In this document: positions 1 to 64,000 of the stretch, piece by piece
Layout of the letters: each line of letters begins with the position of its first letter
How positions within the stretch are numbered: position 1 is the stretch's first letter
Assembly (NCBI GenBank): GCA_022826505.1
Contig: JAJDUQ010000301.1
Span: 1-64,000, forward strand
DNA length: 64,000 nt
Reading direction: 5' to 3'
From: Gammaproteobacteria bacterium
GTDB taxonomy: Bacteria; Pseudomonadota; Gammaproteobacteria; HK1
Notes under the pieces: model-generated
What the model was told of the DNA's origin: nothing
The model's input: only the letters and a program-made list of their open reading frames with translations
The model's database searches: none
Position numbers and translations under genes: made by a program

Positions 1-191
1 GGCAAATCAATAGGGTAGGTCGGCACTACAGACAGCTTTGGGGGCGATTCCGCGCGCCGGACCTCAATGATTCAATGACTTGGGACGCGGAAAAAAATGA
101 AAATCGACAGAATCCACGCCGAGTTGGCGAAGTCGGGCTACGAACGGTAGGCGCGATCCGGAAGAACATCCGACAACAGAAGGAGGGAGAC

Positions 192-1379
192 ATGACCAAG
201 CGATTGATGACCCGGCGAACGGTGTTGAAGGGAATGGCGGGCACCGCCGCCCTGTCCACCGGCACGCTGGGCTTTCCGGCAATTCTGAAGGCGGCCGACG
301 AGGTCAAGATCGGCTTCCTGACCGCGCTCACCGGCCTGGAGACCATCCTCGGCGAGACTCAGCAGCGCTGCTTCGAGATCGCGGTCGAGGACATCAATGC
401 CGCGGGGGGCGCCGGCGGCAGGGAGCTCACCTACATCGTCGAGGACGACCAGACCACGACCAAGGGCGCCATCGACAAGGCGCGCAAGCTCATCGGCCAG
501 GACAAGGTCGACGTCATCATCGGCATGATCGCCAGCCTCGAGCGGCAGGCGGCGCTGAGCGTCACCAGCCCGGCCCGACAGCTCCTGATCTACACGACCT
601 ACTACGAGGACAACGAGTGCGACAAGTACCTCGTCTGCACCGGACAGGTCCCCAATCAGCAGATCGACCCCATGGTGCCGTGGGTGACGAAGAACCTCGG
701 CAAGTCGGTCTACGTGATGGGCTCCGACTACGTGTGGCCGCGGGGCAGCACCGATCAGCTCAAGACCGCCCTGGAGGCGAACGGCGGCACCCTGGTCGGC
801 GCCGACTTCTTCCCCTTCGGAACCCAGGACTTCGGACCGGCGTTCTCGAAGGTCAAGAACGCCGCGCCGGACATTGTCTGGTTCATGTTCGCAGGCTCCG
901 ATGCCATCACCTCCGTCAAGCAGTACCGCAGCTTCGACATGAAGCCGGAGCTGATCTACCACGGATGGGACGAGGCGTTCCTCCCCGCCGTCACTCCGGG
1001 CGAGCAGGCCGGAATCATCGCGAGCCAGGCCTACTTCCAGCAGCTCGACAATCCGGTCAACAACGCGTTCGTCAAGCGCTTTGCCGACAAGTTCGGCGCG
1101 GACAAGCCCATCAATGCGATCGGGGAAGCGACGTACGCCGCGACCTGGCTCTATGCCAAGGCGGTGGCCAAGGCGGGCAGCACGGATCCGGAGAAGGTGA
1201 TCCCCGCGCTCAGCCAGGTGGAACACGATGCGCCGCAGGGGCACGTGAACATCTCGGCCGAGAACAATCACATGCTGTGCAACAGCATCCTCGCACGCGT
1301 CACCGACAACGCGAGCTTCGAAATCGTCGAGAACTACGGCCAGATCGAGCCGTACCTCGAGGGTTGCAAGCTGGCGTAG
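192..1379 (+). CDS. ABC transporter substrate-binding protein (urea/amide/branched-chain type), copy 1
   Basis: Periplasmic binding protein of the type I fold (Peripla_BP_5/6; UrtA/AmiC/LivK group), 395 aa. It should capture a small amide, urea-like or amino-acid-like ligand for the livHMGF-type transporter encoded on the opposite strand at 3.3-6.6 kb. The N-terminus has a twin-arginine motif (TRRTVLKG, residues 7-14) followed by a hydrophobic stretch ending in ILKA, so Tat export is likely. The ATG at 192 is preceded by GGAGGGA at 183-189; an in-frame extension back to 75 lacks such a site. An amidase follows 22 bp downstream, linking uptake to hydrolysis. A paralogue of exactly the same length lies at 7951-9138 and agrees at most positions by eye. 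The ligand cannot be told from sequence. Confidence 0.9.
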   Translation: MTKRLMTRRTVLKGMAGTAALSTGTLGFPAILKAADEVKIGFLTALTGLETILGETQQRCFEIAVEDINAAGGAGGRELTYIVEDDQTTTKGAIDKARKLIGQDKVDVIIGMIASLERQAALSVTSPARQLLIYTTYYEDNECDKYLVCTGQVPNQQIDPMVPWVTKNLGKSVYVMGSDYVWPRGSTDQLKTALEANGGTLVGADFFPFGTQDFGPAFSKVKNAAPDIVWFMFAGSDAITSVKQYRSFDMKPELIYHGWDEAFLPAVTPGEQAGIIASQAYFQQLDNPVNNAFVKRFADKFGADKPINAIGEATYAATWLYAKAVAKAGSTDPEKVIPALSQVEHDAPQGHVNISAENNHMLCNSILARVTDNASFEIVENYGQIEPYLEGCKLA

Positions 1380-1401
1380 ACCCACGAAGCGAACGCGAGC
1401 G

Positions 1402-2766
1402 ATGGACGAATCCGTGCGCAGCGGCAGGCCCCTCGACCTGACCGCCGCCGCCGCCGCTCTGAAGCGCGGAGAGTTCAGCTCGGCCGACCTCGTCAACCAG
1501 GCGCTCGATCGCATCGAGCGCCTGAATCCGCGACTGTGCGCCCTGAGCGACGTGACCGCCGACACCGCGCGGCGAGAGGCCGCGCGTGCGGACCGGCGGC
1601 GGGCCCGTGGCGTGCCGAGAGGGCCACTCTCCGGAATCCCCGTCGCAGTCAAGGACATCATCGACACCACCCCGGCGGTGTGCTCGTCGGGGCTCGACTT
1701 TCTCTCCGACTATCGTCCCGAGTCCGACGCGAAGGTGGTGCGGCAGCTCCGCCGTGCCGGGGCCGTCATCGTCGGCGTGAGCGCAAGCGACCCCGGCGCT
1801 TTCGGCGTACGGACCGCTGCGGTGACGCACCCACAGGCTCCGGAGCGCACGGTAGGGGGATCGAGCGGAGGTTCCGGGGCGGTGCTCGCCGCCGACCTCG
1901 CCTTCGCCGCCCTCGGCAGCGACACGGGGGGCAGCATCAGAATTCCGGCCGCGTGCTGCGCCGTGGCCGGCCTGAAGCCGACGCGGGGACGCGTGAGTCT
2001 GGAGGGTGTCCGACCCCTAGTCTGGTCGCTCGACCACGTCGGCCCGATGACACGCTCGGTTCGGGACCTGGCGTCCGTTCAGCCGGTGCTGGACCCGCGC
2101 TATCGCCGGTCGGCTCCGGCCGATCACCAGCGGTCGGTCAGGGTCGGGCACGCTCCCGAGTACTACCGAGACGCCAACCCCGCGGTGCAGGCAGGCTTTC
2201 ACTCCGCCCTCGAAGCGTGCCGCGATCTGGGAGCGGAAATCGTGGAAGTCGGCCTTCCGGAACCCGATTCCGTGATCGGGATCCACGGAATCATCTTCTG
2301 CGCCGAGAGCGCCGCCTACCACCGCTCGGCCTTTGCCGACCGCTGGGACGACTATCCGCCTCTGGTGCGCCGATTTCTCGGCTACGCGGACGATCACACC
2401 GGGGCCGACTACGTGGCCGCCATGCGCCGGCGCGAGGAATTGACGCGCGGTGTGGAAGCCCTGTTCGACGAGATCGACATCCTGATGATGCCGACACTGC
2501 CGGTGCCGGCGCCGCGACGCGACACCGAAACGCTCACCCTGGCCGGCCGCGAGCACGAGTTCACCCTGGCCATGGTTCGCTACACGTGCCTGTTCGACCA
2601 TACCGGGCATCCCGTGGTGGCCATGCCGGTCGAGGTCATCGGCCCGGGGGTCGCAGTGAGCGCGCAGGTCGTCGCTCCGCTCGGGCGCGACGCGGCGGCG
2701 GTCGACTTCGCGCAGCGTCTGGAAAAGGCGATGGGTCTGCGGATCGACTATGACGTGCGAGCCTGA
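1402..2766 (+). CDS. amidase signature (AS) family amidase
   Basis: Amidase-signature hydrolase, 454 aa, cytoplasmic, hydrolysing a C-N amide bond. The Ser-cisSer-Lys triad is visible: Lys84 in AVKDIIDT, the Gly/Ser-rich loop GGSSGGSGA around residues 152-160, and the nucleophile Ser178 in DTGGSIRIP. Spacing matches GatA/AtzF-type enzymes. The start lies 22 bp after the binding-protein stop, so the pair is probably cotranscribed. A broken relic of a close homologue sits after the second binding-protein copy (7593-7825). Substrate unknown; the neighbouring transporter suggests an imported amide. A GatA role is unlikely because no gatB or gatC is adjacent. Confidence 0.88.
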   Translation: MDESVRSGRPLDLTAAAAALKRGEFSSADLVNQALDRIERLNPRLCALSDVTADTARREAARADRRRARGVPRGPLSGIPVAVKDIIDTTPAVCSSGLDFLSDYRPESDAKVVRQLRRAGAVIVGVSASDPGAFGVRTAAVTHPQAPERTVGGSSGGSGAVLAADLAFAALGSDTGGSIRIPAACCAVAGLKPTRGRVSLEGVRPLVWSLDHVGPMTRSVRDLASVQPVLDPRYRRSAPADHQRSVRVGHAPEYYRDANPAVQAGFHSALEACRDLGAEIVEVGLPEPDSVIGIHGIIFCAESAAYHRSAFADRWDDYPPLVRRFLGYADDHTGADYVAAMRRREELTRGVEALFDEIDILMMPTLPVPAPRRDTETLTLAGREHEFTLAMVRYTCLFDHTGHPVVAMPVEVIGPGVAVSAQVVAPLGRDAAAVDFAQRLEKAMGLRIDYDVRA

Positions 2767-2968
2767 TGTAACGCGCGGTGACTGACAGGGAGGCAGCACG
2801 AACACCGGCAATTCGGTTTCGGACGAGCATCGGGTGTGAGCCGCCGCCCGTCGGGGAACGGGGGCGGCGTGGCCAGCGTGCGGAGGTGCAAGACATGCAG
2901 GATGTCAACTCCGCAATCGCAGTCGTCCGGATACACTGCGTCGTCGGGTGGGCGGAACCCAACCTCAA

Positions 2969-3292
2969 ATGATTATCACGACTACCGACGGCGTTGAAGG
3001 AAGACGGGTGACCCAGTACTTGGGAATCGTCTCCGGGGAGGCAGTGCTCGGAACGAACATTCTGCGAGATCTCATCGCGGGGATCACGGACGTGATTGGG
3101 GGACGCGCGACCGGTTACGAGGAAGAGCTGAGAAAGGCGAAAGAGGCCGCGCTCACGGAGATGGCAGAGGATGCCCGCCAACTCGGGGCAAATGCCATCA
3201 TCGGGGTCGACCTCGACTACGAGCACCTGGGGGGCGGCAACCGGTCGATGCTGATGGTCTCGGCAAACGGGACTGCGGTAAGGATCGAATGA
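2969..3292 (+). CDS. YbjQ/UPF0145 family protein
   Basis: 107-aa protein of the UPF0145 (YbjQ) family, a small oligomer-forming alpha/beta fold of unknown biochemical role, sometimes annotated as heavy-metal binding. The family pattern is clear: an N-terminal [20 protein letters not shown] strand pair, the [19 protein letters not shown] segment, and a C-terminal [17 protein letters not shown] followed by a strand. The ATG at 2969 gives the usual family length; an ATG seven codons upstream (2948) is possible. It converges on the reverse-strand livF, with 17 bp between the stops. No functional link to the transporter is evident. Confidence 0.85.
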
Positions 3293-3309
3293 CGGAAAGG
3301 GCCAGTCGC

Positions 3310-4008
<699 letters not shown>

Positions 4009-4010
4009 GA

Positions 4011-4724
4011 CTACTGGCGCCCGAGATAGACGTCGCGCACGGTGTGGTCGCGTTCGATATCGCCGAACGGGCCGGAGGCAATGACGCGACCCTGGTGCAT
4101 CACGGTGGTCGGACACGCCAGCGCCCGCACGAAGTTCATGTCGTGCTCGATGACGACGATCGTCATCGCATCCCCGAGACCGGCGATCAGGTCCACGGTC
4201 CGGTGCGTTTCGTCGGGTGTCATGCCTGCTGTGGGCTCATCCAGCAACAGGAGCTTCGGACTCGACATCAGCGCCATGCCGATCTCGAGCCACTGCTTCT
4301 GTCCATGGGGAAGCTCCGCGGCCAGGACGTCGGCGTCGCCTGCCAGCCCCAGGGTCTGGAGCATCCCGCCAACCTGGGTCGCCTCGTCCTCGGCGCCGCC
4401 GCCCGCCCGCCTCGCGACCACCAGGTTGTCGTAGACCGTCATGGTGGAGAACAGGCTCGGAACCTGGAACTTCCGGGCAATGCCCAGACCCGCGAACTTG
4501 TGGAGGTGAAGACCGATCAGGTCCCGATCCTCGAAGCGAATGGTGCCGGAGACGGGACGCAGCGTGCCGGCCAGCATGTTGAACAGCGTGCTCTTGCCGG
4601 CGCCGTTGGGACCGATGATGCACCGGATCCCGCCGCGTTCGAGCGTCAGGCTCACCCCGTTGACCGCGGTGATGCCGCCGAAATGCATGTGCAGATCTTC
4701 GGCCTGCATCAGGACGCTCGTCAT
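4011..4724 (-). CDS. ABC transporter ATP-binding protein, LivG/UrtD type
   Basis: 237-aa ATPase of the HAAT transporter group. Walker A GPNGAGKST near residue 40; the conserved ARKFQVPSLFSTMTVYDNL segment typical of LivG/UrtD; a signature-like LPHGQKQWLEIG; Walker B LLLLDEPTAGMT. LPHGQKQWLE rather than LSYGQQR is reminiscent of UrtD-type proteins. The ATG at 4724 overlaps the stop of the preceding permease by four bases (ATGA), indicating translational coupling. In-frame sequence upstream is only the shadow of the permease gene. Confidence 0.88.
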   Translation of the reverse strand: MTSVLMQAEDLHMHFGGITAVNGVSLTLERGGIRCIIGPNGAGKSTLFNMLAGTLRPVSGTIRFEDRDLIGLHLHKFAGLGIARKFQVPSLFSTMTVYDNLVVARRAGGGAEDEATQVGGMLQTLGLAGDADVLAAELPHGQKQWLEIGMALMSSPKLLLLDEPTAGMTPDETHRTVDLIAGLGDAMTIVVIEHDMNFVRALACPTTVMHQGRVIASGPFGDIERDHTVRDVYLGRQ

Positions 4725-5755
4725 TCGGCCCCCCTTGTGCGAAGCAGGCGTGAGGCCACGATTCGGGGAATGCGCCGGAGAAGGGGCAGCAGGCCGTTCG
4801 GAAAGAGAAAGACCATGGCGACGAAGAATGCGCCAATGAACATCGGCCACAGCTTGTAGCTGACGGAGCTCACCTCCTGCTGGAGGCGTATGACGACGAA
4901 TGCGCCGATGATGGGTCCGATCAGCGTACCGCGGCCCCCGACCGCTACCCAGACGATGATCTCGGTGGACATGAACAGGCCGATGAGATCCGGAGCGACG
5001 TAGCCGGAGGTGATGTCGTACATGCCGCCCGCGACCGCCGCGAGCATGGCGGACACGACGAACACGATCAGCAGGTGCAGCGACGTGTTGTATCCCAGTG
5101 TCCGGGCTCGCAGCTCGTTGTCCTGGATTGCGGCGAGGACGCGCCCGTAGTGTCCGCGGCAGGCAAGCCAGATCGCGAGCAGGGCGATGACCGTCACCGC
5201 GAGGATGAGGTAGTACTGGTGCACGGGGTCGAGGATCACGTAGCTGAAGCCGAAGATCTCGATGCCCGGCGGCGGTGCGCCGATCAGACCCGAGTCGCCG
5301 CCCGTGACCTCGGACCAGCCGATGGCGATGTGCTGGGCCACCAGCGAGATGGCGAGCGTCACGATCGTGAGATACGCCCCGCGCACACCCCCGAAGATCA
5401 GGAAGTAACCGATGACCAGAGCTACCGCGCCGGCGATGCCCGTTCCGGTGAGAAGTCCCACCAGCGCGGCGTTCGCGCTGTCGACCTTGGGGCCGAAGAT
5501 TGCCATGGAGTAAGCGCCGATGCCGAAGAACGCGGCGTGCCCGAAGCTCAGAATGCCGGCCTTTCCCCAAAGGTAGTCGAGGCTCAGGGCGAGGAGGGCG
5601 AAGATCAGCGCGTCGCGGATGACCGACAGGCTGTAGGCGTCGGTCCAGGAGGGGTACGCGGCGGCGATCGCGACCAGCGCCAGCGTCATCAGCACCCACG
5701 GATTCGACACGACCGCGGTGCGGTCGTGTCTCGATGCGAGGCCGGTTCCGTCCAT
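4721..5755 (-). CDS. branched-chain/urea-type ABC permease, LivM/UrtC family
   Basis: 344-aa inner-membrane permease with many hydrophobic helices and the LivM/UrtC hallmark GKAGILSFGHAAFFGIGAYS near residues 65-85. The EAA-like cytoplasmic loop (RVLAAIQDNELRARTLGYN) contacts the ATPases. The C-terminus ends FLFPNGLLPLLRRI followed by a basic tail. The ATG at 5755 lies five bases after the stop of the partner permease, and the stop overlaps the next ATPase gene, so the four transporter genes form one tight operon. Confidence 0.88.
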   Translation of the reverse strand: MDGTGLASRHDRTAVVSNPWVLMTLALVAIAAAYPSWTDAYSLSVIRDALIFALLALSLDYLWGKAGILSFGHAAFFGIGAYSMAIFGPKVDSANAALVGLLTGTGIAGAVALVIGYFLIFGGVRGAYLTIVTLAISLVAQHIAIGWSEVTGGDSGLIGAPPPGIEIFGFSYVILDPVHQYYLILAVTVIALLAIWLACRGHYGRVLAAIQDNELRARTLGYNTSLHLLIVFVVSAMLAAVAGGMYDITSGYVAPDLIGLFMSTEIIVWVAVGGRGTLIGPIIGAFVVIRLQQEVSSVSYKLWPMFIGAFFVAMVFLFPNGLLPLLRRIPRIVASRLLRTRGAE

Positions 5756-5760
5756 GGCGG

Positions 5761-6609
5761 CTACGCCGGGACAAGCCCGCGTGGCTTGAAGCGAACGATG
5801 ACCACCGCCGCGACCAGCACCAGGGCCTGGGAGACGGTGACCGGCACCTGGTAGTTGAGCAGCGTCTCCAGTCCTCCGACCACGGCGCTCCCCGCGGCCA
5901 CGCCGGCGATGCTGCCGGCGCCGCCGACGATGACGACGAAGAACGAGGGGGCCAGGTAGTTGGCGCCCATCAGCGCGATAACCTTGGTCAGGGGGGCTAT
6001 GAGGACTCCCGCGAGCGCGGCGATTCCGGCGCCGCCGCAGAACGCGATGGTGTAGATGCGGTGGGTGTTGATACCCTGGGCCTCGGCCATGTCCCGATCC
6101 TGGATCACGGCGCGCAGGTCCAGGCCGAACCGGGTCTTGCGGAAGACGAAGACGATCGCAGCGATGATCGCCGCCGCGAACGAGATCAGGAGCAGGCGGT
6201 ACGCCGGGTACGACGCGCCCAGGAACTCGACCGACCCCTCGATCGGGCCCGACGCCTGCTGGGGTCCCGATCCGAACACGATCTGGAGGGTCTGCTGAAT
6301 CATCAGGCTGACACCCCAGGTGGCCAGGATGGTGTCCATCGGGCGGGTGTAGAGATGCTGGACGATCAGGCGTTCCAGGGCGAACCCGACCGCCGCGCCT
6401 ACGAACGGCGCGAGCAGCAGGGCCATCCAGTAGTTGCCGCCCATCGCCTGCACGAACGACAGCGTGAAGGCGCCGATGGTCACGAACTCGCCATGGGCCA
6501 GATTGATGACGTTCATGAGCCCGAAGATGATGGCGAGCCCGAGACCAACGATCATGAGGATGCTGATCAGGGTCAGCGCGTTCAGCACGAGGGGCACGAA
6601 TGTTTCCAA
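5761..6609 (-). CDS. branched-chain/urea-type ABC permease, LivH/UrtB family
   Basis: 282-aa integral membrane permease, first gene of the transporter operon. LivH-type features are the N-terminal helix with GLGLAIIFGLMNVINLAHGEF (residues about 22-42), the loop RKTRFGLDLRAVIQDRDMAEAQGIN that contacts the ATPase, and the terminal IVRFKPRGLVPA. No binding protein is encoded inside the operon. The two candidate partners are the paralogues at 192-1379 and 7951-9138, the latter upstream on the same strand but separated by Uma2 and pseudogenes. Confidence 0.88.
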   Translation of the reverse strand: METFVPLVLNALTLISILMIVGLGLAIIFGLMNVINLAHGEFVTIGAFTLSFVQAMGGNYWMALLLAPFVGAAVGFALERLIVQHLYTRPMDTILATWGVSLMIQQTLQIVFGSGPQQASGPIEGSVEFLGASYPAYRLLLISFAAAIIAAIVFVFRKTRFGLDLRAVIQDRDMAEAQGINTHRIYTIAFCGGAGIAALAGVLIAPLTKVIALMGANYLAPSFFVVIVGGAGSIAGVAAGSAVVGGLETLLNYQVPVTVSQALVLVAAVVIVRFKPRGLVPA

Positions 6610-6656
6610 CGCCGGCTCCGCGAGTCAGTTCCGAGACATGATGTCTCGGCTGCGAT

Positions 6657-7223
6657 TCAGGGCCAGAGATCGCTGAGGTTGAAGGTGATCGCATCGAAGG
6701 GGCGGATGCTCACCGGGTCGTCGTCCTTCGCGCTCGCAGTCAGCAGCCACTGCCCTTCGTGCAGCTCGAACGCTTCGAGGGTGCGGTCCGCCGGATCCAC
6801 GAGCCACAGATACCCGACTCCTTCGCGGGCATAGACCGGGCGCTTGCCGTGCAGATCGAGCCTGCGCGTGGATGCCGACAGCACCTCGCACACCCAATCC
6901 GGCGCGAGGGTGAAGTACGCCGTGTCGGGCAAATCCGCCATTCGCTCCCGGCGCCACCCCGCGAGGTCGGGGACCAGGATGTCCTCGCCGAGGTGCAGCT
7001 CCGGCTCGTCGATGATCCACCACCCTCCCGGGCCGCCGCGCCCCTTGCCGAACGGCCCGGTGAGCTCGCCGCCCAGGTAGGAGCTCGCCACTGCATGCGG
7101 CGGTGCCGGGCGCGGCTGGGTGTAGAGCGCGCCGTCGACGATCTCGGCGACCCGATACGCTGGTGCGTCGAGCACGTCCTGGTAGGTGGCCCGGGGGGTG
7201 CGTTCGGCTGTGCTTGTCACCAT
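6657..7223 (-). CDS. Uma2 family (DUF820) endonuclease-like protein
   Basis: 188-aa Uma2/DUF820 protein, a restriction-endonuclease-like fold. The family pattern is clear: Y-x-E-I-V-D-G-x-L (YRVAEIVDGALYTQPRP) near the start, then ELHLGEDILVPDLAGWRRERM containing the catalytic-type Asp, then APDWVCEVLSAS with its Glu and a Lys (GKRPVYAREGVGYLWLVDP). These make a plausible PD-(D/E)XK set. The start ATG at 7223 follows a GGAGGATC-like site. The gene sits between the binding-protein copy 2 region and livH. Function in bacteria is unproven; the family is common in cyanobacteria and scattered elsewhere. Confidence 0.85.
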   Translation of the reverse strand: MVTSTAERTPRATYQDVLDAPAYRVAEIVDGALYTQPRPAPPHAVASSYLGGELTGPFGKGRGGPGGWWIIDEPELHLGEDILVPDLAGWRRERMADLPDTAYFTLAPDWVCEVLSASTRRLDLHGKRPVYAREGVGYLWLVDPADRTLEAFELHEGQWLLTASAKDDDPVSIRPFDAITFNLSDLWP

Positions 7224-7384
7224 GAGATCGGATCCTCCTCTGCTGATTCGTGCTACCGCGCGCCAGCCATGGTCAGATAGGATACCCCGTGTCTTGGGTG
7301 TGCCGAGCCGGAATACTGATCTTGTATCAGGCCCGGTGTCCACTTCACTGGTGCGCACCCAGCAAATGGCTTGTGCCTCCGTGT

Positions 7385-7592
7385 ACTGGTGCCGGACACG
7401 TCGACGTCGGGGCGAGTGCTGGAGCTCGACTTCCCCGGCCTCGAGATCGGAGTCGTCCAATATGCTGAAGGGCCGACCGGAACCACCGTCATCCGCTTCG
7501 TCGACAAGGCGATCGGAGCGGTCGACGTGCGCGGCGGAGCGCCCGGCGCCTACAACGTCGACTGGCTGAGGTGGGGGTACGGGTGGCCGAAT
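7385..7592 (+). pseudogene. 5' fragment of a P1/NylC-type (S58) peptidase gene
   Basis: About 208 bases whose translation starts LVPDTSTSGRVLELDFPG and runs to WLRWGYGWPN, nearly identical to residues 7-74 of the intact S58-family gene at 10703-12019. Homology stops at both ends: upstream lacks a matching start region, and downstream the sequence switches at about 7592 into a reverse-strand amidase fragment. It is therefore a duplicated relic, not a gene. At the junction the two parent sequences share a short TCGATG-like stretch, so a microhomology-driven join is possible. Confidence 0.8.
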
Positions 7593-7825
7593 GTCGACGA
7601 TGTCCTTGATCGCGACCGGAATACCCGTGAGCGGCCCGCTCGGCGCGCCTCGCGCCTCGCGCCGCGCGGACCGGGCCGTCACGTCGCTCAAGGCCTGCAG
7701 ACGGGGATTGAGGCGGGCAGTCGGCTCGACACGGCTTCGGTCAGCTCCAGCGACGTCAGCTCGCCTCGCTCCAAGGTGCCGGCAACCGCGGTGAGATCAA
7801 GGGTCGAGGTGTCGGTTTGCACCAT
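7593..7825 (-). pseudogene. frameshifted N-terminal fragment of an amidase gene
   Basis: Reverse-strand relic homologous to the first ~90 residues of the amidase at 1402-2766. It begins MVQTDTSTLDLTAVAGTLERG at 7825. A frame change near 7730 is needed to continue as LSDVTARSARREARGAPSG and GIPVAIKDIVDI, which retains the catalytic-Lys region but nothing beyond. It lies downstream of binding-protein copy 2 on the same strand, mirroring the intact binding-protein/amidase pair at 192-2766. It is truncated where it meets the peptidase fragment. Confidence 0.8.
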
Positions 7826-7877
7826 ATCCCTCTCTCCATCGCACGTTGGCCGCGCGTCCGACGCTTCCGGCAGTTCG

Positions 7878-7906
7878 CCGAGAAAGGCCGTGCCGGCCTT
7901 TCTCGG
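7878..7906 (-). terminator. perfect 12-bp hairpin after binding-protein copy 2
   Basis: Arms CCGAGAAAGGCC (7878-7889) and GGCCTTTCTCGG (7895-7906) pair perfectly around a five-base loop. The hairpin lies 45 bp past the stop of the reverse-strand binding-protein gene and before the amidase relic. There is no strong U-tract, so it may be a terminator or an mRNA-stabilising element that raises binding-protein expression over downstream genes. Confidence 0.55.
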
Positions 7907-7950
7907 CTCGCATCCCTGCGTCACCCGGCAGGCTGTTCTTCATCAGCCTG

Positions 7951-9138
7951 CTAGGCCAGGTTGCAGCCCTCGACCACGGGCTCGATCTGACCGTAGTTCT
8001 CGATGATGTCGAAGCTCGCACGATCGTTCACGCGGGCGAGGATGCTGTTGCACAGCATGTGATTGTTCTCGGCCGAGATGTTCACGCGGCCTTGTGGCGC
8101 TTCGTGCTCCACCTGGCTGAGAGCGGGGATGACCTTCTCCGGATCGGTGCTGCCCGCCTTGGCGACGGCCTTCGCGTAGAGCCAGGTGGCCACATAGGTC
8201 GACTCGCCGATTGCGTTGATCGGCTTGTCGGCGCCGTACTTGTCGGCGAAGCGCTTGACGAACGCGTTGTTCACCGGCGTGTCGAGCTGCTGAAAGTACG
8301 CCATGCTCGCGATGATGCCGGCCTGCTCGCCCGGTGTCACCGCTCGGAGATTGGCTTCGTCCCAGCCGTGATAGACCAGCTCCGGCTTCATGCCGAAGCT
8401 GCGATATTGCTTGACCGAGGTGATCGAGTCGGAGCCTGCGAACATGAACCACACGATATCGGGATTCGCGTCCTTGATCTTGGAGAACGCGGGACCGAAG
8501 TCCTGGGTGCCGAAGGGGAAGAAGTCGGCACCCACGAGCGACCCGCCATTCGCCTCGAGAGCCTTGTTCAGCTGCTCGGTGCTTCCGCGGGGCCACACGT
8601 AGTCGGAGCCCATGACGTAGACCGACTTACCCATGTTGTTCATCACCCATGGCACGATCGGGTCGATCTGCTGGTTGGGAATCTGGCCGGTGCAAACGAG
8701 ATACTTGTCGCACTCGTTGCCTTCGTAGTACGTCGTGTAGATCAGAAGCTTCTTCGCCGGGCTCGTGACGCTTAGTGCGGCCTGGCGCTCGAGGCTCGCG
8801 ATCATGCCGAGGATCACATCGACCTTGTCCCGCCCGATCAGCTTGCGCGCCTTGTCGATGCCAGCCTTGGTGTTCGCCTGGTCGTCCTCCACGATGTAGG
8901 TGAGCTCGCGCCCACCGGCACCGCCCGCGGCGTTGATCTCTTCCACGGCGAGCTCGAAGCAGCGTTGCTGGGTCTCGCCGTAAATCGATGTGATGCCGGT
9001 CAGCGCAGTCAGGAAGCCGATCTTCACTTGGTCCTGCGCTTTGAGGATGCCGGGGAACCCCACGACGCCCGTGGACACCACGGCTGTCCCGGCGATGCTC
9101 TTCAGGGCGGTCCGGCGGTCAATTCGCTTGTTGGTCAC
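7951..9138 (-). CDS. ABC transporter substrate-binding protein (urea/amide/branched-chain type), copy 2
   Basis: 395-aa periplasmic binding protein, paralogue of 192-1379 with the same length and conserved blocks (KIGFLTALTG, ETQQRCFE, YIVEDDQ, YVMGSDYVWPRGST, FVKRFADK). A Tat-type start (DRRTALKS followed by a hydrophobic stretch ending ILKA) is present. The GTG at 9138 is chosen because GGAGGAAC lies about six bases upstream (9144-9151) and the signal peptide then has normal length. It is divergent from a GntR regulator, with a perfect palindrome midway, so its expression is probably controlled by that regulator. It likely feeds the shared livHMGF-type permease. Confidence 0.9.
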   Translation of the reverse strand: MTNKRIDRRTALKSIAGTAVVSTGVVGFPGILKAQDQVKIGFLTALTGITSIYGETQQRCFELAVEEINAAGGAGGRELTYIVEDDQANTKAGIDKARKLIGRDKVDVILGMIASLERQAALSVTSPAKKLLIYTTYYEGNECDKYLVCTGQIPNQQIDPIVPWVMNNMGKSVYVMGSDYVWPRGSTEQLNKALEANGGSLVGADFFPFGTQDFGPAFSKIKDANPDIVWFMFAGSDSITSVKQYRSFGMKPELVYHGWDEANLRAVTPGEQAGIIASMAYFQQLDTPVNNAFVKRFADKYGADKPINAIGESTYVATWLYAKAVAKAGSTDPEKVIPALSQVEHEAPQGRVNISAENNHMLCNSILARVNDRASFDIIENYGQIEPVVEGCNLA

Positions 9139-9228
9139 TTGACGTTCCTCCGAATGGTGCGGGCTTCTCGGCCCGATCGGTTGCACAGTGGCAGGCCGCC
9201 CTCGCAGCAGCCCACCGGTCATGATAGG

Positions 9229-9250
9229 TTGATGTGTGATCACACATCAA
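9229..9250. promoter_or_regulatory. 22-bp perfect palindromic operator candidate
   Basis: The half-site TTGATGTGTGA at 9229-9239 is followed by its exact reverse complement at 9240-9250, centred on TGATCA. It lies about 90 bp from each start in the divergent region between binding-protein copy 2 and the GntR/FCD gene. Position and symmetry suit a dimeric GntR-family operator controlling both genes. Confidence 0.7.
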
Positions 9251-9342
9251 ATATCACCTTGGCGATCTCCCGCGGTGACCTGGCGAACCCGACGATCCGT
9301 TGGCGCAGGTCAGTGCTTGCAGGAGCCGCCTGGACCCGTAGG

Positions 9343-10092
9343 ATGACGTCGATGGCCCGCTCACCCTCCAGCCGCCCCCGTCTGGCACCGGTCGACCGCG
9401 GCACGCTCGAGGAGCGCGTCTACCGGCAACTGCGCGAGGCCCTGATGAAAGGGCACTTCGCGCCGGGCGACGTGGTGACGTTGCGGTCCCTGGCCGACGC
9501 CTTCGGCACCAGTCCCATGCCGGTGCGGGCCGCGCTGAGCAGACTGGTGGCCGAGCAGGCATTCGTGGTCCGGCCCAATCGCAGCATGATCGTGCCCTTG
9601 CTGTCGGCGGAGCGCCTGGACGAGATCCGGCACATCCGGGTCGCCCTCGAGGGCATGTTGACCGAACAGGCGGGCGGGCGGATCGCGCCGGCGCAGGTCG
9701 ACAAGATCGAGCGCCTGCACGACGACATGTGTGACCGGGTCGCAGCCGGGGACGTCAAGCGCTATCTGGAGCGCAACCAGGAGTTCCACTTCTCGATCTA
9801 TGCCGCCGCGAACATGCCGGCAGCGCTGCAGCTCGTGCAGAACATGTGGCTGCAGGTCGGGCCGATGCTCAACTTCCTGCTGACCAAGGAAGACACCAGC
9901 CTGCACTCTGGACCCCTGTCCGCGTTCGAGCCCACGGACAATCATGCGAGCGCCGTCGAGGCCTTGCGCCGGCGCGACGGACCCGCGGCGCGGCGCGCAA
10001 TCGAAGCCGACATCAGCGGGTCGGCCGACTATCTGCTGTCCTTGGACCATTTCGCCTCCGGCGAGGCGAGCGCGAAGATGAGCGACGCATGA
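9343..10092 (+). CDS. GntR family transcriptional regulator, FCD/FadR subfamily
   Basis: 249-aa regulator. The N-terminal winged helix (LEERVYRQLREALMKGHFAPGDVVTLRSLADAFGTSPMPVRAALSRL is the span, residues about 20-66) is typical of GntR. The C-terminal all-helical FCD ligand domain has the metal/acid-binding pattern around RNQEFHFSIY and the C-terminal DNHASAVEALRRRD His. The start may be ATG 9343 or ATG 9352; the latter has AGG nine bases upstream. Gene orientation and the palindrome at 9229-9250 suggest autoregulation and control of the divergent binding-protein gene. The ligand is probably a small carboxylate or amide breakdown product (inference). Confidence 0.88.
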   Translation: MTSMARSPSSRPRLAPVDRGTLEERVYRQLREALMKGHFAPGDVVTLRSLADAFGTSPMPVRAALSRLVAEQAFVVRPNRSMIVPLLSAERLDEIRHIRVALEGMLTEQAGGRIAPAQVDKIERLHDDMCDRVAAGDVKRYLERNQEFHFSIYAAANMPAALQLVQNMWLQVGPMLNFLLTKEDTSLHSGPLSAFEPTDNHASAVEALRRRDGPAARRAIEADISGSADYLLSLDHFASGEASAKMSDA

Positions 10093-10279
10093 GGCTCCCC
10101 GAGCTCGATCGTGACCGCTCGCAGTAGTGCCTATATCAGGCGGTGCCCCAACCGTTCTTCTGCAGGGCCGACGGTCGGCGCCTGATGCCTGAGAAGGCTG
10201 GCGTCGTTCCGTGCGGATACAATGATCCCCTATGCGGGTTTCCGCCCCTTCGGCGGCAGATTGACGCGATGCATCGGAC

Positions 10280-10558
10280 ATGAATTTCAACACCACGAAC
10301 ATGACCTTTCGCCAACTGATGGCAAATGGGCTGAGCTATCGCGTGCCTCAGTTCCAGCGTGACTATTCGTGGGATGTCGACCATTGGGATGACCTGTGGC
10401 TGGACATTGTCGGCCTGTTCGGCGACGAGCCGGAGCCGGCGCACTACATGGGCTATCTGGTGCTGCAATCGGCGGACAGCAGATCGTTCGACATCCTGGC
10501 AAGTGAATTTCTGATCGGACATGCCGGTCGGCACTGCTGTCGTGCCGGTGCTCGGTGA
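10280..10558 (+). pseudogene. truncated DUF262 (GmrS/SspE-type) N-terminus
   Basis: The first ~65 residues match the start of DUF262 proteins: FRQLMANGLSYRVPQFQRDYSW, then WDDLWLDIVGLFG and HYMGYLVLQ. The next family hallmark, a DGQQRLTT motif, is absent. The frame runs into unrelated sequence after about 10490 and stops at 10558. Intact DUF262 proteins are several hundred residues long and include GmrSD/BrxU-type nucleases, so this is a relic of a former defence gene. No remainder is visible downstream. Confidence 0.7.
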
Positions 10559-10702
10559 CGCAGTCGATGATTGCACCCCACGTCAGCCGTCCTCGGAGTG
10601 GACAAACTGCGGCGGAATGTTGACCTCGAGCCCAGGCCGATGCAGAGGCGGGTTGCAAAAGAGGCGACGGCGAGGAACGAAGTCCGAGGAGAGCGCAGAA
10701 CG

Positions 10703-12019
10703 ATGAGCGATCAGTCGCATCTGGTGCCGGACACGTCGACGTCGGGACGAGTGCTGGAGTTCGACTTCCCCGGCCTCGAGATTGGAGTCGCCCAATACGC
10801 CGAAGGGCCGACCGGAGCGACCGTCTTCCGCTTCGTCGACAAGGCGGTGGGAGCGGTCGATGTCCGCGGCGGAGCGCCCGGGGCCTACAACGTCGACTGG
10901 CTGCGATGGGGTTACGGGTGGCCGAATCTCGATGCGCTGGTCGTGTCCGGCGGCTCCTGGTACGGGCTGGCCGCGTCCGGCGGCGTCGCCGGTGCGCTCA
11001 AGGAGGACGGGCATCGGTCCGGCCATTGGGCGAATCTCGCGCACGTCGCGGGGGCGATCATCTACGACTTCGGGCAGCGACGGCCCAACGAGATCCACCC
11101 CGACGAGAAGCTGGGCGCGGCGGCGCTGCGAGCCGCGAAGGCCGGCCGATTCCCCCAGGGCGCCAACGGTGCCGGCCGCATGACCATGCAGGGATCCTAC
11201 TTCGGGCTTTGGCTGCACTCGGGACAGGGCGGCGCGTTCCGACAGGTGGGCGAGACGAAGATCGCCTGCTTCGCAGTCGGGAACTCGGTGGGGGCGGTCG
11301 CCGATCGGGATGGCAGGCTGCGCTTCGGCAATCAGACGATCCCGACCGGCGAGTCCGGAATCCGCGATCTCGTCGAGCTGGTTCCAAAGGATGTGGAGAC
11401 AGTCGACGGCAGCATCCTCGGCGAGCGGCGATCCTCGGTTCCTCCAAGCGCCCAGAACACGACAATCAGCCTCGTGGTGACCAATCGAAAGCTTGAATAC
11501 GCCGAGTTGCAAAGACTCGCGGTACAAGTCCATACCTCGATGGGGCGCGCAATTCAGCCCTTCGGCACGCTGAACGACGGGGACGTGCTGTTCGCGGCGA
11601 GCACCGGCGAGGTCGATTCCTCCGATCTGCACCCGACCGACCTGGGCACCGTGGCGTCGGAGGTGATGTGGGATGCGATCCTCGCCAGCGTCCCGGATGT
11701 CCCGGATGCCTCGATGACAGCGTCCGGACTTTCCTTGCCGCCCGACCCGACCGAGGTTGTCGGGCGTTACAGCTTCGGGAACGAGCTGAGCATGGACGTC
11801 GGTGTTGCGGAGGGAAGGCTGACGTTGACCAATACCGGCGGCCGGGACATCTTCGGTGTACGGCCGGGCGAGTCGCTTGCGGCGCTGTCGGACCGGGAGG
11901 CGCTGTGCACCACGCAGAGCCTGTTCCTGCCCGCGTTCGGCTTTGCGGAAAACGACTCCCGGCGCCGTCTGGTCCTGAACCCCGGCCCATGGCAACAGGC
12001 CGGCACCGCAACGCGATAG
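10703..12019 (+). CDS. P1 family (S58) peptidase/amidase, NylC/DmpA-like, with C-terminal extension
   Basis: 438-aa N-terminal-nucleophile hydrolase. The S58/P1 core is clear: GAPGAYNVDWLRWGYGWPNLDALVVSGGSWYGL, GANGAGRMTMQGSYFG, and QNTTISLVVTN. In this family autocleavage before the Thr (here between Asn252 and Thr253) frees the nucleophile, as in the nylon-oligomer hydrolase NylC. About 85 residues follow the core from residue ~350 (VGRYSFGNELSMDVGVAEGRLTL onward), resembling a small beta-rich DUF3471-like domain that P1 enzymes usually lack. The ATG at 10703 follows GAGGAGAGC. A partial copy is at 7385-7592. Substrates could be beta-peptides or cyclic/oligomeric amides. Confidence 0.82.
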   Translation: MSDQSHLVPDTSTSGRVLEFDFPGLEIGVAQYAEGPTGATVFRFVDKAVGAVDVRGGAPGAYNVDWLRWGYGWPNLDALVVSGGSWYGLAASGGVAGALKEDGHRSGHWANLAHVAGAIIYDFGQRRPNEIHPDEKLGAAALRAAKAGRFPQGANGAGRMTMQGSYFGLWLHSGQGGAFRQVGETKIACFAVGNSVGAVADRDGRLRFGNQTIPTGESGIRDLVELVPKDVETVDGSILGERRSSVPPSAQNTTISLVVTNRKLEYAELQRLAVQVHTSMGRAIQPFGTLNDGDVLFAASTGEVDSSDLHPTDLGTVASEVMWDAILASVPDVPDASMTASGLSLPPDPTEVVGRYSFGNELSMDVGVAEGRLTLTNTGGRDIFGVRPGESLAALSDREALCTTQSLFLPAFGFAENDSRRRLVLNPGPWQQAGTATR

Positions 12020-12035
12020 GGGAGCGCAAGCGGCC

Positions 12036-12590
12036 ATGAGGGAACCCGAAATCCGCAAGCTGATCGTGCTGAAGGAAGCCGTCGTGAGCGAAGGCGGCAC
12101 GAATGCGGCGCGGCCGATCTGCCGCGTGGCGGGCATCGGCGTGTTCGCGAACCCCTGTTCGGGACGGTTCGTGGACGACCTCTCCGAGCTGTTCGAGGTG
12201 GGTTTCACGCTCGGCCGGACATTGATGACGAGAATGCTCCCGTTGCTCGACGAGCCCGCGGTCAGCTACGGAAAGGGGGCGATCGTCGGCGTCGACGGTG
12301 ATCTGGAGCACGGCCACGCGCTCCTTCATCCAAGGCTCGGCAAGGCGATGCGCGACCCCATCGGCGGGGGTCAGGCGCTGATCCCCTCCGCGGCCAAGGT
12401 CGGCGCCGCGGGTGCGGCGCTGGACGTACCGCTCGGACACAAGGACGACGCGTGGTCGTTCGATCACTTCGACGCGATGACCGTCTCGGTCGCCGATGCA
12501 CCCCGGCCGGGCGAGATTCTCATGGCCATCGCGCTGGCCGATGGCGGACGCCCCGTGCCGCGCACCGGGAAGGTGCGAATCGTCGACTGA
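12036..12590 (+). CDS. amino acid synthesis family protein (DUF1185)
   Basis: 184-aa protein of the DUF1185 family (PF06684). The pattern includes an N-terminal RPICRVAGIGVFANPCSGRFVDDLSELFE and the central GKGAIVGVDGDLEHGHALLHPRLGKAMRDPIGGGQALIPSAAKVG stretch. These proteins often occur in pairs near amidohydrolases, hydantoinases and binding-protein transporters, but the reaction is unproven. The start lies 16 bp after the S58 gene, so they are probably cotranscribed. Only one copy is present here. Its stop falls inside a 48-bp tandem duplication. Confidence 0.8.
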   Translation: MREPEIRKLIVLKEAVVSEGGTNAARPICRVAGIGVFANPCSGRFVDDLSELFEVGFTLGRTLMTRMLPLLDEPAVSYGKGAIVGVDGDLEHGHALLHPRLGKAMRDPIGGGQALIPSAAKVGAAGAALDVPLGHKDDAWSFDHFDAMTVSVADAPRPGEILMAIALADGGRPVPRTGKVRIVD

Positions 12591-12668
12591 CATCCCGGCG
12601 GTTTCGTCGGCCGGCACAAGGCGCGAATCGTCGACTGAGACCCCGACGGTTTCGCCGGACGGCATCAG
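12573..12668. repeat. 48-bp tandem duplication across two convergent gene ends
   Basis: Unit 1 (12573-12620) and unit 2 (12621-12668) are each 48 bp and differ at a few positions; both begin G(T/C)GCGAATCGTCGACTGA. Unit 1 carries the DUF1185 stop; unit 2 overlaps the stop of the reverse-strand amidase. The duplication therefore spans the convergent intergenic gap. Confidence 0.85.
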
Positions 12669-14068
12669 GCCATGGGAGGCTTCCTGTCGGCCCATGGCCG
12701 CGCCGCCTCGAACGCTGCGGCGAGGCGGAAGATGTCCGTTTCGCACAGCGACTTCGAAACGAGCTGCAATCCGACGGGCAGTCCGTTCTGCGTCCATCCG
12801 ACCGGCAGTGACGCACCGGGCTGGCCGGTCAGGTTGAACGGGTACGTGTACGACACCCACGAAACGGCATTGGCGTCGGGCATCTCCGGCGGCGCGTTCA
12901 GCCCGACGTCGAAGGCCGGCACCGGCAGGACCGGAGAGACCAGGAGGTCGTAGTCCTCCATGAACCGGCGCATCTCCTCGCGGAATCGATATCGGTCGAA
13001 TACTCGGGTCCAGTATTCGCCGACCGTTCGGTCGAGCGCGCCGCTCAGCATTTCGACCACGGCCGGGTCCAGCAACTCCGGCTGCTCGGCCAGCACCGGG
13101 TTCAGCCGCGTGCCGATCGAGGCGTAGAACTCGGAATTCCACATGTCGGCGGGATCGCGGTCCATGACCTTGTCGACGAGCTCCACCTCGCATCCGAGAT
13201 CCTCGAGGGTCCCCACCGCCTTCTCGCACAGCGCCACCACTTCACGCACTGGCCTTGCGTAGCCGAGGGTGGGACTCCACGCGATTCTCATTCCCGTCAC
13301 CGGCTGCTCGCAGGCGGCCGGAAAGTCCGGCACCGCTTCAGCGACCGAGAAGGGATCGCGCCGGTCGAATCCCGCGATGGCGGTCAACAGCAACGCGGCA
13401 TCCCGGACCGTGCGGGTCATCGGGCCGACGTGGGAGAGCGTCGGCGCCGCGGATTCGGGGAAGATCGGCACCCGGGCGAACTGCGGCTTGACGGTGAACA
13501 GCCCGGTCAGCGACCCGGGAATTCGCACCGAGCCGCCGCCGTCGGTGCCGAGCGCGAACGGCGTGACGCCGGCCGCGACGCTCGCCGCCGCCCCCGCGCT
13601 CGACCCACCGGGCGTCTTCGCAAGGTTCCACGGATTGCGGGTGATGCCCGTCAACGGACAGTCGCCGACCGCCTTGCACCCGAACTCGCTGGTGGTCGTC
13701 TTGCCCAGGATCACGGCCCCCGCCTTGCGCGCGCGCTCCACCGCCGGCGCATCGAACGCGGCGACGTTGTCGGCCGACCAATTCGATCCGAACGTCCAGC
13801 GGACCCCGTCCATCGCAATCAGATCCTTGACCGAGATCGGCAGCCCGTGCAGCAGACCCGGGGTGTCACCATCCATCACTGCCTTCTCGGCCGCCTGTGC
13901 GGCGGCGCGAGCGACATCCTCGGTGACGGTGACGAAGCTGTTCAGCCGAGGTTCGACCTCTTCCAGGCGCGCGAGGCTCTGGTCGAGCAGATCGACCGGA
14001 GACACCTCCTTCGAGAGGACGAGTTCGCGCAGTTCGACCGCGCTCCTGTAGAGCAGATCCGACGCCAT
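12665..14068 (-). CDS. amidase signature family amidase (GatA-like)
   Basis: 467-aa amidase with the complete triad at GatA-like positions: Lys81 (SVKDL), cis-Ser156 in TPGGSSAGA, nucleophile Ser180 in DGGGSVRIP. The C-terminus has the usual NLTGQPGASLPVG and GLPVGLQLV segments. The start ATG at 14068 has GAGGAGAAA upstream, while the longer in-frame reading has no support. It differs considerably from the amidase at 1402 and is not a recent duplicate. It is divergent from the dehydrogenase at 14629 across a 560-bp regulatory gap. Substrate unknown. Confidence 0.88.
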   Translation of the reverse strand: MASDLLYRSAVELRELVLSKEVSPVDLLDQSLARLEEVEPRLNSFVTVTEDVARAAAQAAEKAVMDGDTPGLLHGLPISVKDLIAMDGVRWTFGSNWSADNVAAFDAPAVERARKAGAVILGKTTTSEFGCKAVGDCPLTGITRNPWNLAKTPGGSSAGAAASVAAGVTPFALGTDGGGSVRIPGSLTGLFTVKPQFARVPIFPESAAPTLSHVGPMTRTVRDAALLLTAIAGFDRRDPFSVAEAVPDFPAACEQPVTGMRIAWSPTLGYARPVREVVALCEKAVGTLEDLGCEVELVDKVMDRDPADMWNSEFYASIGTRLNPVLAEQPELLDPAVVEMLSGALDRTVGEYWTRVFDRYRFREEMRRFMEDYDLLVSPVLPVPAFDVGLNAPPEMPDANAVSWVSYTYPFNLTGQPGASLPVGWTQNGLPVGLQLVSKSLCETDIFRLAAAFEAARPWADRKPPMA

Positions 14069-14628
14069 GAATTTCTCCTCGTACTTGGTATCGAGTTCGT
14101 CGGCCTCGTGGTGGTCGACCTTCACCGGGTCCGCCGACGTGTCGTGTCGCCAACCCACCGACTCGTCGCGGAATCGTGCACCCGCAACGGCACAGGCCTG
14201 TGGTCTTCCCTGCGACGAATAGTCGCCAGTCGGCCCGTCCGGTCGTGTGCCGACAGCCGTACGTTGCGGAATCGTTCCGACTGCGATGACACGGTGCGGC
14301 ACCGTTTCGATGAATGTCGAGCGATTTTCCCGTCGCAACCCTGCCGATGTGCGTACTACCGCCGCAAGCTACTGCCAGCGTGGACTCGTGTGAAGAGCGT
14401 TTGCGGTCTGTTGGACCGAAAATTGCGGTACTGCGGGCCGCAATTCGCGGACCATCGTCGGTCCGGGCATTCGAATGTTGACGTACGGTACACGCATGTA
14501 CGACACGAGCACACAAGGCACGAGAATTGACCTCGTGCCGACCGTCGTATTCCATTGAACGGCGTGCGGCCCGGGTCCCATTGCGCGATTGCGCGCCGCC
14601 AGTGTCCTTCCGACCATGGAGAAGCCCG
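14069..14628. promoter_or_regulatory. divergent intergenic region with inverted repeats
   Basis: No convincing gene in 560 bp. It is less GC-rich near 14400-14530 and should hold promoters for both flanking genes. An inverted repeat AATTGCGG (14421-14428) / CCGCAATT (14438-14445) and a smaller one GGACC/GGTCC (14449-14464) lie close together, suggesting an operator for an unidentified regulator. I could not identify -35/-10 boxes with confidence. Confidence 0.4.
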
Positions 14629-15612
14629 ATGCCCGGTTCCCACCGCCTGCCGAGCGACGACACCCTCGTCATCCATTTCGCACACGTCGCGTATCGTCTC
14701 GCCGAGCGGTTCGCGTTGCGAGGGACGGGGATCGAGCACTTCCAGACCTGGAACCGAGAAGACACCCGTGCGCGCATCGCCGAGGGCCACGTCCTGGTGC
14801 TGTCCGGGTTCTGGTCCGACGACCTGCTGGACAACGCGGAGAACCTGAGTTTCATCCAGGTGTGCGGGGCGGGCTACGATCGGTTCGGTCTGGATGCGCT
14901 GCGCGAGCGGGGCGTGCCGCTGGCGAACGGCAGCGGCGTCAACCGCAACGCGGTGAGCGACCATGCGATGGCGCTGCTGCTCGCGCTGACGCGCCACGTC
15001 CACACCGGGCGCGACCGGCAGCGCGAGCATGTCTGGCGCGGCATGATCTCCGATCTCGATCGTCGCGAGGAGGAGCTTGCCGGCAAGACCATGCTCATCT
15101 ACGGGCTCGGTTCCATCGGCTCGCGTCTCGCCCGACTCGCTCGCGCGTTCGACATGACGGCCATCGGCATCAAGCGCGACGTCTCGAACCACGACGGTTC
15201 GGCCGACGAGGTGCGATCGCCGGACCGGTTCCTCGAGTCGCTGGCCGAGGCGGATGCGGTGGTACTCACGTGCCCGCTTACGCCGCAGACCGAGAACCTC
15301 GTCGACGCGGATGCGCTCGAGCGGATGAAGCCCGGTGCGTACCTGATCAACGTCGCGCGCGGGGGCTGCGTCAACGAGCCGGACCTCGTCGCGGCCCTCG
15401 AACGCGGTGCGATTGCCGGCGCGGGGATCGACACCACCCGGGAGGAGCCGCTGGCCCCGGACTCCCCGCTGTGGGACTTCGAGAACGCGTTGATCACGCC
15501 CCACACCGCCGGCGAGACCCGGCAGTACGAGGACAACGTGGTGGATATTCTGATCGAGAACATCCGCCGGTTGCAGCGCGGGGACGACACCCTCGTCAAC
15601 AGGATCGTTTGA
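14629..15612 (+). CDS. D-2-hydroxyacid dehydrogenase family protein
   Basis: 327-aa NAD(P)-dependent 2-hydroxyacid dehydrogenase (GyaR/SerA superfamily), reducing a 2-oxoacid or the reverse. The Rossmann motif GLGSIGSRLARLARAFDM is near residue 163, with the family segments VLTCPLTPQTENLVDADALERMKPGAYLINVARGG and the catalytic Arg, Glu (TREEPLAPDSPLWDFENALITPHTAG) and His in place. ATG 14629 follows GGAGAA. The likely context is disposal of a hydroxy- or keto-acid released by amide hydrolysis (inference). It is the last housekeeping-type gene before the defence island. Confidence 0.85.
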   Translation: MPGSHRLPSDDTLVIHFAHVAYRLAERFALRGTGIEHFQTWNREDTRARIAEGHVLVLSGFWSDDLLDNAENLSFIQVCGAGYDRFGLDALRERGVPLANGSGVNRNAVSDHAMALLLALTRHVHTGRDRQREHVWRGMISDLDRREEELAGKTMLIYGLGSIGSRLARLARAFDMTAIGIKRDVSNHDGSADEVRSPDRFLESLAEADAVVLTCPLTPQTENLVDADALERMKPGAYLINVARGGCVNEPDLVAALERGAIAGAGIDTTREEPLAPDSPLWDFENALITPHTAGETRQYEDNVVDILIENIRRLQRGDDTLVNRIV

Positions 15613-15950
15613 TGGGGAAGAGTAAACCTGTTGCCTCTCGCTTACCGAGTCTCATGTCGAGTTACGACTTGGTTATGAGTTGAAGCACTCGCCAATGAGT
15701 GCGCCGTTTGTCCGCGCGAGAGTCTGCTCCGTCAGCAGTTCTCACCCGTCTCCTACGATTTCGGCGTCGCGTCCCGCAATCTGACGTCATTTGCGTACCG
15801 CACTGCAGCATTTTTCGCGCCCACGAACTCAACCGAATTCGAGGCCGCGACCGGTACAATTTCGCACCGTTATCCTTTTTGTGAAAATTCGCCGGCAAAC
15901 TAGCCGGCGAAAGATTTGTATTTTTCCTTTCCTGCGTTATCCTCCCCCGC
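15613..15950 (+). promoter_or_regulatory. BREX leader region with hairpin and T-rich tract
   Basis: Gene-free 338 bp, more AT-rich than its flanks, marking the left edge of the defence island. A TACAAT (15855-15860) could be a -10 box, though no good -35 is visible. A perfect 9-bp hairpin, TTCGCCGGC (15888-15896) / GCCGGCGAA (15903-15911), is followed by AGATTTGTATTTTTCC. It therefore looks like an intrinsic terminator or attenuator only about 40 bp before brxA. No integrase or attachment repeat was seen. Confidence 0.45.
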
Positions 15951-16790
15951 ATGAGCGCAATCGCCGATTTGAATTTCGAGACCGGGATCGCCGGCCTGTC
16001 CGAACGCCAAGCCTCTCTCTGGGGCTTCCGCTCCGGCGACCGAGGCACCCACACCAGCCGCACGATCATGCTCGACGAGCTGTCTCAACTCCTGGATGCA
16101 GTTCCGGGCGAGGTGCGCCGGCAGGAATACGTGAACGCCGTCACGCACGACAACTGTCTCGGAAAGAGAACGGCCGCGACTCGTCAACACTCGCTTCAGC
16201 GGCTGACCGAGCTCTACGGACTGGATGGACGGCTGCTTCTGTTCCGTGCGCTCAGGAACCTGTGGGGACGTCACTCATCCAGCCGCCCCCTGCTCGCGTT
16301 GCTTCTCGCTCTCGTTCGTGACCCCTTGCTGCGTGCGACGGCCGGAGCGGTAATCGCCACGCCATTCGGCCACGAGTTCGGGCGACAAGCCATGAAGGAC
16401 GATCTTGTCGAAGCCGTGGGGGACCGACTGAACGAAGCGACGCTCGACAAGGTGGTGCGCAACGCCGCTTCTTCCTGGACGCAGTCCGGTCACCTTCGAG
16501 GTCGCGGGCGAAAGACCAGGCAGCGCGTGGAAGCGCCAGCGGCAGCGGTGACGTACGCGTTGCTGGTCGGGTTCGCGACAGGGCGTCGCGGCCGATTGCT
16601 GTTCGAGACACCGTGGACCGCAGTTCTCGATGCATCTCCCGGCGCCCTGGTCGACATTGCCGTTGACGCGAATCGACTGGGGCTGCTCGACCTCAAGCAT
16701 TCGGGCCAGATGATCGACGTGTCCTTTCCGATGATGTTCACCAGGAGAGAATGGGAGCTGATCCGTGGGCCGCATCGACAGACTGGCTGA
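15951..16790 (+). CDS. brxA: BrxA-like protein (DUF1819-like), first gene of the BREX operon
   Basis: 279-aa, mostly helical, no enzyme motif. Position immediately before a DUF1788 (brxB) gene and brxC, plus a segment YVNAVTHDNCLGKRTAATRQ followed by a leucine-rich helical region, fits BrxA/DUF1819, though it is longer than E. coli BrxA (about 200 aa). BrxA is described as a small DNA-binding helical protein required for BREX phage defence. The ATG at 15951 has no Shine-Dalgarno; the preceding bases are CCTCCCCCGC, so initiation is leaderless or weak. Its end overlaps brxB by 26 bases. The assignment rests more on context than on residues. Confidence 0.65.
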   Translation: MSAIADLNFETGIAGLSERQASLWGFRSGDRGTHTSRTIMLDELSQLLDAVPGEVRRQEYVNAVTHDNCLGKRTAATRQHSLQRLTELYGLDGRLLLFRALRNLWGRHSSSRPLLALLLALVRDPLLRATAGAVIATPFGHEFGRQAMKDDLVEAVGDRLNEATLDKVVRNAASSWTQSGHLRGRGRKTRQRVEAPAAAVTYALLVGFATGRRGRLLFETPWTAVLDASPGALVDIAVDANRLGLLDLKHSGQMIDVSFPMMFTRREWELIRGPHRQTG

Positions 16791-17337
16791 GCGCTACGAG
16801 CGCTACATCTCCCTTCCGTGGGAGAAGGACCTCGCCGGCGCCCAGCGGGTGATATTCGTCGTCTACGACAAGTCCGACGAGCGGCGGCTGCGGGCGCGCA
16901 AGCAGCTTTTCAAGATTGCGACCGACAAGGCCGGCCACCATTGGATCGAGTGCGATCTGACCGATGCGTTCGCAGAGTGGATGACCAACAGAGTCGAGTA
17001 TCGGGAGAGCTACTTCGAGTCGCCGGAGGATCTCGATCTCAAGCTCGAAGATGATTTCCTCGAGCACACGGTCGGTCGGGTGCGAACGGTGCTGCAAGCA
17101 TCGGAGGCCGACGATGCCTCGGTCGTCGCCCTGTTCGGTATCGCGTCGCTCTTCGGGTTCATTCGCGTCTCGGAGGTGATGCGGGCAATCGAACGGGACG
17201 TGCGGGGCCGTATCGTGGTGTTCTTTCCCGGGGAGTACGTGGACAGCAACTATCGCCTGCTGGATGCAAGAGACGGATGGAACTACCTCGCGGTCCCCAT
17301 CACCCTGCAGGAAATCCCGGGGGTATACGACGTATGA
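16765..17337 (+). CDS. brxB: BREX protein BrxB (DUF1788)
   Basis: 190-aa DUF1788 protein. Family features are the N-terminal RYERYISLPWEKDLAGAQRVIFVVYDKSDERRLRARKQLF, the acidic centre, LFGIASLFGFIRVSEVM near residue 120, and the terminal GRIVVFFPGEYVDSNYRLLDARDGWNYLAVPI. BrxB is an essential BREX component of unknown biochemical role that probably works with BrxC. Starts at GTG 16765 with GGGAG upstream; its stop overlaps the brxC start (ATGA). Confidence 0.88.
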   Translation: MGRIDRLAERYERYISLPWEKDLAGAQRVIFVVYDKSDERRLRARKQLFKIATDKAGHHWIECDLTDAFAEWMTNRVEYRESYFESPEDLDLKLEDDFLEHTVGRVRTVLQASEADDASVVALFGIASLFGFIRVSEVMRAIERDVRGRIVVFFPGEYVDSNYRLLDARDGWNYLAVPITLQEIPGVYDV

Positions 17338-20300
17338 AGAACAGGGACGTCTATCAGAAGGATCCCGATCGGATCACGCTCCTCAACAACGGCGTCGCGG
17401 CCATGACCGACGCCCTCGATCCCAACGAGCGCAGTACGCTGCGTTTCGAGTTGCAACATTTTGTCTGCGAGGGCCAGTATCGGAGCGGACTCGTTCGTAT
17501 CCTGGAGTCCTACGTCAGCCATCAGGGCCAGCCCGAACAGCCGGCCGCCTGGATCAGCGGATTTTTCGGCAGCGGCAAGTCGCACCTGGCGAAGATGCTG
17601 CGCTTCCTGTGGTCGGACTACCAGTTCCCCGACGACGGCGCCACCGCTCGCGGACTTGCGCATCTACCGGACGACGTGCGGGAGTTGCTCACGGAGGTCT
17701 CCACGATCGGGCGGCGAGGCCATGGTCTGCACGCCGCGGCGGGAACGCTTGGAGCGGGGACCGGAGACAGCGTTCGGCTCGCCCTGCTGGGTATCGTGTT
17801 CAGGTCGTTGGGTCTGCCCGAGGGCTTTCCTCAAGCCCGCTTTTGCCTCTGGCTCAAGAAGAACGGAATCTACGACCGGGTCCGCGGAGCGCTCGAGGAG
17901 CAAGGCCGGGACTTTCGGGGAGAGCTGAACGATCTCTACGTCAGTCCGCTGATTGCCAAGGCACTGCTCGCCGCCGACCCGACCTTTGCCGGCAGCGAGA
18001 AGGAAGCGAGACAGGCGCTTCGCAAGCAGTTTCCCAAGCCTACCGACATTACGGACGACGAGTTCGTTTCCGCACTCCAGGATTCACTCGCCCCGGGTGG
18101 TGGGATGCCGGGGACCGTCATCATTCTCGACGAGGTGCAGCAGTACATCGGAGACGACACCAGCCGCTCGTATGTCGTGCAGGAGATTGTCGAAGCATGC
18201 AGCAAGCGGTTCGGTGATCGTCTTCTCTTTGTCGGAACGGGACAGACCGCGCTGTCCGGCACGCATGCGCTGCAACGTCTCCAGGGCCGGTTCGCAGTCA
18301 CTGTCGAGCTTTCGGACCATGACGTCGAGACCGTGATCCGGCGGGTGGTGCTGGCGAAGCGTCCGGACCGCGTGAACGACGTTCAATCCTCACTCGACGC
18401 GAGCGCCGGAGAGATTGATCGCCATCTCGTCGGCACTCGCATCGCCCCCCGCAGCGAAGACAAGCCCATCCTGGTCGATGACTATCCGTTGCTGCCCGTC
18501 CGCCGACGCTTCTGGGAACACACACTGCGCGCGGTCGACCGTGCGGGCATGGCCGGCCAGCTTCGCACGCAGCTTCGCATCGTCTACGACGCCATTCGAC
18601 GCACCGCCGACAATCAGGTGGGCACTGTCGTGGCGGCGGACTTCCTGTTCGACGAGGTCTCGGCCAACCTGCTCCAGTCCGGCGTGCTGCTCCGGGAGAT
18701 CCACGAGGCGATCGTCAAGCAGCGCGAAGACGGCACCCCCAACGGTGAGTTGAAGTCGCGGCTCTGCGCTCTGGTATTCCTGATTCGCAAGCTCCCGCGG
18801 GACGCCGGGGTCGACATCGGTGTGCGTGCGAATGTCGGGACTCTGGCAGACCTGCTGGTCGAGAACCTGGCCAATGACGGGGCCGAATTGCGAGGTCGGT
18901 TGCCGGCGCTCCTCGACGAGTTGGTGAACGCGGGCACATTGTTGAAGCTCGACGACGAGTACAGCCTGCAAACCCGGGAAAGCAGCGACTGGGAAGCCGA
19001 GTTCCGCAACCGGAAAAGCCGGCTCACGAACGACCTCGCGCGCATGGCGACCGAACGCGTTGCGCTCCTCGGCGAAGCAGTGCACAAGGTAGTGGGTTCC
19101 ACGAGGCTGTCCCACGGAGCGAGCAAGGAGCCGCGCAGGCTCTCCCTCCACTTCAGCGCCGAGCCACCAGCGGACGATGGCCGTGACGTCCCGGTGTGGG
19201 TGCGCGACGGTTGGGGCGCCCGGGAGAGCACGGTGGTTGCCGACGCACGGGCGGTCGGAACGGACAGCCCCGTCATCCATGTTTTCGTGCCGAGGTCCCA
19301 GGCGGAAGGCCTCGCGCGTCTCATCGCTGATCGGGACGCCGCGAAGGCCACCCTGGAGTACAAGGGAGTGCCATCGACGCCCGAAGGCATCGAGGCGCGC
19401 CAAGGCATGGAGACACGCCTGACCGAGGCGGAGAACAACCTGCGGGCGGTGGTGGCCGACGTGGTTGGTGGGGCCAAGGTGATCCAGGGGGGCGGCAACG
19501 AGCGGCCAGAGTCGAGCCTGTCCGACAAGGTCCGGGAGGCCGCCGACGCCTCCCTGGCCCGGCTCTTTCACAAGTTCAACGACGCAGATGACCATCGGTG
19601 GCCAAAGGTGATCGAACGCGCCCGCGCCGGTGCCGATCATCCGCTCGAGGTGCTCGACTACAGCGGCAAGACCGAGGAACACCCTGTATGCGCCACTGTC
19701 CTGACGTTCGTGGGCGCTGGCAAGCGGGGGCGAGAGGTGCGTTCGCATTTCTCCGATCCACCCTACGGTTGGCCTCGGGATGCCATCGATGCAGCACTCA
19801 TCAGCCTGTTCGGAGCCGGTCACCTCCGGGCCGCCGCGAACGGCGTTGCGCTGCACCCGGGGCAGCTCGATCAGGCGAAAGTGGCGAGCACCGACTTCCG
19901 GACCGAGAGCGCAACCATCAGTACTCGCCAGCGCCTGAAGCTGCGCGGCCTGTTCCAGACTGCCGGAATCGAGTGCAAGCCGAACGAGGAGACTGCAGCC
20001 GCAGGACGGCTGCTGAGCCGCCTCGACGACTTGGCGCGGGGTGCGGGTGGGGACGCGCCGCTGCCGGAGTGTCCCGATACCCGGCACCTGTCGGAGCTGA
20101 CGTCACTTGCCGGCAACGAGCAGTTGCTCGCCATCCTGGACCGGCATGATGTCCTCGTCGCAAACGCCAACGAGTGGACGGCGGCCGGAACACTGGCCGT
20201 GGAACGGCTGCCCGCGTTCCGGCGACTTGAGGCGCTCCTCCGGCACGCGGAAGACCTGGACGTGGCAAAGGAAGTGAAGCCTCAGATAGAAGCAATCGTC

Positions 20301-20780
20301 GCGGGCCGTCGGTTGCTCGACGTGTCAGACCCGGTACCCGGGCTCGCGGCGAAGCTGACTGATGCCCTGCGCACCGCCCTGGTAGCGTCAGAGGAACTCC
20401 ACGACACGACCTATGACGACGAACATCAACGCTTGGAAGGATTCGACGCTTGGCAGCGAATTGAGCAGGAGACCCGCGACGAAATTCTCTCCGGACTGCA
20501 CATAGCGAGAGCTTCGGCGGGAGGCACAGGCACACAGAGTGAAGTCCTCGAGTCGCTCGGCCGAATCTCGCTCGACGACTGGCGAACGCGTACCGCAGCA
20601 CTCCCGCAATTGTTCGCTCAAGCCAAGGTGGAGGCGCATCGGCTCGTCGAGCCGAAAATCCGTCACCTCAAGCTCGAGAGCGCTACCCTCCGCACCTCGG
20701 AGGAGGTCAGAGCCTGGATCGAGAAGACCGAACGGGAACTGTTGGAACAGATTCGGCAAGGTCCGATCGCGATCGGCTGA
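17334..20780 (+). CDS. brxC: BREX P-loop ATPase BrxC
   Basis: 1148-aa BrxC (PglY family) ATPase, a core BREX component thought to act with PglX on modification and phage restriction. The N-terminal signature DVYQKDPDRITLLNNGVA is followed by Walker A GFFGSGKSHLAK (residues about 76-87). Walker B is VIILDEVQQYIGD (near 262). The C-terminal half is helical and probably multimerising. Starts on an ATGA overlap with brxB. Eleven bases after its stop comes a non-BREX ATPase gene, the first of the insertions. Confidence 0.92.
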   Translation: MKNRDVYQKDPDRITLLNNGVAAMTDALDPNERSTLRFELQHFVCEGQYRSGLVRILESYVSHQGQPEQPAAWISGFFGSGKSHLAKMLRFLWSDYQFPDDGATARGLAHLPDDVRELLTEVSTIGRRGHGLHAAAGTLGAGTGDSVRLALLGIVFRSLGLPEGFPQARFCLWLKKNGIYDRVRGALEEQGRDFRGELNDLYVSPLIAKALLAADPTFAGSEKEARQALRKQFPKPTDITDDEFVSALQDSLAPGGGMPGTVIILDEVQQYIGDDTSRSYVVQEIVEACSKRFGDRLLFVGTGQTALSGTHALQRLQGRFAVTVELSDHDVETVIRRVVLAKRPDRVNDVQSSLDASAGEIDRHLVGTRIAPRSEDKPILVDDYPLLPVRRRFWEHTLRAVDRAGMAGQLRTQLRIVYDAIRRTADNQVGTVVAADFLFDEVSANLLQSGVLLREIHEAIVKQREDGTPNGELKSRLCALVFLIRKLPRDAGVDIGVRANVGTLADLLVENLANDGAELRGRLPALLDELVNAGTLLKLDDEYSLQTRESSDWEAEFRNRKSRLTNDLARMATERVALLGEAVHKVVGSTRLSHGASKEPRRLSLHFSAEPPADDGRDVPVWVRDGWGARESTVVADARAVGTDSPVIHVFVPRSQAEGLARLIADRDAAKATLEYKGVPSTPEGIEARQGMETRLTEAENNLRAVVADVVGGAKVIQGGGNERPESSLSDKVREAADASLARLFHKFNDADDHRWPKVIERARAGADHPLEVLDYSGKTEEHPVCATVLTFVGAGKRGREVRSHFSDPPYGWPRDAIDAALISLFGAGHLRAAANGVALHPGQLDQAKVASTDFRTESATISTRQRLKLRGLFQTAGIECKPNEETAAAGRLLSRLDDLARGAGGDAPLPECPDTRHLSELTSLAGNEQLLAILDRHDVLVANANEWTAAGTLAVERLPAFRRLEALLRHAEDLDVAKEVKPQIEAIVAGRRLLDVSDPVPGLAAKLTDALRTALVASEELHDTTYDDEHQRLEGFDAWQRIEQETRDEILSGLHIARASAGGTGTQSEVLESLGRISLDDWRTRTAALPQLFAQAKVEAHRLVEPKIRHLKLESATLRTSEEVRAWIEKTERELLEQIRQGPIAIG

Positions 20781-20791
20781 GGAGACGAGCG

Positions 20792-21952
20792 ATGTTCATG
20801 CACCGAATAAAGCTCCGGAACATCCTTTCGTTCGGACCGGACGCGCAGGAGCTGGAGTTCGCGCCACTCAATGTGCTGATAGGGCCAAACGGCTCCGGGA
20901 AGTCGAACCTCATTGAGGTGATCGAGCTCTTGCGGGCTGCTCCCCGGGACCTGACCACTCCCATCGCCGAGGGCGGTGGTGTCGGCAACTGGCTCTGGAG
21001 AGGCGAGCCCAGAGCATCGTCTGCCCACATCGAGGTAGTTCTCGCGGACGAGGACAATTCGTTCATGCTTCGCCACAGTCTGGCCTTTGCGGAGGCCACC
21101 CATCGCTTCCAGTTGGCCAGTGAGCAGATCGCGAAAGCTGAACCAATCTCCGGCCAAGATGAACCCCGCCTCTACTTCGAGCTGAATGCGAACGGTCCGA
21201 ACTTTGGCCGCAACACGGGGCTGACTCAGCAGTCGCTCCTGTACAAACGCAGCCAATCCGTCCTTTCTCAGATTCGCGACCCTTTTCGTTATGCGGAACT
21301 GACGTGGCTGGGCGACATGTACGCTCGAATTCGCCCGTATCGCGAATGGACTTTCGGGCGACATGCGGCGCCTCGACAACCACAGGACGCTGCGCTTCCC
21401 AATGACTTTCTGCTCGAAGGTGGTCAGAACCTGGGGTTAGTGGTGAACCGCCTGAAGCGCGAACCAGAGGCCAAGAGTCGATTCCTGGACGCTTTGCGAA
21501 GTCTCTACGAAAGCGTAGTGGATTTCGACGTGATCGTGGAAGGAGGCACAGTTCAAGTCATGCTGCAGGAAGGCAATATCACCGTCCCTGCGGTACGGTT
21601 GTCGGACGGCACGCTTCGCTACCTCGGCCTGCTGGCCATTCTCTGCCATCCAACTCCGCCGCCCCTCGTCTGCATCGAGGAACCGGAGCTTGGCCTGCAC
21701 CCCGACATCCTCCCCGGTCTGGTGAAGCTGCTTCGGGAAGCCTCTCAACGCTGCCAACTGATCGTCACCACGCATTCCGACATTCTCGTCGACGCGCTGA
21801 CGGACACACCGGAAAGCGTGGTCGTGTGCGAGAAGGAGAACGGTCAGACGACGATGAAGCGCTTTGACAAGCAGGAACTCGCCGGCTGGCTCGAGAGATA
21901 CAGCCTGGGTGACTACTGGTTGCGAGGTGGATTGGGAGGAACGCGCTGGTGA
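20792..21952 (+). CDS. AAA family ATPase (AAA_21/RecF-like), nested defence module
   Basis: 386-aa ABC-type/AAA_21 ATPase. Walker A GPNGSGKS (residues 31-38), an ABC-like LSDGTLRYLGLLAIL, Walker B with acidic pair CIEEPELGLHPD, and switch VTTHSDILVDAL. Its stop overlaps the start of a DUF4276 gene (GTGA), so the two are coupled. ATPase + TOPRIM-like pairs of this form (PARIS AriA/AriB, RloA/RloB, AbiL-like) act in anti-phage defence, the ATPase sensing infection and controlling the partner. The exact named system is not certain: PARIS AriB is normally DUF4435, not DUF4276. Confidence 0.82.
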   Translation: MFMHRIKLRNILSFGPDAQELEFAPLNVLIGPNGSGKSNLIEVIELLRAAPRDLTTPIAEGGGVGNWLWRGEPRASSAHIEVVLADEDNSFMLRHSLAFAEATHRFQLASEQIAKAEPISGQDEPRLYFELNANGPNFGRNTGLTQQSLLYKRSQSVLSQIRDPFRYAELTWLGDMYARIRPYREWTFGRHAAPRQPQDAALPNDFLLEGGQNLGLVVNRLKREPEAKSRFLDALRSLYESVVDFDVIVEGGTVQVMLQEGNITVPAVRLSDGTLRYLGLLAILCHPTPPPLVCIEEPELGLHPDILPGLVKLLREASQRCQLIVTTHSDILVDALTDTPESVVVCEKENGQTTMKRFDKQELAGWLERYSLGDYWLRGGLGGTRW

Positions 21953-22548
21953 GCACCCGGCTCTACGTTGAGGGAGGCGGCGATCGAAAGCCTTTGAGAA
22001 CCGAGTGCCGGCAGGCATTTCGGGAGTTTCTCCAGAAGGCAGGGCTTGCAGGACGCTTGCCAAGGATCTTCGCCTCCGGCGGCAGACAACAGGCCTACGA
22101 GGACTTTCGTCACGCGCTCCGGGCGTCCCGCGGCGATGATTTTGTCGTGTTGCTCGTTGACAGCGAAGGGCCAGTCGCGACGGGAGCCGGACCTTGGCGG
22201 CACCTGGAGGATCGTGACGGCTGGGACAAGCCGGCCGGGGCTACCGACGACCACGTTCACTTGATGGTCCAGTGCATGGAGGCATGGCTCCTGGCCGACC
22301 GTCCCGCATTGGCCGAATACTTCGGCGATGGCTTCAGCGAAAACTCCCTTCCCCGTCGAGCGGATGTCGAGGAGGTCTCCAAGCAGGACCTCGAACGTGG
22401 ACTGAACGCCGCTACCCGCAATTCCAGACCCAAGGGCGCGTACCGCAAGGGCCGAGATTCGTTCGCGATCCTCGCGGGTCTGGATCCGGACAAGGTCGCC
22501 GACGCGTCTCCCCATGCCAAGCGGTTCCTGGAAGCGCTGCGAGCTTGA
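21949..22548 (+). CDS. DUF4276 family protein (TOPRIM-like effector candidate)
   Basis: 199-aa DUF4276 protein. Start LYVEGGGDRKPLRTECRQAF holds the conserved VEG.GD acidic strand-turn. The middle DFVVLLVDSEGPV has the DxE-type motif. HLMVQCMEAWLLADRPALAEYFG and SKQDLE complete the family pattern. Glu9 and the Asp/Glu of VDSEGP could form a TOPRIM metal site. It begins at a GTG overlapping the ATPase stop by four bases. Probable effector of the ATPase; its activity (nuclease?) is inferred. 43 bp separate it from pglX. Confidence 0.78.
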   Translation: MSTRLYVEGGGDRKPLRTECRQAFREFLQKAGLAGRLPRIFASGGRQQAYEDFRHALRASRGDDFVVLLVDSEGPVATGAGPWRHLEDRDGWDKPAGATDDHVHLMVQCMEAWLLADRPALAEYFGDGFSENSLPRRADVEEVSKQDLERGLNAATRNSRPKGAYRKGRDSFAILAGLDPDKVADASPHAKRFLEALRA

Positions 22549-22591
22549 GTCCCGTGACCAGGAACGTCCGTAGCCGAATATGGGGGCCGGG

Positions 22592-25500
22592 ATGAACGTG
22601 CTGGCAGTGGAGTTGCGAAAGCGGCTCGAACGAGCCATTTCGGCCGCTCGGGAGGTAGCCGAGGCCGGCGCACGTGCGGCGCTGGAGGCGCTTGCCGTAC
22701 ACCTCCGCGAGCCCTACGAGCATATGAGTGCGGAGGAGCGCAGCCTGCGCCGACGGCTGCGTGCTCACGGCCGTCAGCTCGGCGATCGGCTGGACCCGCG
22801 CGCAGGAATGCAATCGATCGAACGTCTGGTACACGAATGCGCCTACGAGCACTGGCACGGCATGCTGTTCGCGCGATTTCTTGAGGAGAACAACCTGCTG
22901 ATCGCCTCGGAATGGGGAGATGTCCCCGTCTCACTGAAGGACTGCGAGGATCTGGGAAAGGATGAGAGTCTCGACAAATGGGCGATAGCTACCCAATTCG
23001 CGCATCAGATGTTGCCGCAGGTGTTCAGGCCTGCACATCCCGCCTTCCAGGTTCGGTTCGCGCGCGAACACCGTCAGAAGTTGGAAGCGCTGGTTGAGAG
23101 TTTGCCCACGGACATATTCGTTGCGTCGGACAGCCTCGGTTGGGTCTATCAGTTCTGGCAGTCCAAGAAGAAGGACGAGGTCAACCGCTCCGAGGTCAAG
23201 ATCGGGGCGGACGAACTGCCGGCGGTGACACAGCTTTTCACCGAGCCATATATGGTGGCGTTTCTGCTCGACAACACGTTGGGGGCCTGGTGGGCGGCGC
23301 GCCGCCTGAGCGACGACGAGTTGAGTGGCGCCACCGGCGAATTGGAGCTTCGGCGCAAGGCAGCGATTCCCGGCGTACCGCTTGAGTACTTGCGGTTCGT
23401 TCGACACGGGGACCCGAACGAAGTGGCAGAACCGCAGTCGGCGGGCGCGGGCACCGGCGCTGGCGGAGGTGTGACGGCTACAGAATCGGCGGAGCCGTCG
23501 ACTCTTGCCGGTTCGGACGCGGTTGCCGTCGACCTCGGTCAGGCGAGTCACCTGCATGAAGCGAAGCTAGGGCGCTGGCATCCGGCCGCAGGATCTTTCG
23601 ACCGGTGGCCGGGAAGATTGAGCGAGCTGCGCATTCTGGACCCTTGCTGCGGCTCGGGGCATTTCCTGGTCGCCGCCTTCTCGATGCTGGTTCCGATGCG
23701 CATGGAACGCGAGGGCCTCCCGGCTCACGACGCGGTGGACGCGGTGTTGCGGGAGAACCTGCACGGTCTGGAACTGGATGCGCGTTGCGTCGAAGTCGCC
23801 GCGTTCGCACTGGCGCTCGCAGCCTGGACATATCCGAGTGCGGAGGGGTATCGCCTTCTCCCCGAGATGCACCTTGCCTGCTCCGGACTGGCTCCCAATG
23901 CGACCAAGGAGCAATGGTCGGCCCTGTCGGAGCAGGCCGCGGCTGCCGGCGGGCTTGCCTCGGGTCGGAATCTGTTCGGCGTTGATGACACGTTGCTCTC
24001 TGCGCCCCTCAGAAACAGCATGGATGCTCTACGCGAACTTTTTGAGCAGGCTCCGGTGCTCGGGTCGCTCATCGACCCGCACGCGCTCAAAGCGGATCTC
24101 TTCCAGCGCGATTTCGAGTCGATTCGGGAATTGTTTGCTGTCGTGCCGGACCAGGAGCGCACGAGTGACGACGAGATTGAACGGGCAGCTGCGGCAGGTG
24201 GGATGGCTCGGGCGGCGCAGTTGCTTTCTGATCGGTACACGCTCGTCATCACTAACGTCCCATACCTGGTGCGCCGCAGACAAGGCCAGACACTGCGCGC
24301 GTTCTGCGGTCGGAATTACCGCTCTGCAAAGAATGACTTGTCTACCGTGTTTCTGGAACGCTGTCTCCATTTGTGCGCCGAGGGTGGAACCGCCAGCCTC
24401 GTGCTTCCGCAGAACTGGCTGTTCCTCAAGGGCTACCGAAGTCTCCGCGAGCAGTTGCTGAGGACTGAGACTTGGCATCTGCTTGCGCGACTGGGCGCCG
24501 GAGCTTTCGCGACCATTAGCGGTGAGGTTGTCAAACCGATTCTGCTAATCGTGAGCCACGGTCATGTTCTCGTTCGTTCTGATGAATCCGTCGATGACGC
24601 TTTGATTGGCCGGACGATGTACGGACTGGATGTCTCCGAATGTGGAACCGCCGGCGCAAAAGCAGCACGGTTGCCAAATGCAGCAGTCCAAATCACGGAG
24701 CAGGCCCGACAGCTGAGGAATTTGGATGCCAGGATCACGCCCACAACTGCAGAGGATTCTTCCAAGTTAGATACGTACGTGATGGACTCTTCGGGGTGTT
24801 TGACTGGAGATAGTGATAAATATTATCGTTTTGTTTGGGAACAACCTATATCGAAAGATTGGAGATTCTTGCAAACAACCGTACAAAATACTCGTACGTA
24901 TGGCGGGCGATCGATGGTAATATTGTGGGAAGAAGGAACGGGTTCTCTATTTCGTCACGCAACAATGATGAAAGGCATGAATCACGCTGTTCAAAATTGG
25001 AGGAGAGGACAAGAAGTCTGGAATCATCAAGGTGTTGCAATCAGCAGTATGGGAGAGCTTCCTTCGTCACTATATGGTGGATGTCACTTTGATAACAACG
25101 TAGCAGTGATACGTCCAAAGAATGAGGCGCATTTGCCTGCAATTTGGAGTTTCTGTTGCTCTCCCGAGTACAACGAAGCAGTACGGCGTATCGATCAGAC
25201 ACTTAAAGTTACCAATGCCACCTTGGCCAAGGTCCCCTTCGAACTTGCTCGCTGGAGCAAGGTCGCCAATGAGAAATACCCAAATGGCCTTCCTCGCCCT
25301 TACTCGAACGACCCGACCCAATGGATCTTCCACGGCCACCCATGTGGCTCAGTAGTCTGGGACGAGACGCGGAAAGGGACCGTTCATGGATCACTACGGA
25401 CCGACCGGACGGTGTTGCATGTTGCAGTCGCTCGGCTGCTCGGTTACCGCTGGCCGGCAGAGCACGATGACGACATGGAGTTGGGCGACGAGCAGCGTGA

Positions 25501-26521
25501 GTGGGTACGACGCGCCGAGAGGCTGCGCGAATGGAGGGACGAGGACGGGATCGTCTGCATTCCCCCGGTACGAGGTGAACCGCCGGCCCGGGAGCGGTTG
25601 TTGGGTTTGCTGGCCGCCGCCTTCGGAGATTGCTGGAACGACGACGTGCTCGCCAAACTCCTTGCTGATGTAGGCAGCAACAGCCTTGACGACTGGCTAC
25701 GCGATCGTTTCTTCGACGAGCACTGCAAGCTGTTCCACCATCGCCCGTTCGTCTGGCACATCGGGGACGGTCGTCGCCGCGACGGTTTTCACGCGCTGGT
25801 CAACTACCACAAGCTGGCCGCAGGAGACGGCGAGGGCCGGCAACTCCTGGAATCCCTCACCTACAGCTATCTAGGAGACTGGATCGCCCGACAAAGGGAC
25901 GAGGTACAGCGTGGCGAAGACGGTGCGGATGGTCGTTTAGCGGCAGCGTCGGTACTCCAGAGGCATCTTGAACACATCCTCGAAGGCAAGGCGCCCTTCG
26001 ACATCTTCGTCCGCTGGAAACCCATACACGAACAGCCCATTGGCTGGGAGCCAGACATCAACGACGGTGTACGGCTCAACATTCGTCCCTTCATGGCCGA
26101 AGACATCCCCGGCGGCAAGAAGGGAGCGGGCATTCTCCGCGTCAAACCCAAGATTTCGTGGAAAAAGGACCGAGGGAAGGAGGTTCTCAAGCCGGCCAAA
26201 CGGTCGAAGCCGCCATGGCTGCAGCACGATGAAGTAGCGGACGTGGACGAGGGCCACGAGCTTCGTCCGCGGGAGGACTATCCGTGGTTCTGGAACTGCC
26301 CCGGTGACGGCCCGCAGACCGGCTGCACCGACTTCCTGGGAGGTTCCGACTTCGACGGCAATCGCTGGAACGACTTGCACTACACGAACGCCGTGAAGAC
26401 CACCGCTCGCGAACGGAGGCGCGAGTGGGCAACAATTCGGAAGTTCACGCGTGAGCGTACCGACGATGGTCACATGGCCGCTACACGTGAGCAGCGCGTT
26501 AGGGGACGACCAGACCCGTGA
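22592..26521 (+). CDS. pglX: BREX adenine-specific DNA methyltransferase PglX
   Basis: About 1309-aa BREX methyltransferase that marks host DNA at N6-adenine and carries target specificity. SAM motif I is LDPCCGSGHFLV (near residue 349). Motif IV is ITNVPYL (near 555), an NxPY variant of NPPY. KNDLSTVFLERC and SLVLPQNWLFLKGY follow. Residues about 700-900 (24700-25300) are encoded by strikingly AT-rich DNA, whereas the flanks are GC-rich; this is the presumed target-recognition region. I prefer ATG 22592 with a G-rich stretch upstream over ATG 22580. The stop overlaps the next start (GTGA). Confidence 0.9.
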   Translation: MNVLAVELRKRLERAISAAREVAEAGARAALEALAVHLREPYEHMSAEERSLRRRLRAHGRQLGDRLDPRAGMQSIERLVHECAYEHWHGMLFARFLEENNLLIASEWGDVPVSLKDCEDLGKDESLDKWAIATQFAHQMLPQVFRPAHPAFQVRFAREHRQKLEALVESLPTDIFVASDSLGWVYQFWQSKKKDEVNRSEVKIGADELPAVTQLFTEPYMVAFLLDNTLGAWWAARRLSDDELSGATGELELRRKAAIPGVPLEYLRFVRHGDPNEVAEPQSAGAGTGAGGGVTATESAEPSTLAGSDAVAVDLGQASHLHEAKLGRWHPAAGSFDRWPGRLSELRILDPCCGSGHFLVAAFSMLVPMRMEREGLPAHDAVDAVLRENLHGLELDARCVEVAAFALALAAWTYPSAEGYRLLPEMHLACSGLAPNATKEQWSALSEQAAAAGGLASGRNLFGVDDTLLSAPLRNSMDALRELFEQAPVLGSLIDPHALKADLFQRDFESIRELFAVVPDQERTSDDEIERAAAAGGMARAAQLLSDRYTLVITNVPYLVRRRQGQTLRAFCGRNYRSAKNDLSTVFLERCLHLCAEGGTASLVLPQNWLFLKGYRSLREQLLRTETWHLLARLGAGAFATISGEVVKPILLIVSHGHVLVRSDESVDDALIGRTMYGLDVSECGTAGAKAARLPNAAVQITEQARQLRNLDARITPTTAEDSSKLDTYVMDSSGCLTGDSDKYYRFVWEQPISKDWRFLQTTVQNTRTYGGRSMVILWEEGTGSLFRHATMMKGMNHAVQNWRRGQEVWNHQGVAISSMGELPSSLYGGCHFDNNVAVIRPKNEAHLPAIWSFCCSPEYNEAVRRIDQTLKVTNATLAKVPFELARWSKVANEKYPNGLPRPYSNDPTQWIFHGHPCGSVVWDETRKGTVHGSLRTDRTVLHVAVARLLGYRWPAEHDDDMELGDEQREWVRRAERLREWRDEDGIVCIPPVRGEPPARERLLGLLAAAFGDCWNDDVLAKLLADVGSNSLDDWLRDRFFDEHCKLFHHRPFVWHIGDGRRRDGFHALVNYHKLAAGDGEGRQLLESLTYSYLGDWIARQRDEVQRGEDGADGRLAAASVLQRHLEHILEGKAPFDIFVRWKPIHEQPIGWEPDINDGVRLNIRPFMAEDIPGGKKGAGILRVKPKISWKKDRGKEVLKPAKRSKPPWLQHDEVADVDEGHELRPREDYPWFWNCPGDGPQTGCTDFLGGSDFDGNRWNDLHYTNAVKTTARERRREWATIRKFTRERTDDGHMAATREQRVRGRPDP

Positions 26522-26844
26522 CTTCGAGTGGAATCGCTGAACGGGTCAAACGCGCCGCCGCAAAGCGCCTGCTCTTCCCGCCGCACGCGGTGCTACGGAT
26601 AGCGCGGCCCGAGAGAATGATCACACCCGGTGAGGTGCGAGCAACCATCGAGCACGGAGAGCTGATCGAGGACTATCCCGAGGATGCCCGCGGGCACGGT
26701 TGCCTTCCCCATGGCCGCGGAAACGGGAATCGAGAGATCCACGTGGTCTGCTCGCCCAAGGAAGACTATATCGCCATCATCACGGCGTATCTTCCCTCGG
26801 AGGATGAATGGGAGAGCGACCTGCGCACGAGGAAGACAACATGA
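26518..26844 (+). CDS. DUF4258 domain protein (toxin-like)
   Basis: 108-aa DUF4258 protein. Pattern: PHAVLRIARPERMITPGEVRATIEHGELIEDYPED, then REIHVVCSPKEDYIAIITAYLPSEDEWESDLRTRK. DUF4258 proteins commonly pair with a YgiT/MqsA-type zinc-finger antitoxin and are thought to be toxins, possibly RNases (inference from pairing). Starts at a GTG overlapping the pglX stop, and its stop overlaps the start of the zinc-finger gene (ATGA), so it is embedded in the BREX transcript. Confidence 0.8.
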   Translation: MTSSGIAERVKRAAAKRLLFPPHAVLRIARPERMITPGEVRATIEHGELIEDYPEDARGHGCLPHGRGNGNREIHVVCSPKEDYIAIITAYLPSEDEWESDLRTRKTT

Positions 26845-26980
26845 AATGCCTGCACTGCAGAGGAGCAATGAGACGCTCGACCGGCACGGATACCACCTGG
26901 CGCTCGATGCCGTACCAGCCTGGGTCTGTGGCCAGTGCGGCGAGCCGATTTTCGAGGAACGGGAGGTGGACGCCATCTAG
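26841..26980 (+). pseudogene. YgiT-type zinc-finger antitoxin gene, frameshifted
   Basis: The ATG at 26841 opens MKCLHCRGAMRRST, the first CxxC of a YgiT/MqsA-like zinc finger. The second half, DRHGYHLALDAVPAWVCGQCGEPIFEEREVDAI and stop at 26980, is in a different frame. Joining them needs a frame change near 26880 and leaves the linker a few residues short of the family norm. The zinc finger (CxxC...CxxC) is intact only if the frames are joined. The antitoxin is therefore probably inactive, or a sequencing indel is present. Confidence 0.75.
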
Positions 26981-27076
26981 GGCGCGATTCGAACCCCTGA
27001 TGAGCAGACTCGACAGCTTGCCTCGGATGTTGCGTAGCCACGGCATGTCGCCACGACCAGTTTGAAGATTTGACAA

Positions 27077-28324
27077 ATGTCTCCTGCCACCCTTCACAAC
27101 CCGGATCGCTACATGGCCGATCTACGCCAAATCCTGTCGCAGGGTCGAAAGCGTATCGGCATCCTCATCGGCGCGGGGGCGCCGACGGCAATTCGCGTCG
27201 ACGACCACAACCGCATTGTCCCGGACGGCAAACCGCTTATACCCGATGTCGCCGGCCTCACGGACGCCGTCCTTGCCGCGCTTGCCGCCGAAGACCGAAG
27301 GCTCGTCGACGTTCTGAAGAACGAAATCCCCGGGAACGTCAACATCGAGGCGATATTGACACAGGTACGAAGACTCGCCCAGGCGATCGGAACATCACTC
27401 GTCCACGGCTTGGATGGAGGCGGTTACGACGACCTCGGACGACGCATTTGTGAGGAAATCGGAACCCAGGTGTGCTCGCGACTTCCAGAGGAACCCAATC
27501 CTTACTCGCAACTTGTCTCATGGATCGCCGGCACACAAAGGGAGCACTCGGTCGAGATTTTCACTCCCAACTACGACCTTCTCATCGAGGAGGCCTTCGA
27601 AAGGGCACGAATTGCGTACTTTGATGGGTTTACGGGATCGCACTTGCCGTTCTTTGATCCGGCCAGCGTTTCCCTGGACGAATTCCCGGCCCGTTGGTCC
27701 CGTCTCTGGAAGCTGCACGGTTCCCTTGGCTGGAGGGTCCTCGGGGATACCGTCGTCAGAACTGGCCAGCGAGAAGCCACGGAACTGATTTACCCTGATC
27801 ACCTCAAGTACGACCAGGTCACGAGGCTGCCCTACTCCGCATTGTTCGAACGGCTGCGCCAGTTTCTGACGACGCCTGACACCCTGCTCCTTTGCACGGG
27901 ATTTTCGTTTCTCGATTCTCACATCTGCGCGGTGCTGGACGAATCACTGGCCGCGAATTCCCATACCGCCGTATTCGCATTTCAGTACCGTCGCATCGAT
28001 GACGAACAATCGGCAATTAAGCTTGCCCGTTCCCGACCCAATCTGAGTGTCTACGCGCGTGATGCTGCCGTCATCAGTGGCGTCACGGGGCGATGGCAAC
28101 CCACCTATTCAGCGAACGAGGACAAGGAGAACATCCGCCAGACATTTTGGCGTGCTCCCGCCGCAGACAGGCCGGCTGAATTCCTGCTCGGTGACTTCGC
28201 CAGCTTGGCCCAGTTCCTTGCGGTGACTCAAGCTCAGCAAGTGTCCTCCGCCGTGCCGGAACCACGTCCTGACGAGGAAGACGTCGCAGAGCCCCGAGAC
28301 ACTGCGGACAACTCCGATGCTTAG
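27077..28324 (+). CDS. SIR2 family protein, partner of HerA
   Basis: 415-aa SIR2-domain protein. NAD-binding elements: GIGILIGAGAP-like stretch near residue 32 (GAGAPTAI), the FTPNYDLLIEEAF segment near 162 (T-x-N-Y-D variant), and KLHGSLGW near 212 with the catalytic-type His. The C-terminal tail is acidic. In defence systems SIR2 proteins deplete NAD+ on infection. The stop overlaps the HerA ATPase start by eight bases, matching the known SIR2-HerA pair. ATG 27077 is the natural start. No clear Shine-Dalgarno; GAAG lies upstream. Confidence 0.85.
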   Translation: MSPATLHNPDRYMADLRQILSQGRKRIGILIGAGAPTAIRVDDHNRIVPDGKPLIPDVAGLTDAVLAALAAEDRRLVDVLKNEIPGNVNIEAILTQVRRLAQAIGTSLVHGLDGGGYDDLGRRICEEIGTQVCSRLPEEPNPYSQLVSWIAGTQREHSVEIFTPNYDLLIEEAFERARIAYFDGFTGSHLPFFDPASVSLDEFPARWSRLWKLHGSLGWRVLGDTVVRTGQREATELIYPDHLKYDQVTRLPYSALFERLRQFLTTPDTLLLCTGFSFLDSHICAVLDESLAANSHTAVFAFQYRRIDDEQSAIKLARSRPNLSVYARDAAVISGVTGRWQPTYSANEDKENIRQTFWRAPAADRPAEFLLGDFASLAQFLAVTQAQQVSSAVPEPRPDEEDVAEPRDTADNSDA

Positions 28325-30167
28325 CCGCGACCCGACGTATCTCGGCAGGATCGCATCTGTCTCCGGAGCAGCACTCACCGTTCACCTTGCTCAGTCGGTC
28401 GCATCCGGTCTGTCCATCATCAACGGACAAACGTACAGAGTCGGGCAAGTCGGCAGTTTCGTTCGAGTGCCACAAGGCTATCAGGATTTGCTGGGCATCG
28501 TGGCCACGGTTGGCGCGGGGGCCGTGCCGGAGCACGTAGACACCGTCGAGGATGTGGGGCGTTGGATGACCATCGAACTCGTCGGCGAGATTGTCGGCGG
28601 CATGTTTGAGCGGGGAATCAGTCAGTATCCGAATATCGGTGATTCCGTCCACCTAGCCATCGAGGAACACCTGCGCCGAGTGTACGATGTGCCGGGACAA
28701 GGCCACGTAACGATAGGGACGCTTTCCAGCGCTGAAAGCATCTCCGCCAAGGTCGCGCTCAACGAGCTCGTGACACGTCACTCCGCAGTCCTGGGCTCCA
28801 CGGGCTCTGGCAAGTCGACCACGATTGCGAGTCTCCTCAGAGCCATCACCACGTCCGCTGCGGATGATGTACCGCATCCCAGCGCACGCGTACTCATGCT
28901 GGATGTGCACGGCGAGTACTCGGCACCACTCGCCGACGTGGCACAAGTGTTCAGTGTCGAGCCGCAATATGGTGAAGAACGGCTATTCATCCCATACTGG
29001 GCTCTGGACACGAGTGAGCTGCTTGAATTTCTGACCGGTGGATTGGAGGGCAACCGCGAGACAGCTTTCACCGACAAGATCTTCGAACTCAAGCTGCAAT
29101 CCCACGAAGCACAGCAATTCCCCGGTGTCGATTCCGCCTCCATTACTGTTGATACACCCTTGCCATTCAGCCTCAAGAAGCTCTGGTACGACCTGATTGA
29201 CTTTGAAATCACTACATTCGAAGGGCCGAATAGAGACCAGCCGACTCGTCAGAATGCAGGTGATCCAGAGAGGCTGGTACCTCCAAGATACAGACCCCAC
29301 GCCATGGGCGCTGCCGGTCCATTCTTGAACAACCAGGCTGTCGGAATTCAAAGGCCCTTGAATCTGCTTCGATCCAGGCTACTGGACCGACGATACGACT
29401 TTCTTCTTCATCCGGGGCCATGGGAACCGGACCTCTCCGGGACGACTCAGGAGGATCTGGACGGAATTTTGCGACGGTGGTTGGGCGGCGATAAACCAAT
29501 CACGATCCTTGACCTCTCGGGCGTACCGAGTTCGGTTCTCGAACGTCTCGTCGGCTCGATTCTGAAGGTCGTGTACGAGGCACTGTTCTGGAGCCGGGAA
29601 AAGTCAGAAGGTGGAATCAATAGACCTCTGCTTGTGGTGATGGAAGAGGCACATCGCTATCTCTCGGAGAAGTCTGATCAGTTGGCCTCCGATGTAGTGC
29701 AGCGAATTGCGAAGGAGGGACGGAAGTATGGCGTTGGCGCCATGGTCATCAGTCAACGTCCTTCGGAAGTGAACGAAACAGTTCTTTCGCAGTGCGGTAC
29801 CTTTTTTGCGCTTCGGCTGTCAAACCCTTCGGACCGCTCGCGCGTTCAAGGAACGTTACCCGACGGACTCGCCGGTTTGCTCGACGTGTTACCTATTCTT
29901 CGGACCGGAGAAGCTATCGTTACCGGAGAGGCCGCAAAGTTGCCAATGCGCTGTCGCGTTACACTGCCGGAGGAGCGATACCGGCCGCGCAGTGGGGACC
30001 CTGAGGTAAGCGAGAAGTGGCGTTTGGACAGGCGCGACGAAGGTTACAATCGAGTTGTAGCGTCTTGGAGAGCACAAAGACCACTTGCGGTGACTCAAGA
30101 CCTCAATATTCAACGAATCCCGGTAGATGACATCTTCCCGGAAGACAGAGGAAACGATAATGAATAG
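28317..30167 (+). CDS. HerA-type ATPase/helicase, partner of SIR2
   Basis: 616-aa HerA/DUF87 ATPase. An N-terminal beta-barrel-like region (LGRIASVSGAALTVHLAQSV, YRVGQVGSFVRVPQGY) precedes Walker A GSTGSGKSTTIASLL (near residue 160), Walker B LLVVMEEAHRYLSE (near 442), and SQRPSEVNETVLSQCGTFFALRLSNPSDRSRV with the arginine-finger region. HerA forms hexameric DNA translocases. With SIR2 it forms a defence complex in which DNA-related activity and NAD+ depletion cooperate. Base composition falls below that of brxC, suggesting separate acquisition. Confidence 0.86.
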   Translation: MLSRDPTYLGRIASVSGAALTVHLAQSVASGLSIINGQTYRVGQVGSFVRVPQGYQDLLGIVATVGAGAVPEHVDTVEDVGRWMTIELVGEIVGGMFERGISQYPNIGDSVHLAIEEHLRRVYDVPGQGHVTIGTLSSAESISAKVALNELVTRHSAVLGSTGSGKSTTIASLLRAITTSAADDVPHPSARVLMLDVHGEYSAPLADVAQVFSVEPQYGEERLFIPYWALDTSELLEFLTGGLEGNRETAFTDKIFELKLQSHEAQQFPGVDSASITVDTPLPFSLKKLWYDLIDFEITTFEGPNRDQPTRQNAGDPERLVPPRYRPHAMGAAGPFLNNQAVGIQRPLNLLRSRLLDRRYDFLLHPGPWEPDLSGTTQEDLDGILRRWLGGDKPITILDLSGVPSSVLERLVGSILKVVYEALFWSREKSEGGINRPLLVVMEEAHRYLSEKSDQLASDVVQRIAKEGRKYGVGAMVISQRPSEVNETVLSQCGTFFALRLSNPSDRSRVQGTLPDGLAGLLDVLPILRTGEAIVTGEAAKLPMRCRVTLPEERYRPRSGDPEVSEKWRLDRRDEGYNRVVASWRAQRPLAVTQDLNIQRIPVDDIFPEDRGNDNE

Positions 30168-30372
30168 GAGTCCGGTGGCATCTTCGAATGTAAGTTCGAT
30201 TGGGTACGATACACACGCGCAAACGTTGGAAGTCGAATTTCTTAACGGTCGCGTGTACCAATACTATGGTGTATCGGACTATATGCATGAGCAGATCATG
30301 CAGGCATCCTCCAAGGGTCAGTTCCTGAATTACCACATAAAGAACAGCTATCCATATTCTCGGGTGGGATGA
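30160..30372 (+). CDS. KTSC domain protein
   Basis: 70-aa protein. The domain pattern is SSNVSSIGYDTHAQTLEVEFLNGRVYQYYGVSDYMHEQIMQASSKGQFLNYHIK, then YPYSRVG; KTSC is named for a similar motif and is often fused to or beside nucleases and lysyl-tRNA synthetase. The ATG at 30160 lies inside the end of the HerA gene (8-base overlap), so it is translationally coupled and could be a third component of the SIR2-HerA module. Function unknown. Confidence 0.75.
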   Translation: MNRSPVASSNVSSIGYDTHAQTLEVEFLNGRVYQYYGVSDYMHEQIMQASSKGQFLNYHIKNSYPYSRVG

Positions 30373-30446
30373 CCAGCCAAGGTGATGTTGAGTGGCTTCG
30401 ACCAATCTCGAATAGGTCAGTTCCGCATACTGGAGGACGAGGGAGG

Positions 30447-30794
30447 ATGAGCACCTACTACTACGACCTGAAGAAGCCCTGGAGCCGAATCGAGGTAGAC
30501 GAGAATCCGGAGAGTTATGTCATCAGGCTATGGGATGGGCAAATGCACTAGGCAGGAGTGCTGACGCTTACGGTCGAAGACGGCCGAGAGGCGATCTACA
30601 ATTTCTTCCGCGATGAAACTGCATGCCAGACCTACGTTGATGACCAAGGGTCGGTACTGCATGAGCTCAGAAAGGTTCGTACCAATACGCTCCTCAGCGA
30701 GTACGGAGACGTCGTGACCCTTGATGAAATCAACAAGAAATGCCGCCGACGGTGCACCGGGTTGCCGAAGTCGGAGTTGGGTGCTTCGGTGTGA
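30447..30794 (+). pseudogene. small hypothetical gene interrupted by an in-frame TAG
   Basis: Reading from ATG 30447 gives MSTYYYDLKKPWSRIEVDE and continues to a TAG at 30549-30551. The same frame then reads on coherently (GVLTLTVEDGREAIYNFF and later LLSEYGDVVTLDEINKKC) to 30794. A GTG at 30558 could restart, but GGA abuts it with no proper spacing. It is best explained as a ~115-residue gene with a nonsense mutation, though two small proteins cannot be excluded. Family not recognised. Confidence 0.5.
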
Positions 30795-30873
30795 ACGCCT
30801 GCAGCGAGCATTCGTCCGATCCCGTGGGCGTCCGGAAGGCAACATTGGTTGTCAAGAGAATCTGAGCACTCAG

Positions 30874-30981
30874 GTGTCCAAAAATTTTGCCACCGTCGTC
30901 GAACGTCTGAGAGCGCCGCTCGAAGCCGCCTCCGCCCACAACCCTGGCGACGTCCAAGAACCAAGGGACGCAGTATGTTGA
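30874..30981 (+). pseudogene. relic of the 5' end of a pglZ gene
   Basis: GTG 30874 opens VSKNFATVVERLRAPLEAASAHNPGD, alignable to the first residues of the intact PglZ at 36336 (TLVERLKASLEAASAHNPND), with clear nucleotide similarity. The reading stops at 30981 without the rest of PglZ. It differs from the intact copy at many positions, so it is not a very recent duplicate. It lies just before the HamA-like gene, as if a pglZ was interrupted by, or replaced during, insertion of that module. Confidence 0.7.
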
Positions 30982-31039
30982 TTGGCCGTCTTGGTCTTCT
31001 CCGGAAAACATCCGGTCCCGTCTCCCCGAGGAGATTGTA

Positions 31040-31843
31040 GTGCGGATTTCGGTTGCGGCGCTTCCAGCCGCGCTCGCCTACTCGGGGGATGAAGGCGTTG
31101 CGAAGTGGGAGGGCTATGTGGTGTCGAGTGAGGCCGCTTTCCGCGCGTTTCTGACGGGTCCAGTGGCGGACCGAGCCCGAGACGCTGAGTTCGGGGAGTC
31201 GTTCGAGAGTGAACTGCGCGGACTGGCGACGACCGGGATGGGCACCCACCACTTGGCGGATTTTCTTGCTTCCGTGGGCGACGAGAAGGGTTGGGAGATC
31301 GGCGAGGCGTTTGCGGAGTCGGTGCTCGCTCAGGACGGCAACCGGGAGGTGGTCTGGCCGTGGAACCATATTCGGGACCGGCGGACTCCCGCAGCCAGTC
31401 TCCCGGGGGCGGACTTGATCGGCTTCTATCGCGACTCCCAGGGATTCGGGCTGCTGTTCGGAGAGGTCAAGACCTCATCTGATGCGCACGTACCGCCGCA
31501 AGTGATGTACGGCCGTAGTGGGTTGACATGGCAACTCGAGACCAATGCTACGAATCTGGCGGTGCAGCACAGCCTGCTCAGGTGGCTGCGGATTCGGTGT
31601 TCGACTCCGGAATTGGTGGCGGCATACCGGCAGGCTGTACGTCGGTACGTAAACTCGTCGGGGAAGGATTTGTTGCTTGTCGGCGTACTGCTACGCGATA
31701 CGGATAGCAATGAGATGGATGTGGCGAGTCGCGTACGACACTTGGGCAGGCGTCTCGCCTCACCAACACGCGTCGAGATCCAGGCTTGGTACATCCCAGT
31801 GGCCATCCCTGATTTGCCGATAATCCTTGGAGCTGGCGCATGA
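31040..31843 (+). CDS. HamA-like nuclease (DUF1837-type), Hachiman-like module
   Basis: 267-aa protein. The PD-(D/E)XK-type core is visible: LPGADLIGFYRD (Asp near residue 125) and LLFGEVKTSSDA (Glu near 142, Lys two on). Size, motif placement and coupling to a large Ski2-like helicase fit HamA, the DUF1837 nuclease of Hachiman. GTG 31040 has GAGGAGA upstream. The frame is open upstream to about 30911 without a better start, so the N-terminus is uncertain. The stop overlaps the helicase ATG (ATGA). In Hachiman, HamB is thought to restrain HamA until it meets aberrant DNA. Confidence 0.7.
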   Translation: MRISVAALPAALAYSGDEGVAKWEGYVVSSEAAFRAFLTGPVADRARDAEFGESFESELRGLATTGMGTHHLADFLASVGDEKGWEIGEAFAESVLAQDGNREVVWPWNHIRDRRTPAASLPGADLIGFYRDSQGFGLLFGEVKTSSDAHVPPQVMYGRSGLTWQLETNATNLAVQHSLLRWLRIRCSTPELVAAYRQAVRRYVNSSGKDLLLVGVLLRDTDSNEMDVASRVRHLGRRLASPTRVEIQAWYIPVAIPDLPIILGAGA

Positions 31844-34800
31844 GCTGGCTCATGGAAGCCGTCGGGCAGGACAGAGTCGACCGCGCGGAGGTGGAAGCGA
31901 GTAGGCGTCGCGTGGCGGCGGCCCTCGGCATGGAGGAAATCGAATACGGAGACGCAAACGAACTCCGCGAAGTCGGCGCGGTGCTGGAAACTCTGCTGTT
32001 CGACCTGCTTGCTGACAACGATCATGCCGACGCACTGCGAGAGGCGAGCGCACGCGCATTCCAAGTGTGCCGGGCAATTCCGCTGCCACCGGAGCCGGTC
32101 GAAGCAGGAGAGTGGCTGCTCCGTCTTGCTTGCATGGCAATCCTTGGCGATCGGGGTGCAGACATCCGCCGACTCCTCGTCGATGACGGGATCCCCGGGC
32201 TTCATGTGGATGGCGACGACTGGGACCGCAGGGTATGGGCGACCACCCTGGACATCTGGTTGAGGCTTGTCCGAAAGCATGGCTGGGAAGATCTGGATCG
32301 CATTCAGGAAAGCGTGGCTGCCCTCCGGTCGGAGCAGGACACTCACGAGCCGGCATTTCTCGCCGGATTGCAGGACGACGGACGCCAGGACCCCGCTTGG
32401 CAGTTGATTGCCGAATACCACTTGGCGAGAGCGGCCGAAATTCTCGGCGTATTCGTGGGACAGGGCGCGGGACCGGACGGCCGTTTCGATGTGCGCCAGC
32501 AGCTTGAATCCCAGTTCGATCGTGCCCTTGGCGCGTGCGCTCGCGGCCGACTCGTAGACTTGGAAGTTTTGGTGCGCCTTCTCGCTCGTTCGGCAACTGT
32601 CCTTGTCGACAACAGCATCTGGACCGTGACCCGTGCTGTGAACAGTCGAGTCAGTCGATTTGTCCGCGACACCGTCTCCCGGGTACGGCATCGGCCGATC
32701 TTCGAAATGCTGCCGCCGCAACGACGCACGCTGCGGGAGGAGGGTCTGCTGGGTTCAGGACACCGGTCGGTAGTGGTCAGCCTCCCGACGTCCAGTGGCA
32801 AGACAATGATTGCCCAGTTCCGGATGCTCCAAGCCCTGAATCAGTTCGATCATGAGCGCGGTTGGGTAGCCTACCTCGCCCCGACCCGGGCACTGGTGAA
32901 GCAGATTACGGTTCGCTTGCGACGGGACTTCGCACCGCTGGATATCTGCGTCGAATTGGTAAGTCCGGCGCTGGAGATCGACGGAATCGAAGCCTTGATG
33001 CTGACCGATGAGGACGAGTCCCGACAATTTCGTGTGCTGGTGACCACGCCCGAGAAGCTGGACCTCATGCTTCGCGGGGGATGGGAAGGCGAGATTGGGC
33101 GACCACTGACCCTCGTGGTGGTCGACGAGGCGCACAACTTGGCCAGTACAAGTCGCGGAATCAAGCTTGAGCTTCTCTTGGCGACAATCAACCGAGAGTG
33201 TCGGCACGCGCAGTTCCTGCTCTTGACCCCGTTCATCGGAAACGCGCAACAGGTTGCCCATTGGCTAGCGCCTGACAGCTACAACAACATCGAGCTTATG
33301 GTGGACTGGGCGCCTAACGACAGGGTGATGGCCATCGCCGAGCCTGTACACGGCGAGAAACGCGGGGCGTTCAAGGTGAGCTTCACCACCCTCCATACGA
33401 CCAGGAAAACCCTCGCGATTCCCGATGTCCTGACGCTGCCGGAAGATCGCCCTCTGGGCTTGAGTTGGTCACAAGCGAAAGCGCAGGGAGCGCTTGCTGC
33501 TGCAACGGCACAGCAGATCCGAAACCGCGGTACGGTGATCATCCTGGCCGACAAGCCACACAATAGCTGGTCCATCGCCTCCCGGTTCAAGCGCCCGGAC
33601 AACTATCGACCGGACTCCAGCTTGGATGTCGAGAGGACGAAGGCATTTCTGATTGAGGAGTTTGGCGCAAATCATCCGCTGCCCGGGTTGCTGGACTATG
33701 GAGTAGGGGTTCATCACGCCGGGATGTCCGACGAAGCGAGAGCCTTGGTCGAGTGGCTTGCAGAAAACAACCGCCTTGACGTGCTGGTTGCGACCACAAC
33801 CCTCGCACAAGGGGTGAACTTTCCGGTCTCCGGGGTCGTGCTGGCGTCCCACCAGTATCCATACGGGGAGGACATGCCTCCGGAAGACTTCTGGAATATC
33901 GCCGGACGTGCGGGACGTGTGGACCAGGGCGACATCGGAATCGTGGCGCTCGCCGCCGGCAAACCGGAGAAGCGGCAAGTTCTGGAAGCATTCGTAGCCA
34001 GAAACGTCGGGGTTTTGAATTCCACGCTTATCAAAATGGTCAAGGAGGCTGCGTCGGCAGGCATGTTGTTGTCATTGGAGAGCCTGTCATGGAAGAAGGA
34101 GTGGTCCGCGTTCCTGCAGTACTTGGCCCACACCTACAAGCAGATCGGTGATCACGAGCGGTTCGCACTCGAAGTAGAGCAGGTACTCCGCGGCACATTG
34201 GGCTTTCAAGAACTCCGGCAAAGCGACCCGGCCATGGCCAGTCAATTCGTTGACGGTGTTCGGCGATACGGTGGCGGGCTTGCGGGACAACCGCTCAGCT
34301 TGGTCGACCACACGGGATTCTCTTTGGAGACAGTACGCAGCACCTTGGCCAAGCTTTCGGACCAACGGGTAGACGAAGACGCCTGGACAACCACGATGTT
34401 CGACACGCCCCGACCCTATCTGAGCCGGATGATGGGAATCCTGCTGGAAGTGCCGGAGTTGCGGAACGAACTGGGCGACGTGATCGGAGGCTCACGTCGC
34501 GATGGTGACAAGCTGGCGCGCATCGTCTGTGACTGGGTTCAGGGACGCTCCTTGCCTGAGATGGCGATGGACTACTTCAAGGTCGAAGGCAGAGAAGGAG
34601 AGACGGATGCCGTCGCGACGATGACCAGGTGCTGCCAACGTCTGTTCGGCCGATTGACGCAAACAGCATCGTGGGGGCTTGCAGCGCTCCAGACACTCAC
34701 CTTTCGAGAAGGATTCGAGGACCTGGACGATGCGGAAAAGCGTTCTTTGCGAAATCTGCCCGGAAAGGTCTACTACGGAGTCAACACGGATGAGGCATTG

Positions 34801-35019
34801 CTACTTCGCCTCATTGGTGTGCCCCGACGGGCGGCGGAGCCTTTGGCCAGAACTCTTGCGTTGTCATCGGAGACGCCGCTTACGGAGGTACGCGCCGCCC
34901 TGAGAGAAGGCGGGCAAAGTCCTTGGCAACTAGCGTTGGGCGATCTCGGTCCGACCTATCGCACCGTCTGGTCGATCATCGAGGCAGAAGGCGCATCGAG
35001 AGAAGGAACGGAGTCATGA
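31840..35019 (+). CDS. HamB-like DEAH helicase (Ski2-like SF2)
   Basis: 1059-aa helicase. About 300 helical residues precede Walker A SLPTSSGKTMIA (near 314), YLAPTRALVKQI (motif Ia), VVDEAHNLAS (DEAH, near 428), motif III LLTPFIGNAQQ, VATTTLAQGVNFPVSGVV (motif V) and NIAGRAGRVDQGD (motif VI, near 688), then a long helical C-terminus. This is the Ski2-like architecture of Hachiman HamB. It overlaps HamA at the start and the AlbA_2/HATPase gene at the end by four bases each. A BREX accessory helicase (BrxH) is an alternative, but the nuclease partner favours HamB. Confidence 0.75.
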   Translation: MSWLMEAVGQDRVDRAEVEASRRRVAAALGMEEIEYGDANELREVGAVLETLLFDLLADNDHADALREASARAFQVCRAIPLPPEPVEAGEWLLRLACMAILGDRGADIRRLLVDDGIPGLHVDGDDWDRRVWATTLDIWLRLVRKHGWEDLDRIQESVAALRSEQDTHEPAFLAGLQDDGRQDPAWQLIAEYHLARAAEILGVFVGQGAGPDGRFDVRQQLESQFDRALGACARGRLVDLEVLVRLLARSATVLVDNSIWTVTRAVNSRVSRFVRDTVSRVRHRPIFEMLPPQRRTLREEGLLGSGHRSVVVSLPTSSGKTMIAQFRMLQALNQFDHERGWVAYLAPTRALVKQITVRLRRDFAPLDICVELVSPALEIDGIEALMLTDEDESRQFRVLVTTPEKLDLMLRGGWEGEIGRPLTLVVVDEAHNLASTSRGIKLELLLATINRECRHAQFLLLTPFIGNAQQVAHWLAPDSYNNIELMVDWAPNDRVMAIAEPVHGEKRGAFKVSFTTLHTTRKTLAIPDVLTLPEDRPLGLSWSQAKAQGALAAATAQQIRNRGTVIILADKPHNSWSIASRFKRPDNYRPDSSLDVERTKAFLIEEFGANHPLPGLLDYGVGVHHAGMSDEARALVEWLAENNRLDVLVATTTLAQGVNFPVSGVVLASHQYPYGEDMPPEDFWNIAGRAGRVDQGDIGIVALAAGKPEKRQVLEAFVARNVGVLNSTLIKMVKEAASAGMLLSLESLSWKKEWSAFLQYLAHTYKQIGDHERFALEVEQVLRGTLGFQELRQSDPAMASQFVDGVRRYGGGLAGQPLSLVDHTGFSLETVRSTLAKLSDQRVDEDAWTTTMFDTPRPYLSRMMGILLEVPELRNELGDVIGGSRRDGDKLARIVCDWVQGRSLPEMAMDYFKVEGREGETDAVATMTRCCQRLFGRLTQTASWGLAALQTLTFREGFEDLDDAEKRSLRNLPGKVYYGVNTDEALLLRLIGVPRRAAEPLARTLALSSETPLTEVRAALREGGQSPWQLALGDLGPTYRTVWSIIEAEGASREGTES

Positions 35020-36314
35020 ACGTCTGCACCGTATCGCCGACCGCCCCATTGGCTGATAGCACAGAGTCGCTATTGAACAACATACGAATGGGGGAAAGCA
35101 GGATTCTGAACTTCACCGGTGCCCGGTTTGCAGGAGCTTCGATTGAGGCACCTCACTGCGATTGGCTTGCGGACGCATTCGCTGCGTTCGCGAACAGTCG
35201 TGGCGGCGTGTTCGTCCTGGGTGCCGACAAGGACTCGCGGGACGTCGCGGGGATTCCCATTGAACGGCTGGATAGCGTGACCGAATTGGTCTCTGAAGCA
35301 TGCACGGACTCTGTCGATCCTCCGATCGTGGACATCGTTGTGGAGCGGCTATGGTTGCGAGCAAGCACCGGCGACCAGTTGCCCGTCGTAAGAGTGGAGA
35401 TTCCGCGGAGTCTCTTCGTTCACAGGAGTCCCGGCGGCTACCTGTATCGAACGGAGAATGGGCAGCGGGCCATGTCGCTGGAGTATCTCTCCAGACTTGC
35501 AGAGCAGCGCAGTCAGGCGCGGGTCATTCGTTTCGATGAGCAACCAATGTCCAACGCGACAGTCGATGATGTGGCGCTCGATCTCTGGCGGCGATTTCGC
35601 ACTCCTCGGTCCGACGAGGATCGGGGCACCTTTCTCCGCAAGCTCCGTATGGCGCGTCCGGACGAGAGCGGCACATTCCGACCCACGGTTGCAGGCGTGT
35701 TGATGGCGTCGGCCGATCCGCGGCAGTGGATACCAAACGCCTTTGTGCAGGCGGTGGCATATCGGGGAACGGCTATCGGAATTCCGGACTTGAACTATCT
35801 GAATCCGTTGGACGCCGCTGATATCACCGGACCACTGGATGTCCAGGTCGCGGAGACCTGCCGATTCGTCGCCAAAAACATGAACACGGCGGCGTTCAAG
35901 GATCAGGGTCGTAGAGGCCAACCCCAGTACGACATGACAGCAGTCTTCGAGGCAGTCGTCAACGCTGTCGCCCACAGGGATTACGCAATCCATGGATCGA
36001 AGGTCAGGTTGCGATTGTTCGAGAACCGACTGGAGCTCTATTCCCCCGGCAGTATTCCGAACTCGCTGGGGGTCGAGAGCCTCCCCCACCTGCAATCTAC
36101 CCGCAACGAATTCGTCACCAGCTTGCTTGCACGGTGCTCAGCTCCCGGAGATATCCCAGGCCTCATAACCGATCGTCGAACTATGATGGACAAACGTGGC
36201 GAAGGAGTGCCGCTCATTCTCGACAATAGCCGACGGTTGTCTGGACGCGAGCCGGAGTATCGCTTGATCGGCGACGCAGAGCTGTTGCTGACGATTCACG
36301 CGGCCGGTGCGTGA
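35016..36314 (+). CDS. AlbA_2 (Schlafen-type) + HATPase domain protein
   Basis: 432-aa protein with an N-terminal AlbA_2-like domain (ADAFAAFANSRGGVFVLGADKDSRDVAGIP, residues about 50-80) and a C-terminal HATPase_c_4 domain (MTAVFEAVVNAVAHRDYAIHGSKVRLRLFENRLELYSPGSIP, residues about 305-350), the layout of COG2865-type putative nucleic-acid-binding ATPases. ATG 35016 overlaps the helicase stop (ATGA), so it is coupled to the HamAB-like pair. Canonical Hachiman has only two genes; a third overlapping gene here may be a regulator or added sensor. Followed 21 bp later by pglZ. Confidence 0.75.
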   Translation: MNVCTVSPTAPLADSTESLLNNIRMGESRILNFTGARFAGASIEAPHCDWLADAFAAFANSRGGVFVLGADKDSRDVAGIPIERLDSVTELVSEACTDSVDPPIVDIVVERLWLRASTGDQLPVVRVEIPRSLFVHRSPGGYLYRTENGQRAMSLEYLSRLAEQRSQARVIRFDEQPMSNATVDDVALDLWRRFRTPRSDEDRGTFLRKLRMARPDESGTFRPTVAGVLMASADPRQWIPNAFVQAVAYRGTAIGIPDLNYLNPLDAADITGPLDVQVAETCRFVAKNMNTAAFKDQGRRGQPQYDMTAVFEAVVNAVAHRDYAIHGSKVRLRLFENRLELYSPGSIPNSLGVESLPHLQSTRNEFVTSLLARCSAPGDIPGLITDRRTMMDKRGEGVPLILDNSRRLSGREPEYRLIGDAELLLTIHAAGA

Positions 36315-36335
36315 CTGGGACAGTGGAAAGCTGAG

Positions 36336-38669
36336 ATGGATTCCGGCCGAACCCTCGTTGAACGACTGAAGGCGTCGCTCGAAGCCGCGTCCGCCCATAA
36401 CCCCAACGACGCCGAGAAACCCGTAGCGGTCCTTTGGACCGACCGCGACGCGCAGTGGCGGCCCATTCTCGAGCGGCTCCGCGCGTTGATGCCGCAGCTT
36501 CTGGTTCTCGGCGAGTACGAACCCGAGATCCGAACCGGACCGTCAATCTGGCTGCGGTGCGTGATCGATCGCGCGTTGGAGCTGCCAGGGTTCGCCGGCG
36601 ACACGATACCCGTGGTCTACCTGCCCGACGTCAGTCGGCAGGCGCTCGGCTCGGCGGAAGCCTGTCCGAGCGACCTGAAGCCGTTGGTGGAGCTTCAGTA
36701 CCGAGGTACGTGCTGGACGCAGAAGAACGGCCGGGACTGGACGGTGGAGGCGTTCATGGTCTCCAGCGATGGCGGCCTTGGTCTGGACGTGGCTCGCGAT
36801 ACGGCAACTCGGCAGTCCATGCTGGGTGCTCTCCCTGAACTCGTTACCACATCGATCCGCTTGCTCGAAGGCCGGCGTCTCGAAGCAACCGATTTCGATG
36901 CGCTTTTCTCTGATGATCCGGTCAGGGATTTGCTTCTCTGGCTCAGCGAGCCCGAGTCGGCGTTGGCCGGCTGGGAGGCCGGACGACGAAGCGCCTTTGC
37001 ATCGCGCTGCAAGTCCGAATTCGATTTCGATCCGGACAAGGATGGCGTGCTCGTTGCCGCCGAACGACTCGGAAGGCGCGAAGGATCGTGGGGGTCGGTG
37101 TGGAGCCGATTCGCCGAGTCGCCAGCACTGTATACCGGCCTGCCGGAGCTTCTGCACAAGGCGATGCCGAACGATTTGTTTGTCGAGCCGCCATCGTCGT
37201 GGCCTCAGAACAACAGGAAGGGTGAAGAGGAACTGCGACGAGCCCTCTTGGCCTTGGAGGGGAAAGCACCGTCTGCGGCACGCGAAGAAATTCTCCAGCT
37301 CGAGAAGACCCACGGCCCGAGGCGCGAATGGGTGTGGGCGAAACTCGACCTGGCCCCCCTTGCGTGCGCCCTCTTGCACTTGGCGGAAGTTGCGGAGCGC
37401 ACTTCAAGGAAGCTTGGAGGTGTCTCCGCGGCCGAGATGGCCGCGCAGTACGCAGCAGGGGCGTGGCCGATCGATGCCGCAGCGCTTTCCAGTTACGCCG
37501 AAGTGAACTCGTCTGCGGATACGAACGCGGTGAGCCGTGCGTTGGATGCCATCTACCGGCCGTGGCTGGACGAGGCTGCGCGTCACCTTCAGGCATTGGC
37601 GGACCAGGATCCGCTCCCGCGCCGTGGCGAGCAGAATGCGAACGATGTGCGTGTCGATTCCGGCGCAGCAATCCTCTTCGCGGACGGCCTCCGATTGGAT
37701 GTCTCCCAGCGTCTGGTGGAGCGCCTGCAATCGAAAGGGCGGACAGTGGAGAAGTCGACGCGGTGGGCCGCCCACCCCACGGTGACGGCCACTGCAAAGC
37801 CCGCCGTGTCTCCCGTGTCCGGGCACTTTGGCGGCGCGTCGCTCGGTGCGGATTTCCGAATCGTCACTGCAGATGTCGGTCGTCCATTGTCGACGGACCG
37901 GTTCCGAAAGCTCCTGAACGCATCCGGGTACCAGTACTTGGGCGCGGACGACACCGGAGACCCGTCCGGTCGCGCCTGGACGGAGTATGGCGACCTCGAC
38001 AAGGTCGGCCACTCGCTGGGAGCGAAGCTTGCAGCGCGGATTGACGAGCAGATCGCGTTGCTGCTCGAACGCATCGAATCCCTCCTCGATGCCGGCTGGC
38101 GGGAGGTCCGTGTCGTCACCGATCACGGCTGGCTCTGGCTTCCCGGCGGACTCCCCAAGGTGAACCTGCCGAAGTACCTGACTCAGAGCCGGTGGGCACG
38201 TTGTGCCTCCATCGAGGGCGACTCCGCGGTTCAGGTGCCGACCGTTCCCTGGTATTGGAACGCCGTGGAACGGGTCGCCGTCGGCCCGGGAATTGCCTGC
38301 TTCGGCGCAGGCAAGGAGTACGCGCATGGCGGCTTGAGCCTGCAGGAGAGCCTGATTCCCGTCCTTCGAGTTACCGCGGGTGCGGTCTCCGCGTCGGCGG
38401 ATGTGAGCATTACTGCGGTGAGCTGGGTCGGACTGCGGTGCCGCGTCCGAATTGATCCCACTCAATCAGGGCTGTCTGTTGACTTGCGGGCGCGCGTCGA
38501 CGACCCGGACTCAAGCGCCAGCGAGGCGCGGCAGGTGGATGCCGAGGGTACGGCGAGCCTGCTGGTGCCCGACGACGAACTGGAAGGCACGCCGGCCGCG
38601 GTCGTCGTTCTGGACCCGAGCGGCCGAGTCGTCGCGCGGCAGTCGACAATCATCGGAGGTGAAGATTGA
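36336..38669 (+). CDS. pglZ: BREX phosphatase-like protein PglZ, type B
   Basis: 777-aa PglZ of the alkaline-phosphatase superfamily. Metal-site segments: ILFADGLRLDVSQRL (near residue 445) and VRVVTDHGWLWLPGGLPKVNLPK (near 593), plus a conserved HGGLSLQESLIPVLRV late. Sequence style fits PglZ type B of BREX-1. PglZ is a core component, thought to regulate or pair with PglX. ATG 36336 follows a GGAAAGCTGAG stretch. The start of brxL overlaps its stop. A diverged copy of its first codons lies at 30874. Confidence 0.88.
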   Translation: MDSGRTLVERLKASLEAASAHNPNDAEKPVAVLWTDRDAQWRPILERLRALMPQLLVLGEYEPEIRTGPSIWLRCVIDRALELPGFAGDTIPVVYLPDVSRQALGSAEACPSDLKPLVELQYRGTCWTQKNGRDWTVEAFMVSSDGGLGLDVARDTATRQSMLGALPELVTTSIRLLEGRRLEATDFDALFSDDPVRDLLLWLSEPESALAGWEAGRRSAFASRCKSEFDFDPDKDGVLVAAERLGRREGSWGSVWSRFAESPALYTGLPELLHKAMPNDLFVEPPSSWPQNNRKGEEELRRALLALEGKAPSAAREEILQLEKTHGPRREWVWAKLDLAPLACALLHLAEVAERTSRKLGGVSAAEMAAQYAAGAWPIDAAALSSYAEVNSSADTNAVSRALDAIYRPWLDEAARHLQALADQDPLPRRGEQNANDVRVDSGAAILFADGLRLDVSQRLVERLQSKGRTVEKSTRWAAHPTVTATAKPAVSPVSGHFGGASLGADFRIVTADVGRPLSTDRFRKLLNASGYQYLGADDTGDPSGRAWTEYGDLDKVGHSLGAKLAARIDEQIALLLERIESLLDAGWREVRVVTDHGWLWLPGGLPKVNLPKYLTQSRWARCASIEGDSAVQVPTVPWYWNAVERVAVGPGIACFGAGKEYAHGGLSLQESLIPVLRVTAGAVSASADVSITAVSWVGLRCRVRIDPTQSGLSVDLRARVDDPDSSASEARQVDAEGTASLLVPDDELEGTPAAVVVLDPSGRVVARQSTIIGGED

Positions 38670-40720
38670 AGCTGGAGCTCGACAGTCTCGACCAGCGCGC
38701 GGCGAAGGCATTCGACGGCTACCTCGTCCGCAAGGACCTCGTTCGCAATTACGCGCGGCAGTACCCGGTCCCGACCTACGTGGTCGAGTTTCTCCTCGGG
38801 CGCTACTGCGCCACCACCGACGAGCGGGAGATCGAGGAAGGTCTTGCCATCGTCGAGCGGCAGCTCGCCGACCGGACGGTGCGAACCGGTGACGAGGAGC
38901 TGTTCAAGGCGAGAGCCCGGGACCGGGGCGCCATCAAGCTGATCGACATCGTCAAGGCGAGGCTGGACGCGAAGACCGACTCGCTCATCGCGGAGCTGCC
39001 CAGCCTCGGCATCAAGGACGTACGTGTCGACGACGACATGGTGAAGCAGCACGAGCGCATGCTCACCGACGGGTTCTACGCTGAGGTCACGCTGAGCTAC
39101 GACGCAACCATCGCGCTGGAGAAGAACGGGCGGCCGTTCGCGATCGACGGCCTTCGTGCAATTCAGCTTTCGAAGGCCGATCTCCTGGATACGCTCTACC
39201 GGGGACGCCGGATGCTGACCAGCGAAGAGTGGCGGCAGCTTCTGCTTCGTAGTGTCGGACTGGAGCCCGGCGCGCTGTCGGAGCGGGCGCAGATCGTCGC
39301 GCTGATCCGAATGGCTCCGTTCGTCGAGAGAAACTACAACATGGTCGAGCTCGGTCCACGGGGAACGGGGAAGAGCCACCTGTTCCAGCAGATTTCGCCC
39401 TACGCACACCTGATTTCCGGTGGCAAGGCGACGGTGGCGAAGATGTTCGTCAACAATGCCAGCGGCCAGCGCGGGCTTGTCTGTCAGTACGACGTCGTGT
39501 GCTTCGACGAGATATCGGGTGTCTCCTTCGATCAGAAGGATGGCGTGAACATCCTCAAGGGTTACATGGAGTCAGGCGAATTCTCGCGCGGCAAGGAGAG
39601 CATCCGGGCCGAGGGCGGAGTCGTCATGGTGGGGAACCTCGATGTCGAGGTCGAGCATCAGCAGCGCATCGGACACCTCCTCAGCCCTTTGTCCGCGGAC
39701 ATGCGCGACGACACCGCGTTCATGGACCGCATTCACGCCTACGTCCCCGGCTGGGATTTTCCCAAGCTCAATCCGAACGAGCATTTCACCGACCACTTTG
39801 GCCTCGTAAGCGACTTCCTGTCGGAGTGCTGGAGTCGGCTGCGCACCCGCAGTCGGGTTCAAGCGCTGCAGGGGCGGGTGAATTTCGGTGGAGCGTTGAG
39901 CGGTCGGGACATCACCGCGGTCAACAAGACGGTGAGCGGCCTTCTCAAGCTGCTGTACCCGGACCCCGAGATGGAAGTGCCCGACAGTGAGCTGGAGACG
40001 CTGGTGCGCATCGCCCTGGAAGCGCGCCGCAGGGTCAAGGAGCAGCAGAAACGGGTGTTCAAGAGTGAGTTCCGGAACACGTATTTCAGCTACGCGATGG
40101 GCGAGGACGGAGTCGAGAATTTCGTCTCCACACCGGAGCTGCACAGCGACGAAGCAATCGATCCGGACCCGCTGCCACCGGGGCAGGTGTGGGGGATCGG
40201 TCCGGGCGGTTCGGAGACGGGACCCAGCCTGTATCGAATCGAAGTCACCGCCGGCAAGGGAAGTGGAGTCAGGATACTGAACGCTCCAGTTCCGCCCGCC
40301 TTCCGCGAGAGCGTCCGCTACGCCGAGCAGAACCTGTATTCCCGGGCGAAAGAGCTCGTCGGAGATCGGGACCCCCGCGCCCATGAGTTCTCGGTGCAGC
40401 TCCGCGCCATGGACAACGACCGCACCGGCGCGGATGTGGGGTTGCCTGCACTGATGGCTCTGTGCAGCGGCCTTTTGGAGAAAAACATCAAGGGCGGCCT
40501 GATTCTGGTCGGAGCATTGAATCTTGGCGGGTCGGTGGAGCCACTGACGAATGCCGTTGGAATCGTGGAGGTCGCGGTGGAGAAGGGGGCGTCCGTCGTA
40601 TTGATACCGGTGTCTGCGCGGAGACAGTTGTTCGACCTCTCCGACGACATGGCGACACGGGTCAACGTGCAGTTTTACTCGGATACCCCCGATGCGCTGC
40701 TGAAGGCGTTGTTGGAGTGA
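38666..40720 (+). CDS. brxL: BREX Lon-like protein BrxL
   Basis: 684-aa BrxL. The N-terminal DUF4357-type/BrxL region precedes an AAA+ core with Walker A GPRGTGKSHLF (near residue 230) and CFDEISGVSF. The C-terminal Lon-protease-like fold (RTGADVGLPALMALCSGLLEKNIKGGLILVGALNLGG) lacks the catalytic Ser of Lon (Asp-Val in its place), as expected for BrxL, which acts as a DNA-associated AAA+ hexamer rather than a protease. Starts at TTG 38666 overlapping the pglZ stop, with GGAGGTGAAGA directly upstream. Last gene of the island. Confidence 0.9.
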   Translation: MKLELDSLDQRAAKAFDGYLVRKDLVRNYARQYPVPTYVVEFLLGRYCATTDEREIEEGLAIVERQLADRTVRTGDEELFKARARDRGAIKLIDIVKARLDAKTDSLIAELPSLGIKDVRVDDDMVKQHERMLTDGFYAEVTLSYDATIALEKNGRPFAIDGLRAIQLSKADLLDTLYRGRRMLTSEEWRQLLLRSVGLEPGALSERAQIVALIRMAPFVERNYNMVELGPRGTGKSHLFQQISPYAHLISGGKATVAKMFVNNASGQRGLVCQYDVVCFDEISGVSFDQKDGVNILKGYMESGEFSRGKESIRAEGGVVMVGNLDVEVEHQQRIGHLLSPLSADMRDDTAFMDRIHAYVPGWDFPKLNPNEHFTDHFGLVSDFLSECWSRLRTRSRVQALQGRVNFGGALSGRDITAVNKTVSGLLKLLYPDPEMEVPDSELETLVRIALEARRRVKEQQKRVFKSEFRNTYFSYAMGEDGVENFVSTPELHSDEAIDPDPLPPGQVWGIGPGGSETGPSLYRIEVTAGKGSGVRILNAPVPPAFRESVRYAEQNLYSRAKELVGDRDPRAHEFSVQLRAMDNDRTGADVGLPALMALCSGLLEKNIKGGLILVGALNLGGSVEPLTNAVGIVEVAVEKGASVVLIPVSARRQLFDLSDDMATRVNVQFYSDTPDALLKALLE

Positions 40721-40750
40721 GCGAAAGCGTCCTGGAATCCCCGCGCGATG

Positions 40751-40787
40751 GTTGCCCGCTGACGCGAGCGGCACGCGGGCGGGCAAC
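40751..40787 (+). terminator. hairpin after brxL
   Basis: GTTGCCCGC (40751-40759) and GCGGGCAAC (40779-40787) form a 9-bp stem with a 19-base GC-rich loop, 30 bp after the brxL stop. It lacks a U-tract but is well placed to end the 25-kb defence transcript before the CoxG-like gene. Confidence 0.45.
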
Positions 40788-40820
40788 ACATTCGCAGTGT
40801 TTCCAAGGAATCGGATCACC

Positions 40821-41417
40821 ATGAAGATCGAGAACTCCTTCGAGGTTCCCGTGCCGGCGTCCGAGGCCTGGGCCATGCTGATGAACATCGAGGACGTGGT
40901 GGGATGCCTGCCCGGGGCCCAGCTTGGCGAGGTGATCGACGATTCGACCTACAAGGGGACGATCAAGGCGCGCATCGGGCCCATTGCCGTCACGTTGGCG
41001 GGTACCGTGGAGTTCGAGGAGCGCGACGAGGCTCGGCGCATGGGGCGGCTGAAGGGCCAGGCCTCGGACACCCGAGGGCGAGGTGGGGTGGTCAGCCTGA
41101 TCACCTTTCAGCTCCGGGAGAATGCCGAGAGCACGCAGGTCGACATCCAGACCGGTCTCCAGCTCTCGGGAGCGCTCGCGCAGTACGGGCGGGGGGCCGG
41201 CATGATTTCCAATTTCGCCGGGAGGATCATCGACCAGTTCGCGGAGTGTCTCCGTATGCGCATCGAATCGGCACCAATGGACGGCGAAGCCGACGCGCAG
41301 CAGCCCGGGCTCGAAACTCCACCGGTCAACTTGGGCCGGATCGGATTCGATGCGATGGTCGACACCGTGAAGAGCGGGCTCGGACGCCGGTCCCGCGGGA
41401 AGAAATCGCAGACCTGA
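40821..41417 (+). CDS. SRPBCC/CoxG family protein
   Basis: 198-aa START/SRPBCC protein of the carbon-monoxide-dehydrogenase subunit G (CoxG) group: KIENSFEVPVPASEAWAMLMNIEDVVGCLPGAQ and VTLAGTVEFEERDEARRMGRLKGQASDTRGRG. CoxG-like proteins recruit molybdenum hydroxylases to the membrane; the C-terminal ~40 residues end in a basic tail (GLGRRSRGKK) that may help. No cox genes are adjacent; Cox/Xdh sets lie at 44 and 59-62.6 kb. ATG 40821 follows AAGGA. Confidence 0.85.
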   Translation: MKIENSFEVPVPASEAWAMLMNIEDVVGCLPGAQLGEVIDDSTYKGTIKARIGPIAVTLAGTVEFEERDEARRMGRLKGQASDTRGRGGVVSLITFQLRENAESTQVDIQTGLQLSGALAQYGRGAGMISNFAGRIIDQFAECLRMRIESAPMDGEADAQQPGLETPPVNLGRIGFDAMVDTVKSGLGRRSRGKKSQT

Positions 41418-41631
41418 TCTCGCTGTACCAGCGCTCATCTGGTCGCACCTCCGGGTACTCCACCGCCCGACGAATCATTCCGAACCCGGGTTCTCGACGG
41501 CGCGCTCGAATCGACGATTCACGGTCGGTTCGAGAATCGCGGCGTGCGTCGGTCCCACGCCCCATTCCCGGCACCCGACTACAATGCGCTACTGCGAAGC
41601 AACCTCGCCCTGCCTCCGAGGAACAGGCCCC

Positions 41632-42735
41632 ATGATCCTCATCGACAACGCCACCCAGTCCGGGCTGCTCACGATGTCCGAATGCATCGACGCGCTGGAG
41701 CGCGCGTTCGGTGCCATCGATTCGGGCCAGGCCATCTACCGCCCCAAGACCGACGTGAACGTCCCGAACTCGAAGACGAACGAGTACTACCGCTTCGGCT
41801 CGATGGAGGGCTGGTTCGATGGGATCTTCGCCATTCGCTTCATGTCGGAGGTGATGGTGTTCGATCGCCGTGCCGACGGCTCGTGGCGCGAGGGACAGTA
41901 CTCGGTCGAGCCGGACAAGAACTGCGCGGTGGTGCTGCTGTTCAGCTCCGAGAACGGCGAGCCGCTGGCGATGCTGAACGACAACTGGATACAGCACATG
42001 CGGGTCGGCGGCACGGCCGGGCTCGGCACCAGGCTTCTGGCCCGCGCCGATGCCGAGACGGTGTCCATGATCGGCTCCGGCGGCATGGCGCAGACCTTTC
42101 TCCAAGGACTCTGCGTGGTGCGCCCAATCAGGCGGGTGCGCGTGTACAGCCCCTCGGCGAACAACCGCGAGGCTTACGCGGCACTGATGAGCGAGCGGCT
42201 CGGCATTACGGTCGAGGCGGTGGACAATGCACGCGCGGCGATGGTGGGCGCCGACATCGTCGCAACCTGCACCAACTCGGGCACGCCCGTCTTCGAGGCG
42301 GACTGGCTCGAACCCGGCATGCACGTCGTGAGCGTCGGCACCAACGAAGTGCCGCCCGAGGCGGTGCCGCGCTTCGACGTTGCGGTGCGCCAGGGCATCC
42401 ACTCGATGGCGCCCGGGGAGGAGAGCCAGCGCCACCGGGCCGGCGTGGGCCTGAGCTACGCCGGCTTCGTCGCGGGCAGCGAGCAGGAGATGACGCGCAT
42501 CCCCGAAGGCGGCGCGGCCCACATCGACGCGAGTACCTTTCCCATGTACGTCGACCTCGTGGCCGGTCGGGCGCCGGGACGCACCAGCGACGAGCAGATC
42601 AGCTTCTACTACTGCCACGGCAATCAGGGGTTGCAGTTCGCCGCGGTCGGCGGCGTCATCTATCGCAATGCAATTGCGGCCGGAAAGGGTATGCCCATGC
42701 CGCTCGAATGGTTTCTGCAGAGTCAGAAGATGTAG
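41632..42735 (+). CDS. ornithine cyclodeaminase/mu-crystallin family protein
   Basis: 367-aa NAD(P)-binding protein of the OCD/mu-crystallin family. DNWIQHMRVGGTAGLGTRLLA (the R-x-G substrate-site segment) precedes the Rossmann motif IGSGGMAQTFL (near residue 145), then ADIVATCTNS and PGMHVVSVGTN. Members deaminate or reduce small imino/amino acids; the substrate is not defined here. The first 100 residues are longer than usual. ATG 41632 follows CCGAGGAAC. A DMT exporter converges from the other strand. Confidence 0.83.
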   Translation: MILIDNATQSGLLTMSECIDALERAFGAIDSGQAIYRPKTDVNVPNSKTNEYYRFGSMEGWFDGIFAIRFMSEVMVFDRRADGSWREGQYSVEPDKNCAVVLLFSSENGEPLAMLNDNWIQHMRVGGTAGLGTRLLARADAETVSMIGSGGMAQTFLQGLCVVRPIRRVRVYSPSANNREAYAALMSERLGITVEAVDNARAAMVGADIVATCTNSGTPVFEADWLEPGMHVVSVGTNEVPPEAVPRFDVAVRQGIHSMAPGEESQRHRAGVGLSYAGFVAGSEQEMTRIPEGGAAHIDASTFPMYVDLVAGRAPGRTSDEQISFYYCHGNQGLQFAAVGGVIYRNAIAAGKGMPMPLEWFLQSQKM

Positions 42736-42903
42736 CTCGACTCCCTTCGCGGGTGGCGTTCCGCGGGGAGCGACATCCGAGGTCGAGGATTCGGCATCGT
42801 CACCGGTGGAACGGCGTGTACGGCATTCGGCCTTCGTCGCACACCTGTCGCCGGGGTCGATTCATTCGACGTGCGGTACGGGCGCGAACGACCTGCGAGC
42901 GCT

Positions 42904-43806
42904 TCACCGGCTCGGCTCCTTCGGCGGCAATCGGGACCGCAAGCCATTTCGGCGCTCGCTCCACAGGTTGATCAGATTTCCGGAGAAGATCACGGCGCCG
43001 CCGACCAGGATCAGAACATCCCAGTCTTCACCGTAGAACAAGAGGCCGACAACCGCGATCAGCGGCAGACGGAAGAAGTCCACCGGCGTTACGACCACGG
43101 CGTCGGCCCAGCGAAAGGCATGGGCGAAACAGAAGTGCGTGCCGAGTCCCGAGACGCCGAGAAGCAGCATCCATGGCCAGAGATCCAGTGACGGCAGCGT
43201 CCATCCCGGCAGTGACGCGACCAGACCCATCGGGAGCTGAACCAGGTTCATGTAGAAGATGACGGCGAGCGGTGACTCGCTGACCGACATGTGACGGGTA
43301 AAGACGTAGGTGGAGGCGAAGCAGACGGCCGCGAACAGGACGACGAGGGCCGCCGGCTGAATGGTGGCAATGCCGGGGCGCAGGATGATCATGATTCCGG
43401 CGAACCCGAGCATGATCGCGAGCGTTCGATACCGGCTCAGCCGTTCCCCGAGAATGACCGTGGCCAGGATGGCGGTCCAGATCGGAGCCGTGAACTCGAT
43501 GGCGATTACTTCGGCGAGCGGCAGCACCGCGACGCCGTACAACCATCCGACCTGGCCTCCGAAGTGAATCGCGTTGCGAGCCACATGCATCTTCTTCTGG
43601 CTCGAGCGCACCTTCGAGAACCCGACGAATCCAAGCAGAAGGAGGATCGCGGCGAGGCAGATGACGCTGCGGAGGAAGGTAATCTGAAAGGCGTTGAGCT
43701 CGACCGACAGCTCGCGCCCGGAAACCGCCATGCCGCAAAGACAGAACAGGGCGGCAAGCATCCAGGCCCCGGCCAGGAACGGGCGCTGGGTTCGGGCGTC
43801 TGACAA
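42904..43806 (-). CDS. EamA/DMT family transporter
   Basis: About 300-aa ten-helix drug/metabolite transporter with the two EamA repeats: LAALFCLCGMAVSG at the start, FTAPIWTAILATVILGERLS closing repeat one, ASTYVFTRHMS and VVTPVDFFRLPLIAVVGLLFYGE in repeat two. Likely a metabolite or amino-acid exporter. I use TTG 43806, with GGAG eight bases upstream, since an upstream ATG (43968) adds a long hydrophilic stretch atypical for the family. The start is uncertain. Confidence 0.82.
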   Translation of the reverse strand: MSDARTQRPFLAGAWMLAALFCLCGMAVSGRELSVELNAFQITFLRSVICLAAILLLLGFVGFSKVRSSQKKMHVARNAIHFGGQVGWLYGVAVLPLAEVIAIEFTAPIWTAILATVILGERLSRYRTLAIMLGFAGIMIILRPGIATIQPAALVVLFAAVCFASTYVFTRHMSVSESPLAVIFYMNLVQLPMGLVASLPGWTLPSLDLWPWMLLLGVSGLGTHFCFAHAFRWADAVVVTPVDFFRLPLIAVVGLLFYGEDWDVLILVGGAVIFSGNLINLWSERRNGLRSRLPPKEPSR

Positions 43807-44094
43807 GGTGGTGGCTCCGGCAGGAATTCGCGAGCGGAACCCTGTCGATTTGTCTCGGTCACGGCAAGTCCCGCAAAACGGGACCTTGCCGGCTCCGTTA
43901 CGAGCATGAGGAAGCTGTGAAGGAGGCAGGCACAAGTGTATTCCCTCTTGAGGCATGCGCGAGTTCATCGCGAAGCGCGATCACGAACGAACCGGCGCGT
44001 GACGGGATTCTCGCGGAGGTCTTCCGCCCTGGTGGAAGCGTCCGACCGCTACCGCCGGCCGGCAGTGCAATGAAGCCCGGCCGGGCCGCGTAGA

Positions 44095-46362
44095 ATGTCC
44101 CGTCCACCGCTCACCCCGAGACCCGCCATGCACCGCTTCGAGGACGAGCGCCTGCTGCGCGGAACGGCCCGGTTCGTCGAGGACCTCGACGCCGCGCAAT
44201 GCCTGCACGCGGTCTTCGTGCGCTCGCCGCACGCTCACGCTCGAATCGTGAAGTCCGACACGCGCGCCGCGCGGGAGAGCGAGGGCGTGCGAGGGGTTTT
44301 CACCAGCCGGGAATTCCTGGCCGAAGGCGTTCGTCCGCTTGTCTGTTCACGCCCGTTGGAGAGCAGTGACGGCGAACCCTTCCAGGCTCCGACCCGGCAC
44401 GTGCTGGCGCTGGACAGGGTGCGCTTCGTCGGTGACCCGGTCGCCATGGTCGCGGCGACCTCGCTCGATGCCGCCGCCGACGCGGCGGAGCGCGTCGAGG
44501 TGGAGTACGAGCCCTTTCCAGTGGTGCTGGACCCGCGGGCGAGCGACGAAGTCGCGGTCGTTCGGCGGATCGGCGACCCCGAAGCGACGGCGAACGCGTT
44601 TGCCCGGGCTGCCCACGTGGTTCGAATCGAGTGCGCGAACAACCGGATGTGGGCCGCACCGATCGAGACCCGTTCCGCCATCGGACGCTACGACGACGAA
44701 CACCAAACGTACCGACTCGACACGCAGAGCCAGGGCGTGCACGTCATGCGCACCCTGGTCGCGGCGAGCCTCGGCATCGACGAGGACCGGCTTCGGGTGG
44801 TCACCCCGGACGTGGGCGGCAGCTTCGGGATGAAGCTCGTGAATTACCCGGAGCAGAGCGCGGTGCTGGTCGCCGCTCGCGTCCTCGGCGCGCCGGTGCG
44901 CTGGGTGTCGACCCGCGCCGAGGCTCTGCTCACCGACACTCACGCGCGAGGCCATCACAGCGTGGCCGAGCTTGGGCTCGACGAGGAGGGGCGAATCCTC
45001 GCGCTTCGCTGCATCACCCGCGGCGACATGGGCGCCTACGCGTCCGCGATGGCGACCGCCTCCCCGGTCATCGGATTCGGTCGTTCCCTCACCAATCTCT
45101 ATCGTGTTCCTGCCCTCGACGTGACGATGCGCGCCGCGTACACCCATACCGCGCCGCTCGACGCGTTTCGCGGCGCGGGGAAGCCCGAGGGCGTGTACGT
45201 GATGGAGCGGTTGATGGATGCGGCGGCCAGGCAGATCGGAATCGATCGCATGGCACTGCGCGAACGCAATCTCGTCACCTCCCGCGAGATGCCTTACTGC
45301 GCACCGAACGGCGAGGTCTGGGATTGCGGCGACTTTCCAGCGGTGATGCGGGCGGCGCTTCGCGAGGCCGACTGGGACACCTTCGAATCCCGCCGTGCCG
45401 CGAGCAATGCCGCGGGACGAAGGCGCGGTTTCGGTCTCGGGCTCTACCTGCACACCGCAGGCGCCGGCACCGACGAAACCTCCGCGGTGGAGGTGAATGC
45501 GCAGGGCCGCATCGTCGCGTACATCGGGCAGCAGGCGATCGGGCAAGGCCACGAGACGACATTCGCGTTGCTCCTGTCGCGGCATCTCGGTGTGCCGGCG
45601 GAGGCGGTCGAGCTGGTTCAGGGCGATACGGAGCGTCTTCCGCCGCGCGGCGCGTCAACCGGGGGATCGGCGTCACTGCAGTGCTCGGGAACCACGCTGC
45701 TGCGCGCCGCCGACCGTCTCGTGGACAAGCTGCGCCCCCACGCCGCCGACGCCCTGGAGGCGGCAAGCGAGGACGTGCGCTTCGAGTCCGGTCGATTCCG
45801 CGTGCCCGGCACTGATGTCGATGTTGGACTCCTCAAGCTCGGTGTATCGCTTGCCGGCAATCCGGCGTCCGCCGGCGATTGCAGCGCGAGCGCCGATTTC
45901 GAGGGCGATGCCTCCACCATCCCCAACGGAGCCTACGCGTGCGAGGTCGAAGTCGATCCCGATACCGGCGCCGTCGAGATCAAGCGCTTCGTCGGGGTGA
46001 ACGATGTCGGACAGCGCATCGACCCGACGATCGTCGACGGTCAGCTCCACGGCGGCGTCGCTCAGGGCCTCGGCCAGGCCTGGCTCGAGCACGTTCGCTA
46101 CGAGGACGGCTCGGGACAGTTGCTTTCGGGCACGCTGATGGACTACGCCCTCCCACGTGCCGACCACTTCCCCGACATCGAGCTGCACGGATCCGACATT
46201 CCCACCGGAAACAATCCGATCGGTGCGAAGGGGGTGGGGGAGCTCGGCTGCGTCGGCGCCCCCGCCGCCTTCATGAACGCGGTCGCCGACGCCGCAGGCA
46301 CTCAGGAGATCGAAATGCCCGCTACCCCGGAACGGGTGTGGCGGGCACTGCATCGGACCTGA
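44095..46362 (+). CDS. xanthine dehydrogenase-family molybdopterin-binding subunit
   Basis: 755-aa molybdenum-hydroxylase large subunit. DERLLRGTARFVEDLD begins the first domain; RVVTPDVGGSFGMKL, DAFRGAGKPEGVYVMERLMD, GQQAIGQGHETTF (MPT contacts), and GAKGVGELGCVG with the active-site Glu complete it. It hydroxylates a heteroaromatic or aldehyde-like substrate. No small (2Fe-2S) or medium (FAD) subunit gene is adjacent, unlike the complete set at 58.8-62.6 kb, so partner subunits must come from elsewhere. ATG 44095 is used; ATG 44128 is an alternative. Confidence 0.85.
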   Translation: MSRPPLTPRPAMHRFEDERLLRGTARFVEDLDAAQCLHAVFVRSPHAHARIVKSDTRAARESEGVRGVFTSREFLAEGVRPLVCSRPLESSDGEPFQAPTRHVLALDRVRFVGDPVAMVAATSLDAAADAAERVEVEYEPFPVVLDPRASDEVAVVRRIGDPEATANAFARAAHVVRIECANNRMWAAPIETRSAIGRYDDEHQTYRLDTQSQGVHVMRTLVAASLGIDEDRLRVVTPDVGGSFGMKLVNYPEQSAVLVAARVLGAPVRWVSTRAEALLTDTHARGHHSVAELGLDEEGRILALRCITRGDMGAYASAMATASPVIGFGRSLTNLYRVPALDVTMRAAYTHTAPLDAFRGAGKPEGVYVMERLMDAAARQIGIDRMALRERNLVTSREMPYCAPNGEVWDCGDFPAVMRAALREADWDTFESRRAASNAAGRRRGFGLGLYLHTAGAGTDETSAVEVNAQGRIVAYIGQQAIGQGHETTFALLLSRHLGVPAEAVELVQGDTERLPPRGASTGGSASLQCSGTTLLRAADRLVDKLRPHAADALEAASEDVRFESGRFRVPGTDVDVGLLKLGVSLAGNPASAGDCSASADFEGDASTIPNGAYACEVEVDPDTGAVEIKRFVGVNDVGQRIDPTIVDGQLHGGVAQGLGQAWLEHVRYEDGSGQLLSGTLMDYALPRADHFPDIELHGSDIPTGNNPIGAKGVGELGCVGAPAAFMNAVADAAGTQEIEMPATPERVWRALHRT

Positions 46363-46384
46363 CGTTCGGCGACACTCGAATCGA

Positions 46385-48040
46385 CTACGCTGAACAGCCC
46401 CGTTCGGCTTCGAGCCGCGCCGCAATCCACTCGCGCAAACGAAACTTCTGCACTTTCCCCGAAGCGGTCATCGGGAATGCGTCCACCACCTCGATCCGTT
46501 CCGGCCACTTGGGTTTCGCGAGCCCGGCCGCCCGCATCCAGCCCTGGACCTCCTCGACGGTGAGGGTGGAGTCTCCGGCCACGTCCGCGTCCAGTATCAC
46601 GTACGCGCAGATGCGCTCCCCGAGCCGCGGGTCGGGCATGCCCACCACCGCGGCGTTCGCGACCTTGGGATGCGAGAACAGCACGCTCTCGATCTCCACC
46701 GGCGCGATGTTCACGCCGCCGCGGATGATGAGGTCCTTGATGCGGCCGGTAATCTTGATGTAGCCGTCGTCGTCCATCCGCGCCTGATCGCCGGTGCGGA
46801 ACCACCCGTCCGACAGGAAGGACTCGCTGGTCAGGTCGCCACGTCCGAAATAGCCCTTGGCCACCATGGGGCCGCGGGCGTACAGCTCGCCCTCCACTCC
46901 GCGCGGGACCTCCGTGCCCGACGCGTCCACCACCTTGAGCTCCATGCCGCCGCATGGCTTTCCGTCGGTCGTGTGACGCTTCTCCGCCGGCGCGTCGAAC
47001 GGACATGTGGTGACGCCTCCGCACTCGGTCATGCCCCACAGCGGCGACGTGAACGTGTGCGGCAGCGCCTCGCCGGCGTCGCGCGCGAGCTGCTCGGGGA
47101 TGGACGCCCCGCCGCACAGGAACAGGCGAAGGCTCGGAAGATGTCCGGCCCGCCCCAGCGAGGGATGGCCGATGACGTCCATCAGGAACGGTGTCGCCGC
47201 GGCCATGTACGTGCAGCGCTCGCGCCGGATGAGCTCGATGGCCTCGCCCGGCTCCCACCGCTGCTGCAGCACGATGCTGCCGCCGATGGTCAGGGCCATG
47301 CGCAGCGCATGGGTGAATCCGACCGCGTGGCCGAGTGGCGAACCGCCCATGATGCGGTCGTTCTCGTTCAACTCGTAGCGGTCCACGAAGCCGCGGTTCA
47401 CCGCGGCAATGATGCGGGTGTCGAACATCACCCCCTTGAGGTCTCCGGTGGTACCGGAGGTGAAGCCGATGGCGGTCAGGTCCTCCGTACTCGGGGCGAG
47501 GGCGGCAAGGTCGCGCGGCGCGGTGTGCTCCCAGGGCTCGGCCATGAACGAGGCGTAATCGACGAATCCGTCGGACTCGGCGGGTTCGACGGACTCCTCG
47601 TCGCCGCTCCCGGGGTCGACAAGAAACACGTGGCGGAGATCGATGCGCGTGGTGCGGACGCGCTCCGCCATGCGCCGGTAGCTGAATCCGCGGTACTCGT
47701 CGGGCACCACGAGGGCGCTGGCACCGGTGAGCGCGGCCACGCCGCTGATCTCGTGCTCTCGGTAGACGAAGGGAACGAGGGCGGTGACGGCGCCGATGGC
47801 GGTCAACGCGATGTGGAAGGTGAGAAACGGCGCCCAGTTCGGAAGCTGGAGGATCACCACGTCGCCTGGACCGATGCCGCGCGCCACCAGGCCGTGGGCG
47901 AGGCGACGCACCTGCGCGTCGATGTCGGCATAGCTGAACCGGCCGAAGACGGGATCGAAGACGAGTTCCCGCTGCGGATCTTCCCGTGCGATGTCGGCGA
48001 GCCGATCGGAGACGAGGCGGACCGCCCGCGTGACGGTCAT
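46385..48040 (-). CDS. AMP-dependent acyl-CoA synthetase/ligase
   Basis: 551-aa ANL-superfamily ligase that activates a carboxylate as acyl-AMP then acyl-CoA. P-loop TAIGFTSGTTGDLKGVMF (near residue 180), WGMTECGG (A5), GWFRTGDQARMDDDGYIKITGRIKDLIIRGGVNI (hinge and A8), and the catalytic Lys in SGKVQKFRLRE. The substrate class resembles cyclohexanecarboxylate/medium-chain acids but is unproven. ATG 48040 overlaps the stop of the LLM oxidoreductase by four bases, so they are coupled. Confidence 0.87.
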   Translation of the reverse strand: MTVTRAVRLVSDRLADIAREDPQRELVFDPVFGRFSYADIDAQVRRLAHGLVARGIGPGDVVILQLPNWAPFLTFHIALTAIGAVTALVPFVYREHEISGVAALTGASALVVPDEYRGFSYRRMAERVRTTRIDLRHVFLVDPGSGDEESVEPAESDGFVDYASFMAEPWEHTAPRDLAALAPSTEDLTAIGFTSGTTGDLKGVMFDTRIIAAVNRGFVDRYELNENDRIMGGSPLGHAVGFTHALRMALTIGGSIVLQQRWEPGEAIELIRRERCTYMAAATPFLMDVIGHPSLGRAGHLPSLRLFLCGGASIPEQLARDAGEALPHTFTSPLWGMTECGGVTTCPFDAPAEKRHTTDGKPCGGMELKVVDASGTEVPRGVEGELYARGPMVAKGYFGRGDLTSESFLSDGWFRTGDQARMDDDGYIKITGRIKDLIIRGGVNIAPVEIESVLFSHPKVANAAVVGMPDPRLGERICAYVILDADVAGDSTLTVEEVQGWMRAAGLAKPKWPERIEVVDAFPMTASGKVQKFRLREWIAARLEAERGCSA

Positions 48041-48975
48041 GTGACCGGCGCCGGCTCCATCGCGCTCAGGACCGGCAGCACTTCGCTCGCGAGCATCTCC
48101 AGGTGGGCACGGCGCCGGTGCGGGGGCATGACCGGTGCAAGCACGAAGTAGTTCACTCCGGCCTCGACGTATTGCGCGAGGTACTCGATGACCCGGGCGG
48201 GCGGTCCGTACGCGCAGTACTTCTCGACGAGCTCCGAGAAATCCTGGTCGTAGCGGTAGGTGAGCTCCTTGACCCCCCGAATGCGGGCCTCGGCGATGTC
48301 TTCGGAAAGGCTCACGTAGATGAAGCACGCGAACACGAAGTCGTCCGGAAGCTCGCGGTCCGCTTCGGCCGCAAACGCCTTGACCTGGCAGAACGAGTCC
48401 CGCGCCCGCCTCGCCGAGTACATGTACGGCTGCCAGCCGTCGGCGAGTCTGGCCGCACGGCGCATCGGCCCCTCCTGCCGGCCGCACACCCAGATGGGCG
48501 GGCCGCCCGGCTGGGCCGGTGTCGGCAGCATGTCGACGTCGCGCAGCTTGAAAATCCGGCCGTCGTAGTCGAACCGCTCCCCGGACCAGTACTTGCGCAT
48601 GATCTCGATGGACTCGGTGCATCGGCGGCCACGTTCGTTCATCGGGATGCCGCAGGCGTCGAACTCGCGCGGATAGTCGCCTCCGACGCCGCAGGAGAAG
48701 ATCACCCGTCCCGCCGAGAGGACATCGAGCGTCGAGAACTCCTTGGCGACGATGGTGGGATGGCGAAGTGGAAGAAGGTAGGTGGCGGGACCGACGGTGA
48801 TGCGCTCGGTCAGCGCCGCCGCCCAGGTGAGCAGCGTGGTCGACTCCGAGATGGGCCGGTGGTAGACGATGTGCTCGCCGGTCCAGAAGCCGTCGAAGCC
48901 CAGCGCCTCCACCGCCCGGATGTCCTCCGGCGGCCAGAAGTCGCCGCCGCAGGTGATGCCAAATCGTATCGACAC
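48037..48975 (-). CDS. LLM class flavin-dependent oxidoreductase
   Basis: 312-aa luciferase-like (bacterial luciferase/F420) monooxygenase-fold enzyme: RAVEALGFDGFWTGEHIVYHRP, TYLLPLRHPTIVAKEFSTLDVLSAGRVIFSCGVGGDYPREFDA, GGPPIWVCGRQEGPMRRAARLADGWQPYMYS. These are the TIM-barrel strands that bind FMN or F420. GTG start at 48975. It is cotranscribed with the acyl-CoA ligase; it may oxidise the compound whose acid product is then activated (inference). Confidence 0.85.
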   Translation of the reverse strand: MSIRFGITCGGDFWPPEDIRAVEALGFDGFWTGEHIVYHRPISESTTLLTWAAALTERITVGPATYLLPLRHPTIVAKEFSTLDVLSAGRVIFSCGVGGDYPREFDACGIPMNERGRRCTESIEIMRKYWSGERFDYDGRIFKLRDVDMLPTPAQPGGPPIWVCGRQEGPMRRAARLADGWQPYMYSARRARDSFCQVKAFAAEADRELPDDFVFACFIYVSLSEDIAEARIRGVKELTYRYDQDFSELVEKYCAYGPPARVIEYLAQYVEAGVNYFVLAPVMPPHRRRAHLEMLASEVLPVLSAMEPAPVT

Positions 48976-49085
48976 CGGTTCTCGTCCTTGGTTGTGGTTA
49001 CGGAATCAAGCTCGCTGGCGAGACTGCGGACCGTACCGACGGCGCACCTGCGGGACCGCTGCTCCCGGCCGGTCGGACGGTTGCG

Positions 49086-50243
49086 TCAGCCCACCCGGTA
49101 TTTCTCAATCTTCTCGGGGTCCAGCTCGACGCCGAGTCCGGGTCCGGTGGGCACCTTCAGGCTGCCGTTGGCGTACTCGAACGGCTCGGTAATCACGTCG
49201 TCGGTGTAGAACACGCCGCCCACCTTCGTCTGCTCGCGTCCGGCCAGGGTGTTGACGGTGATGACGCCGGGGAGCATCTCGCCCTCGAGCGCCGCGCTCA
49301 GGTGCAGGTTCGCCGCGTTGCCGACCCCGAGCTCCAGCGAGCCGTTGACGTTGCACGGCAGGCCCGCGCCCAGGCCCACCGCCGCGATCTGCATGGAGCG
49401 CATCATCCCCCCGGACTTCGTGTAGTAGATGGAGAGGATGTCGGCCGCGCCGCGCCGGACGATCTCCACCGCGTCCTGGGGAGACCAGCAGCCCTCGTCC
49501 ACGATCACCGGAACGTCCACCGCTCGCGTGAACTGCGCCATCGCCTCGATGCCCTCCACCGGCTGCTCGACGCCGCAGATGCCGGCTTCCGCGTGCATCG
49601 CCCGCACTGCCTCGATGGCCGGCTTCAGGTTGCGGTAGCCGCGATTCACGTCGGGAAAGATGTTCACGTCGTCGCCGACCGCCCGGCGCACCGCCTTGAC
49701 GATGGCGATGTCTTCACGGGGGTCGCCGGTCACCTTGATCTGCAGCCACGAAATTCCGTCGGCCACGACCTGGGCCGCTTCCTCCGCCGCCGCCTCCGGC
49801 TTCGCCATGCCGACGCTGTGGCACAGAGGAATCCAGTCGCGCATCGCGCCGCCGAGAAGCTGGTGGACGGGCACCCCGGCGCTCCGGGCCACAATGTCGA
49901 GCACCGCGCTCTCGATCATCGCCTTGGTGTAGGGGAATCCGCGCACCTCGCCGTCCATGCGCGGGAAGTGACGCTTCAGTTCGCACGGGTCGGTGCCGAC
50001 GAGCATCGGGGCGAAGCACTCGCGCACGAGGTAGCACACGATGTGCGGGTCCTCGCCGAAGTAGCGCCCGTGCTCGCCGCCCCAGCTCAGCAGCGCCGGT
50101 GCCTCGCCGAGGCCCGTGATCCCTTCGTCGGTGGTCACCCTGAGGATGACGTAACGCCCGATGGGCGCCCGCAGCGAGCGCCACGTGTACGACGATCGGC
50201 CGGGCAGCTCGACGACGATGGTCTCCATTCCAGTGATCTTCAT
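49086..50243 (-). CDS. mandelate racemase/muconate lactonizing enzyme family protein
   Basis: 385-aa enolase-superfamily enzyme. The capping domain holds TKAMIESAVLDIVARSAGVPVHQLLGG. Metal ligands are Asp in FPDVNRGY, Glu in GVEQPVEG and Asp-Glu in IVDEGCWSP. The K-x-K motif is degenerate (LQIKVTG, only the second Lys kept), while the opposite Lys is present in YYTKSGGM. That suggests a cycloisomerase/racemase/epimerase of the MLE subgroup. Divergence of the first catalytic Lys limits substrate prediction. Confidence 0.85.
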   Translation of the reverse strand: MKITGMETIVVELPGRSSYTWRSLRAPIGRYVILRVTTDEGITGLGEAPALLSWGGEHGRYFGEDPHIVCYLVRECFAPMLVGTDPCELKRHFPRMDGEVRGFPYTKAMIESAVLDIVARSAGVPVHQLLGGAMRDWIPLCHSVGMAKPEAAAEEAAQVVADGISWLQIKVTGDPREDIAIVKAVRRAVGDDVNIFPDVNRGYRNLKPAIEAVRAMHAEAGICGVEQPVEGIEAMAQFTRAVDVPVIVDEGCWSPQDAVEIVRRGAADILSIYYTKSGGMMRSMQIAAVGLGAGLPCNVNGSLELGVGNAANLHLSAALEGEMLPGVITVNTLAGREQTKVGGVFYTDDVITEPFEYANGSLKVPTGPGLGVELDPEKIEKYRVG

Positions 50244-50517
50244 TCATGCACTCCCTGCGATGCTGCGTGACGGACCGGCGAGGCGCGTGCCGCGCTTTCC
50301 GGTAGCGCGGGCACCCTGACCCCTTCAACCATAGCGAGCCTTGGGCCGGTTGCGGGCGGGACGCCTGGGTTCCCAAGAGGGGCCTCGCAGGAATTCTGGC
50401 TCCACTGCAAGGCCAACAACGCCTCCAGTCGTCCGGAGGCGCCATCGACTGCGTTCCTGCCTCGTCGGTTCGAAGCGATGACACGCGACTCTCTCATCCG
50501 CCAATCCGGTCCTGGCT

Positions 50518-52197
50518 TCAGTCCGCCGCCCCATCGTAGCCGTAGTGCTCCCGCGCCGCCTGCGCGCTGAGCTTGCCCTCGCGCATGTCGCGCACGATGG
50601 CCGCCGCGTTTCGTTCGGCCGGTGCCCCGTAACCGCCGCCGCCTTGCGTCCACATGCTCACCACGTCCCCGCGGCGAAGCTCCAGGGCGACCGTCTTGGA
50701 GGCGAGCTCGCGGGGTTCGGGGCCGTCGGGGTTGAGCACAAGCCGCCCCGTTGCTCCCTCGCCGCCGCCGAACAGACCGAAGGGAGGCACCTTGAACTTG
50801 TCGAACTGGGTGTCCAGCGCGCCGTGTTCGTCCAGAAACTGGATGTCCCGGCGTACGCCGAGTCCACCCCGAGAGCGTCCGGCGCCGCCGGAGTCCGGGA
50901 TGAACTCGTAGCGGGTGAACCGCAGCGGGTAGGTGGTTTCCACCATCTCGATGGGGGTGTTGGCGAGGTTGTGGATCCCCTGCGAGTAGCAGTCGAGTCC
51001 GTCCTTGGCGGGCCGGCCCCCGCCGCCGCCGACCTCGATGTCGAAGAAGATCCAGCCGCGGCCGTCCGCGCCGCTGTCGCCGGAGAGGATGTAGACGTTC
51101 GACATGCCGTAGTAGGCGGCGGTGATCCGTTCCGGCACCACCTCGGAGAGCGCGATGGTGAGCGCGTTCACGATGGTGTGGGTGATGGCGTTGCGTCCGA
51201 CCACCGGCGCGGGCGGCAGCGCGTTCACCACCGTCCCCTCGGGAGCGGTGATGCGAATGGGCTTGTAGACGCCGTAGTTCGCGGGAATGGTCGGGTCGAG
51301 GATGGCCAGCACCGCGAAGTAGGTCGCCGACTCGCACGACGAGAGCGTCGCGTTGATGGGCGAGCGGCGCTGCGGGTCGGTGCCGGTGAAGTCGACGTGG
51401 ACGGAGCCGTCCTCGATGGTCAGGGTGGTGACGATCCTGATGGGCTCGTCCACGACCCCGTCGTCGTCGACGAAGTAGGTGCCCTGGTAGCGACCTTCGG
51501 GCAACTCTCGAATCTTGGCACGGAGCCGCGCCTCCGACGCCTTCGTCGCTTCGTCCATGCAGGCGCGCAACGTGTCGGCGCCGTACCGGTCGATGAGCTC
51601 GATCACGCCGTCTCGCCCGATCTCGAGCGCCGCGGTCTGGGAGCGGAGATCCCCGATGGTGATGTCGGGCAGACGGATGTTGCAGCCGATCAGGTCGAAC
51701 AGCCGTTCGTTGAGCTTTCCTCGCTCGAAGAGCTTGATCGGCGGGATGCGCAGCCCCTCCTGGTAGATCTCCACCGCCTCGCCGGCGTAGCTCCCGGGGC
51801 GCATGCCGCCGACGTCGAGATGGTGTCCGAGCGTGCCGCAGATGGCGACGAGCGTCTCGTCATGGAACACCGGCAGGAAGGTCTGGATGTCGGGCAGGTG
51901 CTGGCCGCCCTTGTAGGGGTCGTTGGTGACGATGATGTCACCTTCCTCCCACTCCCCGATCGGTATCGACTCGTCGAGCGTGGTGCGAAGCGAGCGGCTC
52001 ATCGAGTTGAGGTGAATGGGGATGCGGCACGACTGCGCGATGATTCGCCCGTCGAGGTCGAAGACCGCGGTGGAGTAGTCGAGCATCTCGCGGATGACGG
52101 TGGAGTAGGAGGTGCGCAGAATCGTCGCCGCCATCTGCTCCGTGACGCCGACCAGCGCGTTGTTCACGACCTCGAAGGTCACGGGATCGACTCGCAT
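50518..52197 (-). CDS. hydantoinase B/oxoprolinase family protein
   Basis: 559-aa HyuB-type subunit: VTFEVVNNALVGVTEQMAATILRTSYSTVIREMLDYSTAVFD, DIIVTNDPYKGGQHLPDIQTF, GHHLDVGGMRPGSYAG, and GGAGRSRGGLGVRRD near the end. With HyuA it makes an ATP-dependent N-methylhydantoinase, oxoprolinase or acetone/acetophenone carboxylase-like complex. Starts five bases after the HyuA stop, so they are cotranscribed. Metal-binding His/Asp residues (HLPD, GHHLD) are present. Confidence 0.9.
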   Translation of the reverse strand: MRVDPVTFEVVNNALVGVTEQMAATILRTSYSTVIREMLDYSTAVFDLDGRIIAQSCRIPIHLNSMSRSLRTTLDESIPIGEWEEGDIIVTNDPYKGGQHLPDIQTFLPVFHDETLVAICGTLGHHLDVGGMRPGSYAGEAVEIYQEGLRIPPIKLFERGKLNERLFDLIGCNIRLPDITIGDLRSQTAALEIGRDGVIELIDRYGADTLRACMDEATKASEARLRAKIRELPEGRYQGTYFVDDDGVVDEPIRIVTTLTIEDGSVHVDFTGTDPQRRSPINATLSSCESATYFAVLAILDPTIPANYGVYKPIRITAPEGTVVNALPPAPVVGRNAITHTIVNALTIALSEVVPERITAAYYGMSNVYILSGDSGADGRGWIFFDIEVGGGGGRPAKDGLDCYSQGIHNLANTPIEMVETTYPLRFTRYEFIPDSGGAGRSRGGLGVRRDIQFLDEHGALDTQFDKFKVPPFGLFGGGEGATGRLVLNPDGPEPRELASKTVALELRRGDVVSMWTQGGGGYGAPAERNAAAIVRDMREGKLSAQAAREHYGYDGAAD

Positions 52198-52202
52198 CGG
52201 TC

Positions 52203-54254
52203 TCAGTCTCCTGTCGAGATCAGCAGGTTGCCGAATGCATCGACCTCGACCTGCTGTCCCGGGTGGACGACGGTTGTGGTGTCCATCTGCTCGACCACGG
52301 CCGGGCCGGTGAAGGTGCTCCCCGGACCGAGGGCGCCGCGATCGTAGATCGCCGTCTCGACGTAGTCCTGCGTCTCGTCGAAGTAGACGCGCCGATGCTC
52401 CACCGGGGCAGCATCCGCGCGAGCTTCGATTTCGGGCAGCGCCGGAGCGTCCATCAGGCCGAGCGCGGCAACCCGCCCGCTCACGAACTCGACGGCCCGG
52501 CCCGGATTGTCGTGCGCGTAGAGCTGCCGGTGCAGATCGTGGAAGGACCGGATCACGGCGCTCACGGCCGCCTCGTTGATGGTTCCGCCGGGCACCGGGA
52601 CGTGGACCTCGTACGCCTGTCCCGAATAGCGCATGTCGGCCGAGCGCTGGAGCCGGCGCCGGTCCGGGGCCACTGCGTCGCGCGCGAGTGCCGCCTCCGC
52701 TTCCTCGTCGAGCCGCGTGAACAGCTCGTCGAGCCGGTCGGCGGTGATTTCGCCGCCGCGCAGTATCTGCGAGCGCACGAAATCGTGCCGGATGTCGGCC
52801 ATGACCAGTCCGACCGCGGAGAACACCCCGGGTTGCGGCGGCACCAGCACCGTCGGAATGCGCGCCGCGCGGGCGAGCGCCGCCGCGTGCAGGGGACCCG
52901 CGCCGCCAAAGGCGAGCAGCACGATGTCCCGGGGGTCGTAGCCCTTCTCGGCCGAGCTCACGCGCACCGCGCGTTCCATGTTCGCGTTGGCGATCCGGAT
53001 GATGCCGGCCGCCGCCGCATCCAGCGACATGCCCAGCGGTTCGGCGACCCGCTCGCGCACGGCCGCGCGTGCCGCCTCGATGTCGACCTTCATCGCCCCG
53101 CCGAGAAACCGGTCGGGGTGCAGGCGTCCGAGGACGATGTTGGCGTCCGCGACCGTCGGCTCGTTACCGCCGCGGCCGTATGCCGCGGGTCCAGGATCGG
53201 CTCCCGCGCTGTGCGGCCCGACGTGCAGGCCATTGCGGTCGTCGAGCCAGGCGATGCTGCCGGCGCCGGCGCCGATGGTGTTGATCTCGATCATCGGCAG
53301 CTTCACGGGGTGGCCCGCCACCTCGCCGTCGGTGGTCATGCGAAGCTCGCCGTCGTGAATCAGGGAGATGTCGGTGCTGGTGCCGCCCATGTCGACTCCG
53401 AGCAGGCTGCGTGCCTGCACCGCCTGACCCGTACGCTGCACCGCGAGCGCACCGCCGGCGGGGCCGGAGGTGATGAGCCGCACCGGATAGTCCCGGGAGG
53501 CCGCGACCGTCAGCGACCCCCCGTTCGACTGCATGAGCAGCACGTGCGCGTTGGGGAGCAGAGCGCCCACTCGTGGCGTCACGTCTTCAAGGTAGCGCTG
53601 CACGAGCGGCATGGCGGCCGCGTTCAGCGCCACCGTGCTCATGCGCTCGAACTCGCGGATCTCGCGGCAGACGTCATGGGAGGCGGAAACGCTCACTCCC
53701 GGCAGTCCCTGCCGCAGCCAGTCCCGGACCCGCGCCTCGTTGTCCGGGTTCTGGAACGAATTGAGCAGGCAGACCGCCACCGCTTCCACCTCGTCGCCGC
53801 GGATGGAATCGATCAGTGTGTTGCCCTCGGCGCGGTCGGGCTCGGCGAGAATCTCTCCCGTCGCTCCGGTGCGCTCCGCGATGCCGTACCTGCGTTCGCG
53901 CGGCACCACCGGCAACGGCTTGTCCTGCATGAGGTCGTACATGTCCGGGCGGAAGTGACGCCCGATCTCCAGCACGTCGCGGAACCCCGCGGTGGTCACC
54001 AGTGCGCTCTTCGGCAGCTTGTTCTCCAGCACCGCGTTGGTGACCAGGGTCGAGCCGTGCACGAGCAGCGTGACATCGGCGGGGTCGACGTCGGCGAGCT
54101 CGAGCCCCTGCTCGACCGCCTCGACCAGCGCACCCGCCGGGTCGGTCCTGCGGCTCGAGACCTTCGCGATGGTGACCCTGCCGGTGTCCTCCTCCAGGAC
54201 CGTGATGTCGGTGAAGGTGCCGCCGATGTCGACGCCGAGTCGTATGCTGCCCAT
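52203..54254 (-). CDS. hydantoinase/oxoprolinase family protein, A subunit
   Basis: 683-aa HyuA-type ATPase subunit of the ASKHA fold: RLGVDIGGTFTDITVLEED at the N-terminus (ATP phosphate loop), LVHGSTLVTNAVLENKLPKSALVTTAGFRDVLEIGRH, SLLGVDMGGTSTDISLIHDGE, and AFGGAGPLHAAALARA. It phosphorylates or activates the cyclic amide/ketone for the B subunit. ATG 54254 follows AAGGGAGC. It fits the amide-rich theme of the window. Oxoprolinase, N-methylhydantoinase and carboxylase roles cannot be told apart here. Confidence 0.9.
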   Translation of the reverse strand: MGSIRLGVDIGGTFTDITVLEEDTGRVTIAKVSSRRTDPAGALVEAVEQGLELADVDPADVTLLVHGSTLVTNAVLENKLPKSALVTTAGFRDVLEIGRHFRPDMYDLMQDKPLPVVPRERRYGIAERTGATGEILAEPDRAEGNTLIDSIRGDEVEAVAVCLLNSFQNPDNEARVRDWLRQGLPGVSVSASHDVCREIREFERMSTVALNAAAMPLVQRYLEDVTPRVGALLPNAHVLLMQSNGGSLTVAASRDYPVRLITSGPAGGALAVQRTGQAVQARSLLGVDMGGTSTDISLIHDGELRMTTDGEVAGHPVKLPMIEINTIGAGAGSIAWLDDRNGLHVGPHSAGADPGPAAYGRGGNEPTVADANIVLGRLHPDRFLGGAMKVDIEAARAAVRERVAEPLGMSLDAAAAGIIRIANANMERAVRVSSAEKGYDPRDIVLLAFGGAGPLHAAALARAARIPTVLVPPQPGVFSAVGLVMADIRHDFVRSQILRGGEITADRLDELFTRLDEEAEAALARDAVAPDRRRLQRSADMRYSGQAYEVHVPVPGGTINEAAVSAVIRSFHDLHRQLYAHDNPGRAVEFVSGRVAALGLMDAPALPEIEARADAAPVEHRRVYFDETQDYVETAIYDRGALGPGSTFTGPAVVEQMDTTTVVHPGQQVEVDAFGNLLISTGD

Positions 54255-54434
54255 GGTGCTCCCTTGTGGGTGGGTGAGGCGTATCGTGGAAATCCGGGTT
54301 CGAGTCGACGGTCAAGCTGCCCTGTGTTCGCTGGTGTCCGTGGTCATGGTGAGCCGGGGCGTTCCGCGAACGGGTTGATTACCCGGAGGCCATCGTAGTC
54401 CTGCTCCGAGCTCATGTCTTCGGAGTGGACGGCG

Positions 54435-54467
54435 TCACAACCGGATGTTGGTGTCCACGAACCGCAT
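54435..54467 (-). pseudogene. VapC-type PIN toxin cut to ten residues
   Basis: Starting ATG 54467, five bases after the antitoxin stop, the reading is MRFVDTNIRL and then TGA. MRFVDTN is the canonical PIN-domain first strand with its catalytic Asp, but nothing of the remaining ~120 residues follows. The toxin is therefore destroyed, leaving an orphan antitoxin. Confidence 0.7.
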
Positions 54468-54472
54468 TGCGG

Positions 54473-54808
54473 TCAGGTGGAAGCCCGCCGCCTGCGGGCC
54501 CGTACGGCCGCGGCTTCGGCGCGTGCCGCGGCGCGGTCGTACAACGCTTCCCTCGGCACGTTGTCGGCCATGCGCAACCCCATGCCGCGTGCATCGAAGT
54601 CCTCGAAGACCTCGTTCAACAGCCTGCGTCTCCGTTCGTGCGCCGTCTCGACACGCCCGGCATCCCCCGGCCTTCCCGGGGTCTGTCCTTCGGCGAGGCT
54701 TCTCAGATAGTCCCGCACCAGTGCCGATACCGATGTGTCCATCTCGGCGGCCCGAATGCGGGCGAGCCGATGAGTTTCTTCGTCGACGGATACGGTGATG
54801 TTCTTCAC
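54473..54808 (-). CDS. ribbon-helix-helix antitoxin, VapB-like
   Basis: 111-aa protein from GTG 54808 (ATG 54823 is possible). The N-terminal VKNITVSVDEETHRLARIRAAEMDTSVSALVRDYLRSLA is a ribbon-helix-helix DNA-binding domain as in VapB/CopG antitoxins. An Arg-rich helical tail with RRRLLNEVFEDFDARG, the usual toxin-neutralising part, follows. Its partner is reduced to a stub at 54435-54467. It may still autorepress its own promoter. Confidence 0.75.
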   Translation of the reverse strand: MKNITVSVDEETHRLARIRAAEMDTSVSALVRDYLRSLAEGQTPGRPGDAGRVETAHERRRRLLNEVFEDFDARGMGLRMADNVPREALYDRAAARAEAAAVRARRRRAST

Positions 54809-55031
54809 TTGCCACAGTCTCACGGACTCTGTGTTTCACAGCATAGAGATTCGGTGGCAGCGGCACAAAGGTCGGTTTCCTCACACCGTACACCTGTCGG
54901 CTCGAGGAGACCGTCACGGGTAGCCGAATGGTCTCGGACCGCCATGGGCGAGACGATGGTGCCCGAGCCTTGATGTAAACCCGCCCGGGTGGCGCCGGCA
55001 TATCGGCATCGGTTCGATCTGGAGTAAGATT

Positions 55032-55222
55032 CTGCGTGCAAACGTTGCAGGTGCCCGCACTGTCGGGTCGCCCGCTGAATACAACAGCCACAAACCCGGC
55101 AAGGGGTAGCTCCCCGCGCACGGCGAATAGGCGGGGCTTCACTCACCTGTGACGTTTGCAACGGCCCGGCGCCACTTTGCCAGCGCCGGGGGTTCCCTGC
55201 GTGCAAACAGGAGAGCGACCCC
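55032..55222 (+). ncRNA. structured RNA leader, HEARO/omega-RNA-like candidate
   Basis: A 17-bp stem, TGCAAACGTTGCAGGTG (55037-55053) with 55144-55160, pairs throughout when two G-U wobbles are allowed. It encloses 90 bases that carry GGGTCGCCCGC, an AGCCACAAACCC segment and a small GGGG/CCCC hairpin (55103-55115). An 8-bp GC hairpin (55165-55172 / 55183-55190) follows. From memory, the motif order resembles the HEARO/omega-RNA of IscB elements, but no iscB follows; the next gene is an autotransporter. The motif CTGCGTGCAAAC occurs at both ends (55032-55043 and 55197-55208), the second copy next to the Shine-Dalgarno. A cis-regulatory leader is the alternative. Confidence 0.5.
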
Positions 55223-58200
55223 ATGAAGCACCCACCCCTCTCGACGGCCCTCGGAGCGGCAAGCCTGTTGGTTTCGTCGACTGTCCTCGTCGTGTCACCG
55301 GTCCATGGCCAGTCGTGCACACCCTCATCGGATTCCGGCGAAGCGGCACGAAGCGGCGCATCCCTGACCAACCCGGCGGGGGAGACGATTGTCGTGAGTC
55401 GCCGTGGCGAGCGGGGACTCCATGCGACGGCGGCCGCCACCAACCGCGGAACGGTGATTTCCTGCGGCGAAGTTCACGAATACCACCGCGACGACGGTGC
55501 ATCGGCCCGGCGGAGAGCTCATGCAGTGCGGGTAGAATCTTATTCAGGCAGCGTGACCGCTGTGAACAGTGGTCTCATTGAAACCCGAGGCCGGGGAGCA
55601 CGCGGCATAGACATCTGGACGTACGACGAGACCGCGACAGCGACAGCCACCGCCACCAATCGGGGTCGAATCGTGACCCGGGGCGATGTCTATGACGGGA
55701 CGGAGCACTTCGGCTACCCCCATCACCGGACGGCGGATGGCCTGCTTGCCGAAGCTGGTCCGCAGGCGGGAGACGCCACCGCCGTCAACGAACGCAATTC
55801 CGCCAATGACCTGCAGAGCGGCGTAATCGAAGTCCATGGGACCGGCGCGAGAGGCATGTGGGTGTGGACCGTGGGAACGGGAGAAGCGAAGGGCATCAAC
55901 CGCGGGACCATCACCACTCGGGGCGACGCGTTCAGCGAACGGGACAGCTATGGAAGCGCTGCCGCCGGAATCGCGGCCCAGTCATCCCGAGGAAGCGCCA
56001 CTGCCATCAACGAGGAGGGAGCCACCATCCGCACTCATGGCGACGGTGCGCCGGGTCTCTTTGCCGGCATCCACGGTTTTGGAACAGCCGGTGGCTCCGG
56101 TAGCCGCACCGCGCGTGCCGAAAACCACGGAACGATAGATGTATCGGGAAGTTCCTTGCTTGTCTACGAGTACGACGACTTTGAGATCCTCCAGGTTTCG
56201 AGTGGTGTCTACGCGTATGCCGTCGATGGCGATGCCACCGTGGTCAATACCGGCAACGTGACCACCACAGGACGGAACGCGATTGGTCTCTATGCTGGCG
56301 ATAGTGTGAGTTTCGAGTGGGTAAGCGAAGGGCACGGCAGCAGAACGAATGCGACCGTTCGCATGACCGGCGGTAGCGTTACCGCCGGTGTCCGGGACGA
56401 CCCAACGACTCCCCAGGACGAGAGCAGGAACGGTTTCGGCATTGTCGCTGAAACTGAATCCGGCAGCGCCCGCGTTTACCTGTCCGGCGATTCCACGACC
56501 GTAACCGCCTATGGCGCGACGACCGATGACCCGGACACTGCCTGGGACGAGCGCGAAGGCGTCGGAATCGCCGCCCATGGAGCTTACGACGAGGATTGCG
56601 AAGTCGCTGGCAGAACCTGCTTAGAAGACACCTTGGTCGAAATTTCCAAGGGCGCGACCGTCACAGCCGATGTTGCCGTGGATGCCGGAGGCACCCTCAA
56701 TCTCTACGAGAGTCGGCTCAACGGACGGGTCGAACTCGACAGCATGTACAGTGGAACCAATGACCACTTCACAATTCGGGGCGGGTCCGTCCACGGAAAC
56801 GTGAATTTCCACGATTTGGACGATCGTCTCACCATCCAGAATCACGGCGACATCACCGGCGACGTCGATTTCGGCGACGGCAGGGATACGCTCGTGTTCG
56901 ACGTGAACGGGACCGGTGACCGAACCTCCAGAATCGACGGGGCCGTCACCGGACTTGAGGAGATGTACAAACGTGGTTCGGGAACCGCCTGGGTTCGGGA
57001 TATCACGTTCTCAGGCAGCACGCTCGCACTGGAGGAAGGTGGACTCACCCTGGCCGGTCACTTGAACCTGGGTGCCGACGGCACGTTGACCGTCCACGAC
57101 GAATCCCGGCTCACCATCGAGGTCGGCGACATCACGGTGGATGCAACGGACCATGGTCGTGTTACGGCCGGCGGCGGCGTCATCTACGAAGGACTCGGGG
57201 AGCAGGAGCGTCCCGCCATGTTCATGCAGATTGGCGATGACGCGGCCGAGAACCGGGAAGCAATCCAGACGCGGCTTCAGCAGGAAGGAACCAGAATCGA
57301 TGTGCTCGCAGGAAACACGGAAGTACGGCGACGGGCCGATGCCGATTCGCGGTCCGACGCGGCGGAAGTGGTGTTGAGGACGATCGGAGACGACGGAGAC
57401 ACAAGGGACATCGGCACCCTGTCCGGCGATGGGAGGGCAATGGTCGATCTGGATGACGGGGAAGACCTCACCGCCGCCGATGACATGCAGGACTCGACTC
57501 CGCCAACAGACACGACTCCACCGAGGAGAGATGACGACAGCAACGATGCCGGAGCACTCCTGATTGGCGGCGGCGCGGCCGCATTCGCATTGGCGGTCTA
57601 TCTCTTCGACCTCTTCGATTCCGAAGAGCCCGCTCTCGTCGAGTGGGATGAATCGTGGACCGGCAGCCGCACGACCACGTCGTTCGCCGGCATTCGGTCC
57701 GGCCACTATCGCGAGCACCGGGTACGCACCGGCGCTCTGGAGCAGTGGACCCGCACCTTTGCGGACGATTCGAGCGCCCTTGCGGGCGGCGTCGAGGGGA
57801 CGGTACGGGGCATCGCCCTGGGCGTGGACGTGAATCTTCCGCGGGGCCTCACCGCCGGGGTATCGGCAATGCCCGACGCAGCCGTCTCTGCTCGCCCCGG
57901 CTCGGCTCTGAACTTCGGCACGAACGTCGAGGGCGGACGCTACGCGTTGCATGGCGGCTGGCGCGGGGATGCGTTGTTCGTCGATGCGGACCTCTCGCAC
58001 GGGAGCTACAAGACGAATTCGCTCTTCGAGAACCCTGCCGCAGGCGGGCTGTTGGGAGGAGAACTCGGTTTCACCCAGGACCACGCGCAGGGGCGGGCCG
58101 GAATCCGGCTCGACCTCGGAGGCCTGCGGGCTGCGCCATCGGTCGGGCTGTTCTCGGGCTCGCTTCGGCAAGACGCGTATACGGCACGCGGTGCTGCCGT

Positions 58201-58567
58201 GAGCGCGCAGGTGCCCGGAATCTCCCGGCGTTATGCCGGCTGGCAGGCCAGGCTCGACCTTGCGCCCTCCCGCTGGCTCGATGGTCCGGGAGCGTTGCAC
58301 TGGCGGCCGAGTCTGCATCTCGGCACGACACGCACGCACACGAGCGGCCCCGTTGCGCTCAGCGTGCGGCAATCCGACCACGAAGGAGTGTCGAGCTTCG
58401 CCTCCCGCGCCGCGGTCGAGGGACTGCCCCGCACAGTGCACGGCGTCGGCGCGAGCCTCGTCGCCGCGCGCTCGGATGCGTGGAACTTCCGGGTGGGCTA
58501 CGCCGGCATGGTAGTCGACGGGGAGCCCGTACACGCCGCAGTCGCGCGACTGATGATTCGTTTCTGA
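55223..58567 (+). CDS. autotransporter outer-membrane beta-barrel protein
   Basis: 1114-aa type V secreted protein. A Sec signal peptide (residues 1-29, ending PVHGQS) is followed by a passenger with beta-helix-like repeats built on NxGxIxTxG (VNSGLIETRGRGARG, NRGRIVTRGD, NRGTITTRGD, NHGTIDVSG, NTGNVTTTGR). An acidic, Pro-rich linker and an unexpected hydrophobic helix GALLIGGGAAAFALAVYLF near residue 776 follow. A ~300-residue beta-barrel ends in the sorting motif RLMIRF. ATG 55223 has AGGAG nine bases upstream, directly after the structured leader. Adhesion or surface function is inferred. Confidence 0.85.
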   Translation: MKHPPLSTALGAASLLVSSTVLVVSPVHGQSCTPSSDSGEAARSGASLTNPAGETIVVSRRGERGLHATAAATNRGTVISCGEVHEYHRDDGASARRRAHAVRVESYSGSVTAVNSGLIETRGRGARGIDIWTYDETATATATATNRGRIVTRGDVYDGTEHFGYPHHRTADGLLAEAGPQAGDATAVNERNSANDLQSGVIEVHGTGARGMWVWTVGTGEAKGINRGTITTRGDAFSERDSYGSAAAGIAAQSSRGSATAINEEGATIRTHGDGAPGLFAGIHGFGTAGGSGSRTARAENHGTIDVSGSSLLVYEYDDFEILQVSSGVYAYAVDGDATVVNTGNVTTTGRNAIGLYAGDSVSFEWVSEGHGSRTNATVRMTGGSVTAGVRDDPTTPQDESRNGFGIVAETESGSARVYLSGDSTTVTAYGATTDDPDTAWDEREGVGIAAHGAYDEDCEVAGRTCLEDTLVEISKGATVTADVAVDAGGTLNLYESRLNGRVELDSMYSGTNDHFTIRGGSVHGNVNFHDLDDRLTIQNHGDITGDVDFGDGRDTLVFDVNGTGDRTSRIDGAVTGLEEMYKRGSGTAWVRDITFSGSTLALEEGGLTLAGHLNLGADGTLTVHDESRLTIEVGDITVDATDHGRVTAGGGVIYEGLGEQERPAMFMQIGDDAAENREAIQTRLQQEGTRIDVLAGNTEVRRRADADSRSDAAEVVLRTIGDDGDTRDIGTLSGDGRAMVDLDDGEDLTAADDMQDSTPPTDTTPPRRDDDSNDAGALLIGGGAAAFALAVYLFDLFDSEEPALVEWDESWTGSRTTTSFAGIRSGHYREHRVRTGALEQWTRTFADDSSALAGGVEGTVRGIALGVDVNLPRGLTAGVSAMPDAAVSARPGSALNFGTNVEGGRYALHGGWRGDALFVDADLSHGSYKTNSLFENPAAGGLLGGELGFTQDHAQGRAGIRLDLGGLRAAPSVGLFSGSLRQDAYTARGAAVSAQVPGISRRYAGWQARLDLAPSRWLDGPGALHWRPSLHLGTTRTHTSGPVALSVRQSDHEGVSSFASRAAVEGLPRTVHGVGASLVAARSDAWNFRVGYAGMVVDGEPVHAAVARLMIRF

Positions 58568-58630
58568 CCCGCCGGCGGCACATTCCTGGTTCCGTACGGA
58601 TGAGAGATTCGGTGACGGCGGAACGGACAG

Positions 58631-58667
58631 ACGCTTGCCGGTCGTGGGTGGCACGACCGGCAAGCGT
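58631..58667. terminator. perfect 16-bp hairpin between convergent genes
   Basis: ACGCTTGCCGGTCGTG (58631-58646) pairs perfectly with 58652-58667 around a five-base GGTGG loop. It sits between the stops of the autotransporter (58567) and the reverse-strand coxL-type gene (58768), a suitable place for a bidirectional terminator, though no U-tract follows on either side. Confidence 0.6.
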
Positions 58668-58767
58668 GTCAAGGGAGCGTTCGGTCCAGGTGGGGAGGCC
58701 GCGGTAGACGGCATCGACGATGAAGATTCGGTTCGTGGTGGCGCGCCGGATCGGTCTCTTCCATCAA

Positions 58768-61104
58768 TCAGCCGGCCGCGTCCGCTCTCGCGATCAGCTC
58801 CACCAGCCGCGCCGGTGAAACGGGCGCTTCCCCGATCCGTACCCCGAACGGTCCCACCGCGTCCTCCACTGCGGCAATGACCGCGGCCGCGGCCGGAATC
58901 GTCCCGGCCTCGCCGATCCCCTTCACCCCCATGGGATTGAGGGTCGAGGGGTACTCGCAGTGGATGATCTCGAAGTTCGGGACCTCGGTGGCGGTGGGAA
59001 GGAGGTAGTCGGCGAGCGTCGTCACCACCGGCTGGCCGTGCTCGTCGTAGCCCATCCACTCGAACAGGGCGTTGCCGATGCCGTGCGCGGTGCCGCCCTG
59101 GAGCTGTCCGTCCGCGAGCATCGGGTTGACGATGCGTCCGCTGTCGTTGGCGATCACGTAGCGCAGGATCCGCACGCCGCCGGTGCCGGCGTCGACCTCG
59201 ACCTCGACGGCGTGCGTCGCGAAGCCGTAGGTGACGTCGTGCGGCAGGAAGTCCACCGTCGCTTCCAGGCTCGAAGGCATGTCCTTCGGGCGCGAGTAGC
59301 CCTTCATTCCCGACAGGGCCCGGGCGAGATCCTTCAGGGTGACCGACAGCTCCGGAACGCCTCGCACCCGCACTGCCCCGTCCGCGAGCTCCAGGTCGTC
59401 CTCCGCCGCCTCGAGCTGATGCGCCGCGGCCTTGATGGCCTTCGCCCGCACCTCAAGGGCGGCGGCATGGGTGGAGCCGCCCGCGGTGACGGTCTGGCGG
59501 CTGCCGAATCCGCCGATGCCGTTGGGCACCCCGGCGGTGTCGCCGGCCACCACCGTGACGTCCTCGGGGGCGATGCCGAGATGCCCGGCGCAGATCTGCG
59601 CGAGCGTGGTCTTGGTGCCCTGTCCCATCGCGATCGCGCCGGTGTAGACCATCACCTGGCCGGAGCGTCCGATGCGGACCAGGGCGGTCTCGAACGGTCC
59701 GCGGCCGGTGACCTTGGTCATGTTGGCGATGCCGAGCCCCAGATGCCGGCCCTCGGCCCGGGCCTCGGCCTGACGTGCCGCGAAGCCGGCGTAGTCGATC
59801 GCGTCCATCGCCTGGCGCTGCACCGCGGGAAAATCGCCGCTCTCGTAGATGATCGGCGTGCCCTCGCGGGTCTTCATGGGCAGCTCGTAGGGGATGCGTT
59901 CGCCCGGTACGAGGTTGCGCCGGCGTACCTCGGCGCGGTCCAGCCCGAGTCCTCGGGCCACCTCGTCGAGCAGGCGCTCCATCGCGAACGCGCCCTCGGG
60001 GTAGCCAGCGCCGCGCACCGGAATCGTCCCCACCTTGTTCGTCTCCACCACGATGACGTCGATGCAGTAGTTCGGCAGCACGTAGGGGCCCGGCACCGCG
60101 ATGGACGAGTTGTGCGGGACGTGCAGCGCGAGCAGGGTGTGGGCTCCCTGGTCGTGGATGACGCGGCCGCGGACCCCGAGCAGGTGTCCCTCGCCGTCCG
60201 TCGCGACCTCCATGTCCCAGTACTGGTCGCGTTCCTGGATCGCGGCGAGGAAATGCTCGCGCCGATCCTCGATCCACTTGACCGGCTCGCCCAGCAGAAG
60301 CGCGGCGGCGACGGTCGACGCCTCGTCGGCGTAGAGGATGTTCTTGCCACCGAACCCGCCGCCCACGTCGGGGACGATGACGCGCACCCGGTGCTCGTCG
60401 GTGCCCAGCATCTCCACGAGCTGGTTGCGGATGCGGTGCGGCGCCTGGGTCGAGATCCACACCGTGACCTGATCCGAATCGGATTCGGGACGCGGGAGGA
60501 TCCCGCGCGGCTCGATCGAGTGAGCGCCTCCGCGATGCTGCTTGAGTGACACCGAGAACACGTGGGACGCGGCGGCGAATGCCGCGTCGCAGTCGCCGTA
60601 CTCGGTCCGGATTTCCTTGACGATGTTGTCGCGCGCCTCCTGGTGTGCGGTGGGGGCGCCGGGCGCGAGCGCGTCCCGGCAGTCCGAGACCGATGGGAGC
60701 GGCTCGTACTCGACGTCCACGAGCGCCGCCGCGTCCTCGGCGGTGTAGCGCGAATCGGCGATGACGATGGCGACGGGTTCACCGACGTAGACCGCTTCGT
60801 CTTCCGCCATCACCAGCGGCTGCGAGGTCTCGGGGAAGTCCCAGGTGCGATGATCGGACGGGATGATGTTGGAGGTGAGAACCGCGGCGATGTCCGCCTG
60901 GGTGAAGACCGCCCGCACACCGGGAAGCGCCCGCGCGGCCGCGGTGTCGATGGACACGATGCGGGCATGCGGATGGGGGCTGCGCACCAGCGAGGCCTCG
61001 AGCAGACCGGGCATGTCGAGGTCGTCGATGTAGCGGCCCCGGCCGGTGAGGAGCGCTTCGTCTTCGAGTCGCTTGACGGAGGTGCCGACGAACCCGGTGC
61101 TCAT
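58768..61104 (-). CDS. Cox/Xdh-type molybdopterin-binding large subunit
   Basis: 778-aa aldehyde-oxidase/CO-dehydrogenase-like large subunit: VKRLEDEALLTGRGRYIDDL, VRVIVPDVGGGFGGKN, VRGAGYPEGAFAMERLLDE, AIAMGQGTKTTLAQ, and GVKGIGEAGTIPAAAAV with the active-site Glu. The active-site loop is not the AYRCSFR of form I CO dehydrogenase, so it is a form-II or other hydroxylase. ATG 61104 has GGAGAGGG upstream. Third-last in a reverse-strand run with coxS, coxM and a flavoprotein upstream, a complete enzyme. Confidence 0.88.
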   Translation of the reverse strand: MSTGFVGTSVKRLEDEALLTGRGRYIDDLDMPGLLEASLVRSPHPHARIVSIDTAAARALPGVRAVFTQADIAAVLTSNIIPSDHRTWDFPETSQPLVMAEDEAVYVGEPVAIVIADSRYTAEDAAALVDVEYEPLPSVSDCRDALAPGAPTAHQEARDNIVKEIRTEYGDCDAAFAAASHVFSVSLKQHRGGAHSIEPRGILPRPESDSDQVTVWISTQAPHRIRNQLVEMLGTDEHRVRVIVPDVGGGFGGKNILYADEASTVAAALLLGEPVKWIEDRREHFLAAIQERDQYWDMEVATDGEGHLLGVRGRVIHDQGAHTLLALHVPHNSSIAVPGPYVLPNYCIDVIVVETNKVGTIPVRGAGYPEGAFAMERLLDEVARGLGLDRAEVRRRNLVPGERIPYELPMKTREGTPIIYESGDFPAVQRQAMDAIDYAGFAARQAEARAEGRHLGLGIANMTKVTGRGPFETALVRIGRSGQVMVYTGAIAMGQGTKTTLAQICAGHLGIAPEDVTVVAGDTAGVPNGIGGFGSRQTVTAGGSTHAAALEVRAKAIKAAAHQLEAAEDDLELADGAVRVRGVPELSVTLKDLARALSGMKGYSRPKDMPSSLEATVDFLPHDVTYGFATHAVEVEVDAGTGGVRILRYVIANDSGRIVNPMLADGQLQGGTAHGIGNALFEWMGYDEHGQPVVTTLADYLLPTATEVPNFEIIHCEYPSTLNPMGVKGIGEAGTIPAAAAVIAAVEDAVGPFGVRIGEAPVSPARLVELIARADAAG

Positions 61105-61198
61105 CGGTCCCTCTCCAGTTCCGTTGATTTCACGCGCATCCATGCGACCACCGCGACGCGGTCGGGGCGCTTGCTCGATACGCCGGCGGGTCGGAGGT

Positions 61199-61744
61199 TC
61201 ATCGAACTGCCTCCGGGCTCGTGGTCGGCCTGCCGGTCGATTCCTTGTCCGATCGCGCCGGGCTCTCGCCGCGGAGTCGCGCCGCGGCATCCAGCGCCGC
61301 CTCGACGATGCCCTGGTATCCGGTGCAGCGACAGAGGTTGCCGGAAATCGCCTCGCGCACTTCGGTCTCCGAGGGAGCCGGATTCTCGTCGAGGAACTCC
61401 AGCAGAGTCATCAGCATCCCCGGCGTACAGAACCCGCACTGGAGCCCGTGCCGATCCCGGAATGCCTCCTGCAGCGGGTGCAGAGTTTCTCCCGCGCCGG
61501 CGATGCCTTCGACCGTGGTCACCTCCGCGCGCTCGGCCTGGACCGCCAGCATCAGGCAGCTTCGCACCGCCTGCCCGTCGACGAGCACCGTGCAGGCGCC
61601 GCACACGCCGTGCTCGCAACCGAGGTGGGTGCCGGTCAGCCCGAGCCGATGGCGCAGGCAGTCGGCGAGCGTCATGCGGGTCTCCACCTCGACCTCGTGG
61701 CGGACGCCGTTGACCGTGAGCCCAATCGAGCGTGTGTCCTTCAT
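61199..61744 (-). CDS. (2Fe-2S)-binding small subunit, CoxS type
   Basis: 181-aa electron-transfer subunit with both iron-sulfur clusters: plant-type ferredoxin cysteines in GCEHGVCGACTV and the helical domain motifs CGFCTPG and GNLCRCTGYQ. ATG 61744 follows GAGGAG; a GTG at 61771 overlapping the FAD-subunit stop is an alternative start nine residues upstream. Electrons pass from the Mo site of the large subunit to FAD in the 61768-62631 subunit. Confidence 0.9.
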   Translation of the reverse strand: MKDTRSIGLTVNGVRHEVEVETRMTLADCLRHRLGLTGTHLGCEHGVCGACTVLVDGQAVRSCLMLAVQAERAEVTTVEGIAGAGETLHPLQEAFRDRHGLQCGFCTPGMLMTLLEFLDENPAPSETEVREAISGNLCRCTGYQGIVEAALDAAARLRGESPARSDKESTGRPTTSPEAVR

Positions 61745-61767
61745 CGCGGCGCTCTCCTCATCACGTC

Positions 61768-62631
61768 TCACCCCTTCGCGCGTTCCGATGCACGGGCGAG
61801 GGCGCGCCGGGTCAGCACCCGCGCAAGGTGACGGCGATAGGCGGACGATGCGTGCACATCCTCCATCGCCTCGATTTCGCCGCAGATGCGCGCCGCCTCG
61901 TCGAGTCGCTCTTCGCTCGTTTGCGCTCCGACGAGTGCCGCTTCGGCCTCCGGGCAGCGAATCGGTCCCTCACCGACGCCGCCGAGCGCGATCGACGCCC
62001 TGCGAACGACGCCGTCGCCACCGACGTCCAGCAGCACCGCGACGCCGGTGACCGCGAAGTCCCCCAGACGCCGCGCGAATTCCACGAACGCGTAGCCGTG
62101 TCCCTCCGGCCAGGGCTCGAAGTCGACTGCGGTCACGATCTCGTCGGGCTCGATGGCCGGAGTCATGTAGAAGGCGGGAAATTCGCTCATCGGCAGGGAG
62201 CGCGAGCCGTCCCGGTGGCTGACGCGAATCGTGGCATCGAGTGCCGCCGCCGCCGCCGGCAGCTCCGCCGACGGATCGAGGTGGCACAGGCTGCCGCCGA
62301 TGGTCCCGCGGTTGCGGGTCTGGCGGTGTCCGACCTGGGCGAGGGCTTCGTGCAGAAGAGGGCAGGCCCGCCCGATGAGGTCCGAGCGCTCGAGCTCGCG
62401 CTGCCGGGTCATCGCGCCGATCGAGATGCCGCTTCCGGATTCGCTCACGTGAGCAAGGGACTCGATCCGGTTCAGGTCCACGACGTCGTCGGGAAACGCG
62501 AGCCGGAGGTTCAGCATCGGCATCAGCGACTGTCCGCCGGCGAGCAGCTTCGCGTTGTCCAGGGTCGCGACGAGATCGAGTGCCTCGTCGAGGGTGGCCG
62601 GATCGTGGTATCGAAATGGAGGAGGCTTCAT
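61768..62631 (-). CDS. FAD-binding medium subunit, CoxM type
   Basis: 287-aa FAD subunit of the molybdenum hydroxylase. FAD motifs AGGQSLMPML (near residue 32) and TRNRGTIGGSLCHLDPSAELPA (near 105) are canonical; the C-terminal domain is typical of CoxM/XdhB. ATG 62631 lies 19 bp after the stop of the flavoprotein upstream. The order flavoprotein, coxM, coxS, coxL suggests one transcript. Confidence 0.9.
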   Translation of the reverse strand: MKPPPFRYHDPATLDEALDLVATLDNAKLLAGGQSLMPMLNLRLAFPDDVVDLNRIESLAHVSESGSGISIGAMTRQRELERSDLIGRACPLLHEALAQVGHRQTRNRGTIGGSLCHLDPSAELPAAAAALDATIRVSHRDGSRSLPMSEFPAFYMTPAIEPDEIVTAVDFEPWPEGHGYAFVEFARRLGDFAVTGVAVLLDVGGDGVVRRASIALGGVGEGPIRCPEAEAALVGAQTSEERLDEAARICGEIEAMEDVHASSAYRRHLARVLTRRALARASERAKG

Positions 62632-62650
62632 CGCCGTCGTGTCTCCCGGA

Positions 62651-64000
62651 TCATTCCCATCGTTCGAGCGATCCGGCCTCGCGGCCCGAGATCCACCCAC
62701 CGATGAAGCACTCCGCCATGTTGCCGCCCGCAAGGTACAGGTGGCCGAAGACCCCGCCCAGCTCGCCCGCCGCGTACAGCCTCGGGATGGGTTCGCCGTA
62801 CGCGTCGATGACCCGCTGCTTCGCATCGTGCACCGGGCCGCCGTGAGTGTTCGAGCAGATCGGCCAGACCGGCGCGAAGTGAAACGGCGGCGTCCTGATG
62901 GGAAGCATCGAAGGAGGAGGGCGGCCGTGGTCGGCGTCTTGGCCGTCCTCGACCAGTGCGTTCCAGCGCGAGACGGTGGATTCGAGCACTGTGGAGTCGG
63001 CACCGATTTCCCGCGCCACCTCCTCGATGGTCCCGGCCTGGCGAACGATGCGGTCTTCGAGCGCGCGGAGGTTCTCGGGCGTGTACTCGAACGAGAGTCC
63101 TCGGTCGTTGAAGGTGGGGGAGCACAGCGGATAAGTGCCGCGGCCTTCGTCGTCGAGCACGATCCAGGAGGGGATGCGCGGATAGCGCTGGGTCTGCGGG
63201 TCGTAGGTCGCCATGTTCCGGTGAGAGGTGTCCTGGAGATACGGCGGATACTCGTTCATGTAGCGCCGCCCGTTCTGGTCGACGACGATCCACGGCATCT
63301 TCACGTCGGCGCGCGGCGGACGGCCGGGCACCCAGTCCGGAAGGCGTTTCATCCGGATACCGTAGGGGTAGTCCGGGTCCGGATGGCGGAAGCCGTAGGT
63401 GCCGTGGAAGAGCCACATGTGCCAGAGATCCGCGCCCACCGCTTGGGCCATGCGGATGCCGTCGCCGGTGCTTCCCAGGAACGCGGCGGTCAGCACCGGC
63501 TTCTCCTGCCACCACTGGCGCTGCATTTCCTGGTTGGCCTCGAAGCCCCCGCTCGCCAGCACCACGCCCTGTCGGGCCCGGATGCGGCGCGTACCGGACG
63601 GGGTGTCGACGATGACGCCCCGCACGGATCCGTCCTTTCCGGTGAGGAGGCGCCGGGCCGGCGATTCGAGCCATACCGCGATGTCGCGTTGCTCGATGTT
63701 GTCTTCCATGACCTTGAACAGCCGCACGCCGGCCGCTCGGTGGATGGGCAGATAGCTGTTGACGTGCGGGTAGCGGGCGGCCGGATCGAACTCCGGGACG
63801 CTGTCGATGTAGTAGTAGGCAAAGGTGTCGATGCCGGGAAAGGGATAGTTTCCCGGCGCTTCCCGTCTCGCAACCCCGGCCCCGCTCGCCTTCGCCAGGC
63901 GCTCGAAGTACGCCGGGACCTCGGTCATGCCCTGCGCCAGGACGGCCAGCACGTCGTCGGGCGTGGTCCCCGCCGCGGTTTCCTTCAGGTAGGCGAGCGC
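62651..64000 (-). CDS. FAD-dependent oxidoreductase (fumarate reductase/KstD-like), partial
   Basis: The N-terminus lies beyond the window; 449 residues are visible. VVLASGGFEANQEM (FAD contact), AFLGSTGDGIRMAQAVGADLWHM, and the C-terminal PIPRLYAAGELGGVFGHLYLAGGNMAECFIGGWISGREAG are the hallmarks of the succinate dehydrogenase/fumarate reductase flavoprotein superfamily (tricarballylate or 3-ketosteroid dehydrogenase-like). It may oxidise or reduce an alkene/carboxylate intermediate in the same pathway as the Cox-type enzyme. Its first residues, with the GxGxxG FAD loop, are missing only because the window ends. Confidence 0.85.
   Translation of the reverse strand, partial: ALAYLKETAAGTTPDDVLAVLAQGMTEVPAYFERLAKASGAGVARREAPGNYPFPGIDTFAYYYIDSVPEFDPAARYPHVNSYLPIHRAAGVRLFKVMEDNIEQRDIAVWLESPARRLLTGKDGSVRGVIVDTPSGTRRIRARQGVVLASGGFEANQEMQRQWWQEKPVLTAAFLGSTGDGIRMAQAVGADLWHMWLFHGTYGFRHPDPDYPYGIRMKRLPDWVPGRPPRADVKMPWIVVDQNGRRYMNEYPPYLQDTSHRNMATYDPQTQRYPRIPSWIVLDDEGRGTYPLCSPTFNDRGLSFEYTPENLRALEDRIVRQAGTIEEVAREIGADSTVLESTVSRWNALVEDGQDADHGRPPPSMLPIRTPPFHFAPVWPICSNTHGGPVHDAKQRVIDAYGEPIPRLYAAGELGGVFGHLYLAGGNMAECFIGGWISGREAGSLERWE

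Follow-up and report, generated by a model that had tools for sequence, protein, structure and literature searches.

How several separate defence modules come to lie inside one BREX operon, and whether they act in concert or each on its own, is the question raised by positions 15951-40720 of the window, the 64,000-nucleotide stretch of gammaproteobacterial DNA analysed here. The region encodes, on the plus strand throughout, the full gene set of a BREX type 1 operon whose PglZ is of type B (Table 1). Its cargo probably consists of autonomous modules that share the operon and came together when two BREX loci, each already loaded, recombined, a reading that rests on sequence comparison.

Table 1. 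Features of the BREX region, with positions in the window and the matches that support each assignment (slot 1, brxC to pglX; slot 2, pglX to pglZ).
Feature	Position	Strand	Evidence
brxA	15951..16790	+	PADLOC BrxA 1.1e-91
brxB	16765..17337	+	PADLOC BrxB 5.8e-75; Pfam BrxB 2.3e-08
brxC	17277..20780	+	PADLOC BrxC 1488 bits; NF033441 758 bits (cut-off 400); Walker A GFFGSGKS
HEC-01A, AAA_21/ABC-type ATPase (slot 1)	20792..21952	+	PADLOC HEC-01A 3.2e-162; AAA_21 6e-35
HEC-01B, DUF4276 protein (slot 1)	21949..22548	+	PADLOC HEC-01B 1.1e-77; Pfam DUF4276 4e-27
pglX, adenine methyltransferase	22580..26521	+	PADLOC PglX 1615 bits
DUF4258 protein (slot 2)	26518..26844	+	Pfam DUF4258 7e-18
Zinc-finger partner, split over two reading frames (slot 2)	26841..26980	+	motif only, no HMM match
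SIR2 (slot 2)	27077..28324	+	PADLOC SIR2 1.1e-158; PDB 8w9l 3.4e-72; TPNYD, KLHGS present
HerA (slot 2)	28317..30167	+	PADLOC HerA 5e-159; PDB 8wiv 5.7e-180
KTSC protein (slot 2)	about 30160..30372	+	Pfam KTSC 2.2e-22; L017 has KTSC likewise after HerA
Small ORF with in-frame TAG	30448..30794	+	sequence
Apparent 5' relic of a different pglZ allele, 34 codons in a single frame	30862..30963	+	sequence comparison
PDC-M23A, HamA-like putative PD-(D/E)xK nuclease (slot 2)	31040..31843	+	PADLOC PDC-M23A 2.5e-88
PDC-M23B, HamB-like helicase (slot 2)	31840..35019	+	PADLOC PDC-M23B 1329 bits, HamB 2.6e-53; PDB HamB 8vx9_B 1.7e-24
Schlafen AlbA_2 + HATPase_c_4 protein (slot 2)	35016..36314	+	Pfam
pglZ (type B)	36336..38669	+	NF033450 895 bits (cut-off 400); PADLOC 4.2e-295
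brxL	38666..40720	+	PADLOC 8.8e-290; TIGR02688 454 bits (cut-off 329)

In this family of systems, PglX methylates self DNA, and PglZ, BrxL and their partners block phage. The original prediction of six BREX type 1 core genes in the order brxA-brxB-brxC-pglX-pglZ-brxL is confirmed by PADLOC HMMs, to which NCBIfam models add PglZ type B, BrxC and BrxL. PglX scores 320 bits against NCBIfam NF033452, under the cut-off of 500, with its motifs kept; the motif TNVPYL is found in 32 of 36 aligned PglX sequences, that of the window included. Against Pfam PglZ (PF08665) the window's PglZ reaches 17 bits, under the cut-off of 25, and the same model finds zero matches in the window's own genome. Since it also misses the PglZ named by NF033450, other pglZ copies may exist in that genome. 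Catalytic motifs are retained in PglX, PglZ, BrxL, BrxC, SIR2, HerA and HEC-01A/B.

The overlapping start and stop codons that had suggested one transcript are real: among 14 neighbouring gene pairs, counted without the zinc finger and the small ORF, nine overlap by 4-61 bp and three are spaced by 11-31 bp. Two gaps are larger: one of 232 bp, in which the zinc-finger pieces lie, and one of 667 bp, which holds the TAG-interrupted small ORF and the pglZ relic; the latter, located 5' of the HamA-like gene, weakens the case for a single transcript. Promoter and terminator scans returned no more sites than in shuffled sequences and are thus uninformative on operon structure.

The operon would offer two cargo slots, brxC|pglX and pglX|pglZ. 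In slot 1, the pair first described as AAA+DUF4276 is HEC-01, with both subunits matched by PADLOC, and it may combine an ATPase sensor with a DUF4276 effector. PARIS was considered and rejected, as the AriA model fits the ATPase at 7.8e-35, far weaker than HEC-01A at 3.2e-162, and for the partner the only matches are HEC-01B models and DUF4276, AriB models being absent. A PDB search with HEC-01B gave no match, and nothing was found in the open-licence literature on DUF4276 with AAA in phage defence. According to the available text on the BREX system of E. fergusonii pEFER, brxU occupies this same brxC|pglX slot and knock-outs demonstrated independent layers; that system differs in carrying one type IV enzyme, and no pglX-pglZ stack is described in that text (PMC8565348). 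Salmonella D23580, as far as its account is available, likewise embeds an ATPase and effector pair in its BREX type 1 operon, but it is a single module of AriA/AriB, whereas the window carries HEC-01 with DUF4276 (PMC11341690).

Slot 2 spans 9,814 bp. PADLOC or Pfam models confirm the domains that had been named between pglX and pglZ, with the exception of the zinc finger, which matches no HMM and whose two CxxC pairs are not in the same frame, owing to a frameshift or an assembly error. Together with the DUF4258 protein it may represent a toxin-antitoxin pair. The SIR2 and HerA genes are adjacent and keep their catalytic motifs, although their scores against the NCBIfam anti-phage equivalogs stay under the cut-offs. 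They resemble the SIR2-HerA set of PDB 8wiv/8w9l in having both subunits with motifs kept, and differ from it by their position inside BREX with a KTSC gene. SIR2-HerA systems deplete NAD+ on activation, as this pair would be expected to do. For the window's HerA, none of the family's 16 other genomes gives a match at E<=1e-80, and a search of the open-licence literature for SIR2-HerA anti-phage defence with Paenibacillus found nothing. Neither piece of the small ORF clusters with anything in 50 loci.

The HamAB-like pair belongs to PDC-M23, so far a candidate system of PADLOC, with PDC-M23A and PDC-M23B present together and near full length; it differs by being nested in BREX. Searches of the open-licence literature for PDC-M23 or HEC-01 (two among PDC-M23, HEC-01 and PADLOC together) found nothing. 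The pair may work as a helicase sensor with a putative nuclease. In the HamA-like protein, D125, E142 and K144 are invariant across four aligned sequences, and E142 varies once two plasmid proteins join the alignment; the HamB-like protein keeps the motifs PTSSGKT and DEAH. The helicase is of the HamB type found in Hachiman, but true Hachiman was rejected, as the HamA-like protein lacks a match to Pfam HamA (PF08878). The sole match of PF08878 in the window's own genome is C118. Aligned to this model with hhalign, the HamA-like protein reaches a probability of 5% and P 0.007, over a span that includes the GAD..GE.K motif. It finds only matches with E 0.49 and 0.79 in the PDB, and a profile search found nothing.

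The AlbA_2 protein had been assigned to the same module as the HamAB-like pair, which does not hold: of 48 loci that have a pglZ ORF, 18 carry AlbA_2 directly 5' of it, and tblastn found no AlbA beside the HamAB-like pair in L068 and four viral contigs (L074-L077). It was also tried as a Schlafen RNase with a conserved E-x-K and rejected, since the domain is present and the E-x-K is gone. Aligned with 20 other AlbA sequences of >300 aa, the window has N-F-T at these residues, which we take to be catalytic; the relatives have K in 20 of 20, and E in 18 and Q in two. Two inserts thus look impaired, the split zinc finger and the AlbA_2 without E-x-K.

Cargo inside BREX operons is well known, as the original prediction stated. 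Genes between BREX components, including the pglX-pglZ slot, are given for ~7,000 of ~9,000 genomes in the available part of one survey (PMC11341690). In the open-licence literature, the wording 'between pglX and pglZ' turned up in a single paper, which concerns Streptomyces Pgl. That stacking on this scale is unusual stands in part. Among 53 measurable PglZ-type-B loci, the window included, its slot 2 is the largest, the runner-up measuring 6,749 bp, but cargo as such is common (36 slots filled, 17 empty) and a same-family genome, L094, holds three stacked modules. Either slot elsewhere carries a TrlF-type ATPase, Fic, TIR, AIPR, OLD-TOPRIM+UvrD, DarT or AbiEii. One locus, L017 (Gammaproteobacteria MAG OY282354.1), carries HEC-01 between brxC and pglX and SIR2-HerA-KTSC between pglX and pglZ, which is the window's order without the DUF4258 pair, the HamAB-like pair and AlbA, and is plausible as a possible 'before' state of the window's slot 2. 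No PglZ was confirmed in viral contigs, and the flanking ornithine cyclodeaminase has no match at E<=1e-60 in any of 11 other relatives searched.

Between the KTSC and HamA-like genes, 30862-30963 reads as a short remnant of a different pglZ allele, namely of its 5' end; this observation is new here. Positions 30892-30960 are 81% identical to the window's pglZ over 69 bp (blastn E 6e-10); the score of 42 compares with a control maximum of 28, so that none of 482 control segments reaches it. The relic is also recovered by tblastn (5.7e-5) and by an HMM built from 46 PglZ, the window's own among them (E 0.0007). For its first 30 bases, support comes only from the open frame plus a 12-mer that also occurs in the pglZ of L021. 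Identity to the pglZ of L017 is lower (68-70%), so the relic did not come from L017 itself, where no such relic was found. In 46 scanned slots and 14 extra loci, no other case is as clear. Slot 2 of L061 has a pglX 3' relic (E 7.6e-13) and a possible, weak pglZ 5' relic (HMM E 0.037; DNA score 18, against controls of up to 20, plus one at 56, in 538 segments).

From these observations we infer that the loading of slot 2 took two steps or more. A locus resembling L017 (pglX-SIR2-HerA-KTSC-pglZ) would have recombined with a BREX haplotype carrying HamAB-AlbA-pglZ, and a junction inside the first pglZ would have left its 5' stub ahead of the HamA-like gene. Searches on the HamAB side for the end of a donor pglX found nothing. 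Such a stub could also result if the pglZ start had been duplicated locally in tandem; in a same-genus genome (G004) the brxA|brxB and pglZ|brxL junctions are present in tandem copies, and no pglZ is closer to the relic than the window's own. This origin is nevertheless unlikely, given that the N-terminal tail of the relic reads STQVSKNFA against MDSGRT in the window's pglZ, and that its 12-mer occurs elsewhere, on the plus strand of the loci compared, only at the 5' end of the L021 pglZ. Moreover, the flanks of the relic score 8-11 against the window's AlbA-pglZ junction, within controls, so the relic is not a simple tandem copy, and Tandem Repeats Finder reports no array there, its sole row being an 18-bp x2 array in brxC. 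Slot 2 as a recombination landfill of mostly decaying hitchhikers, several of them non-functional, would fit the split zinc finger, the interrupted small ORF, the relic and the altered AlbA_2; the full-length frames and retained motifs of HEC-01A/B, SIR2, HerA, HamA and HamB make it improbable. More generally, recombination between loaded loci might be a way in which BREX operons gain modules, the window being a two-locus composite formed when one locus, broken at its pglZ start (or pglX end), was joined to the slot of another; we give this extension somewhat less than an even chance. If it holds, cargo would add up rather than swap, with core-gene stubs marking each joint and possibly telling the order in which modules were acquired. 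The junction relic, the 'before' state in L017 and the empty sites make the loading order testable. In the available parts of the BREX literature compared, no explanation is offered for the origin of multi-module stacks in one operon.

The original prediction read the stack as layered or coordinated defence, of which coordinated action does not follow from the evidence here. An integrated, layered machine, whose core and modules sense or trigger each other, with cargo firing, for example, once phage disables BREX, would suit the start/stop overlaps. It would also suit the backup effectors, proposed in the accessible part of one study, that may require failure of the primary response, and PARIS, reportedly triggered there by the BREX inhibitor Ocr (PMC12839542). 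That catalogue of auxiliary and backup effectors records, across many taxa, BREX genes that have OLD-ABC+TOPRIM pairs or Schlafen+histidine-kinase-like proteins as neighbours; unlike the window, the available text describes no multi-module stacks or relics, and its main text has zero occurrences of SIR2, KTSC and DUF4276. Against coordination, the PARIS of Salmonella BREX gave no response to Ocr, as far as its account is available (PMC11341690), and knock-outs reported in the available parts of two studies show nested BrxU/GmrSD active and protective without PglX (PMC8565348, PMC12373910). Relatives with the same core carry different cargo, and the HamAB-like pair occurs in non-BREX contexts, which leaves an integrated machine very doubtful. 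Autonomous, self-contained modules that make use of the transcription and translational coupling of BREX and for the most part answer their own triggers would account better for the locus. Outside BREX, the pair is found in G508 and, in the viral contig L075, between hsdM and hsdR. Rhizobium and Ensifer plasmids also carry a HamB-like helicase, preceded by a partner gene; this HamA-side partner is just 14-15% identical and was missed by tblastn. That the HamAB-like pair is nested in a BREX operon in the window and sits between hsdM and hsdR in the viral contig suggests that modification-based operons may dock autonomous modules.

The full set of six BREX type 1 core genes named in the original prediction was detected in the right order, with a PglZ of the NCBIfam type B class, and the core would function as established in the BREX literature. 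Motifs are intact in the core proteins and in SIR2, HerA, HEC-01 (an ATPase and DUF4276 pair), HamB and HamA. In the source assembly (346 contigs, 6.2 Mb, completeness 94.5%, contamination 7.4%), a PglZ search at E<=1e-20 returned only the gene of the window, and a BrxL search returned, besides the window gene, a single weak match in the rest of the assembly (22%, E 6e-5). Within the order, 3 of 17 genomes encode a PglZ of this kind, and within the class 9 of 369, the source genome counted. The gene upstream of brxA encodes a 2-hydroxyacid dehydrogenase and not a WYL/BrxR regulator. At 15888-15911, about 40 bp upstream of brxA, a 9-bp inverted repeat precedes a T-rich stretch and could be either an operator or the terminator of the dehydrogenase gene. 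The window also contains a 1.18-kb inverted repeat of 82% identity (197-1379 and 7951-9130).

Cargo of the two slots of the BREX operon
Feature	Position	Slot	Remark
HEC-01A + HEC-01B		1 (brxC-pglX)	
DUF4258 gene		2 (pglX-pglZ)	
Zinc-finger partner of DUF4258	26841-26980	2	Two CxxC pairs in different frames
SIR2 + HerA		2	Closest PDB entries: 8w9l/8wiv set
KTSC		2	
Small ORF	30448-30794	2	In-frame TAG inside
HamA-like + HamB-like genes		2	PADLOC PDC-M23A/B
AlbA_2 + HATPase_c_4 protein	35016-36314	2	

The DUF4258 half of the predicted DUF4258/zinc-finger module is present; the zinc finger reads as split between two frames, through either a true frameshift or an error in the assembly. The small ORF has no relative among 50 loci. 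In an alignment that excluded hits of 300 aa or less, the E-x-K of AlbA relatives reads N-F-T in the window's AlbA_2 protein, while 20 other AlbA sequences carry K in every case and E in 18 (Q in 2); judged from its sequence, the protein may be a pseudoenzyme. SIR2-HerA would act through NAD+ loss. Nested BrxU/GmrSD still worked in knock-outs without PglX (PMC8565348, PMC12373910), and from these, together with the cargo variety among relatives, it would follow that the nested modules act autonomously; no sign of cross-talk between them emerged.

Relatives came from one scan of genome contigs with a PglZ alignment, which gave 50 loci. With an empty slot defined as <300 bp, the pglX-pglZ interval was filled in 27 and empty in 15 of the 42 measurable loci (of 51, window included). 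Of 14 further loci mapped, L093 duplicates L020, L094 duplicates L018, and L099 is without pglX; the remaining 11, with lengths taken from tblastn ends, comprise nine filled and two empty (75 bp) slots, so that slot 2 is filled in 36 of 53 measured loci, window included. The window's slot 2 (9,814 bp) is the largest of these, followed by L071 (6,749 bp); larger ones could be missed, since nine loci (L019, L021, L024, L051, L053, L057, L060, L064, L065) have no readable pglX or pglZ ORF or extend past the contig end or the 10-kb flank. The brxC-pglX interval is filled in 13 of 26 measurable loci. Cargo types, identified from tested representatives only, include across both slots TrlF-type ATPase with AlbA, Fic, TIR, AIPR, OLD-TOPRIM with UvrD, helicase with a DprA-like protein, DarT with ADP-ribosylglycohydrolase, and AbiEii. 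An AlbA_2 gene lies immediately 5' of pglZ in 18 of 48 loci with a pglZ ORF (window counted; the ORF is absent in 3 of 51). HEC-01 occupies slot 1 in the window, L017, L022 and the same-family L094, and slot 2 in L063. The order in L094 is brxABC-HEC-01-pglX-Fic-TrlF/Ppl-type ATPase-AlbA-pglZ-brxL; with three stacked modules there, the window is not the only locus to carry a stack.

That nested accessory defence genes are established in BREX was borne out by the literature. In the available parts of these sources, about 7,000 of some 9,000 genomes with pglZ and pglX have genes between BREX components, about 5,000 of them without a known system between pglZ and pglX (PMC11341690), and nuclease-type BREX cargo is catalogued, including OLD-ABC pairs and Schlafen proteins, with OLD-type sensors paired with toxic effectors (PMC12839542). 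Given these counts and this catalogue, the operon is a rich case of already known nested BREX cargo. The new part is a pglZ relic and a model in which cargo was stacked through recombination between two loaded BREX loci, for which no precedent was found in searches of the open-licence literature.

The comparison locus L017 (brxC-HEC-01-pglX-SIR2-HerA-KTSC-pglZ-brxL) has the same order as the window, but without the DUF4258 pair and HamAB-AlbA. In the window, a stub of the pglZ 5' end lies 3' of KTSC and the broken small ORF. Positions 30892-30960 match the window's own pglZ start (81% identity over 69 bp, E 6e-10), with an alignment score of 42; none of 482 random segments of the window scored above 28. 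The stub was recovered by tblastn with the window's PglZ (5.7e-5) and by a PglZ N-terminus HMM trained on 46 PglZ, this one among them (E 0.0007); the HMM gave an additional 0.9 match in L026 and zero matches in reversed slots. From 30862 the stub translates in one frame as LSTQVSKNFATVVERLRAPLEAASAHNPGDVQEP, and the corresponding start of the intact pglZ is MDSGRTLVERLKASLEAASAHNPNDAEKP. Among the loci compared, the 12-mer at the stub start recurs only at the pglZ 5' end of L021, its two other matches being the window's own DNA; the codon there is GTG in L021 and CTG in the window. The DNA flanking the stub does not match the window's AlbA-pglZ junction. Because of these flanks, the sequence differences and the 12-mer common to L021, the stub looks like a different pglZ allele and not like a tandem copy. 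At L061:7189-7515, between AlbA and pglZ, lies a relic of a pglX 3' end (E 7.6e-13); a second relic there, possibly of a pglZ 5' end, has E 0.037 and a DNA score within its controls. The window relic, and more weakly those of L061, are taken to mark places where two BREX loci were joined. The tandem copies of the brxA-brxB and pglZ-brxL junctions in the same-genus genome G004 (L100, L093; C1:773133-798888), which also has repeats within brxC and two genes each for PglX and AlbA, are the product of a different process.

The HamAB-like pair also occurs elsewhere: outside BREX in genome G508 (HamA 39%, HamB 37%) and in four viral contigs, nested between hsdM and hsdR in one (L075, 1997-11443) and directly 3' of a BrxL-like gene in another (L074, 2029-8165). 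HamB-like matches at E<=1e-60 were found in 2 of 398 sampled phylum genomes, the source genome included. Rhizobium and Ensifer plasmids encode a HamB-like helicase (~30%) with an upstream partner of similar size, which has 14-15% identity to the window's HamA-like protein and motif E missing; in R. etli the pair adjoins CBASS genes. The HamA-like protein has no Pfam HamA match; aligned to true HamA with hhalign, it gives a probability of 5% (P 0.007) over the D..E.K motif. The source assembly carries a separate HamA (PF08878), above cut-off, at C118:671-1303.
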